Shown: positions 1-64,000 of the stretch, in pieces
Numbering within the stretch: position 1 is the stretch's first letter
Layout: each line of letters opens with the position of its first letter
NCBI GenBank assembly: GCA_028283825.1
Contig: JAPWJW010000004.1
Location: 128,292-192,291 of the forward strand
Length of the DNA stretch: 64,000 nucleotides
DNA from: Azospirillaceae bacterium
Lineage (GTDB): Bacteria > Pseudomonadota > Alphaproteobacteria > Azospirillales > Azospirillaceae
Direction of reading: 5' to 3'
Notes under the pieces: model-generated
What the model was told of the DNA's origin: nothing
What the model saw: the letters and a program-made list of their open reading frames with translations, nothing else
The model's database searches: none
Program-made: the position numbers and the translations under genes

Positions 1-503
1 TGCCCCAGACCTGCTGCGCCGTGTCGGTGACGCCCCTGCTGCGCGAACTGCTGGCCCGCGCCGCCACCTTGCCGGCGCTGTATCCGGAGGGCGGGGCGGA
101 ATCGCGCCTGATGACCGTCCTGCTGGACGAGCTGGCCACGGTGGAGGTGGCGGACCTGCACCTGCCCATGCCGACGGATGCCCGCCTGTGCAAGATGGTC
201 GACCTCATGCTGGCGGCACCGGCGGACCGCAGCCTGATGGCGGTCTGGGCGCGGCGCGTGGGCCTGAGCGAACGCACCCTGACCCGCCTGATCTCCCAGC
301 AGACGGGCATGAGTTTCAGCCGTTGGCGCCAGCAGCTCAGCGTCCTGTTCGCGGTCAAGTGGCTGGCCGGCGGCGCCTCCATCCAGCAGGTCGCCGATGA
401 TCTGGGGTACGAGAGTGCGGCCAGCTTCGTGACCATGTTCCGCAAGGCGCTGGGCACCTCACCCGCCCGGTACATGGCGGAGCGCCATCCCGGGCGGTTT
501 TGA
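1..503 (+). CDS. AraC-family transcriptional regulator, C-terminal part
   Basis: The reading frame is open to the window edge, so this is the 3' end of a longer gene; the GTG at 21 is only an internal possibility. The last ~85 residues form two helix-turn-helix units of the AraC/XylS type: SLMAVWARRVGLSERTLTRL, then ASIQQVADDLGYESAASF followed by the usual F-R-K-x-x-G-x-S-P-x-x-Y ending. The preceding helical segment (LLRELL, then GGAESRLMTVLLDEL) resembles the linker of cupin-type AraC regulators such as NimR (family knowledge), so a cupin sensor domain probably lies upstream of the window. The target is unknown; the amine-oxidase gene 280 bp downstream on the same strand is one candidate. 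Fold call confident, ligand not known. Confidence 0.9.
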   Translation, partial: PQTCCAVSVTPLLRELLARAATLPALYPEGGAESRLMTVLLDELATVEVADLHLPMPTDARLCKMVDLMLAAPADRSLMAVWARRVGLSERTLTRLISQQTGMSFSRWRQQLSVLFAVKWLAGGASIQQVADDLGYESAASFVTMFRKALGTSPARYMAERHPGRF

Positions 504-784
504 CGGCGGACGGCCGCGCCATCGCCGGACCAACACCAACCACTTTTCTTATAAAATCTACAAAAGATAGTTGTGCTGACTGGTAAATGACTGCATCTCC
601 GTAAATAATTGACTGCCTGCCGTAAGCGCAGTTCCCGGGTTGTCCGAGTAGTGGACAAGACATCGCATGCGCTTTGGCGCGCGCGGCATTTGGGGGGATC
701 GTTCGGTCAAGCCCTACGCCGGCGGGGCCGTCCCGGGAGAACCCGGGATGAAAACATCCTTTTGACGTTCCCTTTTAACGTTGG

Positions 785-2272
785 ATGCTCCCCATGCCCC
801 GCCACGATCGCTCCCCCTTGCCGCCCACCGCCCCATCCCGCCGCGCTGTCATCGGCGGTTTGCTTGCGGCCCCCGTCATTCTGTCCACCACCCGCCGTGC
901 CTGGGCCAAGGGGCCGCAGACGGTGGACGTCATCGTCATCGGCGCCGGCCTGGCCGGCCTGAACGCCGCCGGCATCCTGGAATCCCAGGGCCTGAGCGTG
1001 CAGGTGGTGGAGGCGTCGGACCGCGTCGGCGGCCGCCTGCGCACCGCCCGCCGCGACGGCTATCAGGCGGAACTGGGCGCCAGCGAGGTCGGGCCGCTGT
1101 ACGGCCGCGTGCGCGACGCCTGCGGCCGGCTGAACGTGGGCCTGACGCCCCAGGGCATCGTCCCCACCGATATGCTGATCCACGTGAACGGCAGCGCCGT
1201 GTCGGCCAAGGACTGGGCCGGTGCCGCCAACAACCTGACGCGCGGGGCCGAGCGGGCCATGCCGCCCTTCGTGCTGCAGCCCGGGCTGTTCCAGAAGTGG
1301 CTGCCCTTCACCAACACCGGTGACTGGCTGGAACCGGCCAACATGGCCTACGACGTTTCCGCCGCCGAGTTCATGCGGGCCAAGGGCGTGTCGGAAGAGG
1401 CGATCCGCCTGGCTGGTGTCGATGTCAACGCGCCCAACCTGGAAAGCGTCTCCGCCCTCAGCCTGTTCCGCGACCTGGCCCGGGCGCGGGCGGAGGGCTT
1501 GAAGGACAACCAGCCGGAATTCGGCGCCGCGAATGTGGAGCGCAGCTACATCGTCGGCGGCGCCGACACGCTGCCCCGCGCCATGGCGGCGGCCCTGAAG
1601 CATCCGGTGCGCCTGGACAGCCCGGTGGTGGCGGTGGACCAGACGGCCGACCGGGTGCAGGTGCAACTGGCCGGCGGCGACGTGCTGACCGCCAAGTACC
1701 TGGTGATGGCCGCCCCCTTTTCGGCGGCGCGGCGCATCCGCTTCACCCCCGGCCTGCCGGAGGCCCAGACGGATGCCATCGCCGGCGCCCTCTACACCGC
1801 CACCACCCAACTGCACTTCCGCATCACCAGGCCCTATTGGGAAAAGGACGGCCTGCCGCCGTCGCTGTGGAGCGACCTGCCGTTCGAACGCGCCTTCGCC
1901 TTGAAAAGCCCGGCCACCGGCGCCATCGACAGCCTGGTGGTCTGGGTCAACGGCGACGGCGCCACCCGCTGGGACGACCGCGCGGTGGAACAGCAGGCCG
2001 ACCTGGCCCTGGCGGAACTGATCCGCGCGCGGCCCGCCATGGCCGGATCCCTGGAGTTCTTGCTGGGCCACAGTTGGGGCCGCAATCCCTATATCGGCGG
2101 CATGAAGCAGGTGTTCGGCGCCGGCCAGGTGAAGCGTTTCGCCGCCGACATGGGCAAGCCCGCCGGCCGCATCCACTTCGCCGGCGAACATCTGCGCCGT
2201 CTGGAACACGGCATGGAATCGGCCATGGAAACCGGCGAGGGCGCCGCCATGGAGATTCTGGAGAAGGCCTGA
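785..2272 (+). CDS. Flavin monoamine oxidase family protein, Tat-exported
   Basis: 495 residues. An N-terminal Tat-like signal has twin arginines at residues 19-20, followed by AVIGGLLAAP and a likely cleavage near residue 41. The Rossmann FAD-binding motif VIVIGAGLAGLNAAG starts near residue 50 and is followed by E-x-x-x-x-x-GGR(L), the standard amine-oxidase continuation. The C terminus has the second FAD contact, I-H-F-A-G-E-H, then a GxxES-A-x-x-x-G helix. Members oxidise amines (or related C-N/C-C bonds) with FAD and release an aldehyde or imine plus peroxide; the substrate cannot be read here. An aldehyde dehydrogenase and a cytochrome c lie downstream, which would fit oxidation of an aldehyde product. 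The 281-bp gap upstream holds an AT-rich stretch (about 541-615) that may carry the promoter. No strong Shine-Dalgarno precedes ATG 785, so the in-frame ATG at 794 is an alternative. Confidence 0.87.
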   Translation: MLPMPRHDRSPLPPTAPSRRAVIGGLLAAPVILSTTRRAWAKGPQTVDVIVIGAGLAGLNAAGILESQGLSVQVVEASDRVGGRLRTARRDGYQAELGASEVGPLYGRVRDACGRLNVGLTPQGIVPTDMLIHVNGSAVSAKDWAGAANNLTRGAERAMPPFVLQPGLFQKWLPFTNTGDWLEPANMAYDVSAAEFMRAKGVSEEAIRLAGVDVNAPNLESVSALSLFRDLARARAEGLKDNQPEFGAANVERSYIVGGADTLPRAMAAALKHPVRLDSPVVAVDQTADRVQVQLAGGDVLTAKYLVMAAPFSAARRIRFTPGLPEAQTDAIAGALYTATTQLHFRITRPYWEKDGLPPSLWSDLPFERAFALKSPATGAIDSLVVWVNGDGATRWDDRAVEQQADLALAELIRARPAMAGSLEFLLGHSWGRNPYIGGMKQVFGAGQVKRFAADMGKPAGRIHFAGEHLRRLEHGMESAMETGEGAAMEILEKA

Positions 2273-2285
2273 GCAAAACCAAATC

Positions 2286-2414
2286 TAGGACGCGACCGCG
2301 CCCGCCGGAGCTTTCCGGGGAGGCGCAGGCGGACTGGAAAGCGAGGAAGGCCAAGCCGGCGGATGCCGGCGCCCGCCGATTGAGGGGGCGGTTGATCGGT
2401 CACGATCAGCCGCC
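2286..2414 (+). repeat. Dispersed structured element, copy A (no first hairpin)
   Basis: First of five related ~130-bp elements in the window. This copy begins at the conserved CTAGG, lacks the long leading hairpin, and keeps three internal stems: GGacGC/GCGccC around a GACC loop, CTTTCC/GGAAAG, and GCCGGC/GCCGGC around a GGAT loop. After GATTGAGGG it ends in a strong hairpin at 2387-2414: a 12-bp stem (one G-T pair) closed by GTCA. It lies 13 bp past the amine-oxidase stop, in the gene's own direction. It could act as a 3' UTR element or terminator; it is not a transposase gene. Confidence 0.75.
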
Positions 2415-2451
2415 GCGCGTATAATAACCACTAACAGGAGAGTTTGGGGAC

Positions 2452-3477
2452 ATGAGCGGACCGGAGATGACGCGGCGTGAGAGTCTGGGGCTGGCGGGTC
2501 TGGCCATGGCGGCCGGTACGTTGGGGATGGGCACCCTGGCGCCCGCGGGGCCGGCGAGTGCGGCCACGCCCACCTTCCTGACCAAGATCGACTTCAAGGA
2601 TCCCAAGTGGAACCGGGACGCCTATGCCCGCCTGGACATGGATTTGGATCCGACCAAGCAGAAGATCGGCTTCTTCCGCGGCAACGTCTATGGCGTGCGG
2701 GATAATGAGCCGGTGCGCACCCTGTTCAGCGTCGATGGCTTCAGCCTGGTGCGGTCCCAGCAACTGCCCGACGGCAGCTGGCGCCGCATGCTGCGCGAGA
2801 TCGGCTTCTACCGGAACGCCCAGACCGGCCAGATCATGGACACCTGGCACAACCCCTACACCAATGAGGATGTGCGCGTCGTTCCCATCGCCAACGATCC
2901 GTTCAACTTCACCATCAGCGAATTCCTGCCCGAACCGCCGTCCTACGGCGGCCTGAACAAGGAGGCGCCGCCCAAGCGCCCCTTCCTGCTGAACTGGACC
3001 TTCGGGCCGGACGACACCGTCCACGTGGAAAGCGACATCCACCTGTTCTACCCGTCGGCCCTGCAGCCCGACAAATGGCCGCGCGAATCGACCGGCGCCT
3101 ACAACCGCGTGTCGGAACTGTTCCACTACGTCGTCAAGCGCGCCGACCTGGAAAACCCGGCCAAGACCCACGTGCCCTGCATCGGGTCGTGGGCGCGCGT
3201 GACGCCCTGGCTGCCCTGGATGCTGATGGGCCAGGCGCCGGGCTGCATCAATTACTTCTGCACCTTCGGCATGGTGGAAAGCCTGGACAAGCTGCCGCCG
3301 GATCTAGTGGCGGCGGCCAAGGCCCTGGATCCCAAGTGGCTGTCGGCCCCCGACAGCGACTACGGCCCGTCGCTGTCCAGCCTGGAGAACTACGCGCGCG
3401 AGCAGAAGCCGGCGCCGGTTCCGGCCGGCTGGGCCCCGCCGCAGCCACCGGCGCCGCGTACCTTGCCGGGGCGGTGA
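2452..3477 (+). CDS. DUF1838 family protein, Tat-exported
   Basis: 341 residues. The N terminus is a clear Tat signal: T-R-R-E-S-L-G at residues 7-13, a hydrophobic Gly/Ala-rich segment, and A-S-A around residue 37. The mature part starts FLTKIDFKDPKWNRDAYARL and continues with the pattern of repeated strands and many aromatic residues seen in DUF1838 proteins (family recognised by sequence style; no biochemical role established). A GGAGAG Shine-Dalgarno lies 10 bases before ATG. The gene follows the amine oxidase and repeat copy A and precedes repeat copy B. Co-export with an FAD oxidase and a c-type cytochrome suggests a periplasmic oxidation step, which is inference. The C terminus is Pro-rich and probably disordered. 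Confidence 0.8.
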   Translation: MSGPEMTRRESLGLAGLAMAAGTLGMGTLAPAGPASAATPTFLTKIDFKDPKWNRDAYARLDMDLDPTKQKIGFFRGNVYGVRDNEPVRTLFSVDGFSLVRSQQLPDGSWRRMLREIGFYRNAQTGQIMDTWHNPYTNEDVRVVPIANDPFNFTISEFLPEPPSYGGLNKEAPPKRPFLLNWTFGPDDTVHVESDIHLFYPSALQPDKWPRESTGAYNRVSELFHYVVKRADLENPAKTHVPCIGSWARVTPWLPWMLMGQAPGCINYFCTFGMVESLDKLPPDLVAAAKALDPKWLSAPDSDYGPSLSSLENYAREQKPAPVPAGWAPPQPPAPRTLPGR

Positions 3478-3491
3478 TCGCCTGATCGGCC

Positions 3492-3627
3492 AGCGGTATG
3501 GGACTGAGTCCCATACCGCTGTAGGCCCCGATTGGGGCCGCCGGAGCTTTCCGGGAAGCGTTAGCGGACTGGAAAGCGAGGACAAGGCCAGCCGGCGGAT
3601 GCCGGCGCACGCCGTTTGAGGGCGATC
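3492..3627 (+). repeat. Dispersed structured element, copy B
   Basis: Starts 14 bp after the DUF1838 stop with a perfect 12-bp hairpin (3492-3520, arms AGCGGTATGGGA and TCCCATACCGCT, 5-nt loop). Next come GTAGG, the stem GGCCCC/GGGGCC around GATT, the stem CTTTCC/GGAAAG, the stem GCCGGC/GCCGGC around GGAT, and TTGAGGG. Relative to copies C and D, the second stem has changed on both arms (CCCC/GGGG for CTGC/GCAG), which preserves pairing. It sits between two co-directional genes, so it is not merely a convergent-gene terminator. Confidence 0.8.
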
Positions 3628-3726
3628 AAATCAAACTTTGTCCACTGTACGGCCATAACCGACGGGGCACATCGACTTGGCGCCCCGTCGGGTCGTTTCA
3701 TTGCACCCGCATAACTGGAGGCTTCC

Positions 3727-4122
3727 TTGGGTCTTGCCGCCCGCGCTGCGCGTCGTCGCGTCCTTCCGTCCTTGGCCCTGCTGGCCCTGCTGGCGACCCT
3801 GCCGGCTGCCGCGCAGACACCGGACAAGGGGGAGCGCCTGGCCATCCGCTGCCGCACCTGCCATGAATTCGCGGCCGACAAGCCGCACAAGGTCGGCCCC
3901 AATCTGCATGGCCTATTCGGCCGCAAGGCGGGGCAGGAGCCCGATTTCCACTATTCCAAGGCCTTGCCGGCCAGCGGCATCGTCTGGGACGACGCCACGC
4001 TGGACGCCTGGCTGACGCGGCCCGCCACGCTGGTGCCGGGCACGACCATGGCGTTTCCCGGCATGCCGGACAAGGCCGACCGCGACGCCCTGATCGCCTG
4101 GCTGCACCAGGCGACACGCTAG
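3727..4122 (+). CDS. Class I c-type cytochrome
   Basis: 131 residues with a Sec signal (basic start, LPSLALLALLATLPAAAQ, cleavage near residue 30). The heme-binding motif CRTCH is at residues 42-46. KVGPNLHGLFGRKAG is the usual strand after it, and GTTMAF near Met108 supplies the likely second axial ligand, as in mitochondrial-type cytochrome c. The start is TTG, chosen because CTGGAGG ends six bases upstream and no better in-frame start precedes the signal peptide. It would carry electrons in the periplasm. Its place between a Tat-exported oxidoreductase cluster and an aldehyde dehydrogenase suggests it serves as electron acceptor for a neighbouring oxidation step (inference). Confidence 0.9.
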   Translation: MGLAARAARRRVLPSLALLALLATLPAAAQTPDKGERLAIRCRTCHEFAADKPHKVGPNLHGLFGRKAGQEPDFHYSKALPASGIVWDDATLDAWLTRPATLVPGTTMAFPGMPDKADRDALIAWLHQATR

Positions 4123-4158
4123 AGTTTTCTATTCGAGCATTCTTGGAGGAGGCCGACG

Positions 4159-4237
4159 ATGGTTGAGATTTTAGAGGCAGGCACCCCGGCGACCGAGGCG
4201 GCGCGGGCCTATCTGTCGGGCCCCCCGCGACGGCGCC
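4159..4237 (+). other. Out-of-frame leader of the aldehyde dehydrogenase (single-base frameshift)
   Basis: A strong GGAGGAGG ribosome site precedes ATG 4159, which opens a frame encoding an N-terminal ALDH-like leader ending AARAYLSG. At the C6 run 4221-4226 this frame runs off into unrelated sequence. Removing one C makes it read SGPRDGAMLIGGQW, joining seamlessly to the ALDH that starts at 4238. The intact protein would then be about 503 residues, the usual family length. Either the gene has a real +1 insertion or the homopolymer was miscounted. Confidence 0.75.
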
Positions 4238-5671
4238 ATGCTGATCGGCGGCCAGTGGGTGCAGGCGGCCAGCGGCGCCAAGATCGAGACCATCGATCCG
4301 GCCACGGGCAAGGTGCTGGCCCATATCCCCGATGCCCAGCCTGAGGACGTGGACGCCGCCGTCCGCGCCGCGCGCCGGGCCTTCCCCGCCTGGGCGGAGA
4401 CGGTGCCGGCCCAGCGCGCCGCCATCCTGTGGCGCATCGCCGACATCCTGGAACAGCACATCGATGAGCTGTCGGAGCTGGAGACCCTGGACCAGGGCAA
4501 GCCGCTGTTCGTCGGCCGCTGGGCGGAGATCCCCGGCGCCATCGGGCAGTTCCGCTTTTACGCCGGCCAGTGCCTGACCATCGAGGGCCGGACCATCAAC
4601 ACCTCGGTGACCTACCAGCCGCAGGGCAAGCAGGTGCAGGCCTGGACCCTGCGGGAGCCGGTGGGCGTGGTCGCCGCCATCGTGCCCTGGAACTCGCCTT
4701 TGGTGCTGACGGCCATGAAGCTGGCCCCGGCCCTGGCCGCCGGTTGCACCGTGGTGCTGAAGCCGGCGGAGGACACCTCCCTGACCGCCCTGCGCCTGGG
4801 CGAGTTGATGATGCAGGCGGGATTGCCCGAGGGCGTGCTGAACATCATCACCGGGCGCGGCGCCACGGCGGGCTCCGCCCTTGCCGCCCATGGCGACGTG
4901 GACAAGGTGGCCTTCACCGGATCCACCGCCACCGGCCGCGCCATCCTGGACGCCTCCAAGGGCAACCTGAAGCGCGTGACCCTGGAACTGGGCGGCAAGT
5001 CGCCGGTCATCGTCTTGCCCGACGCCGATTTGGACCTGGCGGTGCCCGGCGTGGCCAACGCCATCTTCTTCAACGGTGGCCAGGTTTGCGTGGCCGGATC
5101 CCGCGCCTATGTCCACGCCGACATCTATGACCGTGTGCTGGAGGGGGTGGCGGCCCAGGCCCAGGGCATGCAGCTGGGCCACGGCCTGAACCCGGCCACC
5201 CAGATGGGCCCGCTGGTCTCGGCCAAGCAGGCGGAACGGGTGGCGGGACTGATCGACGGGGCGCGTGCCGCCGGCGCCAGCGTGGTGACGGGCGGTGAGC
5301 GGCTGGGCCCCGCCGGCACCTTCATCGCCCCCACCGTGATCGCCCAGGTGAAGCCGCAGATGGAAATCGTGCGGGAAGAGGTGTTCGGCCCCGTGCTGGT
5401 GATCCAGCGCTTCACCGACGTGGATGAGGTGGTGGCCGCCGCCAACGACAGCGTCTACGGCCTGGCGGCCAGCATCTGGACCCAGTCGCTGTCCCACGCC
5501 CATCGCCTGTCGCGCCGCGTGCAGGCCGGCACGGTGTGGATCAACACCCACTCCATGTATGACGCCAGCCTGCCCATCGGCGGCGTGAAGCAGTCCGGCT
5601 ACGGCCGCGACAGCGGCCTGGCGGCGCTGGACAACTACCTGGAATGGAAGACCGTCTGCGCGGTGGTTTGA
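4238..5671 (+). CDS. NAD(P)-dependent aldehyde dehydrogenase
   Basis: 477 residues from ATG 4238, starting MLIGGQWVQAASG. Catalytic residues are visible: the general base Glu250 in LELGGKSP and the nucleophile Cys284 in GGQVCVAGSR, spaced 34 residues as in classical ALDHs. The cofactor segment VPWNSPLVLTAMKLAPALA and the FTGSTATGR turn are intact, as is the late EEVFGPVL motif. It would oxidise an aldehyde to the acid in the cytoplasm. No Shine-Dalgarno precedes 4238; the real start is probably ATG 4159, reached through a one-base frameshift (see leader). It lies 13 bp ahead of the symporter frame, so the two are likely co-transcribed. Substrate unknown; oxidation of a product of the upstream amine oxidase is possible. 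Confidence 0.92.
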   Translation: MLIGGQWVQAASGAKIETIDPATGKVLAHIPDAQPEDVDAAVRAARRAFPAWAETVPAQRAAILWRIADILEQHIDELSELETLDQGKPLFVGRWAEIPGAIGQFRFYAGQCLTIEGRTINTSVTYQPQGKQVQAWTLREPVGVVAAIVPWNSPLVLTAMKLAPALAAGCTVVLKPAEDTSLTALRLGELMMQAGLPEGVLNIITGRGATAGSALAAHGDVDKVAFTGSTATGRAILDASKGNLKRVTLELGGKSPVIVLPDADLDLAVPGVANAIFFNGGQVCVAGSRAYVHADIYDRVLEGVAAQAQGMQLGHGLNPATQMGPLVSAKQAERVAGLIDGARAAGASVVTGGERLGPAGTFIAPTVIAQVKPQMEIVREEVFGPVLVIQRFTDVDEVVAAANDSVYGLAASIWTQSLSHAHRLSRRVQAGTVWINTHSMYDASLPIGGVKQSGYGRDSGLAALDNYLEWKTVCAVV

Positions 5672-5684
5672 GGGAAGGGGCCCC

Positions 5685-7048
5685 ATGACGATGCCAACCG
5701 TGCCACCCCACCGCCTGCCCATCCTGGTCAAGGCCGGGTACGGCATGGGACAGGTGGCGGGGCAGCTGTTCCGCGACGTGCCGTCGCTGCTGCTGCTGTT
5801 CTACCTGACCACGGTCATCGGCATCGCGCCGGCGCTGGGCGGGGCCGCCATCTTTTTCCCCAAGGTGTTTTTCGGCGCGGTGTCCGACCTGGGCATCGGC
5901 ATCCTGTCCGACCGGATGGCGGCGCGCATGCCGCGCCGCCGCTGGCTGCTGGTGGGGGCCGTCCTGGCGCCCATCATGATGCTGGCGGCCTTCGCCGTGC
6001 CGGACGTGCCGGTGGCGGCACAGGTGGCCTATGTGGTGGTGGCGTTCAGCGGCTATATGATCGCCTTCTCCACCTTCTCCGTCCCCTATCTGGCGCAGTT
6101 CGCGGAGATCACCGACGATCCCGCCGAACGGACGGAGATGATGGCGTGGAAGCACGGCTTCACCGGCAGCGGCCTGCTGCTGGGATCGGCCCTGACGCCC
6201 ATCCTGATCCACGAACTGGGGGGGGCGGGCGCCCGGCCTACATCATCGCCGCGGCGGCGTTGGGGGCCATCTGCACCCTGTCGCTGCTGGTGGCGTGGCG
6301 GGCGGCATCCCGCATCCGGGTGGTGCCGGCGGGCGGTCCGGCGCTGGACCTGCGCGGCCTGCTGTCGGTCTTCACCTACCGGCCCTACCTGGTGCTGTGC
6401 GCCTCGGCCGTCGCCATGACGGTGGGGGCCGGCATCTCCTACGCCGCCTTCGTCTTTTTCATCACCTACAACATGGCCCGGGCCGACGCCCTGGTGCAGA
6501 TCGCCATCATCGCCACCCTGGCCGCCGTGCTGGTCATGATCGGCGCGCCCTTGTGGGTGTTCGTGGCCCGGCACCTGGGCAAGAAGCGCACCTATATGCT
6601 GGGCGCCCTGGGCCATGCCGGCACAATGGTGGCCTGGGCATGCTCGGCCCATGCCCCCCTGGGTCTGATCTACGTCTATGCCGGCCTGGTCGGCCTGTTC
6701 AATTCCGGCTGGGGCCTGATCGTGCTGTCGCTGCTGGCCGACACCATCGCCCGCTCACGCGAGGAGACCGGCCAGGACCGTGCGGGATCCTTCGCCGCCG
6801 TCTGGTCCATCATCGAGAAGGCCGGCATCGCGCTGGGCGGCACCCTGATTGCCGGCGGCATCCTGTCGCTGTCCGGGTTCGACGCCCGGTTGGCCAAGCA
6901 GGGCATCGCCCAGCCGGCCTCCGCCCTGGACGGCATCGCCGCCGCCTACGGCCTCATACCCGCCAGCCTGATGGTGGTGGCGGCCTTGATCATCTGGCGC
7001 TTCGTTGATGAGGCCCAGCCCTTGAAAGCCCCCGCCTATGCCGAGTGA
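5685..7048 (+). pseudogene. GPH-type (MFS_2) sugar/cation symporter, frameshifted
   Basis: Two overlapping frames encode one 12-helix transporter. The first (from ATG 5685) starts with the GPH/melibiose-carrier pattern K-x-GYGMGQ...LFYLTTVIG and includes D-x-G-I-G-I-LSDRM. The second runs from about 6221 to 7048 with further membrane helices and the segment D-x-IARSREETGQDRAGSFAAVW. They switch at a G8 run (6218-6225): one G is missing relative to a continuous frame (HELGG then GRPAYIIAAAALG). Repaired length is about 454 residues, normal for the family, which imports glycosides, pentosides or hexuronides with a cation. Real mutation, slippage at the G-run and sequencing error all remain possible. 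The 3' end overlaps the next gene by 11 bp, indicating translational coupling. Confidence 0.82.
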
Positions 7049-8078
7049 TCCCGACACCCGCCTGCGGTTCATCGTGGTCGGCTGTGGCCGCATCGCACCT
7101 TCGCACCTGGACGCCATCGCCAGCCTGGCCAACGACGCCACGCTGGTGGCCACCGTGGATGCCGACAGCGACCGGGCGGCCGCCCTGGCCACGCGTTATG
7201 GGGCGGCACATTCCTTCACCGATCTGGCCGATGCCCTGGCGCTGCCGGGCGTGGACGCCGTGCTGATCGCCAGCCCCAACAGCCTGCATGCCGCCCAGAC
7301 CCTGCAATGCCTGGCGGCCGGCAAGCATGTGCTGGTGGAAAAGCCCATGGCGGAGAACGCGACCGACGCGCGCGAGGCGGCGGAGGCCGCACGCCTGGCC
7401 GGAAAGGTGCTGTCGGTCGGCCATACCTTCCGCCATAACGCCGCTGTCCGTCACCTTCAGGATCACTGGGCCGATTTCGGCCGCCTGCGCGCCGTGGAAA
7501 TCTCCCAATGCTTTTTCTGGGATGGCCCGCAGGCGCCGTGGTGGGCGACGCGGCCGGCGGCGGAGGGGCTGATCCTGTCCCTCTACGCCCCCCATCCCCT
7601 GGACTTCGTGCAACTGGTGATGGGACAGGACGAGCCATCCCGCGTGCAGGTGGAGGCGGCACGCCACCAGACCGGCTGGCTGGGGGAGGATGAGGCCATG
7701 ATCCTGCTGGGCTATCCCGGCCGCCGCATGGTCAGCATCCACATCTCCTACAACCAGCGCCAGGTGACCGACCGCAAGACCCTGTTCTTCGACCTGGGCG
7801 TGATGCGCATCGAGGATGGGGAATTCCTGTACTGGAACGACGAACTGCTGGTGCGGCCGGATCCCGCCACCATCACCGACGCACGCAGCATGGGCGGGCG
7901 GGATCTCTCAGGATATTTCCGCACGCAGCTTCAGGAATTCATCCACGCCGTGCGTGGCCAGCCGCACCGCAGCCCCCTGGGCAATGACGGCGCCCGCCTG
8001 ATCGCCCTGATCGACCGCATCAAGGCGGCGGCGCGGGCCACCTGTGCCGACGACATCGACGGGCCGCCCGGCCAATGA
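7038..8078 (+). CDS. Gfo/Idh/MocA family NAD(P)-dependent oxidoreductase
   Basis: 346 residues. The N-terminal Rossmann domain has FIVVGCGRIAPSH (residues 11-23) and VDAVLIASPN. The family hallmark E-K-P is at residues 101-103 (VLVEKPMA), and its Lys is usually catalytic. The C-terminal half is the beta-sheet substrate domain, with H-P-L-D-F replacing the more common H-x-x-D region. Members oxidise or reduce sugar-like polyols, inositols or related carbonyls. The start ATG lies inside the end of the symporter frame (11-bp overlap), so transport and oxidation of one substrate are plausibly linked (inference). Confidence 0.9.
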   Translation: MPSDPDTRLRFIVVGCGRIAPSHLDAIASLANDATLVATVDADSDRAAALATRYGAAHSFTDLADALALPGVDAVLIASPNSLHAAQTLQCLAAGKHVLVEKPMAENATDAREAAEAARLAGKVLSVGHTFRHNAAVRHLQDHWADFGRLRAVEISQCFFWDGPQAPWWATRPAAEGLILSLYAPHPLDFVQLVMGQDEPSRVQVEAARHQTGWLGEDEAMILLGYPGRRMVSIHISYNQRQVTDRKTLFFDLGVMRIEDGEFLYWNDELLVRPDPATITDARSMGGRDLSGYFRTQLQEFIHAVRGQPHRSPLGNDGARLIALIDRIKAAARATCADDIDGPPGQ

Positions 8079-8112
8079 TAGGCTCCCGCAACCAAAAAGC
8101 GGGAGGGTCATC

Positions 8113-8460
8113 ATGCCTGTGGTCGGTATCGGCGGCGTCTTCTTCCGGGCGCGGGATCCCAAGGCCCTGAAGGCCTGGTATCAGAAACATCTGGGCATCG
8201 GCGGTTATGACTGGGTGCAGCAGGCCGGCCCCACCGTGTTCGCGCCCTTTTCCCAGGACACGGACTATTTCCCGCCGGACAAGCAGGCGATGTTCAACTT
8301 CCGTGTCACGGAACTGGACCGGCTGCTCCAGGATCTGCGCGACGCCGGCATCGAGGTCGCCACCAACCCGGAATGGGACTCGGCCGAGACTGGCCGCTTC
8401 GCCCGCATCCACGACCCTGAAGGCAATCCCCTGGAACTGTGGGAACCGCCGGCCGAGTAG
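8113..8460 (+). CDS. VOC-family (glyoxalase/bleomycin-resistance-like) protein
   Basis: 115 residues from ATG 8113, chosen because GGGAGGG sits six bases upstream; longer in-frame starts overlap the previous gene. The sequence shows the paired beta-alpha-beta-beta-beta pattern: G-G-V-F-F-R-A-R-D at the start, a middle F-R-V strand, and the closing D-P-E-G-N-P-L-E-L-W-E-P motif that supplies a metal-binding Glu in this superfamily. Function ranges from glyoxalase and dioxygenase to epimerase, and cannot be chosen from sequence alone. It ends the + strand cluster that began with the amine oxidase. Confidence 0.85.
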   Translation: MPVVGIGGVFFRARDPKALKAWYQKHLGIGGYDWVQQAGPTVFAPFSQDTDYFPPDKQAMFNFRVTELDRLLQDLRDAGIEVATNPEWDSAETGRFARIHDPEGNPLELWEPPAE

Positions 8461-8484
8461 GCAGCGCGGCGATTCCCGGCACGC

Positions 8485-8520
8485 TCAGAACTTATAGGTC
8501 AGGCTGCCGCCGTCGTACGC
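8485..8520 (-). pseudogene. Remnant of a TonB-dependent receptor C-terminus
   Basis: On the minus strand these bases read AYDGGSLTYKF followed by TGA. This is the typical last beta strand of a TonB-dependent receptor ending in aromatic Phe; compare VRYKF at the end of the receptor at 13776. A TAA stop lies immediately upstream in frame, so only about 11 codons survive. It appears to be the scar of a deleted receptor gene between the VOC and LysR genes. Very short, so chance is not excluded. Confidence 0.45.
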
Positions 8521-8532
8521 TTATCCGCCCCC

Positions 8533-9453
8533 CTAGGGATTGAAGCCCGACCCTTGCAGCGCCGCGGCCTGCACCAGGGCATCGATCACGACGCGCACTT
8601 TCGGCTGGACATACCGCGACCGGGGCCAGACCGCGTGGATCGGCATTTCTGCGCCGGAGAAGGCATCAAGCACGGAGACCAGCCGCCCGGCGGCGAGATG
8701 GTCGTTGACCAGCCAGGTCGGCAGTTGGCACAGGCCGCAGCCGGCCAGCACGGCGGCCACCATGGCCTCGCCATCGCTGAATTCCTGCCGCACATGGATC
8801 TCCTGCCGCGTGAAACGCCCGGAAGCGTCACGCAGCAGCCAGCCCGGGCGCGGCACGCGGCGCCAGCCGATGATGCAGTCGCGCGTCGTCAGTTCCTCGA
8901 CCGAGGCCGGGCGCCCGTGTTCCGCAAGGTAGCCGGGTGAGGCGCAGATCAGCACCCGTTGCGTGCCCAGGCGGCGCGCGACCAGATCGTTGTCATCGTC
9001 CAGCGTGCCGATGCGGACGGCGAGATCGACGCCCTCGGCGATGATGTCCACGGTGCGCTCCGTGAACATCACGGCCAGATCCAGGCGCTTGTGGCGATTG
9101 GACAGGTCAATCAGCGTCGGCATGATGTGCCGGCGCCCGAAGGCCGCCGGCACATCCAGGCGCAGCTTGCCGACCGCGTCCGAGCGGCCGGAGGCCAGGC
9201 CGCCCTCCACGCCCTCCAGATCCTCCACGATCCGTAGGCAGGCCTCCAGATAGGCCTCGCCCTCCGGGGTCAGGGTCAGCCGCCGGGTGGTGCGGTGCAG
9301 CAGCTTCATGCCCAGGCGCTGCTCAAGCCGGGACACGCTTTTGCCGACGGCGGAGCCGGTCAGGCCCAGGTGGGTGGCCGCCGCCGTGAAGCTGCCGGTC
9401 CGCGCGGTTTCGACGAATTCCGCGATGCCGTTGAAGCGTGTCTGGTCGATCAT
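8533..9453 (-). CDS. LysR-family transcriptional regulator
   Basis: 306 residues. The N-terminal winged helix-turn-helix reads F-V-E-T-A-R-T-GSFTAAATHLGLTGSAVGKSVSRLE, with LLHRTTRRLTLTPEG next, as in the CrgA-type LysR subgroup. The effector-binding half includes V-D-L-A-V-R-I-G and L-C-ASPGYLAEHG, also typical of that subgroup. It is divergent from the NTF2-like gene at 9617, so it probably controls that gene and itself from the shared 163-bp spacer. A short receptor remnant lies directly downstream of its stop. Confidence 0.93.
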   Translation of the reverse strand: MIDQTRFNGIAEFVETARTGSFTAAATHLGLTGSAVGKSVSRLEQRLGMKLLHRTTRRLTLTPEGEAYLEACLRIVEDLEGVEGGLASGRSDAVGKLRLDVPAAFGRRHIMPTLIDLSNRHKRLDLAVMFTERTVDIIAEGVDLAVRIGTLDDDNDLVARRLGTQRVLICASPGYLAEHGRPASVEELTTRDCIIGWRRVPRPGWLLRDASGRFTRQEIHVRQEFSDGEAMVAAVLAGCGLCQLPTWLVNDHLAAGRLVSVLDAFSGAEMPIHAVWPRSRYVQPKVRVVIDALVQAAALQGSGFNP

Positions 9454-9498
9454 TCTGGAACTGCAGGACGGAGTGACTGGAATATTGACGCCATTATC

Positions 9499-9524
9499 GC
9501 ATTAATGGGCCCGAATTAACATGC
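9499..9524. promoter_or_regulatory. Candidate LysR operator in divergent spacer
   Basis: An imperfect dyad, GCATTAAT-GGGCCC-GAATTAACATGC, lies 45 bp from the LysR start and about 90 bp from the NTF2-like gene. Its centre GGGCCC is palindromic and the TTAAT/ATTAA arms are offset by one base. LysR proteins usually bind dyads in such divergent spacers; assignment is inference. Confidence 0.3.
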
Positions 9525-9616
9525 GCCAAGCATGAGGCCCCGTCGACCTGATGCGGCATGCCGGACGACGGACGGCCTGCGTTTCCCCCTTCGGCATCAG
9601 CGCACGGGATCCCGCA

Positions 9617-10102
9617 ATGAACCAGCAACTCAGCGGCCTCATCGATAAGGAGGCGATACGCGACCTGCGTATCCTTTACAGCCATTACCTGGACAGCAAC
9701 AATTTGGACCTGCTCGACCAGGTCTTCACGGCCGACGCGGTGGTCGAGGTCACGGTCGGCACCCTGCGCGGCCTGACCGAGATCCGTGCGGGCCTGGCCG
9801 GCGCATTCACGCTGTACGACCGTGACGGGCAGGGGACTTATCCCTTCCTGCACACCGTCACCAACCATTGGATAAAGCTCACCGGCCCCGACACGGCCGA
9901 GGGCCTGTGCTATCTGCTGGATTTCGAGACGGCGTCGAAGCCCGATCCCAACCCCCTGCTGTTGCTGGGGCTCTACGCCGACGAATACAAACGCGTCGAT
10001 GGCGCGTGGCGCATCAGCCGCACCCGGCTGGACGTCGCCTGGCCCAACCGATCCGCCGGGACGCCGCCGCGCCCCGTGTTCGACGTGCCGGGGCGTGCGT
10101 GA
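9617..10102 (+). CDS. NTF2-like (SnoaL/ring-hydroxylating dioxygenase beta-type fold) protein
   Basis: 161 residues from ATG 9617; an in-frame ATG at 9551 is possible but adds a basic, unconserved leader. The pattern I-x-D-L-R-I-L-Y-S-H-Y-L-D near the start, then L-D-Q-V-F-T-A-D-A-V-V-E-V, then H-T-V-T-N-H-W, then Y-K-R-V-D-G-A-W-R-I-S-R-T-R, is the standard cone-shaped NTF2-like fold of small-molecule isomerases, cyclases and dehydratases. His and Asp residues positioned for acid-base chemistry are present, but the reaction cannot be named. Its stop overlaps the ATG of a truncated transporter gene (TGATG), so it once headed an operon that is now partly deleted. Confidence 0.8.
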   Translation: MNQQLSGLIDKEAIRDLRILYSHYLDSNNLDLLDQVFTADAVVEVTVGTLRGLTEIRAGLAGAFTLYDRDGQGTYPFLHTVTNHWIKLTGPDTAEGLCYLLDFETASKPDPNPLLLLGLYADEYKRVDGAWRISRTRLDVAWPNRSAGTPPRPVFDVPGRA

Positions 10103-10287
10103 TGGCCCGGCACGAGCATGCGATGACAGCCGAGGCAGCCGACCAGCCCGCCAGCCGGGCGGTGATCTGGTTGCTGGCGCTGGGGGCCGGCGTCTATTCC
10201 AGCCAGTCCCACCACCGCCGTCATCAACGGCGTCACCATCCTGGCGTTCGCCTCGATGAAAGACGCGGAGACCTTCCTGGCCTCTGA
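10102..10287 (+). pseudogene. MFS transporter remnant (N-terminal stub)
   Basis: From ATG 10102 the frame gives a hydrophilic leader, then RAVIWLLALGAGVYSSQS, which looks like the start of the first helix of an MFS permease. After about residue 35 the frame turns into Arg/His-rich nonsense and stops at 10287. Adjacent sequence in another frame belongs to a different protein (EthD-like), so the permease was cut by a deletion that fused two genes. Its start overlaps the previous stop codon, showing former coupling. Confidence 0.5.
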
Positions 10288-10393
10288 AAGCCACGCGGCC
10301 ATCGTGGCAGCGGAGCGGGAGATCACCCGGCCGGAGCGGAGTGAGTTCTGGACGGGCCTCAGCCTCACCGTCGTCGACCGGCCCCGCGCCTGA
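10205..10393 (+). pseudogene. EthD-domain protein remnant (C-terminal half)
   Basis: In the frame ending TGA 10391-10393 the sequence reads INGVTILAFASMKDAETFL, then SHAAIVAAE and a hydrophobic C-terminal strand. This matches the second half of small EthD/dimeric alpha-beta-barrel proteins, in which a D-A-x-x-F-L-x-S-x-x-H-x-x-I-V-x-x-E helix is typical. No start codon or N-terminal half is present. It abuts the MFS stub around 10195-10210, the likely deletion junction. Confidence 0.5.
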
Positions 10394-10422
10394 TTGCTGT
10401 ATCACCCAAGGAAAAAACAACC

Positions 10423-11523
10423 ATGAGCCTTCTTTTCCAGCCGTATGATTTGGCGGGCCTGCCGCTTTCCAACCGCGTCGTGATGGCGCCGATGACCCGG
10501 GCGCGGGCGCCGGAGGACGTGCCGGACGATCTTACCGTCCTTTATTACCGGCAGCGCGCCGGGGCCGGCCTTATCGTCAGCGAAGGGGCGCCGGTCTCGA
10601 TCGAGGGGCGCGGCTATCTTTATAACCCCGGCCTGTACAACGCGCGGCAGGCGGAGGGATGGCGCCGGGTCACCGACGCCGTCCATGCCGAGGGCGGGAA
10701 AATCTTCGCCCAGTTGTGGCATGTCGGGCGCGTGTCCCACACCTCGCTTCAGCCGGACGGCGGCGCGCCGGTCGGCCCGACAAACGGCCGTGCCCCCACC
10801 GCCAAGGCCTTCGCCTATGACGCGGCCGGCAATGCCGGCCTGGTGTCGGTCAGCACGCCGCGCGCCCTGGCGACCGATGAGATGCCGCGCATCACCCGGG
10901 ATTTCGTGCGTGCCGCCCGCCTGGCCATCGATGCCGGTTTCGACGGCGTCGAACTGCACGGCGCCAACGGCTATCTGTTTGAGCAATTCATCAACGGCGC
11001 CCTGAACGACCGTACCGACCGCTACGGCGGCCCGATCGAGAACCGCCTGCGTTTCCTGCTGGAGACGTTGGACGCCATCGCGGCCGAAATCGGCGGACAC
11101 CGAACCGGCGTGCGCATCTCCCCGTTCGGGCGCCTGTTCGACATGATGCCCTACGCGGACGAGGCGGCGACCTGGATGGCGGTGGCCGCCTCGTTCCAGG
11201 CGCGGGATCTCGCCTATGTGCATCTCAGCGACCAGTTGACGCTGGGGGCGGAGAAAATCCCGGATGGCTTCGGGGCATCGTTCCGCAAAGCCTACACCGG
11301 CACGCTGATCGCGGCCGGCGGCTTCACCCAAGAGACGGGGGAGCGCGCGCTGGAAGCCGGCGACCTCGATCTCATCGCCATAGGGCGGCCCTTCATCTCC
11401 AACCCCGACCTGGTGGAGCGGATGAAGAACGGCTGGCCGCTGGTGCCGGCCGATCCCGCCACCTTCTATGGCGGCGGCGGTGCCACCGGCTACACCGACT
11501 ATCCGCCGTACCAGGGCGGGTGA
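10423..11523 (+). CDS. Old Yellow Enzyme family ene-reductase (NemA-like)
   Basis: 366 residues. The FMN barrel begins LLFQPYDLAGLPLSNRVVMAPMTRARA. The substrate-binding pair is in V-E-L-H-G-A-N-G-Y-L (His and Asn of H-x-x-N), followed by Q-F-I-N and D-R-Y-G-G-P-I-E-N-R. The C terminus carries I-G-R-P-F-I-S-N-P-D-L, which binds the FMN phosphate. Such enzymes use NADPH to reduce activated C=C bonds of enones, nitro-olefins or maleimides. A GGAA Shine-Dalgarno lies 10 bases before ATG. It faces a second OYE gene across a terminator hairpin; the two are clearly diverged rather than recent duplicates. Confidence 0.94.
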   Translation: MSLLFQPYDLAGLPLSNRVVMAPMTRARAPEDVPDDLTVLYYRQRAGAGLIVSEGAPVSIEGRGYLYNPGLYNARQAEGWRRVTDAVHAEGGKIFAQLWHVGRVSHTSLQPDGGAPVGPTNGRAPTAKAFAYDAAGNAGLVSVSTPRALATDEMPRITRDFVRAARLAIDAGFDGVELHGANGYLFEQFINGALNDRTDRYGGPIENRLRFLLETLDAIAAEIGGHRTGVRISPFGRLFDMMPYADEAATWMAVAASFQARDLAYVHLSDQLTLGAEKIPDGFGASFRKAYTGTLIAAGGFTQETGERALEAGDLDLIAIGRPFISNPDLVERMKNGWPLVPADPATFYGGGGATGYTDYPPYQGG

Positions 11524-11543
11524 TCCGTGTCCGGTGATGGAAG

Positions 11544-11573
11544 CGCCCCTCCCCACCCCTTGGGGGAGGGGCG
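11544..11573. terminator. Bidirectional terminator hairpin between convergent OYE genes
   Basis: Perfect 11-bp stem (CGCCCCTCCCC pairing with GGGGAGGGGCG) with an 8-nt loop, 20 bp past one stop and 5 bp before the other. It lacks a long T run, so it may need assistance or act as a 3'-end stabiliser. Confidence 0.65.
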
Positions 11574-11578
11574 TTGCC

Positions 11579-12640
11579 TCACGCTTTCAGGGTGGGATAG
11601 TCGGTGTATCCCTGACTGCCGCCGCCGAAGAAGGTGGCGCGCTCGGCCTCGTTCATCGGCGCGTCCCGCTTCAGGCGATCCACGAAATCCGGGTTGGCCA
11701 GCACCATCTGGCCATAGGATTCCAGGTCGGCCAGGCCGGATGCCACGTCGGTTCCCACCTGGTCGCGGGGGCGGCCCGGCCGGTTCAGGATCAACGTACC
11801 GGTCCACAGTCGGCGGATGTCGGACAGCAGCGCCTCATTACCTTGATGCGCGATGTGCAGGTAAGCGAGCTTTATGGTGTCAAGTTCCGCCACCAGGTGG
11901 CGGTAGAGATCCGGTCCCTCCGCACCCTCATCAATGCCCCATAGGCTGAGGCCGGGGGACAGGCGGAGGGCCGTGCGGTCGGCGCCGATCTCGCCCGCGA
12001 TGGCGGTCGCCACCTCGATGGCGAAGCGGGCGCGGTTCTCGATGGGGCCACCGTATGCGTCGGTGCGGGTGTTGGCGCTGGGGGCCAGGAACTGGTGCAC
12101 CAGATAGGCGTTGGCGCCATGAATCTCGATCCCATCGGCGCCGGCCTCGACGGCCCGGCGGGCGGCGTGGCGGAAGTCCTGGACCGTTTGGCGCACCTCC
12201 GCCACCGACAGGGCGCGCGGCACGGGAATGTCCTGCATGCCCTTGATGGTGAACATGCCGCTGCCGGGCGCGATGGCCGATGGCGCCACGCCCTGGCGAT
12301 GGTGGGGCGTATTGTCGGGGTGGGACATGCGGCCGGCGTGCATCAACTGGATGAAGACGCGGCCGCCCTTGGCGTGCACGGCGTCGGTCACCGTCCGCCA
12401 GCCGGCAACGTGCGCATCGGTGTGGATGCCCGGCGTGGTCAAATAGCCCTGGCCGTCTTCGGACGGCTGCGTGCCTTCGGTGACGATCAGGCCGACGCCG
12501 GCGCGCTGGGCGTAATACTCGGCCGCCAGGTCGCCCGGCGTACCATCGATCTGCGCCCGCGACCGGGTCATCGGCGCCATGACCAGGCGATTGCTCAGGG
12601 TGTGGTGGCCAAGGCGGACGGGGCTGAACAGGCTGCTCAT
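11579..12640 (-). CDS. Old Yellow Enzyme family alkene reductase (NemA-like)
   Basis: 353 residues, starting SSLFSPVRLGHHTLSNRLVMAPMTRSRA. The catalytic segment is I-E-I-H-G-A-N-A-Y-L-V-H-Q-F, followed by N-T-R-T-D-A-Y-G-G. The C terminus reads QMVLANPDFVDRLK, then F-F-G-G-G-S-Q-G-Y-T-D-Y-P, all typical of class I ene-reductases. It reduces electrophilic alkenes with NAD(P)H and FMN. It is transcribed divergently from the LysR gene at 12743 across a 102-bp spacer, so that regulator probably controls it, perhaps in response to an electrophile such as a quinone or maleimide (family precedent, inference here). Confidence 0.94.
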   Translation of the reverse strand: MSSLFSPVRLGHHTLSNRLVMAPMTRSRAQIDGTPGDLAAEYYAQRAGVGLIVTEGTQPSEDGQGYLTTPGIHTDAHVAGWRTVTDAVHAKGGRVFIQLMHAGRMSHPDNTPHHRQGVAPSAIAPGSGMFTIKGMQDIPVPRALSVAEVRQTVQDFRHAARRAVEAGADGIEIHGANAYLVHQFLAPSANTRTDAYGGPIENRARFAIEVATAIAGEIGADRTALRLSPGLSLWGIDEGAEGPDLYRHLVAELDTIKLAYLHIAHQGNEALLSDIRRLWTGTLILNRPGRPRDQVGTDVASGLADLESYGQMVLANPDFVDRLKRDAPMNEAERATFFGGGSQGYTDYPTLKA

Positions 12641-12702
12641 GGAATGGGTCCTCCAATCTCGATACCCGGATCATCCGCCGCTTCCCATGTGGGATAAATC
12701 CG

Positions 12703-12718
12703 GTATTTTGGAGAATAC
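12703..12718. promoter_or_regulatory. Candidate LysR operator (GTATT-N6-AATAC)
   Basis: A perfect 5-bp-arm dyad with a 6-bp spacer lies in the 102-bp region between the divergent OYE and LysR genes. It is 24 bp before the LysR GTG start. Such T-rich/A-rich dyads are typical LysR sites; no direct evidence of binding. Confidence 0.4.
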
Positions 12719-12742
12719 TGATCCGTTTTTGGAGCAATTGCC

Positions 12743-13615
12743 GTGGAGATTCTGAACGACATGGCCCTGTTCGTGGAGGTGGTGAAAGCCAAGGGCTTTC
12801 GTGCCGCGGCCGAGGCCATCGGCATGCCCAACTCCACCCTGTCGCGGCGCATCAGCGCGTTGGAAAAGGGCATCGGCCTGCGCCTGCTGCACCGCACGAC
12901 CCGGCGGATCGAACTGACCGAGGCCGGGCAGATCTATTTCGACCGCTGCAAGCGCATCGTGGATGAGGCCCGGCTGGCGCACGCGCAACTGGGCGACATG
13001 CTGGCCCAACCCACCGGGGTCTTGCGCGCCTCACTGCCGGTGGATTTCGCGCTGACCTACCTGGCGCCCCTGATGGCGGAGTTCGCCGGCCTTTATCCCG
13101 GCATCACCTTCAACTTCGACCTGACGCCACGCCGGGTGGACTTGGTCAGCGAACCTTTCGACGTGGCCATCCGCATCGGTGAATCCGAAGACAGCCAGTT
13201 GATCACCCGCCTGCTGGCCACCCTCACGCCCCGCCTTTACGCCTCACCGGGATATCTGGCGCAGGCGGGGGAGCCGACGGTGCCGGCCGACCTGGAACGG
13301 CATGAGTGCCTGGGCATCCTGCGCGCCGGAACCTGGACCCTGCGCGATGGGGAAGGAACCACCACGGTGCCCATCGGCGGCCGGTTCATCCTGAACAGCG
13401 TCGGCATGATCCGCCGCCTGGCGACACTGGACATGGGCATCGCCCTGATGCCGGAGGAAGTGGTCATGGATGAGTTGGCCGCCGGGACGCTGCGCCGGAT
13501 CATGCCCGAATGGCACGGCCTTCCCACCCCGATCTACGCCGTGACCGAAACCCGCCTGCTGCCGGCCAAGACCCAACGCTTCATCGAATTCCTGCAGGCG
13601 CGATTGAGCCGATAA
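12743..13615 (+). CDS. LysR-family transcriptional regulator
   Basis: 290 residues from a GTG start preceded by GGAG. The DNA-binding part reads F-V-E-V-V-K-A-KGFRAAAEAIGMPNSTLSRRISALE, with LLHRTTRRIELTEAG next. The ligand-binding half has F-D-V-A-I-R-I-G-E and L-Y-A-S-P-G-Y-L, typical of the CrgA-like group that controls oxidative enzymes. The gene is divergent from the OYE at 11579, the most likely target. Its 3' side carries repeat copy C. Confidence 0.93.
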   Translation: MEILNDMALFVEVVKAKGFRAAAEAIGMPNSTLSRRISALEKGIGLRLLHRTTRRIELTEAGQIYFDRCKRIVDEARLAHAQLGDMLAQPTGVLRASLPVDFALTYLAPLMAEFAGLYPGITFNFDLTPRRVDLVSEPFDVAIRIGESEDSQLITRLLATLTPRLYASPGYLAQAGEPTVPADLERHECLGILRAGTWTLRDGEGTTTVPIGGRFILNSVGMIRRLATLDMGIALMPEEVVMDELAAGTLRRIMPEWHGLPTPIYAVTETRLLPAKTQRFIEFLQARLSR

Positions 13616-13635
13616 GCCGTCGCCCTGGAGATACC

Positions 13636-13767
13636 AGCGGCATGAGGTTTCGCCTCATGCCGCTGTAGGCTGCGACCGCAGCCGCCGGACCTTTCCGGGA
13701 AGCCGAAGGCGAACCGGAAAGGGAGGAAACCCAGCCCGCGGATGCGGGCGCCCGGCGATTGAGGCAA
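13636..13767 (+). repeat. Dispersed structured element, copy C
   Basis: Starts 21 bp after the LysR stop with a perfect 12-bp hairpin (13636-13664, arms AGCGGCATGAGG and CCTCATGCCGCT). Then come GTAGG, the stem GGCTGC/GCAGCC around GACC, the stem CCTTTCCGG/CCGGAAAGG, the stem GCCCGC/GCGGGC around GGAT, and GATTGAGG. In this copy GCCGG before the long stem can also pair with CCGGC after the last hairpin, closing a multi-branched fold. It ends 8 bp before the stop codon of the convergent TonB receptor gene. Confidence 0.85.
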
Positions 13768-13775
13768 TGTGAAAA

Positions 13776-15954
13776 TCAGAACTTATACCGCACCGTGGCC
13801 AGCACGCTGCGCGGGTCCAGCGGGAAGCGGGGCTGGACGACGGAGAAGCCGAAGCCGGTGACATAGCCGCTGGCGTTCAGCAGGTTTTTCACGCCCACAT
13901 GATAGACCCAGGGGCCTTGCTCATACCCGACATAGGCGTTGACGAAGCTCTGGTCCGGCACCTTGCCGATGGCGCCGTTGTCGATGGTGGAATAGGTCTG
14001 GCTGCGGAACAGGGCGTCGCCGCCGAAGCTGAAGGTGCCGGCGCCCAGGGCCACGGCATAATCGGCGCCGACGTTGAACTGCTGGTCCGGCAGGCCCACC
14101 ACCTTCTTGCCAGTGGTGTCCACCGTCGTCGTGCCGCCGCCGCTGGTGTAGGTGCCGTCGTTGAAGGACGCGTTGCCCCACACCGTCAGTTCATGGGTCA
14201 CGCGCCACGACGCCTCGATCTCCGCGCCACGGATGCGGGCATCGAAATTGTCCACCAGGAAGGTGCCGTCATCCAGGTTGAACAGCTGCTGGATGTTGTG
14301 GACGTCGTTCTGGAAGAGGGAGACGTTGACGCGCACGTGGTTTTCGAACAGCTCCGTCTTCACGCCCACTTCCTTGGCGGAGGTCACCTCGGGCTTGAAG
14401 GGGGTGTTGATCTGTTCGGCGGTACCCGCCAGGCCGTTGTAGCCGCCGGCCTTGAAGCCTTCGCTGTAGGTGAAATAGGCCTGGATGTCCGGCGTGAATT
14501 TGTAGGTGATGCCGGTCTTGGGGGAGAAGCGGGCGAAGGCGTCGTCACGCTGGATGGCGGTATTGTCGAAGTAGGCCGACAGGTGCTTGTAGTCCACGGT
14601 GTAGCGGCCGCCGGCGATCAGCGACAGCTTGTCGGTCAGGTTGGCGGTCAACTGGCCGAAGGCGGCGTAGCTGTCGGTGTCGACGTTGAAACCCTGGGTG
14701 CTGGGCGCCAGGAAAATGGACTGATCCACATCCTGCGTGGCGGATTCGCTGAAGTAATAAAGCCCGCCGACATAATCCAGGAAGCCACCGAAGGCGTGGC
14801 CCGCCGCCTGCAATTCCTGGCTGATCTGGTGCTGGGTCGATTTGCTGTCGCGGATGTACAGCGCCAGGTATTCATCCGACGGGATGCCCAGGGCGGACGA
14901 CGGCACGCCGCCGGAGAAATCCTCCCCCCAATTGTTGGTCAGGTGGGAATAGCCGGTGATGGAGGTGATGGTGCCGCCGTCATAATCGGCCTGAAGGTTC
15001 AGGGTGCTGCCGTACTGCCGCGTGTGGGTGTAGGACGGGTAGGGCGACAGGCTGGTGTTGTACGATCCCGACAGCGTGCTGATCTGGCTTTCCACCCCGT
15101 TGGCGTAGGGGTTGGTGGGGATGGCGTACTGCCCGTCTGAATCCAGGTTGGTGTAGAAGGCGGTGAACCGGCCCCGGATGGGGGCGGAGCCCTTGTAGGC
15201 CACGTCGGCCTGCAAACCTTGGGAATTCCTCGGCACCCACGTCCTTCTTCAGGGTGGCGTCATAGTACTTGCCGCCGTCCTGGCCGCGCGCCATGCCGTT
15301 GATGGACGCGGTCCAGTCGCCGCTGTCGCTGATGGCGTCGGTGACGTAGGCCTTCAGCTGGCGCTGGTTCCAGTTGCCGTAGCCGCCCTCGACATAGCCG
15401 TCCAGGTCCGGTTCCGGCGCGCGGGTCACCAGCTTCACCGCACCGGCGGAGGAGTTGCGGCCGTACAGCACGCCCTGCGGCCCGCGCAGCACCTCCACCC
15501 GGTCCAGATCCAGGAAGTCCATGATGGCGCCGGACAGGCGCGCCCGGTAGACGTCGTCGACATAGATGCCGACGGCGGATTCCGAGGTGACGTTGCCGCC
15601 GTCGCTGACCCCGCCGCCGCGGATGTAGGGACGCAGCTGGGTGCTGCCGCCCGTGCCCGCCGCGAAGTTCACGTTGGGGGCGATGCGGCCCAGATCGTTG
15701 GCGGTGGTGATGTCCATGCGTTCCAGCGTGGCGCCGGTCACGGCGGTGACCGCCACCGGCACGTCCTGCAAGCGCTGGCCCGTGCGCTGCGCCGTGACGG
15801 TGATGACCTCAAGCTGGCCGTCGTCGGGTTGACTTGCGCCGGCCTGGGGGGATTCCGTCTGCTGCGGCGCGTCAGCGGCGTGCGCGCCGGCCTGCAACAC
15901 GAGCGCGCCCAGCAGCGCGACGCCGGAAGCGCCCCGCTTTATTTTCTTTTTCAT
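13776..15954 (-). pseudogene. TonB-dependent outer-membrane receptor, frameshifted
   Basis: A Sec signal (MKKKIKRGASGVALLG...) is followed by the plug domain: EVITVTAQRTGQRLQDVPVA, then L-x-R-I-A-P-N-V-N-F, then V-E-V-L-R-G-P-Q-G-V-L-Y-G-R-N-S-S-A-G-A, a very typical receptor motif. The barrel ends VRYKF. The frame breaks at 15221-15231 (minus-strand GAGGAATTCCC): D-V-G-A-E-E runs off while S-Q-G-L-Q-A-D-V-A-Y continues one base later, so one base is extra. The repaired protein would be about 725 residues, normal for the family. It would import a siderophore, sugar or aromatic across the outer membrane using TonB. AGGAGG lies 9 bases before ATG. Divergent from an alpha/beta hydrolase. Confidence 0.88.
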
Positions 15955-16004
15955 GCCCTAGCCTCCTTATTTTTGTGGCTAAGGGTAAATGAACATCATA
16001 GTTA

Positions 16005-16034
16005 ACAGTCTTAAACGTCAGTTTAGACGACTGT
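16005..16034. promoter_or_regulatory. Inverted repeat upstream of the TonB receptor gene
   Basis: ACAGTC ... GACTGT arms match perfectly. Inside them TTAAAC and GTTTAG are also nearly complementary, around GTCA, with a two-base bulge on one side. It sits about 50 bp before the receptor start and 104 bp before the hydrolase start in a 183-bp divergent spacer. A repressor site is likely; which protein binds is unknown. Confidence 0.45.
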
Positions 16035-16137
16035 CCGCAGGTTGGTCAAAACACACACAAACAGTGGCGCATCCGTGATGAATGCGCCCAATATTTTATC
16101 CGCCTAGCGAATTATTCCATCAGGTGGACAAAAACCC

Positions 16138-16959
16138 ATGGCGATCATCAAGCGCGGCTTCGTCGATACCAGTTTCGGCCAGCTTCACTACCGCACGGCG
16201 GGGCAGGGGCCGGCGGTGATTCTCCACCATATGTCGCCCGGCAGCGCCAAGCAGCTGGAATCGCTGATCGCCCTGCTGGCCGACGGCTACCGGGTGGTGG
16301 CGTTCGACACCCCCGGCAACGGCGACAGCACCCCGCTGCCCCTGGCGGAACCCACCATCGCCGACCTGGCGGCCGGCCTGCTGGAGGGCATCACCGCCCT
16401 GGGCATCACCCAGGCCGCCGTCTATGGGTCCCACACCGGTGCTGACGTGGCGATCGAGGTGGCGATCGCCGCCCCGCAGGTCATCACCAAGGTCATCCTG
16501 GACGGCATCGCCGTCTTCACGCCGGAACAGACGGCGGAGTACCTGAACGTCTACGCCCGGCCCTTCGCCCCGGAACTGGACGGCACCCATCTGCTGCGCT
16601 GCTTCATGTATTGCCGCGACCAGTCGCTGTTCTATCCCTGGTACAAGCGCGATCTGGCGCACAAGCTGGACAGCAGCCTCTATTCCCCCCAGGCGCTGCA
16701 GGATATGGTCCTGGAAGTGCTGAAGGCGGCGGAGACCTATCCGGTCAGCTACCGCGCCGCCTTCACCTACGACCCCACCATCCGTATGCCGCTGGTCACC
16801 CAGCCGGTGCTGGTGGTCGCCTCGATGCAGGATGGCCTGCTGGAGGGCACCATCGAAGCCGCCAAGAACATCAACGCGCCGTTTCGCGGCCTGCCCGGCT
16901 TCAGCACGCCCGAGTTCAAGCCCAAGCTGGCGGAGGAAATCCGCGCCTTCGTGGGCTGA
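16138..16959 (+). CDS. Alpha/beta-hydrolase fold protein with His at the nucleophile position
   Basis: 273 residues. The fold markers are present: H-H-M-S-P-G-S oxyanion loop (residues 30-36), VVAFDTPGNGDS (53-64), and the nucleophile elbow at residues 97-101, which reads G-S-H-T-G. In the usual G-x-S-x-G the central residue is Ser, Cys or Asp; here His99 takes that place and Ser98 precedes it. The protein may therefore not be a classical serine esterase. L-V-V-A-S-M-Q-D-G strand near 225-233 could hold the acid. The gene is divergent from the TonB receptor, so it may process a compound taken up by it. Repeat copy D follows 11 bp after the stop. Confidence 0.87.
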   Translation: MAIIKRGFVDTSFGQLHYRTAGQGPAVILHHMSPGSAKQLESLIALLADGYRVVAFDTPGNGDSTPLPLAEPTIADLAAGLLEGITALGITQAAVYGSHTGADVAIEVAIAAPQVITKVILDGIAVFTPEQTAEYLNVYARPFAPELDGTHLLRCFMYCRDQSLFYPWYKRDLAHKLDSSLYSPQALQDMVLEVLKAAETYPVSYRAAFTYDPTIRMPLVTQPVLVVASMQDGLLEGTIEAAKNINAPFRGLPGFSTPEFKPKLAEEIRAFVG

Positions 16960-16970
16960 TTGCCGTTACG

Positions 16971-17124
16971 GCGGCATGAGTTTCGGCTCATGCCGCCTAG
17001 GCTGCGACCGCAGCCGCCGGAGTTTTGTGGGGAACGAAGTGGACCGCAAAACGAGGAAGCCCAAGCCAGCGGATGCTGGCGCCCGGCGAATGAGGGGACC
17101 TTTGATCGCTCCCGATCAAAGGTC
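16971..17124 (+). repeat. Dispersed structured element, copy D (with terminal hairpin)
   Basis: Leading hairpin 16971-16996 (10-bp stem GCGGCATGAG/CTCATGCCGC). Then CTAGG, the stem GGCTGC/GCAGCC around GACC, the long stem GTTTTG/CAAAAC (changed on both arms from CTTTCC/GGAAAG in other copies), the stem GCCAGC/GCTGGC around GGAT, and GAATGAGGGG. It finishes with a perfect 12-bp hairpin 17097-17124 (GACCTTTGATCG/CGATCAAAGGTC). That last hairpin contains the stop codon of the convergent LysR gene, so the repeat supplies part of its coding end. Confidence 0.85.
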
Positions 17125-18042
17125 GCTGGATAAGGCGTTCTGACATACCGTCGCGATGGTCCGGCGCAGCCAGCGGTGCGCCGGATCCCCGTCCATGCGG
17201 GGATGCCAGATGGCGGAGACGGTGAATTCCGGCATGGGAACCGGCGGGTCAAAGCTTTGCAGGCCCACCGCCTGGTCGCCGACCCCCGCACCGCCCAGGC
17301 AGGTTCGCGGCACCAGCGCGACCAGATCCGACCGGCCCGCGATCTGCATCGCATTGGGATAGGCGGGGACCACCAGGACCACGGTCCGCTTGAGGCCCAG
17401 CAGCGCCAGGGCGTCATCGACCGGGCCGGCAACGGTCCCCCGGCGGGAAACCGCGATGTGGCGGCAGGCGGCGTAGCGTGCCGCCGTCACCGGCCCCTCC
17501 GCCAGCAGGGGATGGCCGGCGCGGCAGATGCCGATGAGCCGGTCGCGGAACAGCACTTGCGTCCGCACCTCGGGCGCCGCGGTGCCGATCACCCCGATTT
17601 CCAGGTCGATCAGCCCGTCGCGCAGCGGCTGCGCGTCCTTGTCCGGTTTCGGGGCGAAGCGCAGGCGCACGCCGGGTGCGGCCTGGGTCACCGCCGCCAC
17701 CAGCGGTGCCGCCAGCAAATCCACGAACCCCTCGCCGGCGCGCAAGCTGAAGGTCCGCTCCAGCGCCGCCAGGTCCAACCGGTCGCCGGCGGGCCTCAGC
17801 ACGGCCTGCACCTCCCGCGCCAATGCCGGCACGCGGCCGGCCAACTCCTCCGCATGGGGCGTGGGCACCAGCGTCCGTCCGGCCTGCACCAGCAGCTGGT
17901 CGCCCGTGGCCAGCCGCAGCCGCGCCAGTGTACGGCTCATGGCGGAAGGGCTGAGGCCCAGGCGCCGCGCGGCGCCGGTCACGCTGCGTTCCGCCAGCAG
18001 GGCGTCCAGCGCCACCAGCAGGTTCAGATCCAAATCGTGCAT
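17116..18042 (-). CDS. LysR-family transcriptional regulator (NodD/SyrM-like start)
   Basis: 308 residues from ATG 18042. The helix-turn-helix starts D-L-N-L-L-V-A-L-D-A-L-L, then RSVTGAARRLGLSPSAMSRTLARL, the signature of the LysR subgroup with D-x-N-L-L (NodD/PcpR/SyrM type). The effector half has H-P-L and I-A-V-S-R-R-G regions typical of the group. A longer in-frame start at 18339 is rejected because it would cover the divergent SDR promoter and adds Arg/Trp-rich sequence. The last codons lie inside the terminal hairpin of repeat copy D. It probably controls the divergent SDR gene at 18165. Confidence 0.92.
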   Translation of the reverse strand: MHDLDLNLLVALDALLAERSVTGAARRLGLSPSAMSRTLARLRLATGDQLLVQAGRTLVPTPHAEELAGRVPALAREVQAVLRPAGDRLDLAALERTFSLRAGEGFVDLLAAPLVAAVTQAAPGVRLRFAPKPDKDAQPLRDGLIDLEIGVIGTAAPEVRTQVLFRDRLIGICRAGHPLLAEGPVTAARYAACRHIAVSRRGTVAGPVDDALALLGLKRTVVLVVPAYPNAMQIAGRSDLVALVPRTCLGGAGVGDQAVGLQSFDPPVPMPEFTVSAIWHPRMDGDPAHRWLRRTIATVCQNALSSDL

Positions 18043-18096
18043 GGGGGAAGGATAACGCCAGGCAAGGCGTTCGGCGCAATCATTCTTTGTATCCTG

Positions 18097-18109
18097 TGCG
18101 CCTGGCGCA
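18097..18109. promoter_or_regulatory. Palindrome TGCGCC-T-GGCGCA in LysR/SDR spacer
   Basis: A perfect 6-bp-arm palindrome lies in the 122-bp divergent spacer. A further GGCGCA half-site lies at 18073-18078, about 18 bp away. Paired sites of this kind suit a LysR tetramer (recognition plus activation sites). Inference from position and symmetry only. Confidence 0.5.
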
Positions 18110-18164
18110 AGATTGGCCGGACGCTCATATCGCCGCCTATGCATCAATGAAAGGCGGCAACCCC

Positions 18165-18866
18165 ATGACCCCCAACAACATCCCCACCATCCTGCTGATC
18201 GGCGCTTCCCGCGGCTTGGGCCATGCCATGGCCACCGAATTCCTGAAAAAGGGCTGGAATGTCGTCGGCACCATCCGCGCCGGCGGCGGCCGGACCAAGC
18301 TGCACGATCTGGCTGAGGGACATCCCGACCGGGTAACAATCGAGACCGTGGACATCTGCGCGCCCGACCAGGTGGCCGCCCTGCGCGTCCGCCTGGCGGG
18401 GCGCATGTTCGACATGCTGTTCGTCAATGCCGGCGTCACCAACAACCCGCATGAGACCATCGGTGAGGTGGCGACGGACGAGTTCATCCGAATCATGGTC
18501 ACCAACGCGCTCAGCCCCCTGCGGGTGATCGAGGCCTTGCAGGACCTGGTCACCCCCACCGGGCTGATCGGCGTGATGTCGTCGGGGCAGGGCAGCGTCA
18601 GCAACAATGTGATGGGACTGCGCGAGGTCTATCGCGGCAGCAAGGCGGCGCTGAACATGTTCATGCGCAGCTACGCCGCCCGCGCGGGCGGCACCCGGGC
18701 GCTGGCCCTGCTGGCGCCGGGTTGGGTCCGCACCGACATGGGCGGCCCGGACGGGAAGCTGTCCATCGATGAAAGCATTCCCAGCCTGGTCCAGGTACTG
18801 CTGGCCAAGCGGGAACGTCCGGGCCTGGAGTACCTGGACTATCTGGGCCGCACCGTGCCCTGGTAA
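18165..18866 (+). CDS. Short-chain dehydrogenase/reductase (SDR)
   Basis: 233 residues from ATG 18165, chosen for the AAAGGCGG sequence 8 bases upstream. The NAD(P) motif is I-L-L-I-G-A-S-R-G-L-G near residue 9. The N-A-G motif is in L-F-V-N-A-G-V. The catalytic Ser lies in V-M-S-S-G-Q-G and the Y-x-x-x-K pair is in V-Y-R-G-S-K-A-A-L, all intact. The protein oxidises an alcohol or reduces a carbonyl with NAD(P). No substrate can be named. It is divergent from a LysR gene and followed 8 bp later by repeat copy E. Confidence 0.93.
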   Translation: MTPNNIPTILLIGASRGLGHAMATEFLKKGWNVVGTIRAGGGRTKLHDLAEGHPDRVTIETVDICAPDQVAALRVRLAGRMFDMLFVNAGVTNNPHETIGEVATDEFIRIMVTNALSPLRVIEALQDLVTPTGLIGVMSSGQGSVSNNVMGLREVYRGSKAALNMFMRSYAARAGGTRALALLAPGWVRTDMGGPDGKLSIDESIPSLVQVLLAKRERPGLEYLDYLGRTVPW

Positions 18867-18874
18867 ATCCGACC

Positions 18875-19009
18875 AGCGGCATGAGCCACCTTGCTCATGC
18901 CGCTGTAGGCCCCGACTGGGACCGCCGCACCTTTCCGGGGACCAGAGTGGACTGGAAAGGGAGGATCAGCCAAGGCCACGAACGTGGCCGCCCGGCGCTT
19001 GAGGGAACC
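18875..19009 (+). repeat. Dispersed structured element, copy E
   Basis: Leading hairpin 18875-18904 (12-bp stem AGCGGCATGAGC/GCTCATGCCGCT). Then GTAGG, GGCCCC/GGGACC around GACT (one mismatch), the stem CCTTTCC/GGAAAGG, the stem GGCCAC/GTGGCC around GAAC, and GCTTGAGGG. The last stem differs on both arms from the GCCGGC, GCCCGC and GCCAGC versions in other copies while staying fully paired. It ends 2 bp before the stop codon of the convergent GntR gene. Confidence 0.82.
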
Positions 19010-19010
19010 T

Positions 19011-19805
19011 TTAAGATTCCGACTTCCAGCCGGCGGCACCCTTGTTGCCCGACCGCACGTGGTATTTGAAGCGGTCGGGGCGGTAGTTGCCGTGGATGAC
19101 CTGGATACTGCGGCCCTTGCGGTCGCGCACCACGCGCTCGATGCGCAGGATGGGGGCGCCGGCCTCCATGCCCAGGGTGGCGGCGGTGACGGGGTCGGCC
19201 GCCGTGGCGGTGATCCATTCCTCCGCCTCGTGCGCGGCGGCGCCGGCGCGTTCCAGCAGCACCAGGGTGGGCACCTTGTCCATGTCGGCGCGGGGGATGC
19301 GGTCGGCGATGTCCACCGGCATGTACTGCACGATGTAGGAGAACGGCTCCCCCCCCAGCTTGCGCAGGCGCACCACCCGCTGCACCACGGTGCCGGCCTC
19401 CTGGTCCAGCTGGGCGCTGATGGCGACGGGCGGGATCATCTCGACCACGTCCAGCACCTCCACCTCCGTCTCCAGCCCCATGATCTTCAGGCTTTCGATC
19501 ATGTTGGCGAAGCTGCCGTGGACCTGGGGCAGGGTGGCCGAGGGCGTCACCACGGTACCGCGGCCCCGGTGGCGGGTCACCAGGTCGTGGGCCGCCAGCT
19601 CGTTCAGCGACCGCTTCACCGTGATGCGCGAGACGTTGAACAGCTTGGCCAACTCCTGCTCACCCGGGATGACCGAGTTGGCCGGAAACTCCCCGCTGCG
19701 GATTTTCTCGCGCAGCAGCAGGAATATCTGGTGGTAGAGCGGTGTCGGGGTGGAATGATCCACCTGTTCCGGACTTAACCCCGGAACGGAGGTCGACTGG
19801 TCCAT
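19011..19805 (-). CDS. GntR-family (HutC/UTRA) transcriptional regulator
   Basis: 264 residues from ATG 19805; an in-frame TTG at 19835 would add 10. The N-terminal winged helix reads P-L-Y-H-Q-I-F-L-L-L-R-E-K-I-R-S-G-E, then IPGEQELAKLFNVSRITVKRSLNEL, then V-T-R-H-R-G-R-G-T-V-V. The C-terminal half is a UTRA ligand domain (for example V-V-Q-R-V-V-R-L-R-K-L-G-G-E-P-F-S-Y), which binds small metabolites in HutC-type repressors. The gene is divergent from the hyuA-hyuB operon, so it probably represses it until a pathway intermediate is present. Confidence 0.93.
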   Translation of the reverse strand: MDQSTSVPGLSPEQVDHSTPTPLYHQIFLLLREKIRSGEFPANSVIPGEQELAKLFNVSRITVKRSLNELAAHDLVTRHRGRGTVVTPSATLPQVHGSFANMIESLKIMGLETEVEVLDVVEMIPPVAISAQLDQEAGTVVQRVVRLRKLGGEPFSYIVQYMPVDIADRIPRADMDKVPTLVLLERAGAAAHEAEEWITATAADPVTAATLGMEAGAPILRIERVVRDRKGRSIQVIHGNYRPDRFKYHVRSGNKGAAGWKSES

Positions 19806-20256
19806 GAAAGCCCGCGCGACAATTACAGGGAGCAATTTTTTCTTCAGCTATAAGGGAAATTCAACCGGAAGCAAGGCTGTCGCCCTTGGGACCGGTTTCA
19901 GGGAACCGCGGCCGATCACCGCGCCCGGCCGATCCAAAGCCCCATCAAGGGCCCATCCTTGCCTGACAAAAACACAACTCTTTTCCGGGTCTTCCCGATA
20001 CGCCCCAAGGGCCTAAGCCCCCCTTTGGTTCCACCAAAGGCGCCCCTTGGCGTCTTTCGAAAATGCCCCTAGGTGCCATCAGACACCCTTGGCCTGCCAT
20101 CCGCACGCCGCAACCGCAGGATAAACCGCAGAGTGGACAGCCGGCGCGTTGGGCGCGCCCCGGCACCGGTTCGGCGGCTAGGGTGGGGGCCATAACGCGG
20201 GATGCGGGCCGACGTGTCCGCAGGTCGCCCGCATCACCAAACTGTTCGGGGACAAC
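19806..20256. other. 451-bp divergent spacer between GntR and hyuA
   Basis: No protein frame here is convincing. It contains a hairpin at 20022-20040 (CCTTTGG/CCAAAGG with a TTCCA loop) flanked by CGCCCCAAGG and CGCCCCTTGGCG, a cluster of related half-sites that could be the regulator's operator. An AT-rich stretch near 19835-19865 may hold the GntR promoter. A GGGG Shine-Dalgarno precedes hyuA. Confidence 0.4.
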
Positions 20257-22305
20257 ATGGCGTATCGATTGGGTGTGGACGTCGGCGGTACCTTTACCGA
20301 TCTGCTGCTGCTGAACCAGCAGAGCGGCGATTTCTGGCGGCACAAGACGCCGTCCACCCCCCATGACAGCTCCGTCGGCATCCTGAACGGGGTGGAGGCC
20401 ATCTGCGCCAAGGCCGGCGTCACCCCGGCGGACGTGGAATTCTTCCTGCACGGCACCACCGTCGCCACCAACGCCGTGCTGGAGGGCAAGGGTGCGCGCG
20501 TCGGCCTGATCGTCACCGAAGGCTACCGGCAGATCATGCAGATCGCCCGCAGCTTCGTGCCCGGCGGCCTGGCCGGCTGGATCGTGTGGCCCAAGCCCAC
20601 GCCGCTGGCGGCACTTGAGGACACGGTCGAGATCAAGGGCCGCATGGACGCGCAAGGGGTGGAGGTGCGGCCCACCGACGACGCCGACATCCGTGCCGCC
20701 CTGGAAACCCTGAAGGCCCAGGGCGTGCAGGCCCTGACCGTGTCGCTGGTCAACGCCTACCTGAACGGCAGCCACGAAGCCCGGGTGGCCGAACTGGCCG
20801 CCGAGATCATGCCCGACATCCCCCTGTCGCTCAGCCATATCGTCCTGCCGGAAATGCAGGAATATGAACGCACGCTGACCACCGTCGCCAACGCCTCCGT
20901 CCGGCCCATCGTCGGCAACTATGTGCGCAACCTGCGTTCCAAGCTGCGGGGCGGCGGCATGGCGGGCTCCCTGTCGCTGCTGCGTTCCGACGGCGGCCTG
21001 ATGTCCTCGGAAAAGTCGGAGGAGCATCCCGTCTCGCTGCTGATGTCGGGTCCCGCCGGCGGTGTCACCGGCGCGGTGTGGGTGGCCAAGAACGCCGGGC
21101 TGGACAACATCCTGACCCTGGACGTGGGCGGCACCTCCACCGACGTGGCGCTGATCGAGAACCTGGAGCCGCGGCGCGTGCGCACGACCGAGGTCGGCCA
21201 CCTGTCGGTTCGCGCCTCCTCCCTGGATGTGAAGACGGTGGGTGCCGGCGGCGGTTCCATCGCCTACGTGCCGGAACTGACCAAGGCCCTGCGCGTCGGC
21301 CCGCAGTCGGCCGGTGCCGTGCCGGGCCCCGTCGCCTATGGCAAGGGCGGCACCCTGCCCACCGTGACCGACGCCAACGTGGTGCTGGGCTACCTGCCCG
21401 AGGCGCTGCTGGGCGGCACCTTCAAGCTGGACCGCGAGGGGGCCAAGAAGGCGGTGCAGACCATCGCCGACAGCCTGGGCATCGGCCTGATGGAGGCCGC
21501 GCGCGGCATCATCGACATCGTGAACGAGAACATGTTCGGCGCCCTGCGCATGATCTCGGTCCAGCAGGGCTACGACCCCCGCCACTTCGCCCTGATGGGC
21601 TTCGGTGGCGCCGGCCCCCTGCACGTCAACGCCGTGGCCCGCCTGATGGGCAGTTGGCCCGCCGTGTCGCCGGTCAGCCCCGGCGTGCTGTGCGCCCTGG
21701 GTGATGCCACCACCCGCATGCGCACCGAGACGGCCCGCAGCTTCTCCCGCCGCTTCAAGGAAACGGACGAGGCCGAGGTGCTGTCCATCCTGGAAGAGAT
21801 GGCGGCCCAGACCCGCAAGGAACTGAAGGCGGAGGGCATCGCCGACGCCGACATCACCACCCTGTTCGAACTGGACGTGCGGTATGAGGGCCAGGCCTTC
21901 GAGGTGCCGCTGTCGATCGACGCGGAAACCCTGAAGCGCGACGGCCTGGCCGGCATCACCGGCCGCTTTGACGAGGAACACCACCGCCTGTTCACCTTCA
22001 ACATGGAAAGCGACCATGAGCTGGTGAACCTGCGCGCCGTGGCCCTGGGCCCCGTGCTGGAGCTTGAGGCCCACCGCCTGCCGGAGGGCAACGGCGACCC
22101 GTCGGCCGCCAAGATCCGCGACCATGAGCTGTGGGCCGATGGCGCCATGCGCCCGGCCGTGATCTACGACCGGTCCAAGCTGCGCGCCGGAGACAAGATC
22201 CCCGGCCCCGCCGTGGTGACCGAAATGGACAGCACCACCCTGATCGAACTGGGCTGCGTCGGCACGGTCGACGCGGTCGGCAACATCCTGATCACCCTGG
22301 CCTGA
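20257..22305 (+). CDS. hyuA: Hydantoinase/oxoprolinase family protein, A subunit
   Basis: 682 residues. It opens with the ATP-binding ASKHA motif YRLGVDVGGTFTDLLLL. The FLHGTTVATNAVLEGKGARV segment is diagnostic of N-methylhydantoinase A/oxoprolinase A. Later come L-M-S-G-P-A-G-G-V-T-G-A and L-D-V-G-G-T-S-T-D-V-A, the second nucleotide-binding set. Family members couple ATP hydrolysis to opening of cyclic amides (hydantoins, 5-oxoproline, lactams) or to carboxylation of acetone/acetophenone. The B subunit follows 19 bp later, and the divergent GntR gene is its likely regulator. Hydrolase versus carboxylase cannot be decided; no small gamma-type subunit is seen, which favours the hydrolase type (inference). 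Confidence 0.93.
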   Translation: MAYRLGVDVGGTFTDLLLLNQQSGDFWRHKTPSTPHDSSVGILNGVEAICAKAGVTPADVEFFLHGTTVATNAVLEGKGARVGLIVTEGYRQIMQIARSFVPGGLAGWIVWPKPTPLAALEDTVEIKGRMDAQGVEVRPTDDADIRAALETLKAQGVQALTVSLVNAYLNGSHEARVAELAAEIMPDIPLSLSHIVLPEMQEYERTLTTVANASVRPIVGNYVRNLRSKLRGGGMAGSLSLLRSDGGLMSSEKSEEHPVSLLMSGPAGGVTGAVWVAKNAGLDNILTLDVGGTSTDVALIENLEPRRVRTTEVGHLSVRASSLDVKTVGAGGGSIAYVPELTKALRVGPQSAGAVPGPVAYGKGGTLPTVTDANVVLGYLPEALLGGTFKLDREGAKKAVQTIADSLGIGLMEAARGIIDIVNENMFGALRMISVQQGYDPRHFALMGFGGAGPLHVNAVARLMGSWPAVSPVSPGVLCALGDATTRMRTETARSFSRRFKETDEAEVLSILEEMAAQTRKELKAEGIADADITTLFELDVRYEGQAFEVPLSIDAETLKRDGLAGITGRFDEEHHRLFTFNMESDHELVNLRAVALGPVLELEAHRLPEGNGDPSAAKIRDHELWADGAMRPAVIYDRSKLRAGDKIPGPAVVTEMDSTTLIELGCVGTVDAVGNILITLA

Positions 22306-22324
22306 GAATAAGGAACCCGAAACC

Positions 22325-24196
22325 ATGACCGCACGGATCATCCAGGCCAACGAAACGCCCTATAACAAGGTGGCCATCGACCCGGTGACGCTGGAAGTCA
22401 TCGAGAACGCCCTGCGCAACGCCCGCATCGAGATGGACGCCACCCTGGTGCGCACCGCCATGTCGCCCGGCATCCGCGAGCAGGGCGACGCCTTCCCGCT
22501 GATCTGCGACCATCTGGGCCGCATGATCGTGGGCCAGTTCGGCAGCTACATCGGCCCCTTCCTGGAAGGCTATGACGGCACCGTCGAAGACGGCGACATG
22601 ATCTTCCTGTCCGACCCGTACTCCGTCGGCGGCGCCATCAGCCATTGCAACGACTGGCTGGTGCTGCTGCCGGTGTTCAAGGACGGCCGCCTGCTGGCCT
22701 ACACCTCCATGTTCGGCCACCAGTCCGACATCGGCGGCAAGGTTCCGGGATCCATGCCGATCGACGCCACCAACATCTTCCAGGAAGGCGTGCGCATCCC
22801 GCCCGTCAAGATCTGGAAGAAGGGCGTCTATAATGAGGACCTGGTGAAGCTGGTGATGCACCAGGTGCGCACGCCGGCCTGGTGCAAGGCCGACCTGAAC
22901 GCCCTGATCGCGTCCTGCCGCGTGGCCGCCCGCCGGGTGGTGGAGATGGCCGAGCGTTTCGGCGACGACGTCTACACCTCCGCCACCGAAATGCTGCTGG
23001 ACCGCAACTACCGCGCCATGCAGCACCTGATCGAAACCTCGGTCAGCGAGGAGAAGGTCAGCTTCCAGGATTACGTCTGCGACGACGGCATGGGCTACGG
23101 CCCCTACAAGATCAAGTGCACGATGTGGCGCGAGGATGGCCGCGTCATCCTGGACTTCGACGGCACCGACCCGCAGTCGTCCGCGTCGATCAACTTCTTC
23201 CTCAACGAAAACATGATGAAGATGTTCTTCGGCATCTACATGATTATGGTTTTCGATCCGCAAATCCTGTTCAACGACGGCTATTACCCGCTGATCGACG
23301 TACGCATCCCGGAAGGTTCGCTGCTGAAGCCGCGCTTCCCGGCGGCGCTGTCGGGCCGCACCCACGCGCTGGGCCGCCTGTTCGACATCATGGGCGGCCT
23401 GCTGGGCCAGAAGACGCCGGAGTTCCTGAACGCCGCCGGCTTCTCCTCCAGCCCGCATCTGTTTTATGCCGGCACGGACAAGCAGGGTAAGTGGTTCCAG
23501 CTGTTCCAGATCGGCTTCGGCGGCATCCCCGGCCGCCCGCTGGGCGACGGCCCGGACGGCCATTCGCTGTGGCCGGGCTTCACCAACGTGCCCAACGAGT
23601 TCCTGGAGCGCTACTTCCCGATGCGCATCGAGAAGTACGAGACCGTGCCCGACAGCGGCGGCGCCGGCCTGCACCGCGGCGGCAACGGCATCAACATGGT
23701 TTATCGCTTCCTGGAGCCGGGCGTCATCGCCATCCATGACGACCGCTGGTTCGTGCCGCCGTGGGGTGTGAACGGCGGTGAGCCGGGCACCCGCGCCCGC
23801 AAGCTGCTGGTCAAGGCCGACGGCACCGAGATCGTCCTGGGCAACAAGCTTGAGGATTATGAGGTCGAGGCCGGCGACCAGCTGCACTTCATCACCTGGG
23901 GCGGCGGCGGCTGGGGGGACCCGCTGGAACGCGATCCCGCCCTGCTGGCCAAGGAACTGGGCCAGGGCCTGGTGACCGCCAACGGCGCCCGCCGCTATGG
24001 CGTGGTGCTGGTGGATGGTGCCGTGGACCAGGCCGCGACCGAGACGCTGCGGGCGGAGATGCGCGCCACGCGGGGTGAGATCGCCACCTTCAACTTCGGC
24101 CCGGATATCGAGACCCTGCGCGCCAACTGCCTGGCGGAAACCGGTCTGCCGGCCCCGCGCCAGCCCGTCTGGCACCACGCCGCCGCCGCCGAGTGA
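22325..24196 (+). CDS. hyuB: Hydantoinase/oxoprolinase family protein, B subunit
   Basis: 623 residues. The sequence begins with the family pattern IDPVTLEVIENALRN, followed by M-D-A-T-L-V-R-T-A-M-S-P, then D-M-I-F-L-S-D-P-Y, then H-C-N-D-W (metal-ligand region), and D-I-G-G-K-V-P-G-S. The C-terminal part has G-G-A-G-L-H-R-G-G-N-G and G-G-G-G-W-G-D-P. It forms the catalytic partner of the A subunit in the cytoplasm. At 623 residues it is somewhat longer than typical 500-580-residue B subunits because of a C-terminal extension. A hairpin follows the stop. Confidence 0.93.
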   Translation: MTARIIQANETPYNKVAIDPVTLEVIENALRNARIEMDATLVRTAMSPGIREQGDAFPLICDHLGRMIVGQFGSYIGPFLEGYDGTVEDGDMIFLSDPYSVGGAISHCNDWLVLLPVFKDGRLLAYTSMFGHQSDIGGKVPGSMPIDATNIFQEGVRIPPVKIWKKGVYNEDLVKLVMHQVRTPAWCKADLNALIASCRVAARRVVEMAERFGDDVYTSATEMLLDRNYRAMQHLIETSVSEEKVSFQDYVCDDGMGYGPYKIKCTMWREDGRVILDFDGTDPQSSASINFFLNENMMKMFFGIYMIMVFDPQILFNDGYYPLIDVRIPEGSLLKPRFPAALSGRTHALGRLFDIMGGLLGQKTPEFLNAAGFSSSPHLFYAGTDKQGKWFQLFQIGFGGIPGRPLGDGPDGHSLWPGFTNVPNEFLERYFPMRIEKYETVPDSGGAGLHRGGNGINMVYRFLEPGVIAIHDDRWFVPPWGVNGGEPGTRARKLLVKADGTEIVLGNKLEDYEVEAGDQLHFITWGGGGWGDPLERDPALLAKELGQGLVTANGARRYGVVLVDGAVDQAATETLRAEMRATRGEIATFNFGPDIETLRANCLAETGLPAPRQPVWHHAAAAE

Positions 24197-24209
24197 TCCC
24201 TGAAAAGAC

Positions 24210-24240
24210 GGCCCCTTCGCCGCCCATGCGCGAAGGGGCC
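24210..24240 (+). terminator. Intercistronic hairpin after hyuB
   Basis: An 11-bp perfect stem (GGCCCCTTCGC/GCGAAGGGGCC) with a 9-nt loop, 14 bp past the hyuB stop and 23 bp before the next start. There is no T run, so it may be a partial terminator or an mRNA stabiliser that sets the hyuAB to lyase ratio. Confidence 0.55.
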
Positions 24241-24263
24241 CTTGCCTGAAAAGAGCCTGACAG

Positions 24264-25124
24264 ATGTCCAATCCCATCCTTCGCCAGAAGCTGGCCGCCG
24301 GTAAGTTCTTCGTCGTCCCCGGCATCCAGGACATGATCACCGCCGTCATCGCCAACAAGGTCGGCTTCGACGTGGTTTACGGCACCGGCTATTGGCTGAC
24401 GGCCTCGGCCCTGGGCCTGCCCGACGCCGGCATCGCCAGCTACACCCAGATGGTGGACCGCATGTCCACCCTGGCGCGCACCAGCAACGCCGCCCTGATC
24501 GCCGATGCCGACACCGGCTATGGCGGCCTCTTGAACGTGCACCACACCGTGCGCGGGTATGAGCAGGCGGGCGTCACCGCCGTGCAGATCGAGGACCAGG
24601 AGTTCCCCAAGAAGTGCGGCCACACGCCGTACAAGCGCATCGTACCGGTGCAGGACATGGTGGATAAGATCAAGGTGGCGTGCGAGGCGCGCACCGATGC
24701 CAACACCCTGATTGTCGCCCGCACCGACGCCCGCCAGAGCGAAGGCCTGGACGGTGCCCTGCGCCGCCTGGATGCCTATGCCGAGGCCGGCGCCGACATC
24801 CTGTTCCCCGAAGCCCTGACCACCGAGGAAGAGATGCGCACGGCGTGTGAGCGTTTCGACAAGCCGGTGATGGCCAACATGGCCAACGGCGGCCTGACGC
24901 CCGTGCCCAACGCGAGCGTGCTGGAGCAGATCGGCTACGCCTTCGCGATATACCCGTCGCTGACCAGCCTGGTGGCCGCCACCGCCATGGAAAAGGCCTT
25001 GGTGGACCTGAAGGAACGCGGCATCGGCGAGCCCGAGGGCATCTTCAACTTCAAGGAATTCTGTTCCCTGATCGGCTTCGACGACGTCTGGGCGTTCGAG
25101 GCCAAGTGGGCGCCCAAGCCCTGA
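24264..25124 (+). CDS. Isocitrate lyase / PEP mutase superfamily lyase
   Basis: 286 residues. The fold markers are V-P-G-I-Q-D at residues 18-23, the Mg-binding D-A-D-T-G-Y-G at 81-87, V-Q-I-E-D-Q at 107-112, and the catalytic loop KKCGH at 116-120. The K-K-C-G-H loop with Cys is characteristic of C-C lyases (isocitrate, methylisocitrate, 2,3-dimethylmalate, oxaloacetate-type), rather than of phosphonate mutases. It cleaves a 2-hydroxy or 3-hydroxy diacid to two smaller acids. Position after hyuAB and near leuCD-like genes suggests a ring-opening, hydration and cleavage pathway (inference). Confidence 0.9.
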   Translation: MSNPILRQKLAAGKFFVVPGIQDMITAVIANKVGFDVVYGTGYWLTASALGLPDAGIASYTQMVDRMSTLARTSNAALIADADTGYGGLLNVHHTVRGYEQAGVTAVQIEDQEFPKKCGHTPYKRIVPVQDMVDKIKVACEARTDANTLIVARTDARQSEGLDGALRRLDAYAEAGADILFPEALTTEEEMRTACERFDKPVMANMANGGLTPVPNASVLEQIGYAFAIYPSLTSLVAATAMEKALVDLKERGIGEPEGIFNFKEFCSLIGFDDVWAFEAKWAPKP

Positions 25125-25217
25125 GATTGGGCGGAAGGCGATAAATCCGGTTACAGTTCATGCGGCGCCCTCAAAAAGCGCCGCATGATTTTTAAGAAGC
25201 ACCCGAGGGAGTGAACG

Positions 25218-26327
25218 ATGGACATCACGGCGGCCGTGCTGGGACGCAGCGGCGACAACGAACGGCCCTATGGCGCCAACGCGCCCCTGGCGGTGAAGAC
25301 GGTGCAGTTGGCCGACCCGCAGCCGGGTGAGCTGCTGGTGCGTATCGACGCCGCCGGCATCTGCCATTCCGACCTGTCGGTCATCAACGGCGACCGCCCG
25401 CGCCCCATGCCCATGGCCCTTGGCCATGAGGCCGCCGGCACGGTGGTGAAGGTGGGGGATCCCGCCGACACCGGCTTCGCCGTGGGCGACCGGGTGGTGC
25501 TGGTCTTCCTGCCGTCCTGCGGGCAGTGCCCGGCCTGCGCCTCCGGCCAGGGGTACCTCTGCCCCAACGGGGCGGCGGCCAATGGCGAGGGCCGGCTGAT
25601 GCGCGGCGGCCGGCGCCTGTCGGACTGCGGCCACGACATCCACCACCATCTGGGCGTTTCCGCCTTCGCCACCCACGCGGTGGTGGACCGTCGGTCGGCG
25701 GTGAAGATCGACGCCGACGTGCCGCCGGAAACCGCCGCCCTGTTCGGTTGCGCCGTGCTGACCGGCGTGGGTGCCGTCATGAACACCGCCCAGGTGCGCC
25801 CGGGCGAAAGCCTGCGCATCTATGGCCTGGGCGGTGTCGGTCTGGCCGCCTTGCTGGGCGCGCTGGCCGCCGGCGCGCAGCCGGTGCACGCGGTGGACCC
25901 GTCGCCGGAGAAGCGCGCCCTGGCGCTGGAACTGGGGGCCGCCCGCGCCGTGGCGCCGGAGGAGGCGGGCGACCTGCCCCAGGCTGACGTGGTGGTGGAG
26001 ACGGTGGGCCGCGCCGCCGTTCTGGCCCAGGCCTACGCCGCCGCCCGCCGGGGCGGCCGCATCGTCACCGTGGGCCTGCCCAACCCGTCGGAGATGCTGT
26101 CCATCCCCGCCGTGTCGCTGGTGGCGGAGGGCAAGACCCTGATGGGCAGCTACATGGGATCGTCCATCCCCTCGCGCGACATCCCGCGCTACCTGGCCCT
26201 GTGGCGGGCCGGTCGCCTGCCCATCGAACGGCTGCTGACCTCCGTCAGCCCGCTGTCGGAGATCAACCAGCTGATGGACGTGCTGGCCGAGGGCAACGCC
26301 GTGCGCCAGATCGTGAAGCCCGCCTGA
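25218..26327 (+). CDS. Zinc-dependent alcohol dehydrogenase (MDR family)
   Basis: 369 residues. The catalytic zinc ligands are Cys49 (A-G-I-C-H-S-D), His70-Glu71 (L-G-H-E-A-A-G) and Cys178. The structural zinc site has four cysteines at 101, 104, 107 and 115 (CGQCPACASGQGYLC). The NAD-binding motif Y-G-L-G-G-V-G-L is at 202-209. All essential residues are intact. It oxidises an alcohol or hydroxy intermediate; the substrate is not readable, but class III-like zinc layout does not require glutathione. GAGGGAG precedes ATG. A terminator follows between it and the convergent GH18-like gene. Confidence 0.93.
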   Translation: MDITAAVLGRSGDNERPYGANAPLAVKTVQLADPQPGELLVRIDAAGICHSDLSVINGDRPRPMPMALGHEAAGTVVKVGDPADTGFAVGDRVVLVFLPSCGQCPACASGQGYLCPNGAAANGEGRLMRGGRRLSDCGHDIHHHLGVSAFATHAVVDRRSAVKIDADVPPETAALFGCAVLTGVGAVMNTAQVRPGESLRIYGLGGVGLAALLGALAAGAQPVHAVDPSPEKRALALELGAARAVAPEEAGDLPQADVVVETVGRAAVLAQAYAAARRGGRIVTVGLPNPSEMLSIPAVSLVAEGKTLMGSYMGSSIPSRDIPRYLALWRAGRLPIERLLTSVSPLSEINQLMDVLAEGNAVRQIVKPA

Positions 26328-26337
26328 TACCGCCGTT

Positions 26338-26367
26338 GGAACCTTGCCAGATCGCTGGCGAGGTTCC
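26338..26367. terminator. Terminator hairpin between ADH and GH18-like genes
   Basis: 13-bp stem (GGAACCTTGCCAG/CTGGCGAGGTTCC, one G-T pair) with ATCG loop, 10 bp past the ADH stop and 12 bp before the convergent stop. It can serve both directions. Confidence 0.65.
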
Positions 26368-26379
26368 GGTCCTTGATCC

Positions 26380-27255
26380 TCAGCCGATGCCGGCGATGAT
26401 GGCGGTGGCATAGGACGTCAAGGTGCTGCCCTGGAAGGGCAGGGACGCCGTGGCCCAGAGGGAGGCGCCGGCCGAACCATATCCCCGCATCGCCTGGGTC
26501 ACCTGAGTGGGCGTGCTGACCGGCTGGGCGGTGGTGTCGCAGGAAAAGATGGGCCAGACGAAGGCGGCGGGGTTGGGAACGCCCGTGTTCGGCGCCGCCG
26601 CGACGGCCTTCGCCCAGGCTGTCGGGTCGTTGCCGGCGCCACCCGCATAGATCTGCAGGTTGAAACCGGCCACCGGCTGGGTGCCCAGGGCGGAATAGAC
26701 CTGCTGCAACGCCTGGATCCACGCGGATTGCGCGGCGTACGGGCAGAAGGTCACCGGGCACTTGAACTCATTGTAAAGGGCGACGGTCACGGTCGCCACC
26801 AGCGCGGCCAAGTCCGTGCCCCCTTCCTCATAATCCATGTCGAAGCCGACGGCCTGCACCCCCCTGATCGCACCCAACAGCTGGACGATGGCGGCGAAGT
26901 TGGCCAGTAGTGTCGCCTTCAGCGCCCCACCCGTGTTCAGGATGGTCTGGATATTGGTGAACGCGTTCGAGCCCGCGCCGCCAAGGGAAAGCCAGGCCCG
27001 CTGACACTTGGCCCTCGTGACACCTGTGGTGATGACGTCGAACAACATGTTGCGGGCGGCAGCGGTGACTTGGCCACCGGTCGCCAGGACGGGCCCACTA
27101 TTGCCGAAGTTGATGTCGGCACTGGTGCCGCTTTTCACATTCAGGCTGAACAGGATGTAGTCGGTGGTCGCACTACCCGGGATTTGGGCCAGCGCGGTCC
27201 TGAGGCCGCCCTGGTCCAGGCCATTCAAATAGGCACCGTTCATCGTGATCGCCAT
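26380..27255 (-). CDS. GH18-like (chitinase/ENGase-fold) protein without signal peptide
   Basis: 291 residues. The strand-3 motif is A-W-L-S-L-G-G-A-G (S-x-G-G). The catalytic strand-4 motif at residues 136-143 is V-G-F-D-M-D-Y-E. It retains the last two Asp residues and the proton-donor Glu143 of D-x-x-D-x-D-x-E, but has Val in place of the first Asp. Strand N-L-Q-I-Y-A-G-G and a final W-P-x-F/aromatic region fit a TIM barrel. The N terminus MAITMNGAYLNG is not a Sec or Tat signal, so the protein is cytosolic or released by lysis or another route. It may cleave N-acetylglucosamine polymers or act as a lectin. It interrupts a catabolic gene series, suggesting insertion of an unrelated gene. 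Confidence 0.72.
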   Translation of the reverse strand: MAITMNGAYLNGLDQGGLRTALAQIPGSATTDYILFSLNVKSGTSADINFGNSGPVLATGGQVTAAARNMLFDVITTGVTRAKCQRAWLSLGGAGSNAFTNIQTILNTGGALKATLLANFAAIVQLLGAIRGVQAVGFDMDYEEGGTDLAALVATVTVALYNEFKCPVTFCPYAAQSAWIQALQQVYSALGTQPVAGFNLQIYAGGAGNDPTAWAKAVAAAPNTGVPNPAAFVWPIFSCDTTAQPVSTPTQVTQAMRGYGSAGASLWATASLPFQGSTLTSYATAIIAGIG

Positions 27256-27562
27256 GGCATCACCTCATAAGGTTAGGGGGAGGGATAGGCCGCGCCCTCA
27301 ATCTATGGTGATTTTCTATATATATTTTTCTACTATAACAAGTACCGCCGAGTACGACATTCGCCCCAGGGTCCGACAGTTGTACCGCGCGGGATCCACG
27401 GAGGACGGCGCGGTTCGCCGGCCGCCTTGGGGCGACAGGAACAGCCGTGCCGACGGTGACCACAAGGCGGACAGGGGGGCAGGCCGGCCGAGGCCCCGGG
27501 ACATCGGCGGCCTATAAGCGATCTTCACCGCATTGTTTGGCCTTCAGTCGGACCGCCTGCCC
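27256..27562. other. 307-bp divergent spacer with an AT-rich island
   Basis: Lies between the GH18-like gene and leuC. Bases 27301-27345 are strikingly AT-rich (TTTTCTATATATATTTTTC) in a GC-rich region, followed by GC-rich sequence up to the leuC GTG. The island could hold divergent promoters or an insertion boundary. No convincing small gene is seen. Confidence 0.45.
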
Positions 27563-28972
27563 GTGACCCAGCCTAAGACCCTCTACGCGAAACTTTGGGA
27601 CAGCCACGTCGTGGCCGACATGCCCGGCGGCGACACCCTGCTGTATATCGACCGGCAACTGGTGCACGAGGTCAGCAGCCCCCAGGCCTTCGCCGCCATG
27701 AAGGCCGCCGGCCGCCGCTTCCGCCGGCCGGAAACGCACCTGGTGGTGGCCGACCATGCCGTGCCCACCGCCACGCGCGGCGGCGCCATCGCCGATCCCC
27801 AGGCCCGCGCCCAGGTGGCGGAGCTTGAGGACAATGCCCGGACCTTCGGCCTGACCTACCGCGCGCTGGACGGTGACGGCCAGGGCATCGTCCATGTCAT
27901 CGGCCCGGAGCAGGGCTTCACCCTGCCGGGCATCACCCTGGTCTGCGGCGACAGCCACACCTCCACCCACGGCGCTTTCGGCGCCCTGGCCTTCGGCATC
28001 GGCACCAGCGAGGCCGGCACCGTCATGGCGGCGCAGTGCCTGAAGCAGCGCCGGGCCAAGACCATGCGGGTGGATTTGGTGGGCCGGCTGGGCGCCCACG
28101 TCTCGGCCAAGGACATAGCGCTCGCCTTCATCGCGCAGGTGGGCGCCCTGGGTGCGGGTGGTTATGCGGTGGAGTACACCGGCCGCGCCATCGAGGATTT
28201 GTCCATGGCCGGGCGCATGACGCTCGCCAACATGACGATCGAGGCCGGCGGCCGCGTCGGCCTGGTGGCGCCGGATGAGACCACCTTCGCCTATGTCGAG
28301 GGCCGGGCCCTGGCACCCAAGGGCGCCGCCTGGGAACGGGCGGTCGCCTACTGGCGCACCCTGCGCTCCGACCCCGGCGCCACCTTCGACCGGTTGGTGA
28401 AACTAGATGCTTCGGCCATCGCGCCGCACGTCAGCTGGGGCACCAGCGCGGACGAGTCCGCCGCCATCACCGGTTCCATCCCGGATCCGGCGACGCTGGG
28501 GGACGACAGCGCCCGCCGGCATGCGGAGAAATCCCTGGCCTATATGGATTTACAGCCGGGCATGGCGTTGGAGGATATCACCATCCAGCGCGTCTTCATC
28601 GGTTCGTGCACCAACAGCCGGATCGAGGATTTGCGGGCCGCCGCAGACGTCGCGCGGGGGCGACGCGTGGCGCCCGGCGTCCAGGCCATCGTCGTGCCCG
28701 GTTCCACCGTGACCAAGCGGCAGGCCGAGGCCGAGGGCCTGGACGCCATCTTCACCGAGGCCGGCTTCGAATGGCGCCACGCCGGCTGTTCCATGTGCGT
28801 GGCCATGAACGACGACCGCTTGAAACCGGGGGAGCGCTGCGCCAGCACCTCCAACCGCAATTTCGAGGGCCGCCAGGGCCCCGGCGGCCGCACCCACCTG
28901 ATGAGCCCGGCCATGGCCGCCGCCGCCGCCGTCACCGGCCACCTGACCGACGTTAGAAAGCTCCTGCCGTGA
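27563..28972 (+). CDS. leuC: 3-isopropylmalate dehydratase-type large subunit (aconitase superfamily)
   Basis: 469 residues from GTG 27563, giving [16 protein letters not shown] at the N terminus, as in LeuC; an upstream TTG at 27533 would add an unconserved leader. [14 protein letters not shown] and F-G-I-G-T-S-E are present. The [4Fe-4S] ligands are in F-I-G-S-C-T-N-S-R and [11 protein letters not shown], all intact. It dehydrates and rehydrates a hydroxy-diacid with its small subunit, whose gene overlaps by four bases. Although LeuC-like, its place among catabolic genes raises the possibility of citramalate- or dimethylmaleate-type substrates rather than leucine synthesis. Confidence 0.93.
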
Positions 28973-29592
28973 CGATGCAGCCCTTCACCCGCCTGGCCGG
29001 ATCCGCCGCCGCCCTGATGGAAGAGAATATCGACACCGATATCATCTATCCCGCGCGCTTCCTGCTGATCACGTCGCGCGACGGCCTGGGGAAATACGCC
29101 TTCCACGACCGCCGCTTCGATGCCGATGGCAACGAGGTTCCGGACTTCGTCCTGAACCGCGGCCCCTGGCGCCAAGCCCCCATCCTGGTGACGGCCGCCA
29201 ACTTCGGCTCCGGCTCCAGCCGCGAGCACGCGGTGTGGACCCTGATGGGCCAGGGCATCCGCTGCGTCATCGCCCCCAGCTTCGGCGAGATCTTCATGGG
29301 CAACTGCTTCCGCAACGGCCTGCTGCCCATCGTCCTGCCCGCCGAACAGGTCGAGGCGCTGGGCGAGGCCGCCATGGCCGAAAGCGTGTTCGAGGTGGAC
29401 CTGGAAGCCCAGAGCCTGACCATCGACGGCAACGCCCCCATCCATTTCGCCATCACCCCGGAACGCAAGCTGGCCCTACTGAACGGCTGGGACGAGACGG
29501 GGGTGCTGCTGAACACCTACGGCCAGGACATCACCGCCTATGAGGGCCGGCACCGCGACCGCCAGCCCTGGCTGTTTGACCAAAATCCGTGA
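28969..29592 (+). CDS. leuD: 3-isopropylmalate dehydratase-type small subunit
   Basis: 207 residues, with a GTGA overlap on the large-subunit stop, indicating coupled translation in fixed ratio. The swivelling domain has [13 protein letters not shown] (substrate-binding helix) and the essential [11 protein letters not shown]. Later I-A-P-S-F-G-E-I-F and N-G-L-L-P-I-V-L are normal for LeuD. It completes the active site of the large subunit. No leuB follows, so a full leucine operon is not present here. Confidence 0.93.
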
Positions 29593-29731
29593 GGCGGGCG
29601 GCGGACGGATTCCCTTCATGGTGGAAAGCCATCCGATAACTTAGGCTATTGGAAGAAGGTCCCTTGCCGGGTTCAGGCATGCCCCTATCTCACTTCCAGC
29701 CGTGAGCGGGGCCGAGAGGGGGGGATTCCCC

Positions 29732-30442
29732 ATGCCCATCAACCAGCAGGATTTTCACAACAGCCTGGCGTCGCTGAACCTCAGCCCCATGATGTGCCTG
29801 GGCTTCGAGGAAGATGCCTATGGCGCCACCCTGGGACTGCTGCATTTCCGGGAACTGAGCCTGGGCAATCGGCACGCCTGGGATACAGCGGTCTCCCGGG
29901 CAGCAGCCGAACGCAACCCCACCAGCGGCTTCCGCAGTGGCGCTGCCGTGTTCTATGGCATGCTGCACCAGACCCGCCGCACCACCTTCGGCAACAGCCT
30001 GGACAACGCCGGCATCAATGTCAGCGAACGCCTGGTGGCCGCCCCCTGGTGCCTGACCGAGGCCGAGTTCCAGTACTGCCTGGTCTACGTCCGTGACGGG
30101 GCCGAGCCGGTGTTGAAGGATTACGACCCTAGCTTGATGACGGATGGCCAGGAGGCCGTAGCGGGATGGCTGTTCTCATTCGGACAATTGGCCTTAACAG
30201 AGTTCCTTAAAAGGTACGCGCCCGAAGCGATCGGTGCTGTTTCTGTCACCTTGGAGCGTTTGTCCTGGCCACTGTTGATAGCCAATGGAGCAAAGACGGC
30301 AATTGACTACATGCTAAAGGAAAAGACCAAGAATGAGATGATGCGGCGCTACGAGATCGACGCCAGACGGCGGGTTACCTGCAGGGATCGAAGCAAAACA
30401 AGGGCGGCTACGTCGCTTCAGCCGGAGCGCGGTGATACATGA
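29732..30442 (+). CDS. Hypothetical protein with frameshifted C-terminus
   Basis: 236 residues from ATG 29732 (G-rich Shine-Dalgarno AGAGGGGGG upstream). No family recognised. The protein has mixed helices, Met/Cys-containing N terminus (SPMMCLGFEED), a hydrophobic stretch near residues 180-190 and a basic C terminus. The tail differs from a related copy at 30688: RYEIDARRR is followed there by D-Y-L-R-G-S-K, whereas here a base is missing near 30375 so the frame changes. Restored, it would read YLQGSKQNKGGYVASAGAR and stop at 30433-30435, just before the next gene. Bases 30120-30360 are less GC-rich than the neighbours, a possible sign of acquisition. Unknown function. Confidence 0.6.
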   Translation: MPINQQDFHNSLASLNLSPMMCLGFEEDAYGATLGLLHFRELSLGNRHAWDTAVSRAAAERNPTSGFRSGAAVFYGMLHQTRRTTFGNSLDNAGINVSERLVAAPWCLTEAEFQYCLVYVRDGAEPVLKDYDPSLMTDGQEAVAGWLFSFGQLALTEFLKRYAPEAIGAVSVTLERLSWPLLIANGAKTAIDYMLKEKTKNEMMRRYEIDARRRVTCRDRSKTRAATSLQPERGDT

Positions 30443-30684
30443 CACAGGTATTCAAGCCGCTGTTCGGCCTGGTGCGGCGCGTGCCGGCATGGGTGGATCT
30501 AATCGCGTTCCTCATCCTCGGAACCATCCTGTGGTTCACCATGGATTTTAGGACCATGGTTTTTCTGTTGGTATGGCTGGGGCTCCGGCAAGGTGACGAA
30601 GAAAAATGGCTTAAGATGTGGACCGCGTTTGGGCTTGCCGCGATGTTGGCTGTGATGGCGGCCCTCGGGTATCCGGGGCATTAG
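30439..30684 (+). CDS. Small membrane protein, copy 1 of a tandem module
   Basis: 81 residues: a basic amphipathic start (FKPLFGLVRRVPAWV), two hydrophobic segments (residues 19-50, apparently a hairpin or long helix, and 62-78), and a short soluble loop RQGDEEKWLKMW between. No domain recognised. Its ATG lies 3 bp past the repaired stop of the unknown gene upstream, so the two form a natural pair. A second, damaged copy of the same pair follows immediately. Confidence 0.6.
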   Translation: MTQVFKPLFGLVRRVPAWVDLIAFLILGTILWFTMDFRTMVFLLVWLGLRQGDEEKWLKMWTAFGLAAMLAVMAALGYPGH

Positions 30685-30687
30685 CCC

Positions 30688-30849
30688 TCGTCCAGAGCAT
30701 CGCGCCAGTTGGCGAGGAAGGGGATCGAGCACCTGCTGGCCAAGGACGTGATGCTGCAGCGCTATGAGATCGACGCCAAGCGGCGGGATTACCTGCGGGG
30801 ATCGAAGCGGAATGGGGATGGTTATATCGCCTCAGCCGGGGCCCGGTGA
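30688..30849 (+). pseudogene. 5'-truncated second copy of the 29732 protein tail
   Basis: The open frame gives SRASRQLARKGIEHLLAKD, then MLQRYEIDAKRRDYLRGSK and IASAGAR before TGA at 30847. This closely matches the (frame-restored) tail of the hypothetical protein at 29732, but most of the gene and its start are missing. It shows that the gene pair was duplicated in tandem and the upstream gene of copy 2 then lost. Confidence 0.6.
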
Positions 30850-30854
30850 CGCCG

Positions 30855-31201
30855 ATGGAACAGATGTTCAAACCCCTGTTCGAGCTGGTGCGGCGCATGC
30901 CGGGATGGGCGGAATTTAGCGTGTTGCTTATCGTACTGATCCTGCCACTGATCACCCATGATGTCTGGTTCATCGTCCTGGCAATGGTATGGGTGGGATC
31001 ACTCAGGGTGCGGAAGGAAAGTGGTTCTGGATGTGGACGGGCTTCGCGGCTGCCTTGCTAGGAGCAATCATTTTGGTTTGGGCAGACGCCGCAGTGCGGG
31101 CAGGAAACCACGCCGTCGGCGCCCTGGAGGCCCCTTCCCGGAACGTCGCACCCGCGCAACCCCTGTCCGCGCCCTTTGGGGCCAGGGATTTCAGCCGCTA
31201 A
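30855..31201 (+). pseudogene. Small membrane protein, copy 2, frameshifted
   Basis: The start EQMFKPLFELVRRMPGW parallels copy 1. Two hydrophobic segments follow. Near 30988-31003 the frame shifts: W-V-G continues in the first frame, while T-Q-G-A-E-G-K-W-F-W-M-W, the counterpart of copy 1 RQGDEEKWLKMW, is in the next. One base appears lost. The restored protein would be about 115 residues, with a longer tail than copy 1. A GTG at 30846 is an alternative start. Confidence 0.55.
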
Positions 31202-31211
31202 AATCGGCGGG

Positions 31212-32147
31212 CTAAAACGACGTCTCCAGCCGCAGGTTCACGATCTCGCCCGCGAAGTCGTTCTGGGTATAGAGGTTGTGGTTGTATTCCAGGGTGAGGC
31301 CGATGCCGCCCACCTTGTAGCCCAGCAGGGGGCCCAGGCCGTAGGTGCCCACCCGGCAGCCGGCCTTGGCGGCGCAAGATGCGGATCCCGGGCCGCTGTC
31401 GTCCTCGACCTGGGTTTCCTGGTGGGCGCCCAGGCCGGCGCTCCATCGGCCGCCGGCCCATGAGCCCAAATCCCGCATGGCGGTGTAGTCCACCGCGATC
31501 TCATCGCCGGAGCGATAGCCGGTGGTGGTGTCGCGGAAGTTATGGTCGTAGTGCAGGTCCAGGCTGAGGTTCCAGCCGTGGGACAGCCAGGACAGGCCGA
31601 TGCCCGGCTCCACCGTCCAATAGCCGTTGCCGGACGCCGCCCCGCCATTGGCGGGCGCGTGGGCGGGGTCGCTGCTGGCGTCGGGGACATAGATGCCCAG
31701 CGACGTCTTCAGGTGCACGTCCTGCCCCAGATCCCAGGACAGGATGGCGGGCACGGCGATGGTGTTGAAGGTGCCCCAATGCCCCTTGGTCGCCCCACCA
31801 CCACTGCGCAGGCCGGTGTAGATGAAGGGCTGCGACAGGGCGGCGGCGTAGTCGGCGCCCAGCACCTTCCAGCCAGTTGACCAGAGGACGATGGGCACCT
31901 CCACCTGCACGTAAAGCTGGGGGTCGGTGGCATGGCCGCCGGCGCCCCGCCAGGTGTAGATGCCGGCATAGTTGTCCAGCACGGCATAGAGGCCCGGCGG
32001 GGGCAGGGCGCCGGCGACGCTTCCCTCATTCATGCCGCGCAAATAGGGATCCCACAGTTCCTCGGCACGAGCGCGCGGGGCATGGGTGGCGGCCGCCGCG
32101 CAGGCAAGCGCCATCGCGGCCGCATGGACATACGGTCGGTTCTTCAT
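31212..32147 (-). CDS. Outer-membrane channel-like protein (Phenol_MetA_deg/SphA type)
   Basis: 311 residues with a Sec signal peptide ending A-R-A near residue 28. The mature part has repeated amphipathic strands: Y-V-Q-V-E-V-P-I-V-L-W, G-L-G-P-L-L-G-Y-K-V-G-G-I-G-L-T-L-E-Y-N, ending aromatic LETSF, as in outer-membrane beta barrels. The layout resembles the 'transporter' proteins found in meta-cleavage phenol operons. It probably admits a hydrophobic or aromatic substrate. It is the last gene of the UbiD/UbiX operon, 26 bp after the YhbP-like gene. Confidence 0.75.
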   Translation of the reverse strand: MKNRPYVHAAAMALACAAAATHAPRARAEELWDPYLRGMNEGSVAGALPPPGLYAVLDNYAGIYTWRGAGGHATDPQLYVQVEVPIVLWSTGWKVLGADYAAALSQPFIYTGLRSGGGATKGHWGTFNTIAVPAILSWDLGQDVHLKTSLGIYVPDASSDPAHAPANGGAASGNGYWTVEPGIGLSWLSHGWNLSLDLHYDHNFRDTTTGYRSGDEIAVDYTAMRDLGSWAGGRWSAGLGAHQETQVEDDSGPGSASCAAKAGCRVGTYGLGPLLGYKVGGIGLTLEYNHNLYTQNDFAGEIVNLRLETSF

Positions 32148-32173
32148 TGGTCACGTCAGGTCTGAAAGGGGAC

Positions 32174-32599
32174 TTAGGCTTCCCACCGCAGCTTGGCGGC
32201 GAAGGCGGCGCGGTTGTCGGTGTACTTCAGGTGCCGCAGGGTGATTTCCCATACGGGGGCGGCCATGCCGCGCGCCTGGGGGAAGCACTGGTCGTACAGG
32301 GCGCGCGCGGTGCTCTCCGCATCGCCCTCCAGCAGCCGGGCGACACCCTGGAACTGCACGCCCCGGATCTCGGTGATTGCCAACGGCTGGCCGGCGACGG
32401 TGCCGGCCACTTGGGCGTTTTCCAGCATCCAGCCGCCGTGGCGGGTACGCGTGTCGCTCAGGATGATGAAACGCGGTACCGCGACATCCAGGGCGTAGAA
32501 CACGCTGGCGGCCCACGGCTCCCGCCCCTGACACACCGCCAACGACAGCACGTGGTGCTCCAGCAAGAAAGCCAGCGCGGGGTCGGGAAGCGGGTTCAT
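32174..32599 (-). CDS. YhbP-like (UPF0306) split-barrel flavin-binding-type protein
   Basis: 141 residues from ATG 32599, chosen because it overlaps the DUF554 stop as ATGA. The pattern E-H-H-V-L-S-L-A-V-C-x-G-x-E-P-W-A-A-S-V-F-Y, then R-H-G-G, then V-A-G-T-V-x-G-Q-P, then I-R-G-V-Q-F-Q-G, and A-P-V-W-E-I-T-L close to the end parallels E. coli YhbP, a PNPOx-fold family of unknown role. Such folds usually bind FMN or F420. Linkage to UbiD-UbiX, which make and use prenylated FMN, is suggestive but not known. Confidence 0.82.
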   Translation of the reverse strand: MNPLPDPALAFLLEHHVLSLAVCQGREPWAASVFYALDVAVPRFIILSDTRTRHGGWMLENAQVAGTVAGQPLAITEIRGVQFQGVARLLEGDAESTARALYDQCFPQARGMAAPVWEITLRHLKYTDNRAAFAAKLRWEA

Positions 32600-33315
32600 C
32601 CGAAGATCCGGGTCCAAAGGGCCGACAGCGGCATGGCGAACAGCAGGGCCGGCAGCATGTTGGCGACGGGGAAGGCCTTGATACCACAGATGCGGAAACC
32701 CGCCGCCAGCATCAGCAACCCGCCCGCGGCGGAGAAGTCGGCCTGCATGGCTGGCGTGGTCAGCGGCATGATCAGCACCGCGCCAAAGGCCAGGGCCAAC
32801 TGGATGACCAGTTGCGGCGCCGTGATGGCGGCGACGGCATAGCCCAGGCTGGTGGCGAAGATGCCGGCGGTGAAGAAGTCCAGGAAGGACTTGGCCAGCA
32901 GCACGGTGTAGTCGCCGGTCATGCCCTCGTGCATGGCGCCGAACACGCCGGTGCCGCTGGCGCAGAACAGCACGGTGATGGCCACGAACTTTTCCAGGAA
33001 TTCCTCATGGCTGAGGCTGCCCGGCGGGGCGGGCAGCACCCGGTCCGCCACCGTGCGGACCGACGCCGCCAGCTTGCCGATGCCATGTTCCAGGTACACC
33101 AGTTCACCCACCAGGGCGCCCAGGATGCCGGACAGCACCATCACCGGCATGTGCACGGCCTTGCCGATCAGGATGACGGCCATGGCCATGGAACAGATGC
33201 CGAAGGTCATCGGCAGGGCGCTGCGCAGGCGGTGCGGCACGCGGGTCGCCAAGGCGGCACCGCCCACGGCGCCACAGAAGACGGCAGCACCGTTGATGTA
33301 GGGCCCGATGATCAT
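32596..33315 (-). CDS. DUF554 family membrane protein
   Basis: 239 residues with 6-7 hydrophobic helices. The family markers are INGAAVFCGAVGG at the N terminus, M-T-F-G-I-C-S-M-A-M-A, then F-C-A-S-G-T-G-V-F-G-A-M and S-F-L-D-F-F-T-A-G-I-F-A-T-S-L-G. No biochemical role is established for DUF554. Its start overlaps the ubiX stop (ATGA) and its stop overlaps the yhbP-like start, so it is made in step with them. An uptake or efflux role for the UbiD substrate or product is a reasonable hypothesis. Confidence 0.88.
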   Translation of the reverse strand: MIIGPYINGAAVFCGAVGGAALATRVPHRLRSALPMTFGICSMAMAVILIGKAVHMPVMVLSGILGALVGELVYLEHGIGKLAASVRTVADRVLPAPPGSLSHEEFLEKFVAITVLFCASGTGVFGAMHEGMTGDYTVLLAKSFLDFFTAGIFATSLGYAVAAITAPQLVIQLALAFGAVLIMPLTTPAMQADFSAAGGLLMLAAGFRICGIKAFPVANMLPALLFAMPLSALWTRIFG

Positions 33316-33932
33316 GGTGCGCGCCCTTCGCTCTCCGCCGTGGTGGCCGGCAGGGTTTCGCCCCAGCGCGGCAGGGCGTCCGATTCAAACCCCAGCAGGC
33401 CGATGGCGCGGGCCGCACTGTGCGTCACGATCTGGTCCACATCCTGCGGGCCCGCGTACAGCGCCGGCACCGGCGGGAAGACGATGGCGCCGTATTCGGT
33501 GACCGACGCCATGTTGCGGATGTGGCCCAGATGCAGCGGCGTCTCCCGCACCATCAGGACCAGGCGGCGGCGTTCCTTCAAGGTCACGTCGGCGGCCCGG
33601 GTCAGCAGATTGTCGGTGATGCCGGTGGCGATGGCGCCCAGCGTGTGCATGGAACAGGGCGCCACGATCATGCCGGCGGTGCGATACGACCCGCTGGAGA
33701 TGGGCGCCCCCACGGCACCGGTGGGGTAGAAGACGTCGGCCATGGCGATGACCTCGTCCCGCGACAGCGTCGTCTCATGTTCCCGGGTCAAACCGGCGGC
33801 CTTGGACATCACCAGGTGGGTCTCGGCGCCCAGCCCCCGGAGGAGCTGGAGCACCTTGACGCCATACTGGAAGCCCGTGGCCCCGCTGATCCCGACGACA
33901 ACTCGGGGCTTTCCCGAGGGGGGCTTCTGCAT
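33312..33932 (-). CDS. ubiX: UbiX-family flavin prenyltransferase
   Basis: 206 residues from ATG 33932. The flavin-binding segment is VVVGISGATGFQYGVKVL. I-V-A-P-C-S-M-H-T-L-G-A-I, T-D-N-L-L-T-R-A-A-D-V and L-M-V-R-E-T-P-L-H-L are the family's conserved blocks. It attaches dimethylallyl phosphate to FMN to give prFMN, the cofactor needed by UbiD. The upstream ubiD ends 11 bp before, so a dedicated cofactor supply is encoded with its user, as in other aromatic decarboxylase operons (VdcB/C-like arrangements). Confidence 0.93.
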   Translation of the reverse strand: MQKPPSGKPRVVVGISGATGFQYGVKVLQLLRGLGAETHLVMSKAAGLTREHETTLSRDEVIAMADVFYPTGAVGAPISSGSYRTAGMIVAPCSMHTLGAIATGITDNLLTRAADVTLKERRRLVLMVRETPLHLGHIRNMASVTEYGAIVFPPVPALYAGPQDVDQIVTHSAARAIGLLGFESDALPRWGETLPATTAESEGRAP

Positions 33933-33943
33933 GGCTTCCTCCG

Positions 33944-35443
33944 TTATTTGGCGTTGAAGCCGGGCAGGAAGCGCTCGACATCCACGTCCAGGAATTTCGA
34001 CCGCTCGAAATGCCCCTTCAGCTTGAAGGGCACGGTGCAGTCGAAGATGGTCTTGCAGGAGATGCCGACGCCCGGAATGCTGGGGCTGAATTCCGGGATC
34101 TGCGATGGATCCAGCGGGTGGCAGCGCACACCGGGAATGAAGACGGTGCTGACGTCGCCCTGATAGCGGGTCTGCATGGCCCACAGCACGTCGTCGGTAT
34201 CGAAGATGTCCACGTCCTCATCCACCAGGATGACGTGCTTCAGCTCCGGGAAGGCGGCGAAGGCCAGCAAGGCGGCCTGGCGCGGGCGGCCTTCGTCCAC
34301 CGGTGCAGCCTTCCTGAACTGCATCACCGCCAGCAGCTTGCCACCACCCGAGGAATGGGCGAACACGTTCCGCACCCGGCCCGGCATGGCGCGGTCCACC
34401 ATGTCCAGGATGCTGGCCTCCGTCGGGATGCCGGCCAGGTTCACGTGTTCCTCGCCCGGGCCCACCGTGGTTTGCAGGATGGGGTTGCGGCGGTGGGTGA
34501 CGGCCTTGACCTTGATGACGGGCAGGGCGTCCTTGGCATCGCCGGTATAGCCGGGGAATTCCGGCATGGCCTTGCCGGTGTCGGTGTTCTGATCCTCGCG
34601 CACCCGGACGTTGGGCAGCAGTTCGCCCTCGATCACCACCTCGGCATGGGCGATGGCGCGGGTCCCGACCGTCAGGCAGGGCACCATCTCGACCGCCCGG
34701 CCGCGCAGGGCGCCGGCGATGCTGAGTTCATTGAAGCCCAGGGGCGTGGTCGGCGGCTCGAAACAGGCGGCGATCTGGACGGCGGGGTCCAGGCCGATGT
34801 TGATGGAGATGGGCAGCGGCTTGCCCGCCGCCTCCGCCTTCTGGCGGAAGACATCGATGTGCCGGCCCGGCGCCAGGTACATGGACAACTCATCCCGGCT
34901 TTGCACGCACAGCCGGTGGATGGTCACGTCCGACTCCCCCGTCTCGGGGTCGGAGGCATGGCACAGGCCCATGGTGAGATAGGGGCCGGCATCCTCCGGC
35001 GTGTTGGTCGGGGCCGGCAGCAGGGTGCGCAGGTCGAAACCGGGATCGTCCGCCCTGTGCACCACCTCCTGGCACAGGGCGCGGTCGGCACCCACTACCA
35101 CCGGCGGGATGGCGTGCTGGACGGACGACCGCAGCAGGAAACCCAGCTTCTCCACCGGATGACCCAGCAGGCGGGCGACGCGGCGGCGGGATCCCACCAT
35201 GCCGATGACCACGCGGAAGTCGGGGTAGCCCTTGACCTTATTGAACATCATGGCCGGCCCGCCCTTGCGCGTCGGGCGCATGCAGGTGCCGCCGCCGCCG
35301 ACGTAACGATAGACGCCGGACAGCTCGGCCTCCGGATCCACCGGCGTATCGGTCTCGACGAACTCTTCCCCGTACTGCTGCAGCAGGGCGATGGCCGAGC
35401 GCAGGTCGGTCACGTCGGAAGCTTTGATCGGTTTCTCTTTCAT
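33944..35443 (-). CDS. ubiD: UbiD-family prFMN-dependent (de)carboxylase
   Basis: 499 residues from ATG 35443, which has GGAGAG 9 bases upstream; the in-frame start at 35482 is less likely. Family blocks are [31 protein letters not shown], then [10 protein letters not shown], containing the Glu-Arg-Glu catalytic network residues, and [11 protein letters not shown]. UbiD enzymes decarboxylate aromatic or alpha,beta-unsaturated acids. With its own ubiX, an outer-membrane channel and a divergent LysR, this looks like an aromatic-acid catabolic operon rather than ubiquinone synthesis. Confidence 0.92.
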
Positions 35444-35544
35444 CGCGGCAACTCTCCATAGTGGGGCGCCCGCAAGCGCCAAACCCAGGACCCACTATCG
35501 AAGGGATGATTGAGAAGATCGATACGCATTCAGGCGGATTATTG

Positions 35545-35560
35545 ATAAGATAAAACTTAT
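35545..35560. promoter_or_regulatory. Dyad ATAAG-N6-CTTAT over the LysR start
   Basis: A perfect 5-bp-arm dyad ends inside the ATG of the LysR gene (35559), and TTATTGATAA lies beside it. The region is AT-rich in a GC-rich genome. It could be the autoregulatory site, with control of ubiD starting 100 bp away. Confidence 0.4.
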
Positions 35561-36476
35561 GGATAATCTGCTCACCACCGTCTCCCTGCGCCGGCTTCAG
35601 GTCTTCCTGGCGGTGTGCGAGACCTTGCACATGGCGCGTGCCGCCGAACGGCTGGGCGTGGCCCAACCCGCACTCAGCCAGCAGATTGCGGCGCTGGAGG
35701 CAGCACTGGGCGTCCGCCTGTTCAACCGCCGCAAGCGGGGCATAGACCTGACCGCGGCGGGGGCGGCCTGCCGGGCGGAGGCGGAGCGCCTGCTGGCGGC
35801 CCACGCCGGCGCCATCGACACCGTGCGCCGCACCGCGCGGGGGGAGGCCGGGCGCCTGTCCCTGGGCTATGTCGCCTCATCCCTGATGGAGCGCGACTTT
35901 CCCGCCCAGCTGAAGGTGATGCGCGACCGCTATCCCGATGTGGAACTGGCCCTGCGCGAGGGTGGCGTGGCCGCCCTGCTGGATGCCCTGGAACGGGGGG
36001 AACTGGACGCGGCCCTGGTGCGGGCGCCGGTGACGGTCAACCGCCCCCTGGTCCACCAGGTCCACTCCAGCCAGGATCTGGTGGCCATCCTGCCCAAGGG
36101 CCATCCACTGGCGGAGTTGGAGGCCGTTCCCATAACCCGGCTGGCGGGTGAGGCCCTGGTCGGTTTCGACGATCCGGAGGATGTGGGCATCATGCGGGTG
36201 GTGTCCGACCTGGCCGCCACGGCCGGCACATCCTTGCAGATGAAGTGGCGGGTGTCGGCCATCGGCAGCGTCCTGGGCCTGGTGGCCGCCGGCATGGGCT
36301 ATGGCATCGTGCCCCGCAACATCGCCCTGCTGGCGGGGGCGGAAATCGTGGTGCGCCCCCTGGCGGACACCCACGCGCGGGCCGAGCTATGGCTGTTGTG
36401 GCATGAGCAGCGCCGGTCGCCCACCCTGGCCCGCTTCCTGGCGGTGACGGGTGAATCCACACGCCAAGAATCGTAA
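35559..36476 (+). CDS. LysR-family transcriptional regulator
   Basis: 305 residues. The helix-turn-helix is L-R-R-L-Q-V-F-L-A-V-C-E-T-L-H-M-A-R-A-A-E-R-L, then V-A-Q-P-A-L-S-Q-Q-I-A-A-L-E, then L-F-N-R-R-K-R-G, close to CatM/BenM-type activators of aromatic catabolism. The effector domain has V-G-F-V/I-like strands and Y-G-I-V-P. It is divergent from the ubiD operon, so it probably senses the aromatic acid or a product. Confidence 0.93.
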   Translation: MDNLLTTVSLRRLQVFLAVCETLHMARAAERLGVAQPALSQQIAALEAALGVRLFNRRKRGIDLTAAGAACRAEAERLLAAHAGAIDTVRRTARGEAGRLSLGYVASSLMERDFPAQLKVMRDRYPDVELALREGGVAALLDALERGELDAALVRAPVTVNRPLVHQVHSSQDLVAILPKGHPLAELEAVPITRLAGEALVGFDDPEDVGIMRVVSDLAATAGTSLQMKWRVSAIGSVLGLVAAGMGYGIVPRNIALLAGAEIVVRPLADTHARAELWLLWHEQRRSPTLARFLAVTGESTRQES

Positions 36477-36607
36477 TTTATCGTTTGCGCACAAATGCTT
36501 CCACGTGGCGGCCTGCCGTCATTCTACAGGTGCATCCCGTCGCGGGCTGGGGTTGAATGGCCCGTCCCCTTGCGTGGGGATGTGACGCCAGAAGGAAACG
36601 ACGACCC

Positions 36608-37204
36608 ATGACGACCGCCAACGGCCGCACCGCCGACCACCCCATCGCCCCGCAGTTCCTTGAGCGCTGGTCGCCCCGCGCCTTCACCGGCGAGGCGATG
36701 AGCGAGAAGGATCTGCTGACCATCCTGGAGGCCGCGCGCTGGGCCCCGTCCGCCTACAACGCCCAGCCGTGGCGTTTCGTCTACGCCCTGCGCGGCACGC
36801 CGTCGTGGGACAAGCTGCTATCCCTGCTGCTGCCCTTCAACCAGGCCTGGGCCAAGGAAGCCGGCGCCCTGGTCTTCATCGTGTCCGCCACCACCCTGCT
36901 GCCGCCGGGTGCGACCGAGCGCGTGCCCTATCGCAGCCATGCCTTCGACACCGGCGCCGCCTGGGGCTTCGCCTCGCTGGAAGCGCAGCGCCTGGGCTGG
37001 CACAGCCACGCCATGGGCGGCTTCGACCATGAGCGCAGCCCGGCCGAACTGGGCCTGCCCGCCGACTATCGCGTCGAGGCGGCGGTGGCCTTCGGCCGCC
37101 TGGGCGACAAGTCCATCCTGCCGGAAAAGCTGCAGGCCCGCGAAGTGCCGGCCCCGCGTGAGCCGCTGAGCGCGCTGGCCTTCGACGGCGCGTTCAAGGC
37201 CTGA
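36608..37204 (+). CDS. Nitroreductase family protein
   Basis: 198 residues from ATG 36608 (AAGGAA upstream; the in-frame ATG at 36557 is less likely). The start region RWSPRAFTGEAMSEKDL is the FMN-binding Arg-Ser block, and E-A-A-R-W-A-P-S-A-Y-N-A-Q-P-W-R-F follows, both highly characteristic. The C terminus has A-A-V-A-F-G-R-L-G-D. These FMN enzymes reduce nitroaromatics, quinones or flavins with NAD(P)H. A terminator hairpin separates it from the convergent MmsA-like gene. Native substrate unknown. Confidence 0.92.
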   Translation: MTTANGRTADHPIAPQFLERWSPRAFTGEAMSEKDLLTILEAARWAPSAYNAQPWRFVYALRGTPSWDKLLSLLLPFNQAWAKEAGALVFIVSATTLLPPGATERVPYRSHAFDTGAAWGFASLEAQRLGWHSHAMGGFDHERSPAELGLPADYRVEAAVAFGRLGDKSILPEKLQAREVPAPREPLSALAFDGAFKA

Positions 37205-37213
37205 TGGTAAAGA

Positions 37214-37239
37214 CTGGGGGCGGGTTCAGCCGCCCCCAG
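37214..37239. terminator. Bidirectional terminator hairpin
   Basis: Perfect 10-bp stem (CTGGGGGCGG/CCGCCCCCAG) with GTTCAG loop, 9 bp past the nitroreductase stop and 6 bp before the convergent stop. Confidence 0.65.
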
Positions 37240-37245
37240 CGTCCC

Positions 37246-38742
<1,497 letters not shown>

Positions 38743-38813
38743 GGGTTCCTCCGTCCGTTTTTCGTTATCTGCGTCTTCCCTTATCCCGCTTGAATATCCG
38801 CGCATCAATGGGC

Positions 38814-38842
38814 AATTCTGGCACCCTCATTGTGCAGGAATT
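38814..38842. promoter_or_regulatory. Candidate LysR operator between mmsA and LysR
   Basis: A 29-bp dyad with arms AATTC-TG-GCAC and GTGC-AG-GAATT around 7 bp; only the two central arm bases break symmetry. It lies 30 bp before the LysR start and about 70 bp before mmsA. Confidence 0.5.
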
Positions 38843-38871
38843 AAAGCGTAATCCGTCGGAGCGATGCAGAT

Positions 38872-39756
38872 ATGGAATGGGATCATGTCCGCGTTTTCCT
38901 GGCGGTGGCCCGCGCCGGCCAAATCCTGGGCGCGGCCCAGCGCCTGGGCCTGAACCACGCCACCGTGGCCCGGCACCTGACGGCACTGGAGGCCAGCCTG
39001 GGCGCCCTGCTGGTGGAACGCCGTCCCCAGGGCTGCACCCTGACCCCGGCGGGGGAGATGCTGATGGCGGCGGCGGAGCGCATGGAGTCCGACCTGCTGC
39101 AAGCCGGATCCGCCATCTCGGGCAGTGCCGGCAGCGTGGCCGGCACGGTGCGCATCGGGGCACCGGACGGCATCGGCACCTATTTCCTGGCGCGTGAACT
39201 GGGCACGCTGGCGGCGGCCCACCCCGGCCTGACCATCCAGCTGGTGCCGCTGCCCCGCACCTTTTCCCTGTCGCGGCGTGAGGCCGATCTGGTGATCACC
39301 CTGGACCGGCCGGAACACGGCCGCCTGATGGTGCGCAAGCTGACGGACTACACCCTCAGCCTGTACGCCAGCCGCGATCACATCGCCCGCCATGGCGCGC
39401 CGGCCTCACCGGCGGATCTCGCGGGCCGGCTGTTCGTCACCCAGGTGGAGGATTTCGCCTACAGCCGCGCCCTGGACTACGCCGCCGAAATCGGCCGCCT
39501 GACCGACCGGCATTACGAATGCGGCAGCGTGGTCGCGCAGATGGAGGCGGTGCGCGCCGGCCACGGCATCGGCGTGCTGCACGACTATGCGGCGGCGGCC
39601 ATGCCGGACCTGGTGCGCGTGCTGCCCGACCTGCGTTTCACCCGCACCTACTGGCTGCTGACCCACCCCGACAGCCACCACACCGCCCGCATCACCGCGG
39701 TGCGGGAACACATCGCCGACCGCGTGGCCGCGACCCGGCACCTGTTCATGGGATAG
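38872..39756 (+). CDS. LysR-family transcriptional regulator
   Basis: 294 residues. The DNA-binding part reads [13 protein letters not shown], then [21 protein letters not shown], then L-V-E-R-R-P-Q-G, with T-P-A-G-E next. The effector half includes [11 protein letters not shown] and a H-G-I-G-V-L-H-D-Y loop. It is divergent from mmsA, its likely target, and ends before the terminator of the sapC/adhesin operon. Confidence 0.93.
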
Positions 39757-39777
39757 GGTCATCCACCCCATCCACAT

Positions 39778-39801
39778 AAAGAAAACGGCGACCCCGTCGC
39801 C
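39778..39801 (-). terminator. Intrinsic terminator of the tpsB-tpsA-sapC operon
   Basis: On the minus strand, GGCGAC-GGG-GTCGCC is followed by GTTTTCTTT, a short stem with T-rich tail, 36 bp past the sapC stop. It marks the 3' end of the operon. Confidence 0.65.
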
Positions 39802-39836
39802 AGGGCCGCCGTCGTCTCATCAAACGCTCAACCGCT

Positions 39837-40577
39837 TCAGTTGGCGGCGGGCGCCGGGTGCTTGGCGGCCAGGTCGACCAGGGCCGCCCAGTTGCTGACC
39901 GAGATGAAGTGGCAGATGACCAGGTGCAGCCAGCCACGCTCGCGCCAGCGCAGGAATTCCTCAGCCGGCAAGGCGTTGAACTTCGCCTCGTCGATGACCT
40001 TGAAGCCGGCCAGGCTCAGCTTCTGGCCGTCCTTCAGGGTGACGTCGGCGCGGTTTTCCACCAGCAGGTCGGCCTTCACCAGCGCCGCGACAAACTCCGT
40101 CGTCACGGCGTAATGGCCCTGGTAGTCGCTGCAGAAGGCCAGGGCGTTGCGGGTGACCTCGGTGGGCTGGCCATCCTGGAACAGCTTGTTGGCGCCGCCC
40201 TTGCCGACGACGGGGGCCGCCTCGTCGATGCACAGGGTGAATTCCGACTTGTCGCGGTTTTCCATGAAGATGAAGGGATAACGGCGGACATAGGCCGGGA
40301 TGTAGGCGCCGGCGGCCCAGGTGCCGTCCGCGTCCACGAACAGGTTTTCACCGTTGCGCAGGCCGAACAGGGCCACCGGCTGGGCGGCCGCCCCATCCAC
40401 GAACAGGATGGGGTACTGCTTGCAGGCCAGCGTGAATTCCGCCGCGATCAGCGGGACGGAGTTGGCGGTGGCGGCGAACTTGTAGTCCGTCACCGGCGTC
40501 AGGGAGGTGTCGCCGTCGCGTTCCGCCGCGATGGGCCGGGGCTGCTGATAGAAGGCGGGAAGGGCGTTCGTGCTCAT
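39837..40577 (-). CDS. sapC: SapC family protein
   Basis: 246 residues from ATG 40577. The order of blocks fits the SapC family: F-Y-Q-Q-P-R-P-I near the start, D-Y-K-F-A-A-T-A-N-S-V-P-L-I-A-A-E-F, then Y-P-I-L-F-V, G-A-Y-I-P-A-Y-V-R-R-Y-P-F-I-F, and T-L-C-I-D-E near the middle. SapC was first described with surface-layer proteins in Campylobacter fetus; its exact action is unresolved. No signal peptide is visible. The start lies 29 bp after the tpsA stop, so it is probably co-transcribed. A surface-protein modification or assembly role next to a giant adhesin is plausible. Confidence 0.85.
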   Translation of the reverse strand: MSTNALPAFYQQPRPIAAERDGDTSLTPVTDYKFAATANSVPLIAAEFTLACKQYPILFVDGAAAQPVALFGLRNGENLFVDADGTWAAGAYIPAYVRRYPFIFMENRDKSEFTLCIDEAAPVVGKGGANKLFQDGQPTEVTRNALAFCSDYQGHYAVTTEFVAALVKADLLVENRADVTLKDGQKLSLAGFKVIDEAKFNALPAEEFLRWRERGWLHLVICHFISVSNWAALVDLAAKHPAPAAN

Positions 40578-40606
40578 CGTCTGATCCAAATCCGATTGCT
40601 TAAGAC

Positions 40607-43600
40607 TTAACGGGTGGTGGTCTGGTTGGCGGCACCCTCCTCGGTCAGGACCGAGGGCTGGGCGTTGGCGCCGATGATACCATTGATACCGCCGCTGGTG
40701 GTCAGCACCTGCGGGGCCGCGTAGGCCGCCAGGGTGTCCGGCGTGATGCCGGCGCTGGTCACCGTGCCGCTGAACAGGCTGTTCACGCCCGGCGTGCTGG
40801 GCACCGGCACCCGGGCGACGACCGTCGCCGCCACCTGGCTGACCGTGTCGGTCGGGCCCCAGGGGGTGTTGTTGATGTACCAGGGTGCACCGCGCAGCGG
40901 GCTGTCGATGGCGCTGGCCGCCAGGGCCGAGCCACGGCCCTTGACGGTGCCGTACATCGTGGCCGAGGCCGCCTTGTCCACCTTCAGGCTGGCGACGTTG
41001 ATGGTCTGCTGCGCCGTGCCGTTGGGCAGGCCCACCACCATGGCGCCGGTGCCCGACGACATGATCAGGGCCGTGGTCGCCCCCTGCAGGCCGGCCATGG
41101 TGATCTTGCCGTCGGTGGTGATGGTGGCCGTGCCCGTGGGCAGGGTCGCCACCGTCCCGAAGGTGATCGGGCCATGGGTCACCGTGATGGTGGCCGGCAC
41201 CAGGAAGGTGGCGCCACCGGTCTGGGTGAAGCCGGCCGCCGCCGTCACCGTCGCCGGGCTGGCGAAGCGGATGGTGCCGTCGGCCTGGCTGTCGGCCAGG
41301 GCGATCGTCCCGGCGCTGGCGGTGACCGCCTGCTCGAACACGAAGCCATTGCCCGTCAGTTGCAGGCCGCCGCTGCCGTCCGCCACCAGCGTGCCGTGGA
41401 AGGTGGTGACATCGCCGGCCGCGGTTTCCACCAGGCTGCTGACCGTCACCGCCTGGGTGAAGGTGGCGGTGCCGCCGGTGCTGATGGTCAGGACGCCCAG
41501 CGGGCCGGTGCCGCCGACCGCGCCCGTCACCTGCAGGGCGTCGTCCGCCGTCAGGTTCAGGGCCGACCGGTTGGCGCTGTCCAGCGTGCCGCCGAACACC
41601 AGCGAACCGCCGGTGCTGGTCAGCGACTGGCCGCCGTTCACCGCCACGGCACCGGTGTAGGTCTGGGTGCCGGTGGCGTTGATGGAACCGCCGTTCAGGG
41701 TGGCGGTGCCGCTGACCGACAGGGGTGTTCAGCGCCTGGTTGGCCCCGAAGGCGCCGGCCAGCACGCCGTTGCCGACGATGGCCAGGGACTGGCCGCCGG
41801 CGGTGGCGGCGTCGCCGCCGGCCAGCAGGGTGACGGTGCCGCCGGTCAGGATGGCGTCGCCGCCCAGGGTGACGGCGCCGGTGTAGGTCTGATCGCCGGT
41901 GGTGGTGACCGAACCGCCGTTCACGGCGCTGGTGCCGCTGACCGACAGCTGGCGCAGGGCGGTGGTGCCGCCCAGGGCGCCGCCCGCCACCAGGTCGCCG
42001 GCCACGGCCAGGGACTGGCCACCGGCGGTGGCGCCGTCGGCACCGGCCGCCAGGGTGACGGTGGCGCCGGTCAGCACCGTGTCCGTGCCCAGCACCGCCC
42101 GCTCACCGAAGGTCTGCGCCCCCGTGGTGGTGACGCTGCCGCCGTTGAGGAACAGGGTGCCGGACGCATCGGTGGTGATCGCCGCCGCCTGCACCGCACC
42201 GCCGAAGGTGGTGGCGCCGCTGGTGTTGACCACCAGGGTGCCGGCACCGTTGATCGCGGCGAAGGTGACGTCGCCAGAGTTGGCATCGACGATCAAGGTC
42301 GAGCCGGTGTTCAGCGCGCCGGTGAAGGTGACGCCGCCGGTGGTGACCAGGTGGGTATCGGCCGTCACGGTGGTGGCACCGCTGACCGACAGGCCGGTCA
42401 GGGCCGCGTTGGCACCGATGCCGCCCGCCAGGCTGGCGTCACCCTGGATGACCAGGGCGACCGGCGTGGCCAGGGCATCGGCACCGCCGTTCAGGCTGAC
42501 CAGCGTGCCGGCCAGGGTGGTGTCGGCGCCGATCACCGCGCGCTCGCCGTAGGTCTGCGTGCCGGTGGTGTCGACCGAACCGCCGTTGATGAACAGGGTG
42601 CCGGGGACGTCGGTGGTGACGCTGGCGGCGGTGACCGCGCCATCGAAGGTGGTGGCCCCGCTGGTGTTGACCGTCAGGTCGCCCAGGCGGCTGGTGCCGC
42701 CGACCACGCCGCTGAAGGTCACGGCGTTGCCGCCGGTGATCACCAGGGCATGGCCGCCGTCGACCGTGGCCGCGAAGGCGACAGTGTCGCCACCGGTCAG
42801 CGTGGTGTCGCCGGCCAGGGTGACGGCACCAAGGTAGGTCTGGCTGGCGGCCGTGGTGACGCCACCGTTCAGGGCGGCGGTGCCGGTCACCGACAGGGCG
42901 TTCAGGGCGGTGGTGCCGCCGAAGGCGCCGGTCAGGGCGGTGTTGCCCACGATGATCAGCGACTGGCCACCGGCGGTGGTGCCGTCGGCGCCGGCCGCCA
43001 GGGTGATGGTGCCGCCGGTGCTGGTCAGGGTGGTGTCGGCGCCCAGGGTCACGGCACCGGCATAGGTCTGGTCGCCGGTGGTGGTGACGGCCGGATCGCC
43101 GAAGACGGTGGTGCCGCTGACGCTGACGGTGCCCAGCGCCACCGTGGCGCCCACGGCCTGGTCCACCACCGCGTTGCCGACGATGGCCAGGGACTGGCCG
43201 CCGGCGGTGGCCGCATCCAGGCCGCCCGACAGGGTGACGGTGGCGCCGGTCAGGGTGGTGTCCGCCCCCAGGACCACCGCGGTGGCATAGGACTGCGCGC
43301 CGGTGGTGGCGATGCTGCCGCCGTCAATGGCCAGGGTGCCCGTGCCATCGGTGACCGTCAGGGCGGTCAGGGTGGTGGTGCCGCCCACGGCGCCGGTGAA
43401 GGTGATGGTGCCCGACGCGGTGGTGATGGTCAGGGCGTGGGCCCCATCCAGCGTGCCGCCGAAGGTGACGGCGCCGTCCGTGGTGGTCAGCGCGGCGTCG
43501 GCCCCCAGGGTGGCGGCACCGGTGTAGGCCTGGTCACCCGTGGTGGTGACCGAACCGCCGTTGATCGCGGTGGTGCCGCTGACGGTCAGGCCGGTCAGGG

Positions 43601-46600
43601 CGGTGTCGCCACCGATGGCGCCGCCGAACACGGCGTTGCCGGTGACGGCCAGGCTGGCCAGGCCGTCCAGGGTGCCGCCGATGCGGACGGTGGTGCCGGT
43701 CAGGGTGGTGTCGGCATCCAGCAGCCACGGCGCCGGTGTAGGCCTGCGTGCCGGTGGTGGTGACCACGCCGCCGCTGATCAGGCTATTGCCGCTGACCGA
43801 AAGGGTGGTCAGGGCCTGTTCCTGGCCCACCGCTTGGGCGAAGGCGGCATCGCCGGTGATGGCCAGGGCATGGGCGCCATCCACCGTGCCGATGAAGATG
43901 ATGCTGCTGCCCTTCAGCACCGTGTCGGTGGTCAGCACCAGGGACTCGCCATAGACCTGGCTGCCGGTGGTATCGACCGAACCGCCCGCCAGGCTCAAGG
44001 TGCCGGGTGCGTCGGTGGCCAGGCGGGCCGCCTTGACGGCGGCGTCGAAGACCGTGCCGCCGGCCGTGTTGACGGTCAGCGCCCCCAGGCGGGTGGTGCC
44101 GCCGACAGCACCGGTGAAGGTGGCGCCGCCGTCGCCGGCCGTGATGGTCAGCGCCTTGGCGCCGTCCAGCGTGGCGTTGAAGACGACGCCGCCCAGGGTG
44201 GTAAGGGTGGTGTCGGCGCCCAGGGTGACGGCACCGCCATAGATCTGGTTGTCGGCGGTGACGGCGCCGCCGTTCAGGGCGGTGGTGCCGCTGACCGTCA
44301 GGCTGGTCAGGGCATTGGTGCCACCGACAGTGCCGCCGAACACGGCGTTGCCGGTGACCGCCAGGGTCCTGGCGCCATCCAGCGTGCCGCTGAACGTCAC
44401 GATGCTGCCGGTCAGGCCGACGTTGGACGCCAGGGTGACCGCACCAAGGTAGGTCTGGGCGCCGGTGGTGCTGACATCGGCGGCGATGGTGTCGGTGCCG
44501 GTGACCGAGACGCTCTTCAGCGCCTTGGTGGCGCCCAGGGCGCCGCCGGCCGCCAGGTTGCCGACCACGGACAGCGACTGGCCGCCGACCGTCGTGGCAT
44601 CGACACCGCCCGTCAGGGTGACGGTGGTGGCGGTCAGGGTGGTGTCCGCCACCAGGGTAGCGGCCTCACCGTAGGTCTGCGCGCCGGTGGTGTCGACCGA
44701 ACCACCCAGCAGCTTCAGCGTGCCATCGGCATCGGTGGTGACGCTGGCCGCCTTGACGGCGCCGCCGAAGGTGGTGACGCCGCTGGTGTTCACCGTCAGG
44801 GCGCCCAGGCGATAGACGTTGCCCACCGTGCCGTTGAACGTCACATCGCCGGTACCGGCGGTGATGGTCAGGGCCTGGGGACCGTTCAAGGCGCCACCGA
44901 AGGTGACGGCGCCGTTGCTGGTGGTCAGCGTGGTGTCGACCAGCGCCTGGCTGCCACCCGAGTAGGTCTGGGCGCCGGTGGTGGTGATGCCGCCACCGAA
45001 GAACGAGGTGGAGCCGCTGACCGACAGGCTGGTCAGGGCGGTGGTGCCGCCCACGACGCCATAGAAGCTACCGGCACCGGCGATGGCCAGGGTATGGGCA
45101 CCATTCAACGTGCCGCTGAAGGTGACGGAGGTGCCGGTCAGGGTGGTGTCGGCGCCCAGGATAGCGGCCTGGCCATAGGACTGCGCGCCGGTGGTGTCGA
45201 TGCTGCCGCCGTTGATCGCCACCGTGCCACCGGCGTTGGTGCTGAGGTTGGCGGCCTTGACGGTGCTGGTGAAGGTGGTGGCGCCCGTGCTGTTGACCAT
45301 CAGGTCGCCCAAGCGGGTGGTGGCGCCCACGGCACCGGTGAAGGTGACGTTGGCCGCCCCGTTGCTGATGATCAGCGCCTTGGCGCCGTCCAGCGTGCTG
45401 GCGAAGACGATGTTGCCGCCGAAGGTGGTGAGGTTGGCGTCCGCCCCCAGCGTGACGGCACCGGTATAGGTCTGGCCACCGTTGGTCTTGACGCCGCCGC
45501 CGTTCAGGGCGGTGGTGCCGCTTACCGACAGGCTGGCCAATTGCGAACTTCCGCCCACGGCGCCGCCGAACACGGCGTTGCCGGTGACGACCGTCGCGTA
45601 CCCGCCGTCCAGCGTGCTGACGAAGCCGACGGTGCTGCCGGTCAGGGTCGTGTCGGCGGCCAGCGTGACGGCACCGGTGTAGGTCTGCGCACCGGTGGTG
45701 TTGACGGCACCGCCAACCAGCAGGGTGGCTCCCGAGACCGACAGGCTGGTCAGGGCGGTGGTGCCGCCCACGGCACCACCGAAGTCGGCGTCGCCGGTGA
45801 TGGTCAGCGCCTTGGCGCCGTCCAGCGTGCCGCCGAAGGTGACGCCGGTGCCCTTCAGGGTGGCCGCCGCCGTCAGGGTCGCGGCGTCATTGTAGATCTG
45901 GGTGCCGGTGGTGTCGACGCCGGCACCCAGGACCACGGTCCCGCCGGCATCGGTGGTGACGCTGGCCGCCTTCACCGCGCCGGAGAAGGTGGTGGTGCCG
46001 CTGGTGTTGACCGTCAGGTCGCCCAGGCGGGTGGTGTCGCCGATGGTGCTGGAGAAGGTGACGGCGCCCGAACCGTTGTTGATGATCAGGCCATGGGCGC
46101 CGTTCAGGGTGCCGCTGAACGAGACGACGGAGCCGGCCAGCGAGGTGGCAAGCGTGGTGTCGGCGCCCAGGGTTACGGCACCGTGGAAGGTCTGGTTGCC
46201 GACGGTGGAAATCGCGCCGCCATTCAGGGCCGCCGTGCCGCTGACATACAGGCTGGACAGGGCCGTCGTGCCACCCACGGGGCCGCCGAACGTGGCGTTG
46301 CCGACGACGGCCAGGACCTTATAGCCGTCCAAGGTGCCACTGAAGGTGACGCTGCTGCCCGTCAGGGTGGGGTTGGCGGCCAGGGTGACGGCACCGGTGT
46401 AGGTCTGCGTACCGGTGGTGGTGATGCCGCTGGCGTTGATGCGCGTCGTGCCGCTGACCGACAGGCTGGTCAGGGCCGTGCTGCCGCCGACGACGCCGTT
46501 GATGGCTGCATTGCCGGTGACGGCCAGGGTGTGGGCGCCGTTGACCGTACCGTTCAACGTGACGGTGCTGCCGGTCAGGGTGGTGTCGGCGCCCAGGGTG

Positions 46601-49600
46601 GCGGCGTCGCTGTAGGTCTGGGTGCCGGTGGTGTCGATCGAACCACCCGCCAGGCTGAGCGTGCCGGCCGCGTCGGTGGTCAGGCTGGCGGCCTTGACGG
46701 CGGCGTTGAAGGCGGTGGCGCCGCCGCTGGTGACCGTCAGGGCGCCCAGGCGGGTGGTGCCGCCGACGGCGCCGGCGAAGGTGACATTGCCCGTGCCGTT
46801 GCTGATGAGCAGCGCCTGGGCGCCGTTCACCGTGCTGCTGAACAGGACGGCGCCGTTGACGGTGCTGGTCAGGGTGGTGTCGGCACCCAGGGTGACGGCA
46901 CCGGTATAGGTCTGGCCGCCCGTCGTCGTCAGCGCGCCGCCGTTCAGGCCGGTTGTGCCGCTGACCGACAGGCTGGTCAGGGCGGTACCGGCGCCGACCG
47001 TGCCGCCGAAGGTGGCGTTGCCGGTGACGGCCAGGGCGTAGCCGCCGTTGACCGTGCCGGTGAAGGCGACGGTGCTGCCCGTCAGGGTGTCGTTGGCGCC
47101 CAACGTCACGGCACCGGTATAGGTCTGGGTGCCGGTGGTGGTGACATTGCCGGACAGGGCGCCGGTGCCGCTGACCGACAGGCTGGTCAGGGCCGTGGTG
47201 CCGCCGACGACGCCGTTGAGGACCGCGTTGCCGGCGACGGCCAGGGCATGGACGCCGTTGGTCGTGCCGTTCAGCGTGATGGTGGTGCCGGCCAGGGTTG
47301 TGTCGGCGCCCAGGGTGACGGCGTCGCTGTAGGTCTGGGTGGCGGTGGTGTCGACCGAGCCGCCGTTCAGGGCGGTGGTGCCGCCGGCGTTGGTGGCCAG
47401 GCTGGTGGCCTTCACCGCGCCGCCGAAGGTGGTGGCGCCGGTGCTGTTGACCGTCAGGGCGCCGGCGCGGGTGGTGGAACCAACCGCCCCGGTGAAGGTG
47501 ACGTTGCCCGAACCGGTGCCGACCGTCAGGTTGCCGGCACCGTCCACGGTACCGCTGAACAGCACGGCGCCGTTGGTGGTAGCCAGGGTGGTGCCGGTGC
47601 TGTTCGCCAGGGTGACGGCGCCGGTGTAGGTCTGGCCGCCCGTGGTGGTGACGCCATCGGTGCCCAGGGTGGTGGCACCGCTGACCGACAGGCTGGTCAG
47701 CGCCGTGGTGGCGCCGACGGTGCCTTCCAGGTCGGCGTTGCCGGTGACGATCAGGACATGGGCGCCGTTGACGGTGCCGTCCAGCGTGACGGTGCTGCCG
47801 ACCAGCGTGGTGTCACCGGCCAGGGTCAGGGCGCCGCTGTAGGTCTGGGTGCCGGCGGTGGTGGTGGTGCCGGTCAGGCTGGCGGTACCGCTGACCGACA
47901 GGTTCTTCAGGCGGGTGACAGCACCGAAGGCGCCGCTGGTGCCCAGGTTGCCGACGATGGACAGCGACTGCTGGCCATCGGTCGTGCCGTTGGCACCGTT
48001 GGTCAGGGTGAGGGTGGTACCGGTCAGGGTCGTGTCGCCGGCGATGGTGACGGCGCCGGTATAGGTCTGGGTACCGGTGGTGGTGACGTCGCCCGACAGG
48101 CTGCTGGTCCCGCTGACCGACAGGCTGGTCAGGGTGGTGGTGCCGCCGATCACACCGCTGAAGCCGGCGTTGCCCACGATGGACAGGGTGTGGGCGCCGT
48201 TCAGCGTGCCGCTGAAGGTGATGGTGGTGCCGGTCAGGACGGCATTGGCGCCCAGGGTGACGTCGCCGCTGTAGGTCTGGGTGCCGGCGGTGGTGACGCT
48301 GCCCGACAGGGTTTCCGCACCCGTGACCGACACGTTGTTCAGGCGGTGGGTGGCGCCCAGGGTGCCGGTCACCAGGTTGCCCGCGACCGTCAGCGACTGG
48401 GCATCATTGGTCGTACCGTCCGCACCGCCCGTCAGGGTGATGGTGCCGCCGGTCAGGGTGGTGGTGGCCGCCGACAGGGTGGCCAGGCCGGTGTAGGTCT
48501 GGTCGCCGGTGGTGGTGATGGCGCTGGCGAGGTTGCTGGTGCCGGAAACCGACAGGCTGGACAGGGCGGTGGTGCCGCCGACGATGCCGGCGAAGGTGGT
48601 GGCGCCGGTGCCGTTGGCGATGATCAGCGCCTGGGCGCCGTTGACCGTGCTGCTGAACAGGACGGTGTTGTTGCCGGTGCTGGTCAGGGTGGTGTCCGCA
48701 CCCAAGGTGACGGCGCCGGTGTAGGCCTGCGAGCCGGTGGTCTTCACCGCACCGCCGTTCAGGCCGGCCGTGCCGCTGACCGACAGGCTGGTCAGTGCGT
48801 TGGTGGTGCCGACGGCGTCGGCGAAGGTGGCGTTGCCGACGATGGCCAGGGTGTGGCCGCCGTTCACCGTGCCGCTGAAGGCGACGGTGCTGCCGGTCAG
48901 GATGTCGTTGGCCGCCACGGTAACGGCCCCGGTGTAGGTCTGGGTGCCGGTGGTGGTGACGTTCTTCGACAGTGTGCTGGTGCCGCTGACCGACAGGCTG
49001 GACAGGGCGGTGGTGCCGCCGACGATGCCGCTGAGGGTCGCGTTGCCGGTGATGGTCAGCTTGTGCGCGCCGTCCACCGTGCTGCTGAGCGTGACATTGC
49101 TGCCCGTCAGCGTGGTGTCGGCGGTCAGGCTGACGGCCTCGCCATAGGCCTGGGAACCGGTGGTGTTGATGCTGCCGGTGTTCAGCGCCAGCGTGCCGAC
49201 GCTGTCGGTGTAGACGGAACCGGCCGTGACGGCGGCGTCGAAGGTGGTGGCGCCGCCGCTGTAGATTTGCAGGGCGCCGGTGCGGGTGGTGCCGCCCACG
49301 ATGCCGCTGAAGGTGACGTTGCCGGTGCCGGCGTTGATAGTCAGGGCATCGCTGGACGACAGGGCGTCGCCGTTACCGTCGACCGTGCCGCCGAACAGGA
49401 CGGCGCTGTTGGTGGTGTTGAGGGCGGTGACGCCGGTGCTGCGCGCCAGGGTGACGGCACCGGTGTAGGTCTGGGTGCCCGTGGTGGTGATGGCCGAACC
49501 GCTGAGGACGCTGGCGCCGCTGACCGACAGGCTGGTCAGGGCGGTGGTGCCGCCGATGGTGCCTTCCAGGGCGGCGTCACCGGTGATGACCAGGACATGG

Positions 49601-52600
49601 CCGCCGTTGACCGTGCTGACCAGGGTGATGGTGGTGCCGACCAGCGTGGTGTCGCCGGCCAGGGTCACCGCCCCGCCATAGGTCTGCGTGCCGGCCGTGG
49701 TGGTGGTGCCGGTCAGGCTGGCGGTGCCGCTGATCGACAGGTTCTTCAGGTGGGTGACGGCACCGAAGGCGCCGCTGGTGCCCAAATTGCCGACGATGGA
49801 CAGCGACTGCTGGCCCGCCGTGGTGCCGTTGGCACCGTTGGTCAGGGTGACGGTGGTGCCGGTCAGGGTGGTGTCGTCCGCCAGGGTCACCGCACCGGTG
49901 TAGGTCTGGATGCCGGTGGTGGTGACCGAGGCGGCGTCCAGGGCGGTGGTACCGCTGACCGACAGGCTGGTCAGGGCGGTGGTGCCGCCCACGGTGCCGT
50001 CGAAGGCGGCGTTGCCGGTGATGGTCAGCGCGCGGGCACCGTCCAGCGTGCCGCTGAACGTCACGGTGCTGCCGGTCAGGGTGTCCGTGCCCGTCAGGGT
50101 GGCCGCACCGGTGTAGGTCTGGGTGCCGGTGGTGCTGACGCTGGCGCCCAGGCTGCTGGATCCTGTGACCGACAGGCCGCTCAGCGCCTTGGTGCCGCCC
50201 AGGACGCTGGTGGTGACCAGGTTGCCGTCGATGGTCAGGCCCTGGGCGCCGGCGGTGGTGGCGTCCACCAGGTTGACGGTGATGGTGCCGCCCGACAGCG
50301 TGGTGTTCGTCGTCAGGATGAGGTTGTCGGTGTAGCCCTGGTTGCCCGTGGTGTCGACCGAGCCGCCGGACATCGTGACGGTGCCCAGGCTGCCGCTGCC
50401 GGCGTTCATCGTGACGCTGGCCGCCTTGACGGCGGCGTCGACGATGGTGGAACCGCTGTTGCTGACGGTCAGCGCGCCGACGCGGGTGGTGGCACCCACT
50501 GCACCCGTCAGGGTGACGGTGGCGTTGCCGCTGTTGATGGTCAGGGCATGGGCGCCATCGATGGTGGAGCTGAAAGTCACCGCCTTGGAAACGGTGGTGA
50601 CCGCGGTGTCGCCGCCCAGGGTCACGGCGCTGTTGAAGGCGATGGTGCCGGTGCCGGTGGTGCTGTAGGTGCCGTTCAGCGTGGTGGCGCCGGTGTAGGA
50701 CTGGTCGCCGGTGCTGGTGACGCCGGCGGTGCTGATGCTGCCGCCAGTGGCCGTCAGGCCGGCCAGGCCGGATGCTGCCCCACCCAGGGTGATGGCGCCC
50801 GTGCCGGACGTCAGGGTCAGGGCATGGCTGCCACCGGTCAGGGCGCCGGTGATGCCGATGGCGCCGTTGCTGCCGCTGGTGTCGATGGTGCGGGTGCCGG
50901 TGCCGCCCAGGGTCAGGCCGCCGGTGACGGTGACGGCGCTGGCCGTCAGGTCGCCGGTGATGGTGGTGGCGCCGGTGTAGTGCTGGGCGCCGCTGGTGCT
51001 CATGCCGCCGACGCTGATGGTCGTGGCCGTGGCGTCCAGGCTGGCGGCGGTCATGCTGCCGCTGACGCTGATGGCGCCGCCGCTGTTGGTCAGGGTGACG
51101 GCGTGGCCGTTGCCGGCGGTGATGCCGCCGGTGGAGGTCAGCGTGGTGCCGGACCCGCCGCCGGTGATGGACACAACGCCGTCAGCCGTGGTCAATCCTG
51201 CCAGCGACAGGGTGCCGGGCGCCGACAGGTAGATGCCGTAGTCGCCGGTGCCGTTGGCCAACACCGTGCCCGTCACATTGGCGGACAGGGTGGCGGCGGT
51301 GGCGACCAGGGCCTGGCTGGCGCTGCCGATGGCCTTCAGGCTGGTCAGGTTCAGCGTGCCGGCGGTGACGGCGGAACCGCCTTCACCCACCAGGGCGCCG
51401 GTGGTGGCGGTCAGGTTGACCGTGCCGGTGCTGGTGGCGTTGATGCCGCCGCTGCCCACCGTCAGGTCACCGGTGCTGGCCGTAAGGCTGACGGTGGAAC
51501 CGGCCGCCGTGGCGTTGACCGCCGTGGTGGTGAAGCCGACATCGTTGGTGAAGGTGATGTTGCCCTTGGCCGTGGCCAGGGTCAGGCCCGACAGGCTGCC
51601 GGTGTTGCTGACCGTCAGGTTGGCGGCCGTGGTGGTGCCCGTCAGTTCCGCGTCCAGCGCGCCCACCGTGGTGGTCAGGGTGGTGCTGCCGCCGGCGGCA
51701 CCGCTGATGAACTTCAGGCTGTCGGCGCTGATGGTGATGGCGCGCGGCGTGACGCCGGCGGCCACGATGTCGGTGGTGCCCTTCAGGTACAGGTCGCCCT
51801 GGGTGGAAACCCCGCCCGAGGCCAGGGTCAGCGTGCCGCCGGCCAGCAGGGCCAGGTCGCCCGTGCCCACGTTGGGCAGGCCGCTGCTGGCGTCGATGTT
51901 GCCGGTGGCCTGCAGGTAGGCGGACCCGTTGGTGCCCAGGGTGACGACGGTGCCGGTGCCCAGCGTCAGGTTGCCCGTCTGCTTGACGTTGATGACGCTG
52001 CCGGCGTCGGTGGCCGACAGGGCGGTCAGGGTGCCGACTGCCGTGACGATGGGGGCGCCCGCACCGGTGGTGAAGTTGGTCAGCGTGCCGATGCCGGTCT
52101 TGGACGACAGGCTGGCGCTGTAGGCGGTGACGTTGGTGCTGCTGCCGCTGGCGGCCAGGATGGCGCCGGTGGTAGCCGTCAGGGTGACGGTGCCGCCGGC
52201 GGTACCGGTGCTGACGGTGCCCACGGTCAGGTCGCCGCTGGCGTCCGTGACGGTGATGTTGGCGCCGATGTTGGAGGCGGGGGTCGCGGTCACGCTGGTC
52301 AGCGTGGTCGGACCGGCGGTGGTGATGACGGTGTCGCCCAGGGTCGTGCGGGAACTGATCGTCACGCCGTTGGTGTTGTTGTCATCGACATGGACGCCGG
52401 CACCGGAACCCCCGGTCAGGCTCAAGGTATTGGCGGTGGTCTGGACGGCGCGCGTGGAGGTGCCGATGCCGCTCTGGGTGGCCAGCGTGACGGTGTTGCC
52501 GATGATGCGGGTCAGGTCCGACCCGTCATCCAGGATGACGCCGCCCGTGCTGCTGGCCGTGATGTTCACATTGCCGGTGCCGGCGTCGACGTTGCCGGCA

Positions 52601-55600
52601 TAAACGGTGTAGCCGCCGGTGCTGACGGTGATGTTGCCGCCATCCGACAGGATGTTGCCCAGATAGATGGTGCCGTTGTTGGCGATGGTGATGTTGCCGC
52701 CGCCGGTGGACACGTAGGCCAGCGTGCTGGCGGCCGCGGGCGCCAGGTAAATGTTACCCGCCGTGGTGACGGCGTTCACGCGCTGGCCGACCAGGTTCAG
52801 GCCCAAAACGCTGCTGGACCCGATGCCGGTCGCGGCATTGACGGAGATGCCGAAGGCGCTGACCTCGTTGCTCAGGCTGGGCGAATTTTGCGACAGCACG
52901 CTGCCGGTCAGGGCCGACAGGGTGATCTGGCCCTGGGTGGTGCCGGCGGTGACGGCGCCGCCCAAGGTCAGGTTGCCGCTGCTGACGACGACGGAGATGC
53001 CGTCGCCCGAATTGTCGGTGCTGGAGGTGGCGCTGCTCAGCAGCAGGGAACCGGCCGAGGTGACGCTGGTGTAGCCGTCGGCGGTGGAGGTGGTGAGGCC
53101 GCCGGTCATGGCACCGGTGCTGTTGATGTAGATGTCGCCGGTGCCGGTGACCGTGGCGCTGACGATGCTGCTGGGGGCGGAGATCTGCAGGGCGTCATCG
53201 GCGCTGCCGATGCCGGTGCCGGCTGTCAGGGAGATGGTGCTGCGGCCGGTGCTGGTCAGCGCACCGTCGCCGCCCAGGATGGCGCCGCCCGTGATGACCG
53301 TCAGGTTGGAGGTGGCGCCGAAGCTGACGCTGCCCAGGGTCACATCGACGTTCGAATTGGTCGACACCTCCAGCCCGCCGGTGGTGCTGACGTTGGACAG
53401 GTTGATGTCGCTGGTCGGCGTGATGTAGATGCCGCCGGTCCCGGCGCTGGCCGTGATGTCGGTGGCGGAGATGCCCAGCAGGAAGTCCAGGTTGCCGATG
53501 CTGCTGGCCGTGCCGCCGGCGGCCATCACCAGCGAACCGGTGGTGATGGCGGACGACGTGCCGGTCGCGAGGATGGAACCGCTGCCGGTGGCCGGGGTCA
53601 CCGTCAGGTCGACGCTGCCGGTGCTGCCCACGTTGATGGTGCCCACCGCCACGTTGTGGTTGGTGTTCAGCGTGAAATCCAGGCCCGACTGGGCCAGGTT
53701 GGTGATGGTCGTGGTGGTGGCGCTGTCCGTGATGCTGGTGGTCAGGCCGGTCGCGGCCAGGCTGATGGTGCCGCCGCTGCTGTAGTCGCCGCTATCCGCC
53801 GTGCGGTTCAGCGTCAGGCTGGTCAGCGTGGCCGTGTCGCTGACGTAGACGTTCTTGGTGCCGGTCAGCGTCAGGACCTGGGTCGCCACGTTGACGGCGG
53901 TGCCCGAGGCGCCGATGGAATGGCCCGTGCTGTCGATGGCCGTCACCAGGCTGACGCTGCTACCGGTGATCAGGTTGCCGGTGCTGGTGCCGGTGATGTC
54001 GCCGGCCCCGGCGGTGATGGTGACCGTGCCCGTACCGGCATTGACGGTGCCGACCGAAACGCCGCCGTTGTTGGCGGTCAGCGTCACGTCGCCGGCGGCG
54101 GTGATGCTGCTGGCGATCAGGCTGCCGCTGCTGTTGGTTTCCGTGATGTTGACGCTGCCGCTGGCGCCGTTGGCGGCATGGGCGGTGGCGGTCACGGTGG
54201 TGGCGGCACCGTTGGCGTAGGTCGTGATGGCGCTGACGTTGCCGATGGAGCCCTGCGCCGTCAGGGTGACGGACGTGGTGTAGCTCAGCGAGCCGCTGAG
54301 GATGGAGCCGCCTTCGTTATCCACGGTCAGGGCGTGGCCGTTCAGGTCGATGCTGCCCAGCGCGATGTCGCCGGCACTGTTGTACAGCGTGACGTCGCCA
54401 TCAGCCGTCAGGCCCTTCAGCGCCGCGGAGGCGGAGAAGCCCAGCGACATGCCGCCGTTGGGGGAGTAGGCCGACAGCGTGTTGACCTGGGCGTCGATCT
54501 CGTTGCCCGTGCCGCTGGTGCCGATGTTGCCGTTGCTGGCATCCAAGGTCAGGGACGCGGCCGTGATCTGGGTGGTGGCGTCGCCATCGCCCTTGATGTC
54601 GCCGTCGGTGGTGTACAGCTGGGCCGTGCCGGTGGTGCCCAGGTTGATGGTGCCGACCGTCATGGTCTTGTCGCTGGTGAGGCTCAGCGCCAGGCCAGTG
54701 GTGTCGGTGATGTTGGTGATGACCGGGCCGGTGCCGTCGTCGGTCATGTTCAGCGCCAGTCCGACCGAGGTGATGTCGTAGGTGCTGGCGTTGGCCGTCG
54801 GATGGCGGCTGTAGATCGACAGGTCGTCGATATGAACGTCGGAGTTCAGGTAGACGCTGCCGCTGGTGTCCAGGTTGACGGCCGGGCTGCTGATGTTCAG
54901 CGTCGTGCCGCTGACGCCCACGCTGCCGCCGTTGTTGGCGGTCATCAGGGTGGTTTCGGCGGCGGTGATGTGGTTGCTGCCATCGGTGCCGACGATGTCG
55001 TGCTGGCTGGTCAGCGACACCAGGCCGCCGACCAGCGCGCCCGTGGCGCGGGTGTCGATGGTGCCGATTTCCAGGCTGTGCTGGGTATAGGCGGTGAAGT
55101 TGATGCCGGTGCTGTCGGACACCTGGTCGATGTGGGTGTAGGTGCCGTCATCCCCGCCGGCGAAGGTCAGGCCGGTGGCGGTGATGGCGAAGACGCCGCC
55201 GGTGGCGCCGGTCTGCGTCGTCGTCAGCGACAGCGCGGACAGATCCAGGGTGTTGTCGACATAGATGTCGGCGCCGGTGCTGACACCCAGGGACAGGGCC
55301 GTGGTCTGGATGTGCGTGCCGGCCGTGCCGATGGAGCCATGGGCCGTCAGGTTGACTGTGTCGCCGGTCACCATCTCGCCCGTCGCGGCTGTCAGGTTGC
55401 CGGCGCTGCTGGTGATGGCGACCGTGCGGCCCATCTGGCCGTTCACGGTGCCGATGACGACGTCCTTGTCACCGGTGAAGCTGAAGTCCAGGCCGCTGGT
55501 GTCCACCACGTTGACCAGGTCGAACTGGCTGCCCGTGTCGGTCACGTCGAACACCAGGTGCGGCGCCGTGATGGATAGGGTGTTGGACTGGCTCAGGACA

Positions 55601-58600
55601 TGGTGATCGGTGACGGCCAGGGAATAGAGGTCGGACGTGGCATCCACATAGATGTCGTTGCCGCTGTCCAGGGTCAGATTCTGGGCATCGACCGCCAGGT
55701 GCGCGCCGGCCGTGCCGATGGAACCACCGGTGGCGGTCAGCTCCAGCGTGGGCGCCGTGACCACACCGCCAGCGGAGGTGATGGCGCCGGAGGTGATGAT
55801 CCTGGCCGACAGGCCGGCCGTCAGGTCGCCCAGCGCCAGGTCGCCGGTGTTGGACAGGTAGATGCTGCCGCCGGTGACCTTGCCCGTGCTGGCGTAGGTG
55901 CTGACAATGGTGCCCGACAGGCTGCTGGCCGTGGTCAGGAAGGGGTCGGTGCCGTCGTTGTAGACGCTGACGCCCGTGGCGTTCAGCGTCAGGGCGCCGG
56001 TGGTGATGCGCGACGCGCTGGTCTGGGCCTGGATGGCACCGGTGGTGGTCAGGCTGACGGATCCCGTGCCGACCCCGGTGGAGATGCTGCCGACGGTGAT
56101 CAGCGCGTTGCTGGTCAGCGCGAAGTCCACCGTGCCGCTGTTGACGGTGAAGTTGCTGATCTGCAGGCCGTAGTTGCCGCTGTTGCTGTAGCTCAGGCTG
56201 TCGGTGATGTTGGTGGCGGTGATGCCGTAGCTGGCGGTCGCCGTGCCGGACTGCTTGAGGATGTTGCTGATCGTCAGCGACGACAGCGCGCCGCTGTCGG
56301 CGACATAGATGTTGCCGGAGGACGCCACGGACAGGTTGGCGGTGTTCACGCCGATGGCGGCGCCGCTGCTGCCGACGACGGCATTGGTGGCCGTGGCCGA
56401 CAGGCCGACGCTGCCGGCGGTCAGCGTGGTGCTGGCGGCGGCGGAGATGGACCCGCCGGCCGTCAGCGAAATCGAGCCGGTGGTGCCGGCGTTGAAGTTG
56501 TTGGCGACCTGGATGGCGCGGTCGCTGGTGTAGCTGAGGTTCAGCGCCGAGTGGCCGTTGCGGATGGCGAAGTTGACGCCGTTGCTGAACAGCTGCGTCG
56601 CGCCGTCGGTGATGGTCAGCGCGCCGCTGAAGTTCTGGGCGGTGATGGCGATCGCATTGTCGGTGTCGGAACCGGGATGCTTGTTGACGATCGCCAGGTT
56701 GGTCAGATCGAGGTCATCCTCGATGTAGACCGAACCCACGGAATTGATGGTCAGCGTGCCGGTGGTCAGCACCAGGGCGTTACCGCTGGCGCCGATGTTG
56801 CCGTAGGCGGTGCCGGCGTTCTCGGTGGTCAGGGTGATGGGGCCGTTGGAGGACTGGATGCCGCCGTAGCCGGACATCATCGTGATGTTGGCGGTGGCGC
56901 CGTCAACCGTCAGCGAAACGTCGTTCAGGGTGGAAATGGTGCCAACCGCCAGGCTCTGCTTGGTGTAGAGGCTGAAGGTGTCGAGGTCGCCGATGCCGCC
57001 GGTGGTGTGTCCGGCGCGCAGGACCGTCAGGACGCCGCCGGTGCTGGACAGCAGATAGGTCTGGGTGGGGGCGGTCAGGCGGTAGGTGCCGGAGGTGCCG
57101 TTGATGTTCAACGCCAGCGCCGTCAGCGCGGTGTCGTCCTTCACATAGAAATTGGCGGCCGTGCCCACGGTCAGGCTGGTGACGCCGGACAGGTCGATCC
57201 ACTGGGAGGTGTCGCTGTCGCTGGTCCCGGCCACGCCGACGGACCCGGTGCCCGAGGTCAGCGAGACGGTGTCGGCCGTGATGTGGGTGGTGGCATCGCC
57301 GTCATCGACGATGCTGCCGGCCTTGGCGGTGATGGAAACGCTGTCGGCGGTGATGGCGCCGGCGACGAAATTGCCCGAGCCCACAGTGATGGCCAGGGCG
57401 CCGCTGCCCGTGTCCACACTGGTGAGGGTGGCCGTGCCGCCGGAGGTCAGCGTGGCGGCCCCGCCGCCGGTGCTCAGGCTGGTGACGGTCAGGGTGCCGC
57501 TGCCGCCGCTGGTGAGGGTGGCGGCACCGCCGCCGGTGGCCGCACTGCCCACGGTCAGGGCGCCGCTGGTGGTGGCGAGAGCCAGCGACCCGCCGGCGGT
57601 GATGATGCCGTAGCCGTCGGTGGCATCGTTGCCGACAACGGGGCCCAGCACGGTGACGGCATGGCTGCCGGTGAAGGTCAGGTTCAGCGCGGACGTGGCG
57701 GTCAGCTGCGTCACGGTGAACAGGGCGCCGCTGTCGTTGACATTGAACGCCGAGATGTTGCCGGCGCTGATGTTGAAGCTGTTGAGGGCGCTGGTGCTGG
57801 TGCTGGCCAGCGTCAGGTTCGACAGGGCGGCGGTATCCGCGACGTCGATGCTGCCCTGCGAGGTGATCGTCAGGTCGGCGGTGGTGACCGACAGCGCGTT
57901 GGCGCTGCTGCCGACGCTGCCGCCCGTGGCCGTCAGGACCACGGCGCCGGCGGTGGTGCCGGTGGCGGCGTTGCCGTCATCCAGGATGCTGCCGCTGGTG
58001 CTGACGATGCCGACCGTGCCGCCGGCGCTCAGCGTGCCCAGCGTCACGCCGGCACTGGCGGTGACGGCGATGTCGCCCGAGGCCGACAGGCTGTTCAGCG
58101 TGAGGCCGGTGCCGGTGGTGCTGACCTGGATGTCGCCGGCCGAGGCCGTGGCGTTCAGCGTGGCGCCACTGCCGCTGATCAGGATGGGGGCGCCGCTGGC
58201 GCCGATGCCGCCCGAGGCCTGCAAGGTCACGGTGCCGTTGGTCCCCACCGTCAGGGTCTGGTAGACGGGCGTGGAGCTGTAGGCGGAGCTGATGTCCGGA
58301 TCGGTGATGGATCCGGCATCCGCGATCAGGGTGATGGCCTGGCCCGTGGTGCTGAGGGCGCCCACCTGCAGGTCGCCCTGCTTTGCCTCGATCACCATGT
58401 TGCCGGAGTTGTATGAGCCCGTGTTGACGACGACCGTGTTGGTCGCGCTGTCCACCGGCATGGACACGACGACATGGGTGCCGCCGTTGGCGGCGGCCAC
58501 GGTCAGGTCGCCGGTGGCCACGGTCAGCGCCGTGTCGCTGGTGCCCAGGCTGGAGCTCTGGCTGCCCACCGCCGACAGGGTGATGCTGCCGGCCAGCACC

Positions 58601-61600
58601 TGGGTCGCGGTGTTGGCGTCGTCCAGGATGCTGCCGTAGTCGGCATAGACGCTGAAGGTGCCGTTGCGGGTGACGTCGATGTTGCCCAGCGTGACGGTGC
58701 GGTCGGTCTCGATCGACGCGTTCAGGCCGGTGACGTCGGTCAGGGTGTTGATGGCGAAGGCGCTGGTGCTGTCGGTGACGCTGAAGGCCAGCGAGGGCGC
58801 GGTCAGGACGTAGCTGTTAACGCTGCCGTTGGTGTTGTGGTAGGCGTCCAGCGACAGGTAGGACAGGTCCTGGTCGTCGCTGACATACAGGTTGCCGTAG
58901 GTGGTCAGGCTCAGCTGGTCGGTGCCGACGTTCAGCGGGTTGGCGGCCGTGCCCAGGCTGCCTTCATCCGCGTACAGCCGGACATAGCCGCCGCTGACGC
59001 GGGTCTGGCTGTCGCCATCGTCCAGGATGTCGCCGCTGGTGGCCTCCAGATAGACCTCGCCCGAGGCACTGGCCTGGATGCGGCCCAGCACCAGCGTCTC
59101 ATCGCTGGTGAACTCCAAATTATCCAGGGTGGTGCCGACCATTTGCGTCAGCAGGAACTGGCTGCCGGTATCGGTGACGCTGAAGGTCAGGTAGGGGGCG
59201 GTGACCTGCACGGTGTTGACGGTGCCGGCCGTGGCGTGGTCGTCCTCAATGTACAGGTCCGACAGCGCCACGGCGTTGTCGACGTAAATATCGCCCTTGC
59301 TCTGCAGGTCCAGGTTGGTGGTGTTGGTCTTCAGGTGCGAGGCGGAGGTGCCGATGCTCTGCTTGGCCCGCAGCTCGACCTCATCCGCGACGATGGACGT
59401 GGTGACCGTGCTGTCGGCCAGGACGTTCTGCGACGCGTACAGTTCAACCCAGCTGGCGTGTTGGGCGTTGTCGCCCGTGGCGGTGATGGTGCCGGCGACG
59501 GTGATGGATCCGTCCTTGGTGCGGACATAGATCGAGGGCTGGGTACCGCTGCTGTCCGAGGACGAGATGACGTAGGTGGTCTTGAGGTCGCCCACCGTCA
59601 GGTCGCCGGTCGCCTGGGTGATGGTGGCGCCGGTGCCGACGGTGCCGGAGACCTTGGCGACCGCCGTGTTCAGCGTCACGTACCCGACGGAGGAGGTGCC
59701 CAGCACCAGGTTGCGGCCGGTGATCAGCGAGCCGCTGCTGCCGGTTGTGATGCCATCGCCCGACGTGGTGGTCAGGGTGGTGGTCAGCGTGACGTTGCCG
59801 CTGGATCCCGCGTTGATGGTGTTGACGGTCAGCAGGCCGTTCGCCGTCAGGCTGATGTCATCGCCGCTACCGCCGCCGGTGCTGAGGTTGGTGACGGTGG
59901 TCGGGGCGGCCGTCGCCACCTCGATGGCGCCGGTACCGGTGTTCTGAACGCTGGACAGAGTCGTGGCGCTGGTGTTGGTCAGGTTCAGGAAGATGCCGCC
60001 GTTGGTGTTCAGGGCGGACAGGGTGCCGGCGTTGCTGGTCAGCGGGTCGGCATGCGTGCCGATGCCGCTCACGGCGGTCAGGCTCAGACTGTTGGCGGTG
60101 ATGCTGGTGGTGGCGTCGGCATCATCCTGGATGGCAGCGCCGCTGCTCAGCGTCACGGTGCCGCCGGTGACGGTACCGACGGTCAGGTCGGCCGCACCGT
60201 TGGCGATCTGGACCGCACCCCCCTGGGCGACGGCGCTCTGCACCGACAGGGTGGTGGCGCCGTTGCTGACATTGATGCCGCCGGTGCCGGCGCTGGCGAT
60301 CAGCGTGCTGGCATTGGTGTAGAGGGGGGTGGTGCTGGTGCCGATGGCGCCGTTGACGCCCGTGCTGCCCTGGGCCGTCAGTTTGACGGCGCTCGCGGTC
60401 AGGGGCGTGCCGGCGCTCATCCCCGACCCGGCGACGATGTTGCCGCCGGTGGCGGTCACCGCGACGTAGCCGCTGCTGGTGACGTTGATGTTCCCCAGCA
60501 CGACATCGCGGTCGCCACTCACCTGCAAGTACAGGGGCGAGGATGTCTGCTGCAGGGAATTCAGGTTCAGGCTGCCCGTATCGGTGACGTCAAACGTCAG
60601 GCCGGGGGAGATCAGCTGATAGGTGTTGGTGACGCTCGGGCGGGCGTGGCTGGCGTTCAGCAGCAGCGCCACCAGCGTTTCGTCGTTGGTGACAAACAGG
60701 TCACCACCTGTCTCCAGACCCAGCTGAGTGGTGTGCGTGCTGATGGTGGAGGTGGCGCTGCCGACGCTGCCGCCCGTGGCCGACAGGATGACGCCGTTGG
60801 TGCCGCTGATCAGGTTGGTGGTGCCGACATTGGTGATCGACCCCACGCTGGAGGTGACCTGCACGCCGCCGCCGGTCAGCGCGTTGGCCAGCGTGATGTT
60901 GCCGTTGGCCGAAATGGTGATGATGCCGGTGTCCGACGTCAGCTTGGCGACGTTGGTGATGGTGCTGCCGATGCCCAGCGCCTGCAGCGTGATGTTGCCG
61001 CCGCCGCTGGCCACGATCTCGGTGGTGGACGGGCTCAGGAAGGTGATGCCGCCGGTGGCGGTGGATTGCAGGGTCAGGCTATGGCCGCTGCCCAGGTTGA
61101 CGGTGCCCAGATTGTCGACGGTGATCTGGCCGGTGGCCTGCAGCACCACGTCGCTGGTGGCGGTCAGGGCCACGATCTTGCCGGACGAGACGGTGTTGGC
61201 GCCGGAATCGGCCGCGGTGGAGGCCAGGGTGCCGCTGGCGGCGGCGGTGTCCTGGGTGCCGCTGCCGGAACTGCCGTTGGTGATTTCCAGCGTGGACGGA
61301 TCCAGCAGCAGGGTACCGGTCTTGCCCTTGGCGGCCGTCAGGGTGACGCCGCCGTCCAGGGTCACGGCCTCATGGCTGGACACTTCAGCGGAACCGCCGT
61401 TGCCGCCATTGGCGCCGCCCTTGGCGGTGATGTTGCCGGAGAAGAGCGTGCTGTCCTGCGACAGCAGGGTGACGCGGCCGCCATCGCCGTTGGTCAGGGC
61501 GTCGGCGTTCAGGGTGGCGCCGGCCGCCAGGCTGACGCTGCCGGACAGGTTTTGCGCGGTGGCCAGGCTGGTGCCGGTGCCGTCGCTGCCGATGGCGATG

Positions 61601-62790
61601 GTGCCGCCGCCGGCGTCGCCGCTGGCGTCCACCACCGCACCCGCGGCCACGGCCACGTCGGCGCCGGTGGCGATGACGGTGCCGCCGGTCTCACCCGCCC
61701 CCTTGCCGCTGGCGTCCACCGTGCCGGAGATGGCGACGGTGCCGTTGTCGCCGCCCGACAGGATGATCTTGCCGTTCTGGCTGCCGACGCTGGTGGCGAC
61801 GATGACGCCATCGGTGTTGATGACGTGGTCGACCACGCCCTTGACGGCACGGGCGGACAGCTGGACCACGCCGCCCTCGGCCACGATCTGGCCGGAGTTG
61901 ACGACCAGCGCCTGGACGGCGCTGCCGTCGGCGTTGTGGGGCAGGGCGGTGACGGCGGAACTGGCGTCGAAGCTCAGCAGGCCGTCGCCCTGGAAATCCA
62001 GGGTGAAGGTCTGGGCGCCGCCCAGGGCTACCTTGCCCAGGCGGGCATGGATGACACCGGAGTTCTGGACGCTGGGCGCCACCAGGGCGGCCAGGCCGCT
62101 GTCCTTGATGGTGATGTCGCCGGCGTTGACGATGGCGGCGTTGGGGTTGGTCGAGGCCTGGTTGAAGTTGTAGCGTCCGGCCAGGAAGTCGGCGTCGCTG
62201 ATGTTGGCGGTGGTGGCGACCAGGCTGCCCACGTCGACGCGGCTGCCGGCGCCGAAGATCACGCCGTTGGGGTTGACCAGCATGACCGTGCCGTTGGCGG
62301 TCAGCGTGCCGAAGATGCTGGACGGGTCGCTGCCGATGACCCGGTTCAGGATCACGCTGCTGCTGGACGGCTGCACGAAATTGACCGTCTCACCGGCGCC
62401 GATGCTGAAGCTCTGCCAGTTGATGGCGGCCTTGTCGGTGCCCTGGGTGATGGTCAGGGTGTTGGGCTTGGACGCGTTGATGGTGGCCGCACCCACCGTC
62501 ACCGTGCCGCCGGTGGGGTTGGCGTGCGCCTGCGACAGCAGGGCCGACAGGATGTAGGCGCCCAGCGTGCCGCCCACGGCCACGGCCGTGCGGCCGGCGC
62601 GCCGGTTGCGGCGGCTGGCGCTCTTGGGCGCCGGCTTCAACAGGTTGGCGGCCGAGGCCAGCAGGGTGTCACGCAGGACATCGCGATGGCGCTGCGCGCC
62701 CGGCAGGATGTCGGGCACCTGGCGGCCGACGTGACGGGTCACCTTGGCGTGGGCACCGGAACGCGGGCGGGAAAAGCTGTTGCTGCTCAT
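40607..62790 (-). CDS. Giant TpsA-type filamentous haemagglutinin-like adhesin (two frameshifts)
   Basis: From ATG 62790 the protein has a long basic leader and signal peptide ending S-Q-A-H-A at residue 90. A TPS secretion domain follows, with L-V-N-P-N-G-V-I-F-G at 171-180 and V-D-V-G-S-L-V-A-T-T after it, the classical FHA motif. The rest is repetitive beta-helix-like sequence rich in Thr, Ser, Gly and Ala; I noticed no cysteine. Residues before about 3,000 carry ten or more long units with 'N-I-Y-V-x-D-x-x-x-L-x-x-L'. The C-terminal half has about 40 short units around 'T-Q-T-Y-T-G-A-V-T-L'. The frame shifts by one extra base at about 43725 and in the G4 run at 41722-41725. Repaired, the protein is about 7,393 residues, ending N-Q-T-T-T-R. 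Secreted through the upstream TpsB barrel. Confidence 0.88.
41600..51010 (-). repeat. About 40 tandem adhesin repeats, family 1
   Basis: Units of about 204-228 bp (occasionally about 300 bp) encode a ~70-residue block: (T/S)GTQTYTGAVTLGADTTLTG, then a F-S-G-T-L-D-G-A-H-A-L-like strand, a G-N-A-x-F-G-G-x-V-G-G-T-T-A-L strand, and L-S-V-S-G-T-x-x-L-N-G-G. Units are diverged, not identical. The periodic beta strands suit a right-handed beta helix, as in FHA. I counted about 40 copies of the central motif across the frameshifts. Confidence 0.8.
53830..60730 (-). repeat. Long adhesin repeats, family 2
   Basis: Longer units of roughly 100-130 residues each contain 'I-L-D-D-G-x-x-x-T-x-I-x-A-x-x-V-x-L' and 'G-(N/D)-I-Y-V-x-D-x-x-D-L-x-x-L-x-L', often followed by 'T-F-x-V-T-D-T-G-S'. 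Ten or more are visible and they are much more diverged than family 1. They lie between the TPS domain and the short repeats, suggesting a separate function or older origin. Confidence 0.65.
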
Positions 62791-62812
62791 GATTTCGTTC
62801 TCCGCCTTGATC

Positions 62813-64000
62813 TCAGTAATGCGCCGTGATGCTGAAGAAGACCCGGGTCGACTTGTCGCCGTCGGTCTGGACCGGACGGTCCAGCGGGCGATCGACTTCC
62901 AGGCTGGTGAACAGGTTTTCCGCCATGTTGATGCGGACGCCGCCGCCGGCCGACAGCACGCTCACGCGGCCGGTCTGGGCGTAGTTGGACAGGCTCCACA
63001 CCCGGCCGCCGTCGAACACGGCGTAGAACTGCAGCCCCTCGGGGAACAGTTCGGGGATCGAGGGCGTGTAGCGCACCTCCAGCGAGCCCGCCCAGCCGTT
63101 GTCGCCCGAGATCTCGCCCTCGTCATAGCCGCGGGCGTAGTTGGGGCCGCCCAGCGCGATCTGCTCGCTGGCCAGCAGCGGCGACAGGGACATCTGGGCG
63201 GTGGCGGTCGCCAGGACACTGAAGTTGGCGGGCAGTTGCTGCACCCGGGTCACGTCGATGGTGAACTTGGTGTAGTCGGCGTTGCCGCCCAGGCGTGAGG
63301 CCAGGGCGGACTTGGCCGGGGTCGCGTCCAGGATGTCCAGGCCCTGGTGCACGGTGCCGCGGATGGCGGTGATGCCGTCCCAGGTGTCGGTCCTGTCGTA
63401 GCTGAGGCCGGCCCGCAGGATGCGCAGATGGTCCTGGTTGAACGGGTCGTTGCCCAGGGTGGTGCGCACGTCGCGGTATTCGAACTCGCCAAAGGCGCGC
63501 AGGTTTTCCAGGCGGGAGCGGATGATGGGGTAGGTGACGGTCCCCATCTCCGACACCACGCGGCTGTGGACGTTCAGCTGGTCCAGTTCCTGCCCCGGGT
63601 TGGCGCGGGAGAAGGACGAGGTGAGGCCCGCCGTCAGGCCGTCGCTGCCGAAGGTGCCCTGATAGGCGCCCTGCACGAACCATTCGCGGCGCAAGGGCGC
63701 CGACACCTTGCTGGTCAGCGTCAGTCGGTCGGCGTTCTCACCGATGCTGTTGGCCGAGACCGTGCCCACCCATTCGAAGGCGCCGGTGTAGGGCGTGCCG
63801 CGGTTGTCAAAGGTCAGCGAGGCGTCGATGGCCTTGCGCTCGGACTTCACCACGATGATGGAGGCGCCCAGGATTGTGGGCGAGGGCTCCAGCGTCGCGC
63901 GCACCTTCAGGCCCGGCAGATCGTCGGCCAGCAGCAGGCGGCGCTCGATCTCGCCCACGCTGATGGGGGTGACGCCGCGCAGGGGGGCCAGCAGGCGCTC
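62813..64000 (-). CDS. TpsB/ShlB-FhaC family outer-membrane secretion barrel, 3' part
   Basis: The frame is open to the window end (codons ERLLAPLRGVTPIS precede the first internal start), so the signal peptide and at least part of the POTRA region lie outside. Visible are the end of a POTRA domain (E-R-R-L-L-L-A-D-D-L-P-G-L-K-V), then S-L-T-F-D-N-R-G-T-P-Y-T-G at the barrel entrance, and N-Y-A-R-G-Y-D-E-G-E-I-S-G-D-N-G-W, the L6 loop motif (usually VRGY, here ARGY) needed for TPS secretion. The C terminus ends aromatic (ITAHY), as for outer-membrane barrels. It exports the adhesin whose gene starts 22 bp downstream. Confidence 0.93.
   Translation of the reverse strand, partial: ERLLAPLRGVTPISVGEIERRLLLADDLPGLKVRATLEPSPTILGASIIVVKSERKAIDASLTFDNRGTPYTGAFEWVGTVSANSIGENADRLTLTSKVSAPLRREWFVQGAYQGTFGSDGLTAGLTSSFSRANPGQELDQLNVHSRVVSEMGTVTYPIIRSRLENLRAFGEFEYRDVRTTLGNDPFNQDHLRILRAGLSYDRTDTWDGITAIRGTVHQGLDILDATPAKSALASRLGGNADYTKFTIDVTRVQQLPANFSVLATATAQMSLSPLLASEQIALGGPNYARGYDEGEISGDNGWAGSLEVRYTPSIPELFPEGLQFYAVFDGGRVWSLSNYAQTGRVSVLSAGGGVRINMAENLFTSLEVDRPLDRPVQTDGDKSTRVFFSITAHY

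Follow-up and report, generated by a model that had tools for sequence, protein, structure and literature searches.

A G+C-rich hairpin-chain repeat found at gene 3' ends in an Azospirillaceae genome is probably a MITE-like transposable element

Five copies of the repeat in the window

The stretch of DNA that we analyzed, 64 kb in length and referred to here as the window, contains five copies of a dispersed repeat, all on the plus strand. A search of the whole window with model R1 detected them with scores of 95 to 113 bits, and model R2 gave the same five at E≤0.01 and no sixth. The next R1 match in the window, at 16456, has an E value of 1.5, as expected by chance; thus, the original prediction of a five-copy element with no further copy past 19.1 kb agrees with both models.

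Copy 1 consists of a core (2286–2386; R1, 95 bits) that comprises the hairpins H1, P2, and P3/P4 and a TGAGG tail, and it lacks the long hairpin H0; its H5 hairpin, with the center GATCGGTCACGATC, was read by eye at 2387–2414, followed by GCGCGTA and then TAA. In copy 2, a perfect inverted repeat forms H0 (3491–3521) and precedes the core (3522–3622; 100.6 bits). The H0 hairpins of copies 3 (13635–13665), 4 (16970–16997), and 5 (18874–18905) were delineated from sequence reading and single-copy folding, and the corresponding cores lie at 13666–13765 (106.3 bits), 16998–17096 (112.8 bits), and 18906–19005 (97.5 bits). Within the core of copy 3, H1 with its GACC loop occupies 13668–13683, a long P2 hairpin of type A 13690–13722, and P4 with a GGAT loop 13734–13749; among 140 copies, three pairs covary in H1, four stem pairs and one apical pair in P2, and three pairs in P4. 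The H5 hairpin of copy 4 (17097–17124, by eye) contains the stop codon of a convergent gene on the minus strand (17116–18042 in our own gene call). The initial description is correct on the order of parts, on the lack of the long hairpin in copy 1, and on the loop sequences (GAYY, GGAT, and GAAC), but it drew the extent too short: the H5 hairpins of copies 1 and 4 lie beyond TGAGG.

Architecture and conserved structure

The full unit, 159–173 bp, can be written as TACC(A)-H0-H1-P2-P3/P4-H5-(T)GGTA, a chain of five hairpins without a protein-coding gene, and is of MITE size. Like a MITE, it ends in inverted repeats, which here are short and not perfectly matched: TACCAGCGGC and TACGCGCGGC (the latter given as the reverse complement of the 3' end) in the genome of origin, and TACCA/TGGTA in other genera.

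A MAFFT alignment of 18 copies confirms the double substitutions quoted in the original prediction: 12 of the 28 pairs carry double changes, with 53 double-change cells where shuffling gave 15.5 on average, and 97.0% of the cells are paired, compared with 28.6–53.2% when partners are slid. Against a null simulated along a tree, the 140 copies yield 11 covarying column pairs (E≤0.025), located without exception in H1, P2, and P4, which bears out the proposed structural constraint; in another covariation shuffle test, some shuffles equaled two of the five measures (10/500 and 31/500). When copies 3 and 4 were folded individually, a multibranch fold closed by a GCCGG/CCGGC stem was drawn; we rejected it because, across 91 copies, the stem contains no covarying pair and 26 of its cells are unpaired. 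Instead, the letters on the CCGGC side pair with GCC before P4; one of these pairs shows compensation in 12 of 140 copies, although by itself it reaches only E 0.55 under the tree-aware null.

Compensatory changes are usually taken as a sign of a structured RNA gene. The same arms could also have been matched by DNA repair, through template switching on imperfect palindromes or recombination between copies, with no selection on a folded strand; we see this as a possibility to be taken seriously, albeit an improbable one. Young, polymorphic copies show few unpaired intermediates (97.6% of the cells are paired in 91 copies), and P2 modules have been swapped between copies, both as repair would have it. 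On the other hand, the loops and linkers GACC, GGAT, AGCCAAG, and CCCGGCG..TGAGGG are constant across families while the stems differ; thus, arm correction is insufficient by itself. The wobble pairs bear on both readings. In 84 copies from the genome of origin, G.U outnumbers A.C by 108 to 15, but 88 of the 108 G.U pairs come from two adjacent P2 positions, and the remainder, 20 versus 15, is no clear excess, which again suits repair. The corresponding numbers are 61 and 21 in H0 stems and 7 and 6 in class-wide stems. The part of the original prediction that called the repeat a structured family stands, whereas the word RNA finds no support in G.U counts that are close to those of A.C outside the two P2 positions.

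Copy number and distribution

The Nitrospirillum-type genome has at least 150 copies among the matches listed, and sampling gives an estimate of about 430 genome-wide, based on the density of 24 copies counted by hand on the two largest contigs only. Short forms with covarying stems were found in 39 of 385 alphaproteobacterial genomes sampled, scattered across the class. The original prediction recognized no named family, and the repeat matches none in Rfam: at gathering score, neither the window nor a set of 20 loci from other genera had a match, and permissive scores gave five weak matches in seven Nitrospirillum-type loci, none of them on a core. In the openly licensed PMC literature, judged mostly from titles and the beginnings of abstracts and including PMC2267715 and PMC2881028, we did not recognize the element. 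Plasmid records yielded one partial relative, in Methylobacterium bullatum, where a TCA-TACC...GGTA-TCA unit was read by eye and R2 gives only E 5e-4 in 3 kb, on the other strand; two further queries of plasmid records returned no match.

Insertion polymorphism and target duplication

The copies are polymorphic between related species. Of 76 site-by-relative comparisons at syntenic positions, 62 were empty, 5 filled, and 9 neither, and 11 of 16 readable sites were empty in all readable relatives. The triplet flanking the 5' end is TNA in 37 of 84 copies, versus 2–4 at neighboring offsets, and the 3' triplet is TNA in 25 of 33. In the genome of origin, the same triplet is present at both ends in 8 of the 23 units with both ends readable and differs in the other 15 (shuffle mean 2.4, p 0.0003), a duplication in the statistical sense; eight further copies, read by eye, include four with identical triplets and four without. 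In other genera, identical triplets flank 10 of 16 units and the remaining six are not identical (mean 3.1, equaled in 0 of 20,000 shuffles), a count that covers the units with both ends readable and leaves out 31 of 47. The automated count misread the 3' sites of L246 and L055, both of which match by eye, and the 5' site of L064. Because L077 and L081 look like one insertion in two related genomes, 9/15 is the safer figure. These identical flanking triplets, usually TNA, probably represent a 3-bp target duplication. Inspection by eye showed no duplication legible at both ends in any of the five window copies, and no pair of filled and empty sites is near enough to display the duplication directly. 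Conserved transposon sequence had been named as the finding that would speak against conserved structure. The copies are indeed transposon-like in their empty sites and TNA duplications, but the structure is conserved as well.

Gene context and a proposed explanation

Using genes from our own gene caller, we placed 80 sampled copies. All of them are outside gene calls, and 78 adjoin at least one gene 3' end; 36 are between convergent genes, and those between same-strand genes comprise 27 sense and 15 antisense copies. The five window copies do follow a plus-strand gene in the same orientation, as originally observed; among the 80 sampled copies, 63 share the orientation of the gene upstream. 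The flanking triplet is the stop codon of the sense gene in 13 of 40 cases and that of the convergent gene in 4 of 14. TNA duplication offers a simple reason for an element to sit exactly at stop codons: both TGA and TAA fit the TNA pattern, and a gene hit there would still end in a stop codon.

In our view, the repeats are probably copies of a nonautonomous, MITE-like transposable element that inserts at TNA and whose hairpin chain is kept for the folded strand. The element would insert at TNA triplets and duplicate them; insertion at TGA or TAA would preserve the stop, and copies would accumulate at gene 3' ends. The persistence of the hairpin chain well outside the genus suggests that the folded single strand of the unit has a job, which it may perform either as DNA in mobilization or, in RNA form, as part of 3' untranslated regions, and we infer that one of these single-stranded forms is the one selected. 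The covariation mark of an RNA gene is left here by a mobile repeat whose hairpin interior is conserved, hundreds of times in one genome. Should movement depend on the fold, this family would be a system in which to study structure-guided transposition; should the fold instead act as RNA, hundreds of genes here would share a mobile 3' UTR module. More speculatively, there might be a wide alphaproteobacterial lineage of hairpin-chain transposons in which the interior, and not just the ends, is the working part: the folded RNA or DNA strand would recruit novel mobilization machinery and place the element at TNA stops, where it does the least harm and becomes a host 3' UTR.

An element kept at each site for the sake of its neighbor gene, as a cis-acting 3' UTR RNA (a stabilizer, a processing site, or a source of sRNA), would account for the conserved structure, the position at gene 3' ends, the prevailing sense orientation, and the conserved G.U in P2 (66 of 81 copies with letters there). 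We think this unlikely given that most sites are empty in related species, that one shared copy has lost the P4 hairpin, and that antisense copies are frequent between same-strand genes. Intrinsic terminators spread as cassettes are very improbable: strong hairpins do follow genes, often convergent ones, but TTTT occurs after H5 in 0 of 41 cases and after the core in 1 of 143, AAAA for the other strand occurs before H0 in 2 of 95 and before H5 in 1 of 41, and none of seven terminator-like sites in the region overlaps a copy.

Comparison with known repeats

We consider an identity as REP/BIME-type repeats, mobilized by a tyrosine (RAYT) transposase, least probable of all. GTAG often precedes H1, and GTAG tags one REP superfamily whose ends often supply a stop codon, while CGTC REPs are common in alphaproteobacteria without a known transposase, according to the excerpt of PMC3733652. 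As described there, these are also high-copy hairpin repeats near gene 3' ends, but they are single palindromes of 20–40 bp, whereas the element here is a longer chain. GTAG is not characteristic of the units in other genera, and Y1_Tnp (PF01797) has no matches in the genome, compared with 5 of 14 control genomes that are positive. RAYT-type enzymes are not known to generate 3-bp duplications.

As far as the excerpts of PMC2229807 and PMC10969869 describe them, the bacterial MITEs ERIC/IRU, Correia/NEMIS, and RUP have TA at their ends, are A+T-rich, and form a stem from their two ends. Our element resembles them in being 100–200 bp long and intergenic, with no protein of its own, terminal inverted repeats, target duplications, and structured transcripts as proposed for them; it differs in being G+C-rich, in its chain of separate hairpins, and in its TNA duplications. 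The CcrM-associated intergenic repeats (CIR) of Caulobacter, Brucella, and other alphaproteobacteria are portrayed in the excerpt of PMC2229807 as about 110 bp long and built of two arms joined by a linker, one arm having a conserved GANTC in its loop. They too are alphaproteobacterial, intergenic, built of hairpin arms, and conserved between species. However, the units here have five hairpins in 159–173 bp, which sets them apart from CIR1–CIR4 as judged by description only, and GANTC is present in a minority of H0 hairpins (24/95; shuffle mean 8.8) and in 8 of 47 stretches upstream of short-form units (shuffle mean 7.0). On that description, the repeat has neither the conserved loop GANTC nor the size and arms of CIR, and we do not place it in that group. 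The RIME and ABC repeats of Rhizobium/Sinorhizobium, taken from their description in part of PMC2573895 only, are likewise intergenic with conserved sequence and secondary structure.

Search for a mobilizer

A nonautonomous element would be moved by a transposase acting in trans. Our first guess, a tentative one, is a DDE enzyme that duplicates TNA; such a duplication habit is known from IS5/IS1031-type elements. DDE_Tnp_1 (PF01609) has 14 matches in the genome, none of which belongs to an autonomous element with the same ends, and no autonomous partner was seen in 30 of the 40 loci carrying the 5' end of the element. TNA duplication by DDE_Tnp_1-type transposons does occur in this genome, in line with the proposed explanation: L199–L203 each carry an identical TNA on either side (CTNAG), and L204 does not. 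The ends of L199–L203 differ from those of the repeat (GAGTCCG...), and they were rejected as partners. L205, with TCATACCAGCGGC at its border, initially looked like an autonomous partner, but it is a separate transposon, with ends GGGGCTGTTGAAAAAG, inserted inside H0 of a copy. The 5'-end pattern has two matches in genome G034, and L240 and L241 are element ends separated by 954 bp, with a methyltransferase-like gene (named by eye) between them.

Copies in the window and across the genome

The dispersed hairpin repeat is present in five copies in the window, all on the + strand, with cores at positions 2286, 3522, 13666, 16998 and 18906 (95-113 bits with our search model R1). The sixth-ranked R1 match in the window has an E-value of 1.5, and a second model, R2, recovered the same five copies, in agreement with the original prediction; its anatomy of the copies, on inspection, and its double substitutions in the stems were also correct. 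It had recognised no named family, and a scan of the window with Rfam 15 at gathering scores gave zero matches; a permissive scan of seven copy-bearing loci gave five weak matches, none of which covered a core.

The window (G000:C4:128292-192291) belongs to a genome of 7.16 Mb in five contigs, and Nitrospirillum amazonense and N. iridis are among the named relatives of one window protein. R1 found at least 150 copies across all five contigs, with no score under 89 bits among the matches listed. On the two largest contigs, 24 copies at E<=1e-6 were counted in 20-kb stretches sampled at 20 evenly spaced positions, which extrapolates to ~430 copies per genome if the density sampled there holds elsewhere.

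Anatomy of the full unit

In many copies the core is preceded by a hairpin, H0 (CAGCGGCAYGAG...CTCGTGCCGCTG), and in a subset it is followed by another, H5, which comes after TGAGGG and has a GATCGGTCACGATC-like centre and then GCGCGTA; of 170 copies searched with a hairpin heuristic, 107 had H0 and 45 had H5. Full units are 159-173 nt long (n=8). The P2 hairpin has at least three forms: A, which is long, B, with GAGCACCGNAGGG, and C, which is short. Because cores average 80% identity within the genome, with a nearest-neighbour median of 90% (77 copies), the genome copies are, judged by their sequences, not a single fresh burst. The CcrM site GANTC is almost missing from cores (1 of 95; mono-shuffle mean 20.7) and above chance in H0 (24 of 95 vs 8.8). 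Palindromes like CCCGGCCTTCGCCGGGA adjoin copies upstream at two loci (L261 and L267), with a CGTC REP-like appearance by eye.

Covariation and fold

An 18-copy MAFFT alignment had 97.0% of cells paired, against 28.6-53.2% in a slid-partner control, and double changes at 12 pairs in 53 cells (shuffle mean 15.5). For 91 matches the values were 97.6% pairing and 342 double-change cells vs 71.4 in shuffles, in an alignment that was fitted to the model and hence leans towards it. Descent was taken into account with an in-house script modelled on R-scape (not R-scape itself), in which 140 copies from the genome were aligned with MAFFT, a tree was built from them and evolution along it was simulated 40 times to give null alignments with each column's observed number of changes. 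Eleven column pairs scored E<=0.025, the lowest value that the simulation could return: H1 and P4 contribute three each, and P2 contributes four from its stem and one from its apical stem. One more P4 pair, the fourth, had E 0.175.

A multibranch stem, P1, suggested by single-sequence folding, was rejected, as it had zero covarying pairs and 26 unpaired cells among the 91 matches. The column that breaks P1 is altered in 13 of 140 copies, and in 12 of these a matching change stands in the 'AGCC' that precedes P4; this pair, 63-88, is C-G in 127 copies, G-C in 12 and unpaired in one (E 0.55 alone in the tree-aware test). The lack of covariation in P1 and the compensated pair therefore make the core a row of successive hairpins: H1 first, P2 second and P4, carried by a short P3, last.

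Loops and linkers are common to several families and thus point to a working single strand, which may be either RNA or DNA; a comparison of G.U with A.C did not discriminate between the two. A serious rival is that arm correction at the DNA level produces the covariation. A role in intrinsic termination is unlikely.

Flanking triplets and probable insertion

Of 84 copies, 37 have TNA as the triplet that borders TRCCAGCGG on its outer side (4, 2 and 3 at adjacent offsets); at the 3' end, 25 of 33 have TNA next to the unit. Where both ends were readable, the triplets were identical in 8 of 23 copies (shuffle mean 2.4, p 0.0003), and in 8 of the 11 in which both are TNA. The pattern TNATRCCAGCGGC had 40 matches and its reversed control 2; the 30 such loci examined, some overlapping the earlier triplet set, added 8 new readable ones, four identical and four not by eye. 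Units from other genera had identical triplets in 10 of 16 (shuffle mean 3.1; 0 of 20,000 shuffles as high), a count that leaves out 31 further units with one unreadable end.

The best-supported reading is that of a MITE-like element that inserts at TNA. The 5' triplet is the stop codon of the sense gene in 13 of 40 copies, and the 3' triplet that of the convergent gene in 4 of 14. An insertion at TGA or TAA would leave the adjoining gene with a stop codon; being so mild, such an event would persist. No Y1 enzyme was found in the genome. In the same genome, transposons with a DDE_Tnp_1 domain (L199-L203) duplicate TNA too, and L204 does not; their ends are unlike the element's, which none of the DDE_Tnp_1 elements examined has. 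The L199-L204 transposons are 909-942 bp long, with CTNAG borders that place the TNA duplications, where present, inside a small palindrome. Another transposon, which encodes DUF772 and DDE domains and is bounded by GGGGCTGTTGAAAAAG, sits inside the H0 hairpin of a copy (L205 818-2338, on G000:C3).

The position sample comprised 84 copies of at least 50 bits from 37 sources: the window, 20 stretches at even spacing and a further 16, some picked because copies were present. Among the 80 with gene calls on both sides, 36 lay between convergent genes, 42 between same-strand genes (27 sense, 15 antisense) and 2 between divergent genes, and none overlapped a gene call by >20 bases. These sources contain 331 intergenic regions between same-strand genes, 107 between divergent and 99 between convergent ones, and copies appear to track stop codons per region better than region length.

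Insertion polymorphism

Synteny identified the counterparts of three 20-kb regions in relatives, where 17 copies were tested and 16 had a readable relative. Of 76 site-by-relative comparisons, 62 were empty (no R1 match and >=60 bp shorter, with remnants at some, e.g. L122:4247), 5 filled and 9 neither; 11 sites were empty across every readable relative. Copies common to relatives are L138:3096 (L139:2927) and L138:3952 (L139:3785 and L145:2328). Between L138:3952 and L145:2328 the loops agree and H1 and P4 differ through compensated changes; L139:3785 has lost its P4 hairpin. The G001 site (L145) matching L138:3096, where two relatives carry the element, has a tRNA-like sequence, leucine-type by eye. 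At the site of L124:785, two relatives (L140 and L142) have a short open reading frame where others carry a copy.

Known families and distribution

In kind, the element is probably a bacterial MITE. It differs from the families summarised in PMC2229807, PMC10969869 and PMC3733652 in its hairpin-chain interior, its use of TNA as target and its location at stop codons. Among named families of alphaproteobacteria, CIR (CcrM-associated intergenic repeats) comes closest; it was compared by description rather than by sequence, and its conserved GANTC is not conserved in the element. The element may yet belong to some CIR, RIME or ABC subfamily. We recognised no paper on it among openly licensed PMC papers.

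Seven same-genus genomes, including this one, have at least 96-102 matches each, and 4 of 17 genomes in the rest of the family have matches, with the best E not below 9e-6. Short forms that keep the same part order were seen in further genera of the family and in other families, ending in TACCA/TGGTA wherever ends are readable; 20 such loci from other genera matched no Rfam family. A MAFFT alignment of short forms covaries independently (11 of 19 pairs; 69 double-change cells vs 24.7). Across the class, R2 matched 39 of 385 sampled genomes (29 of 277 genera) at E<=0.001, a few on weak matches only, near E 3e-4, and 34 of the 39 had at least two matches. Fifty distinct class-wide sequences, in a model-fitted alignment that includes seed sequences, gave 95.8% pairing and 216 double-change cells vs 77.1. 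In a Methylobacterium bullatum record, TCA-TACC...GGTA-TCA has the appearance of a reduced unit that lacks the P4 part. In another genome, three equal-score R2 matches stand in tandem at ~114-bp spacing (G326:C5:26472-26772). At L240 1500-2460, a methyltransferase-like gene lies between two oppositely oriented element ends, 954 bp apart.
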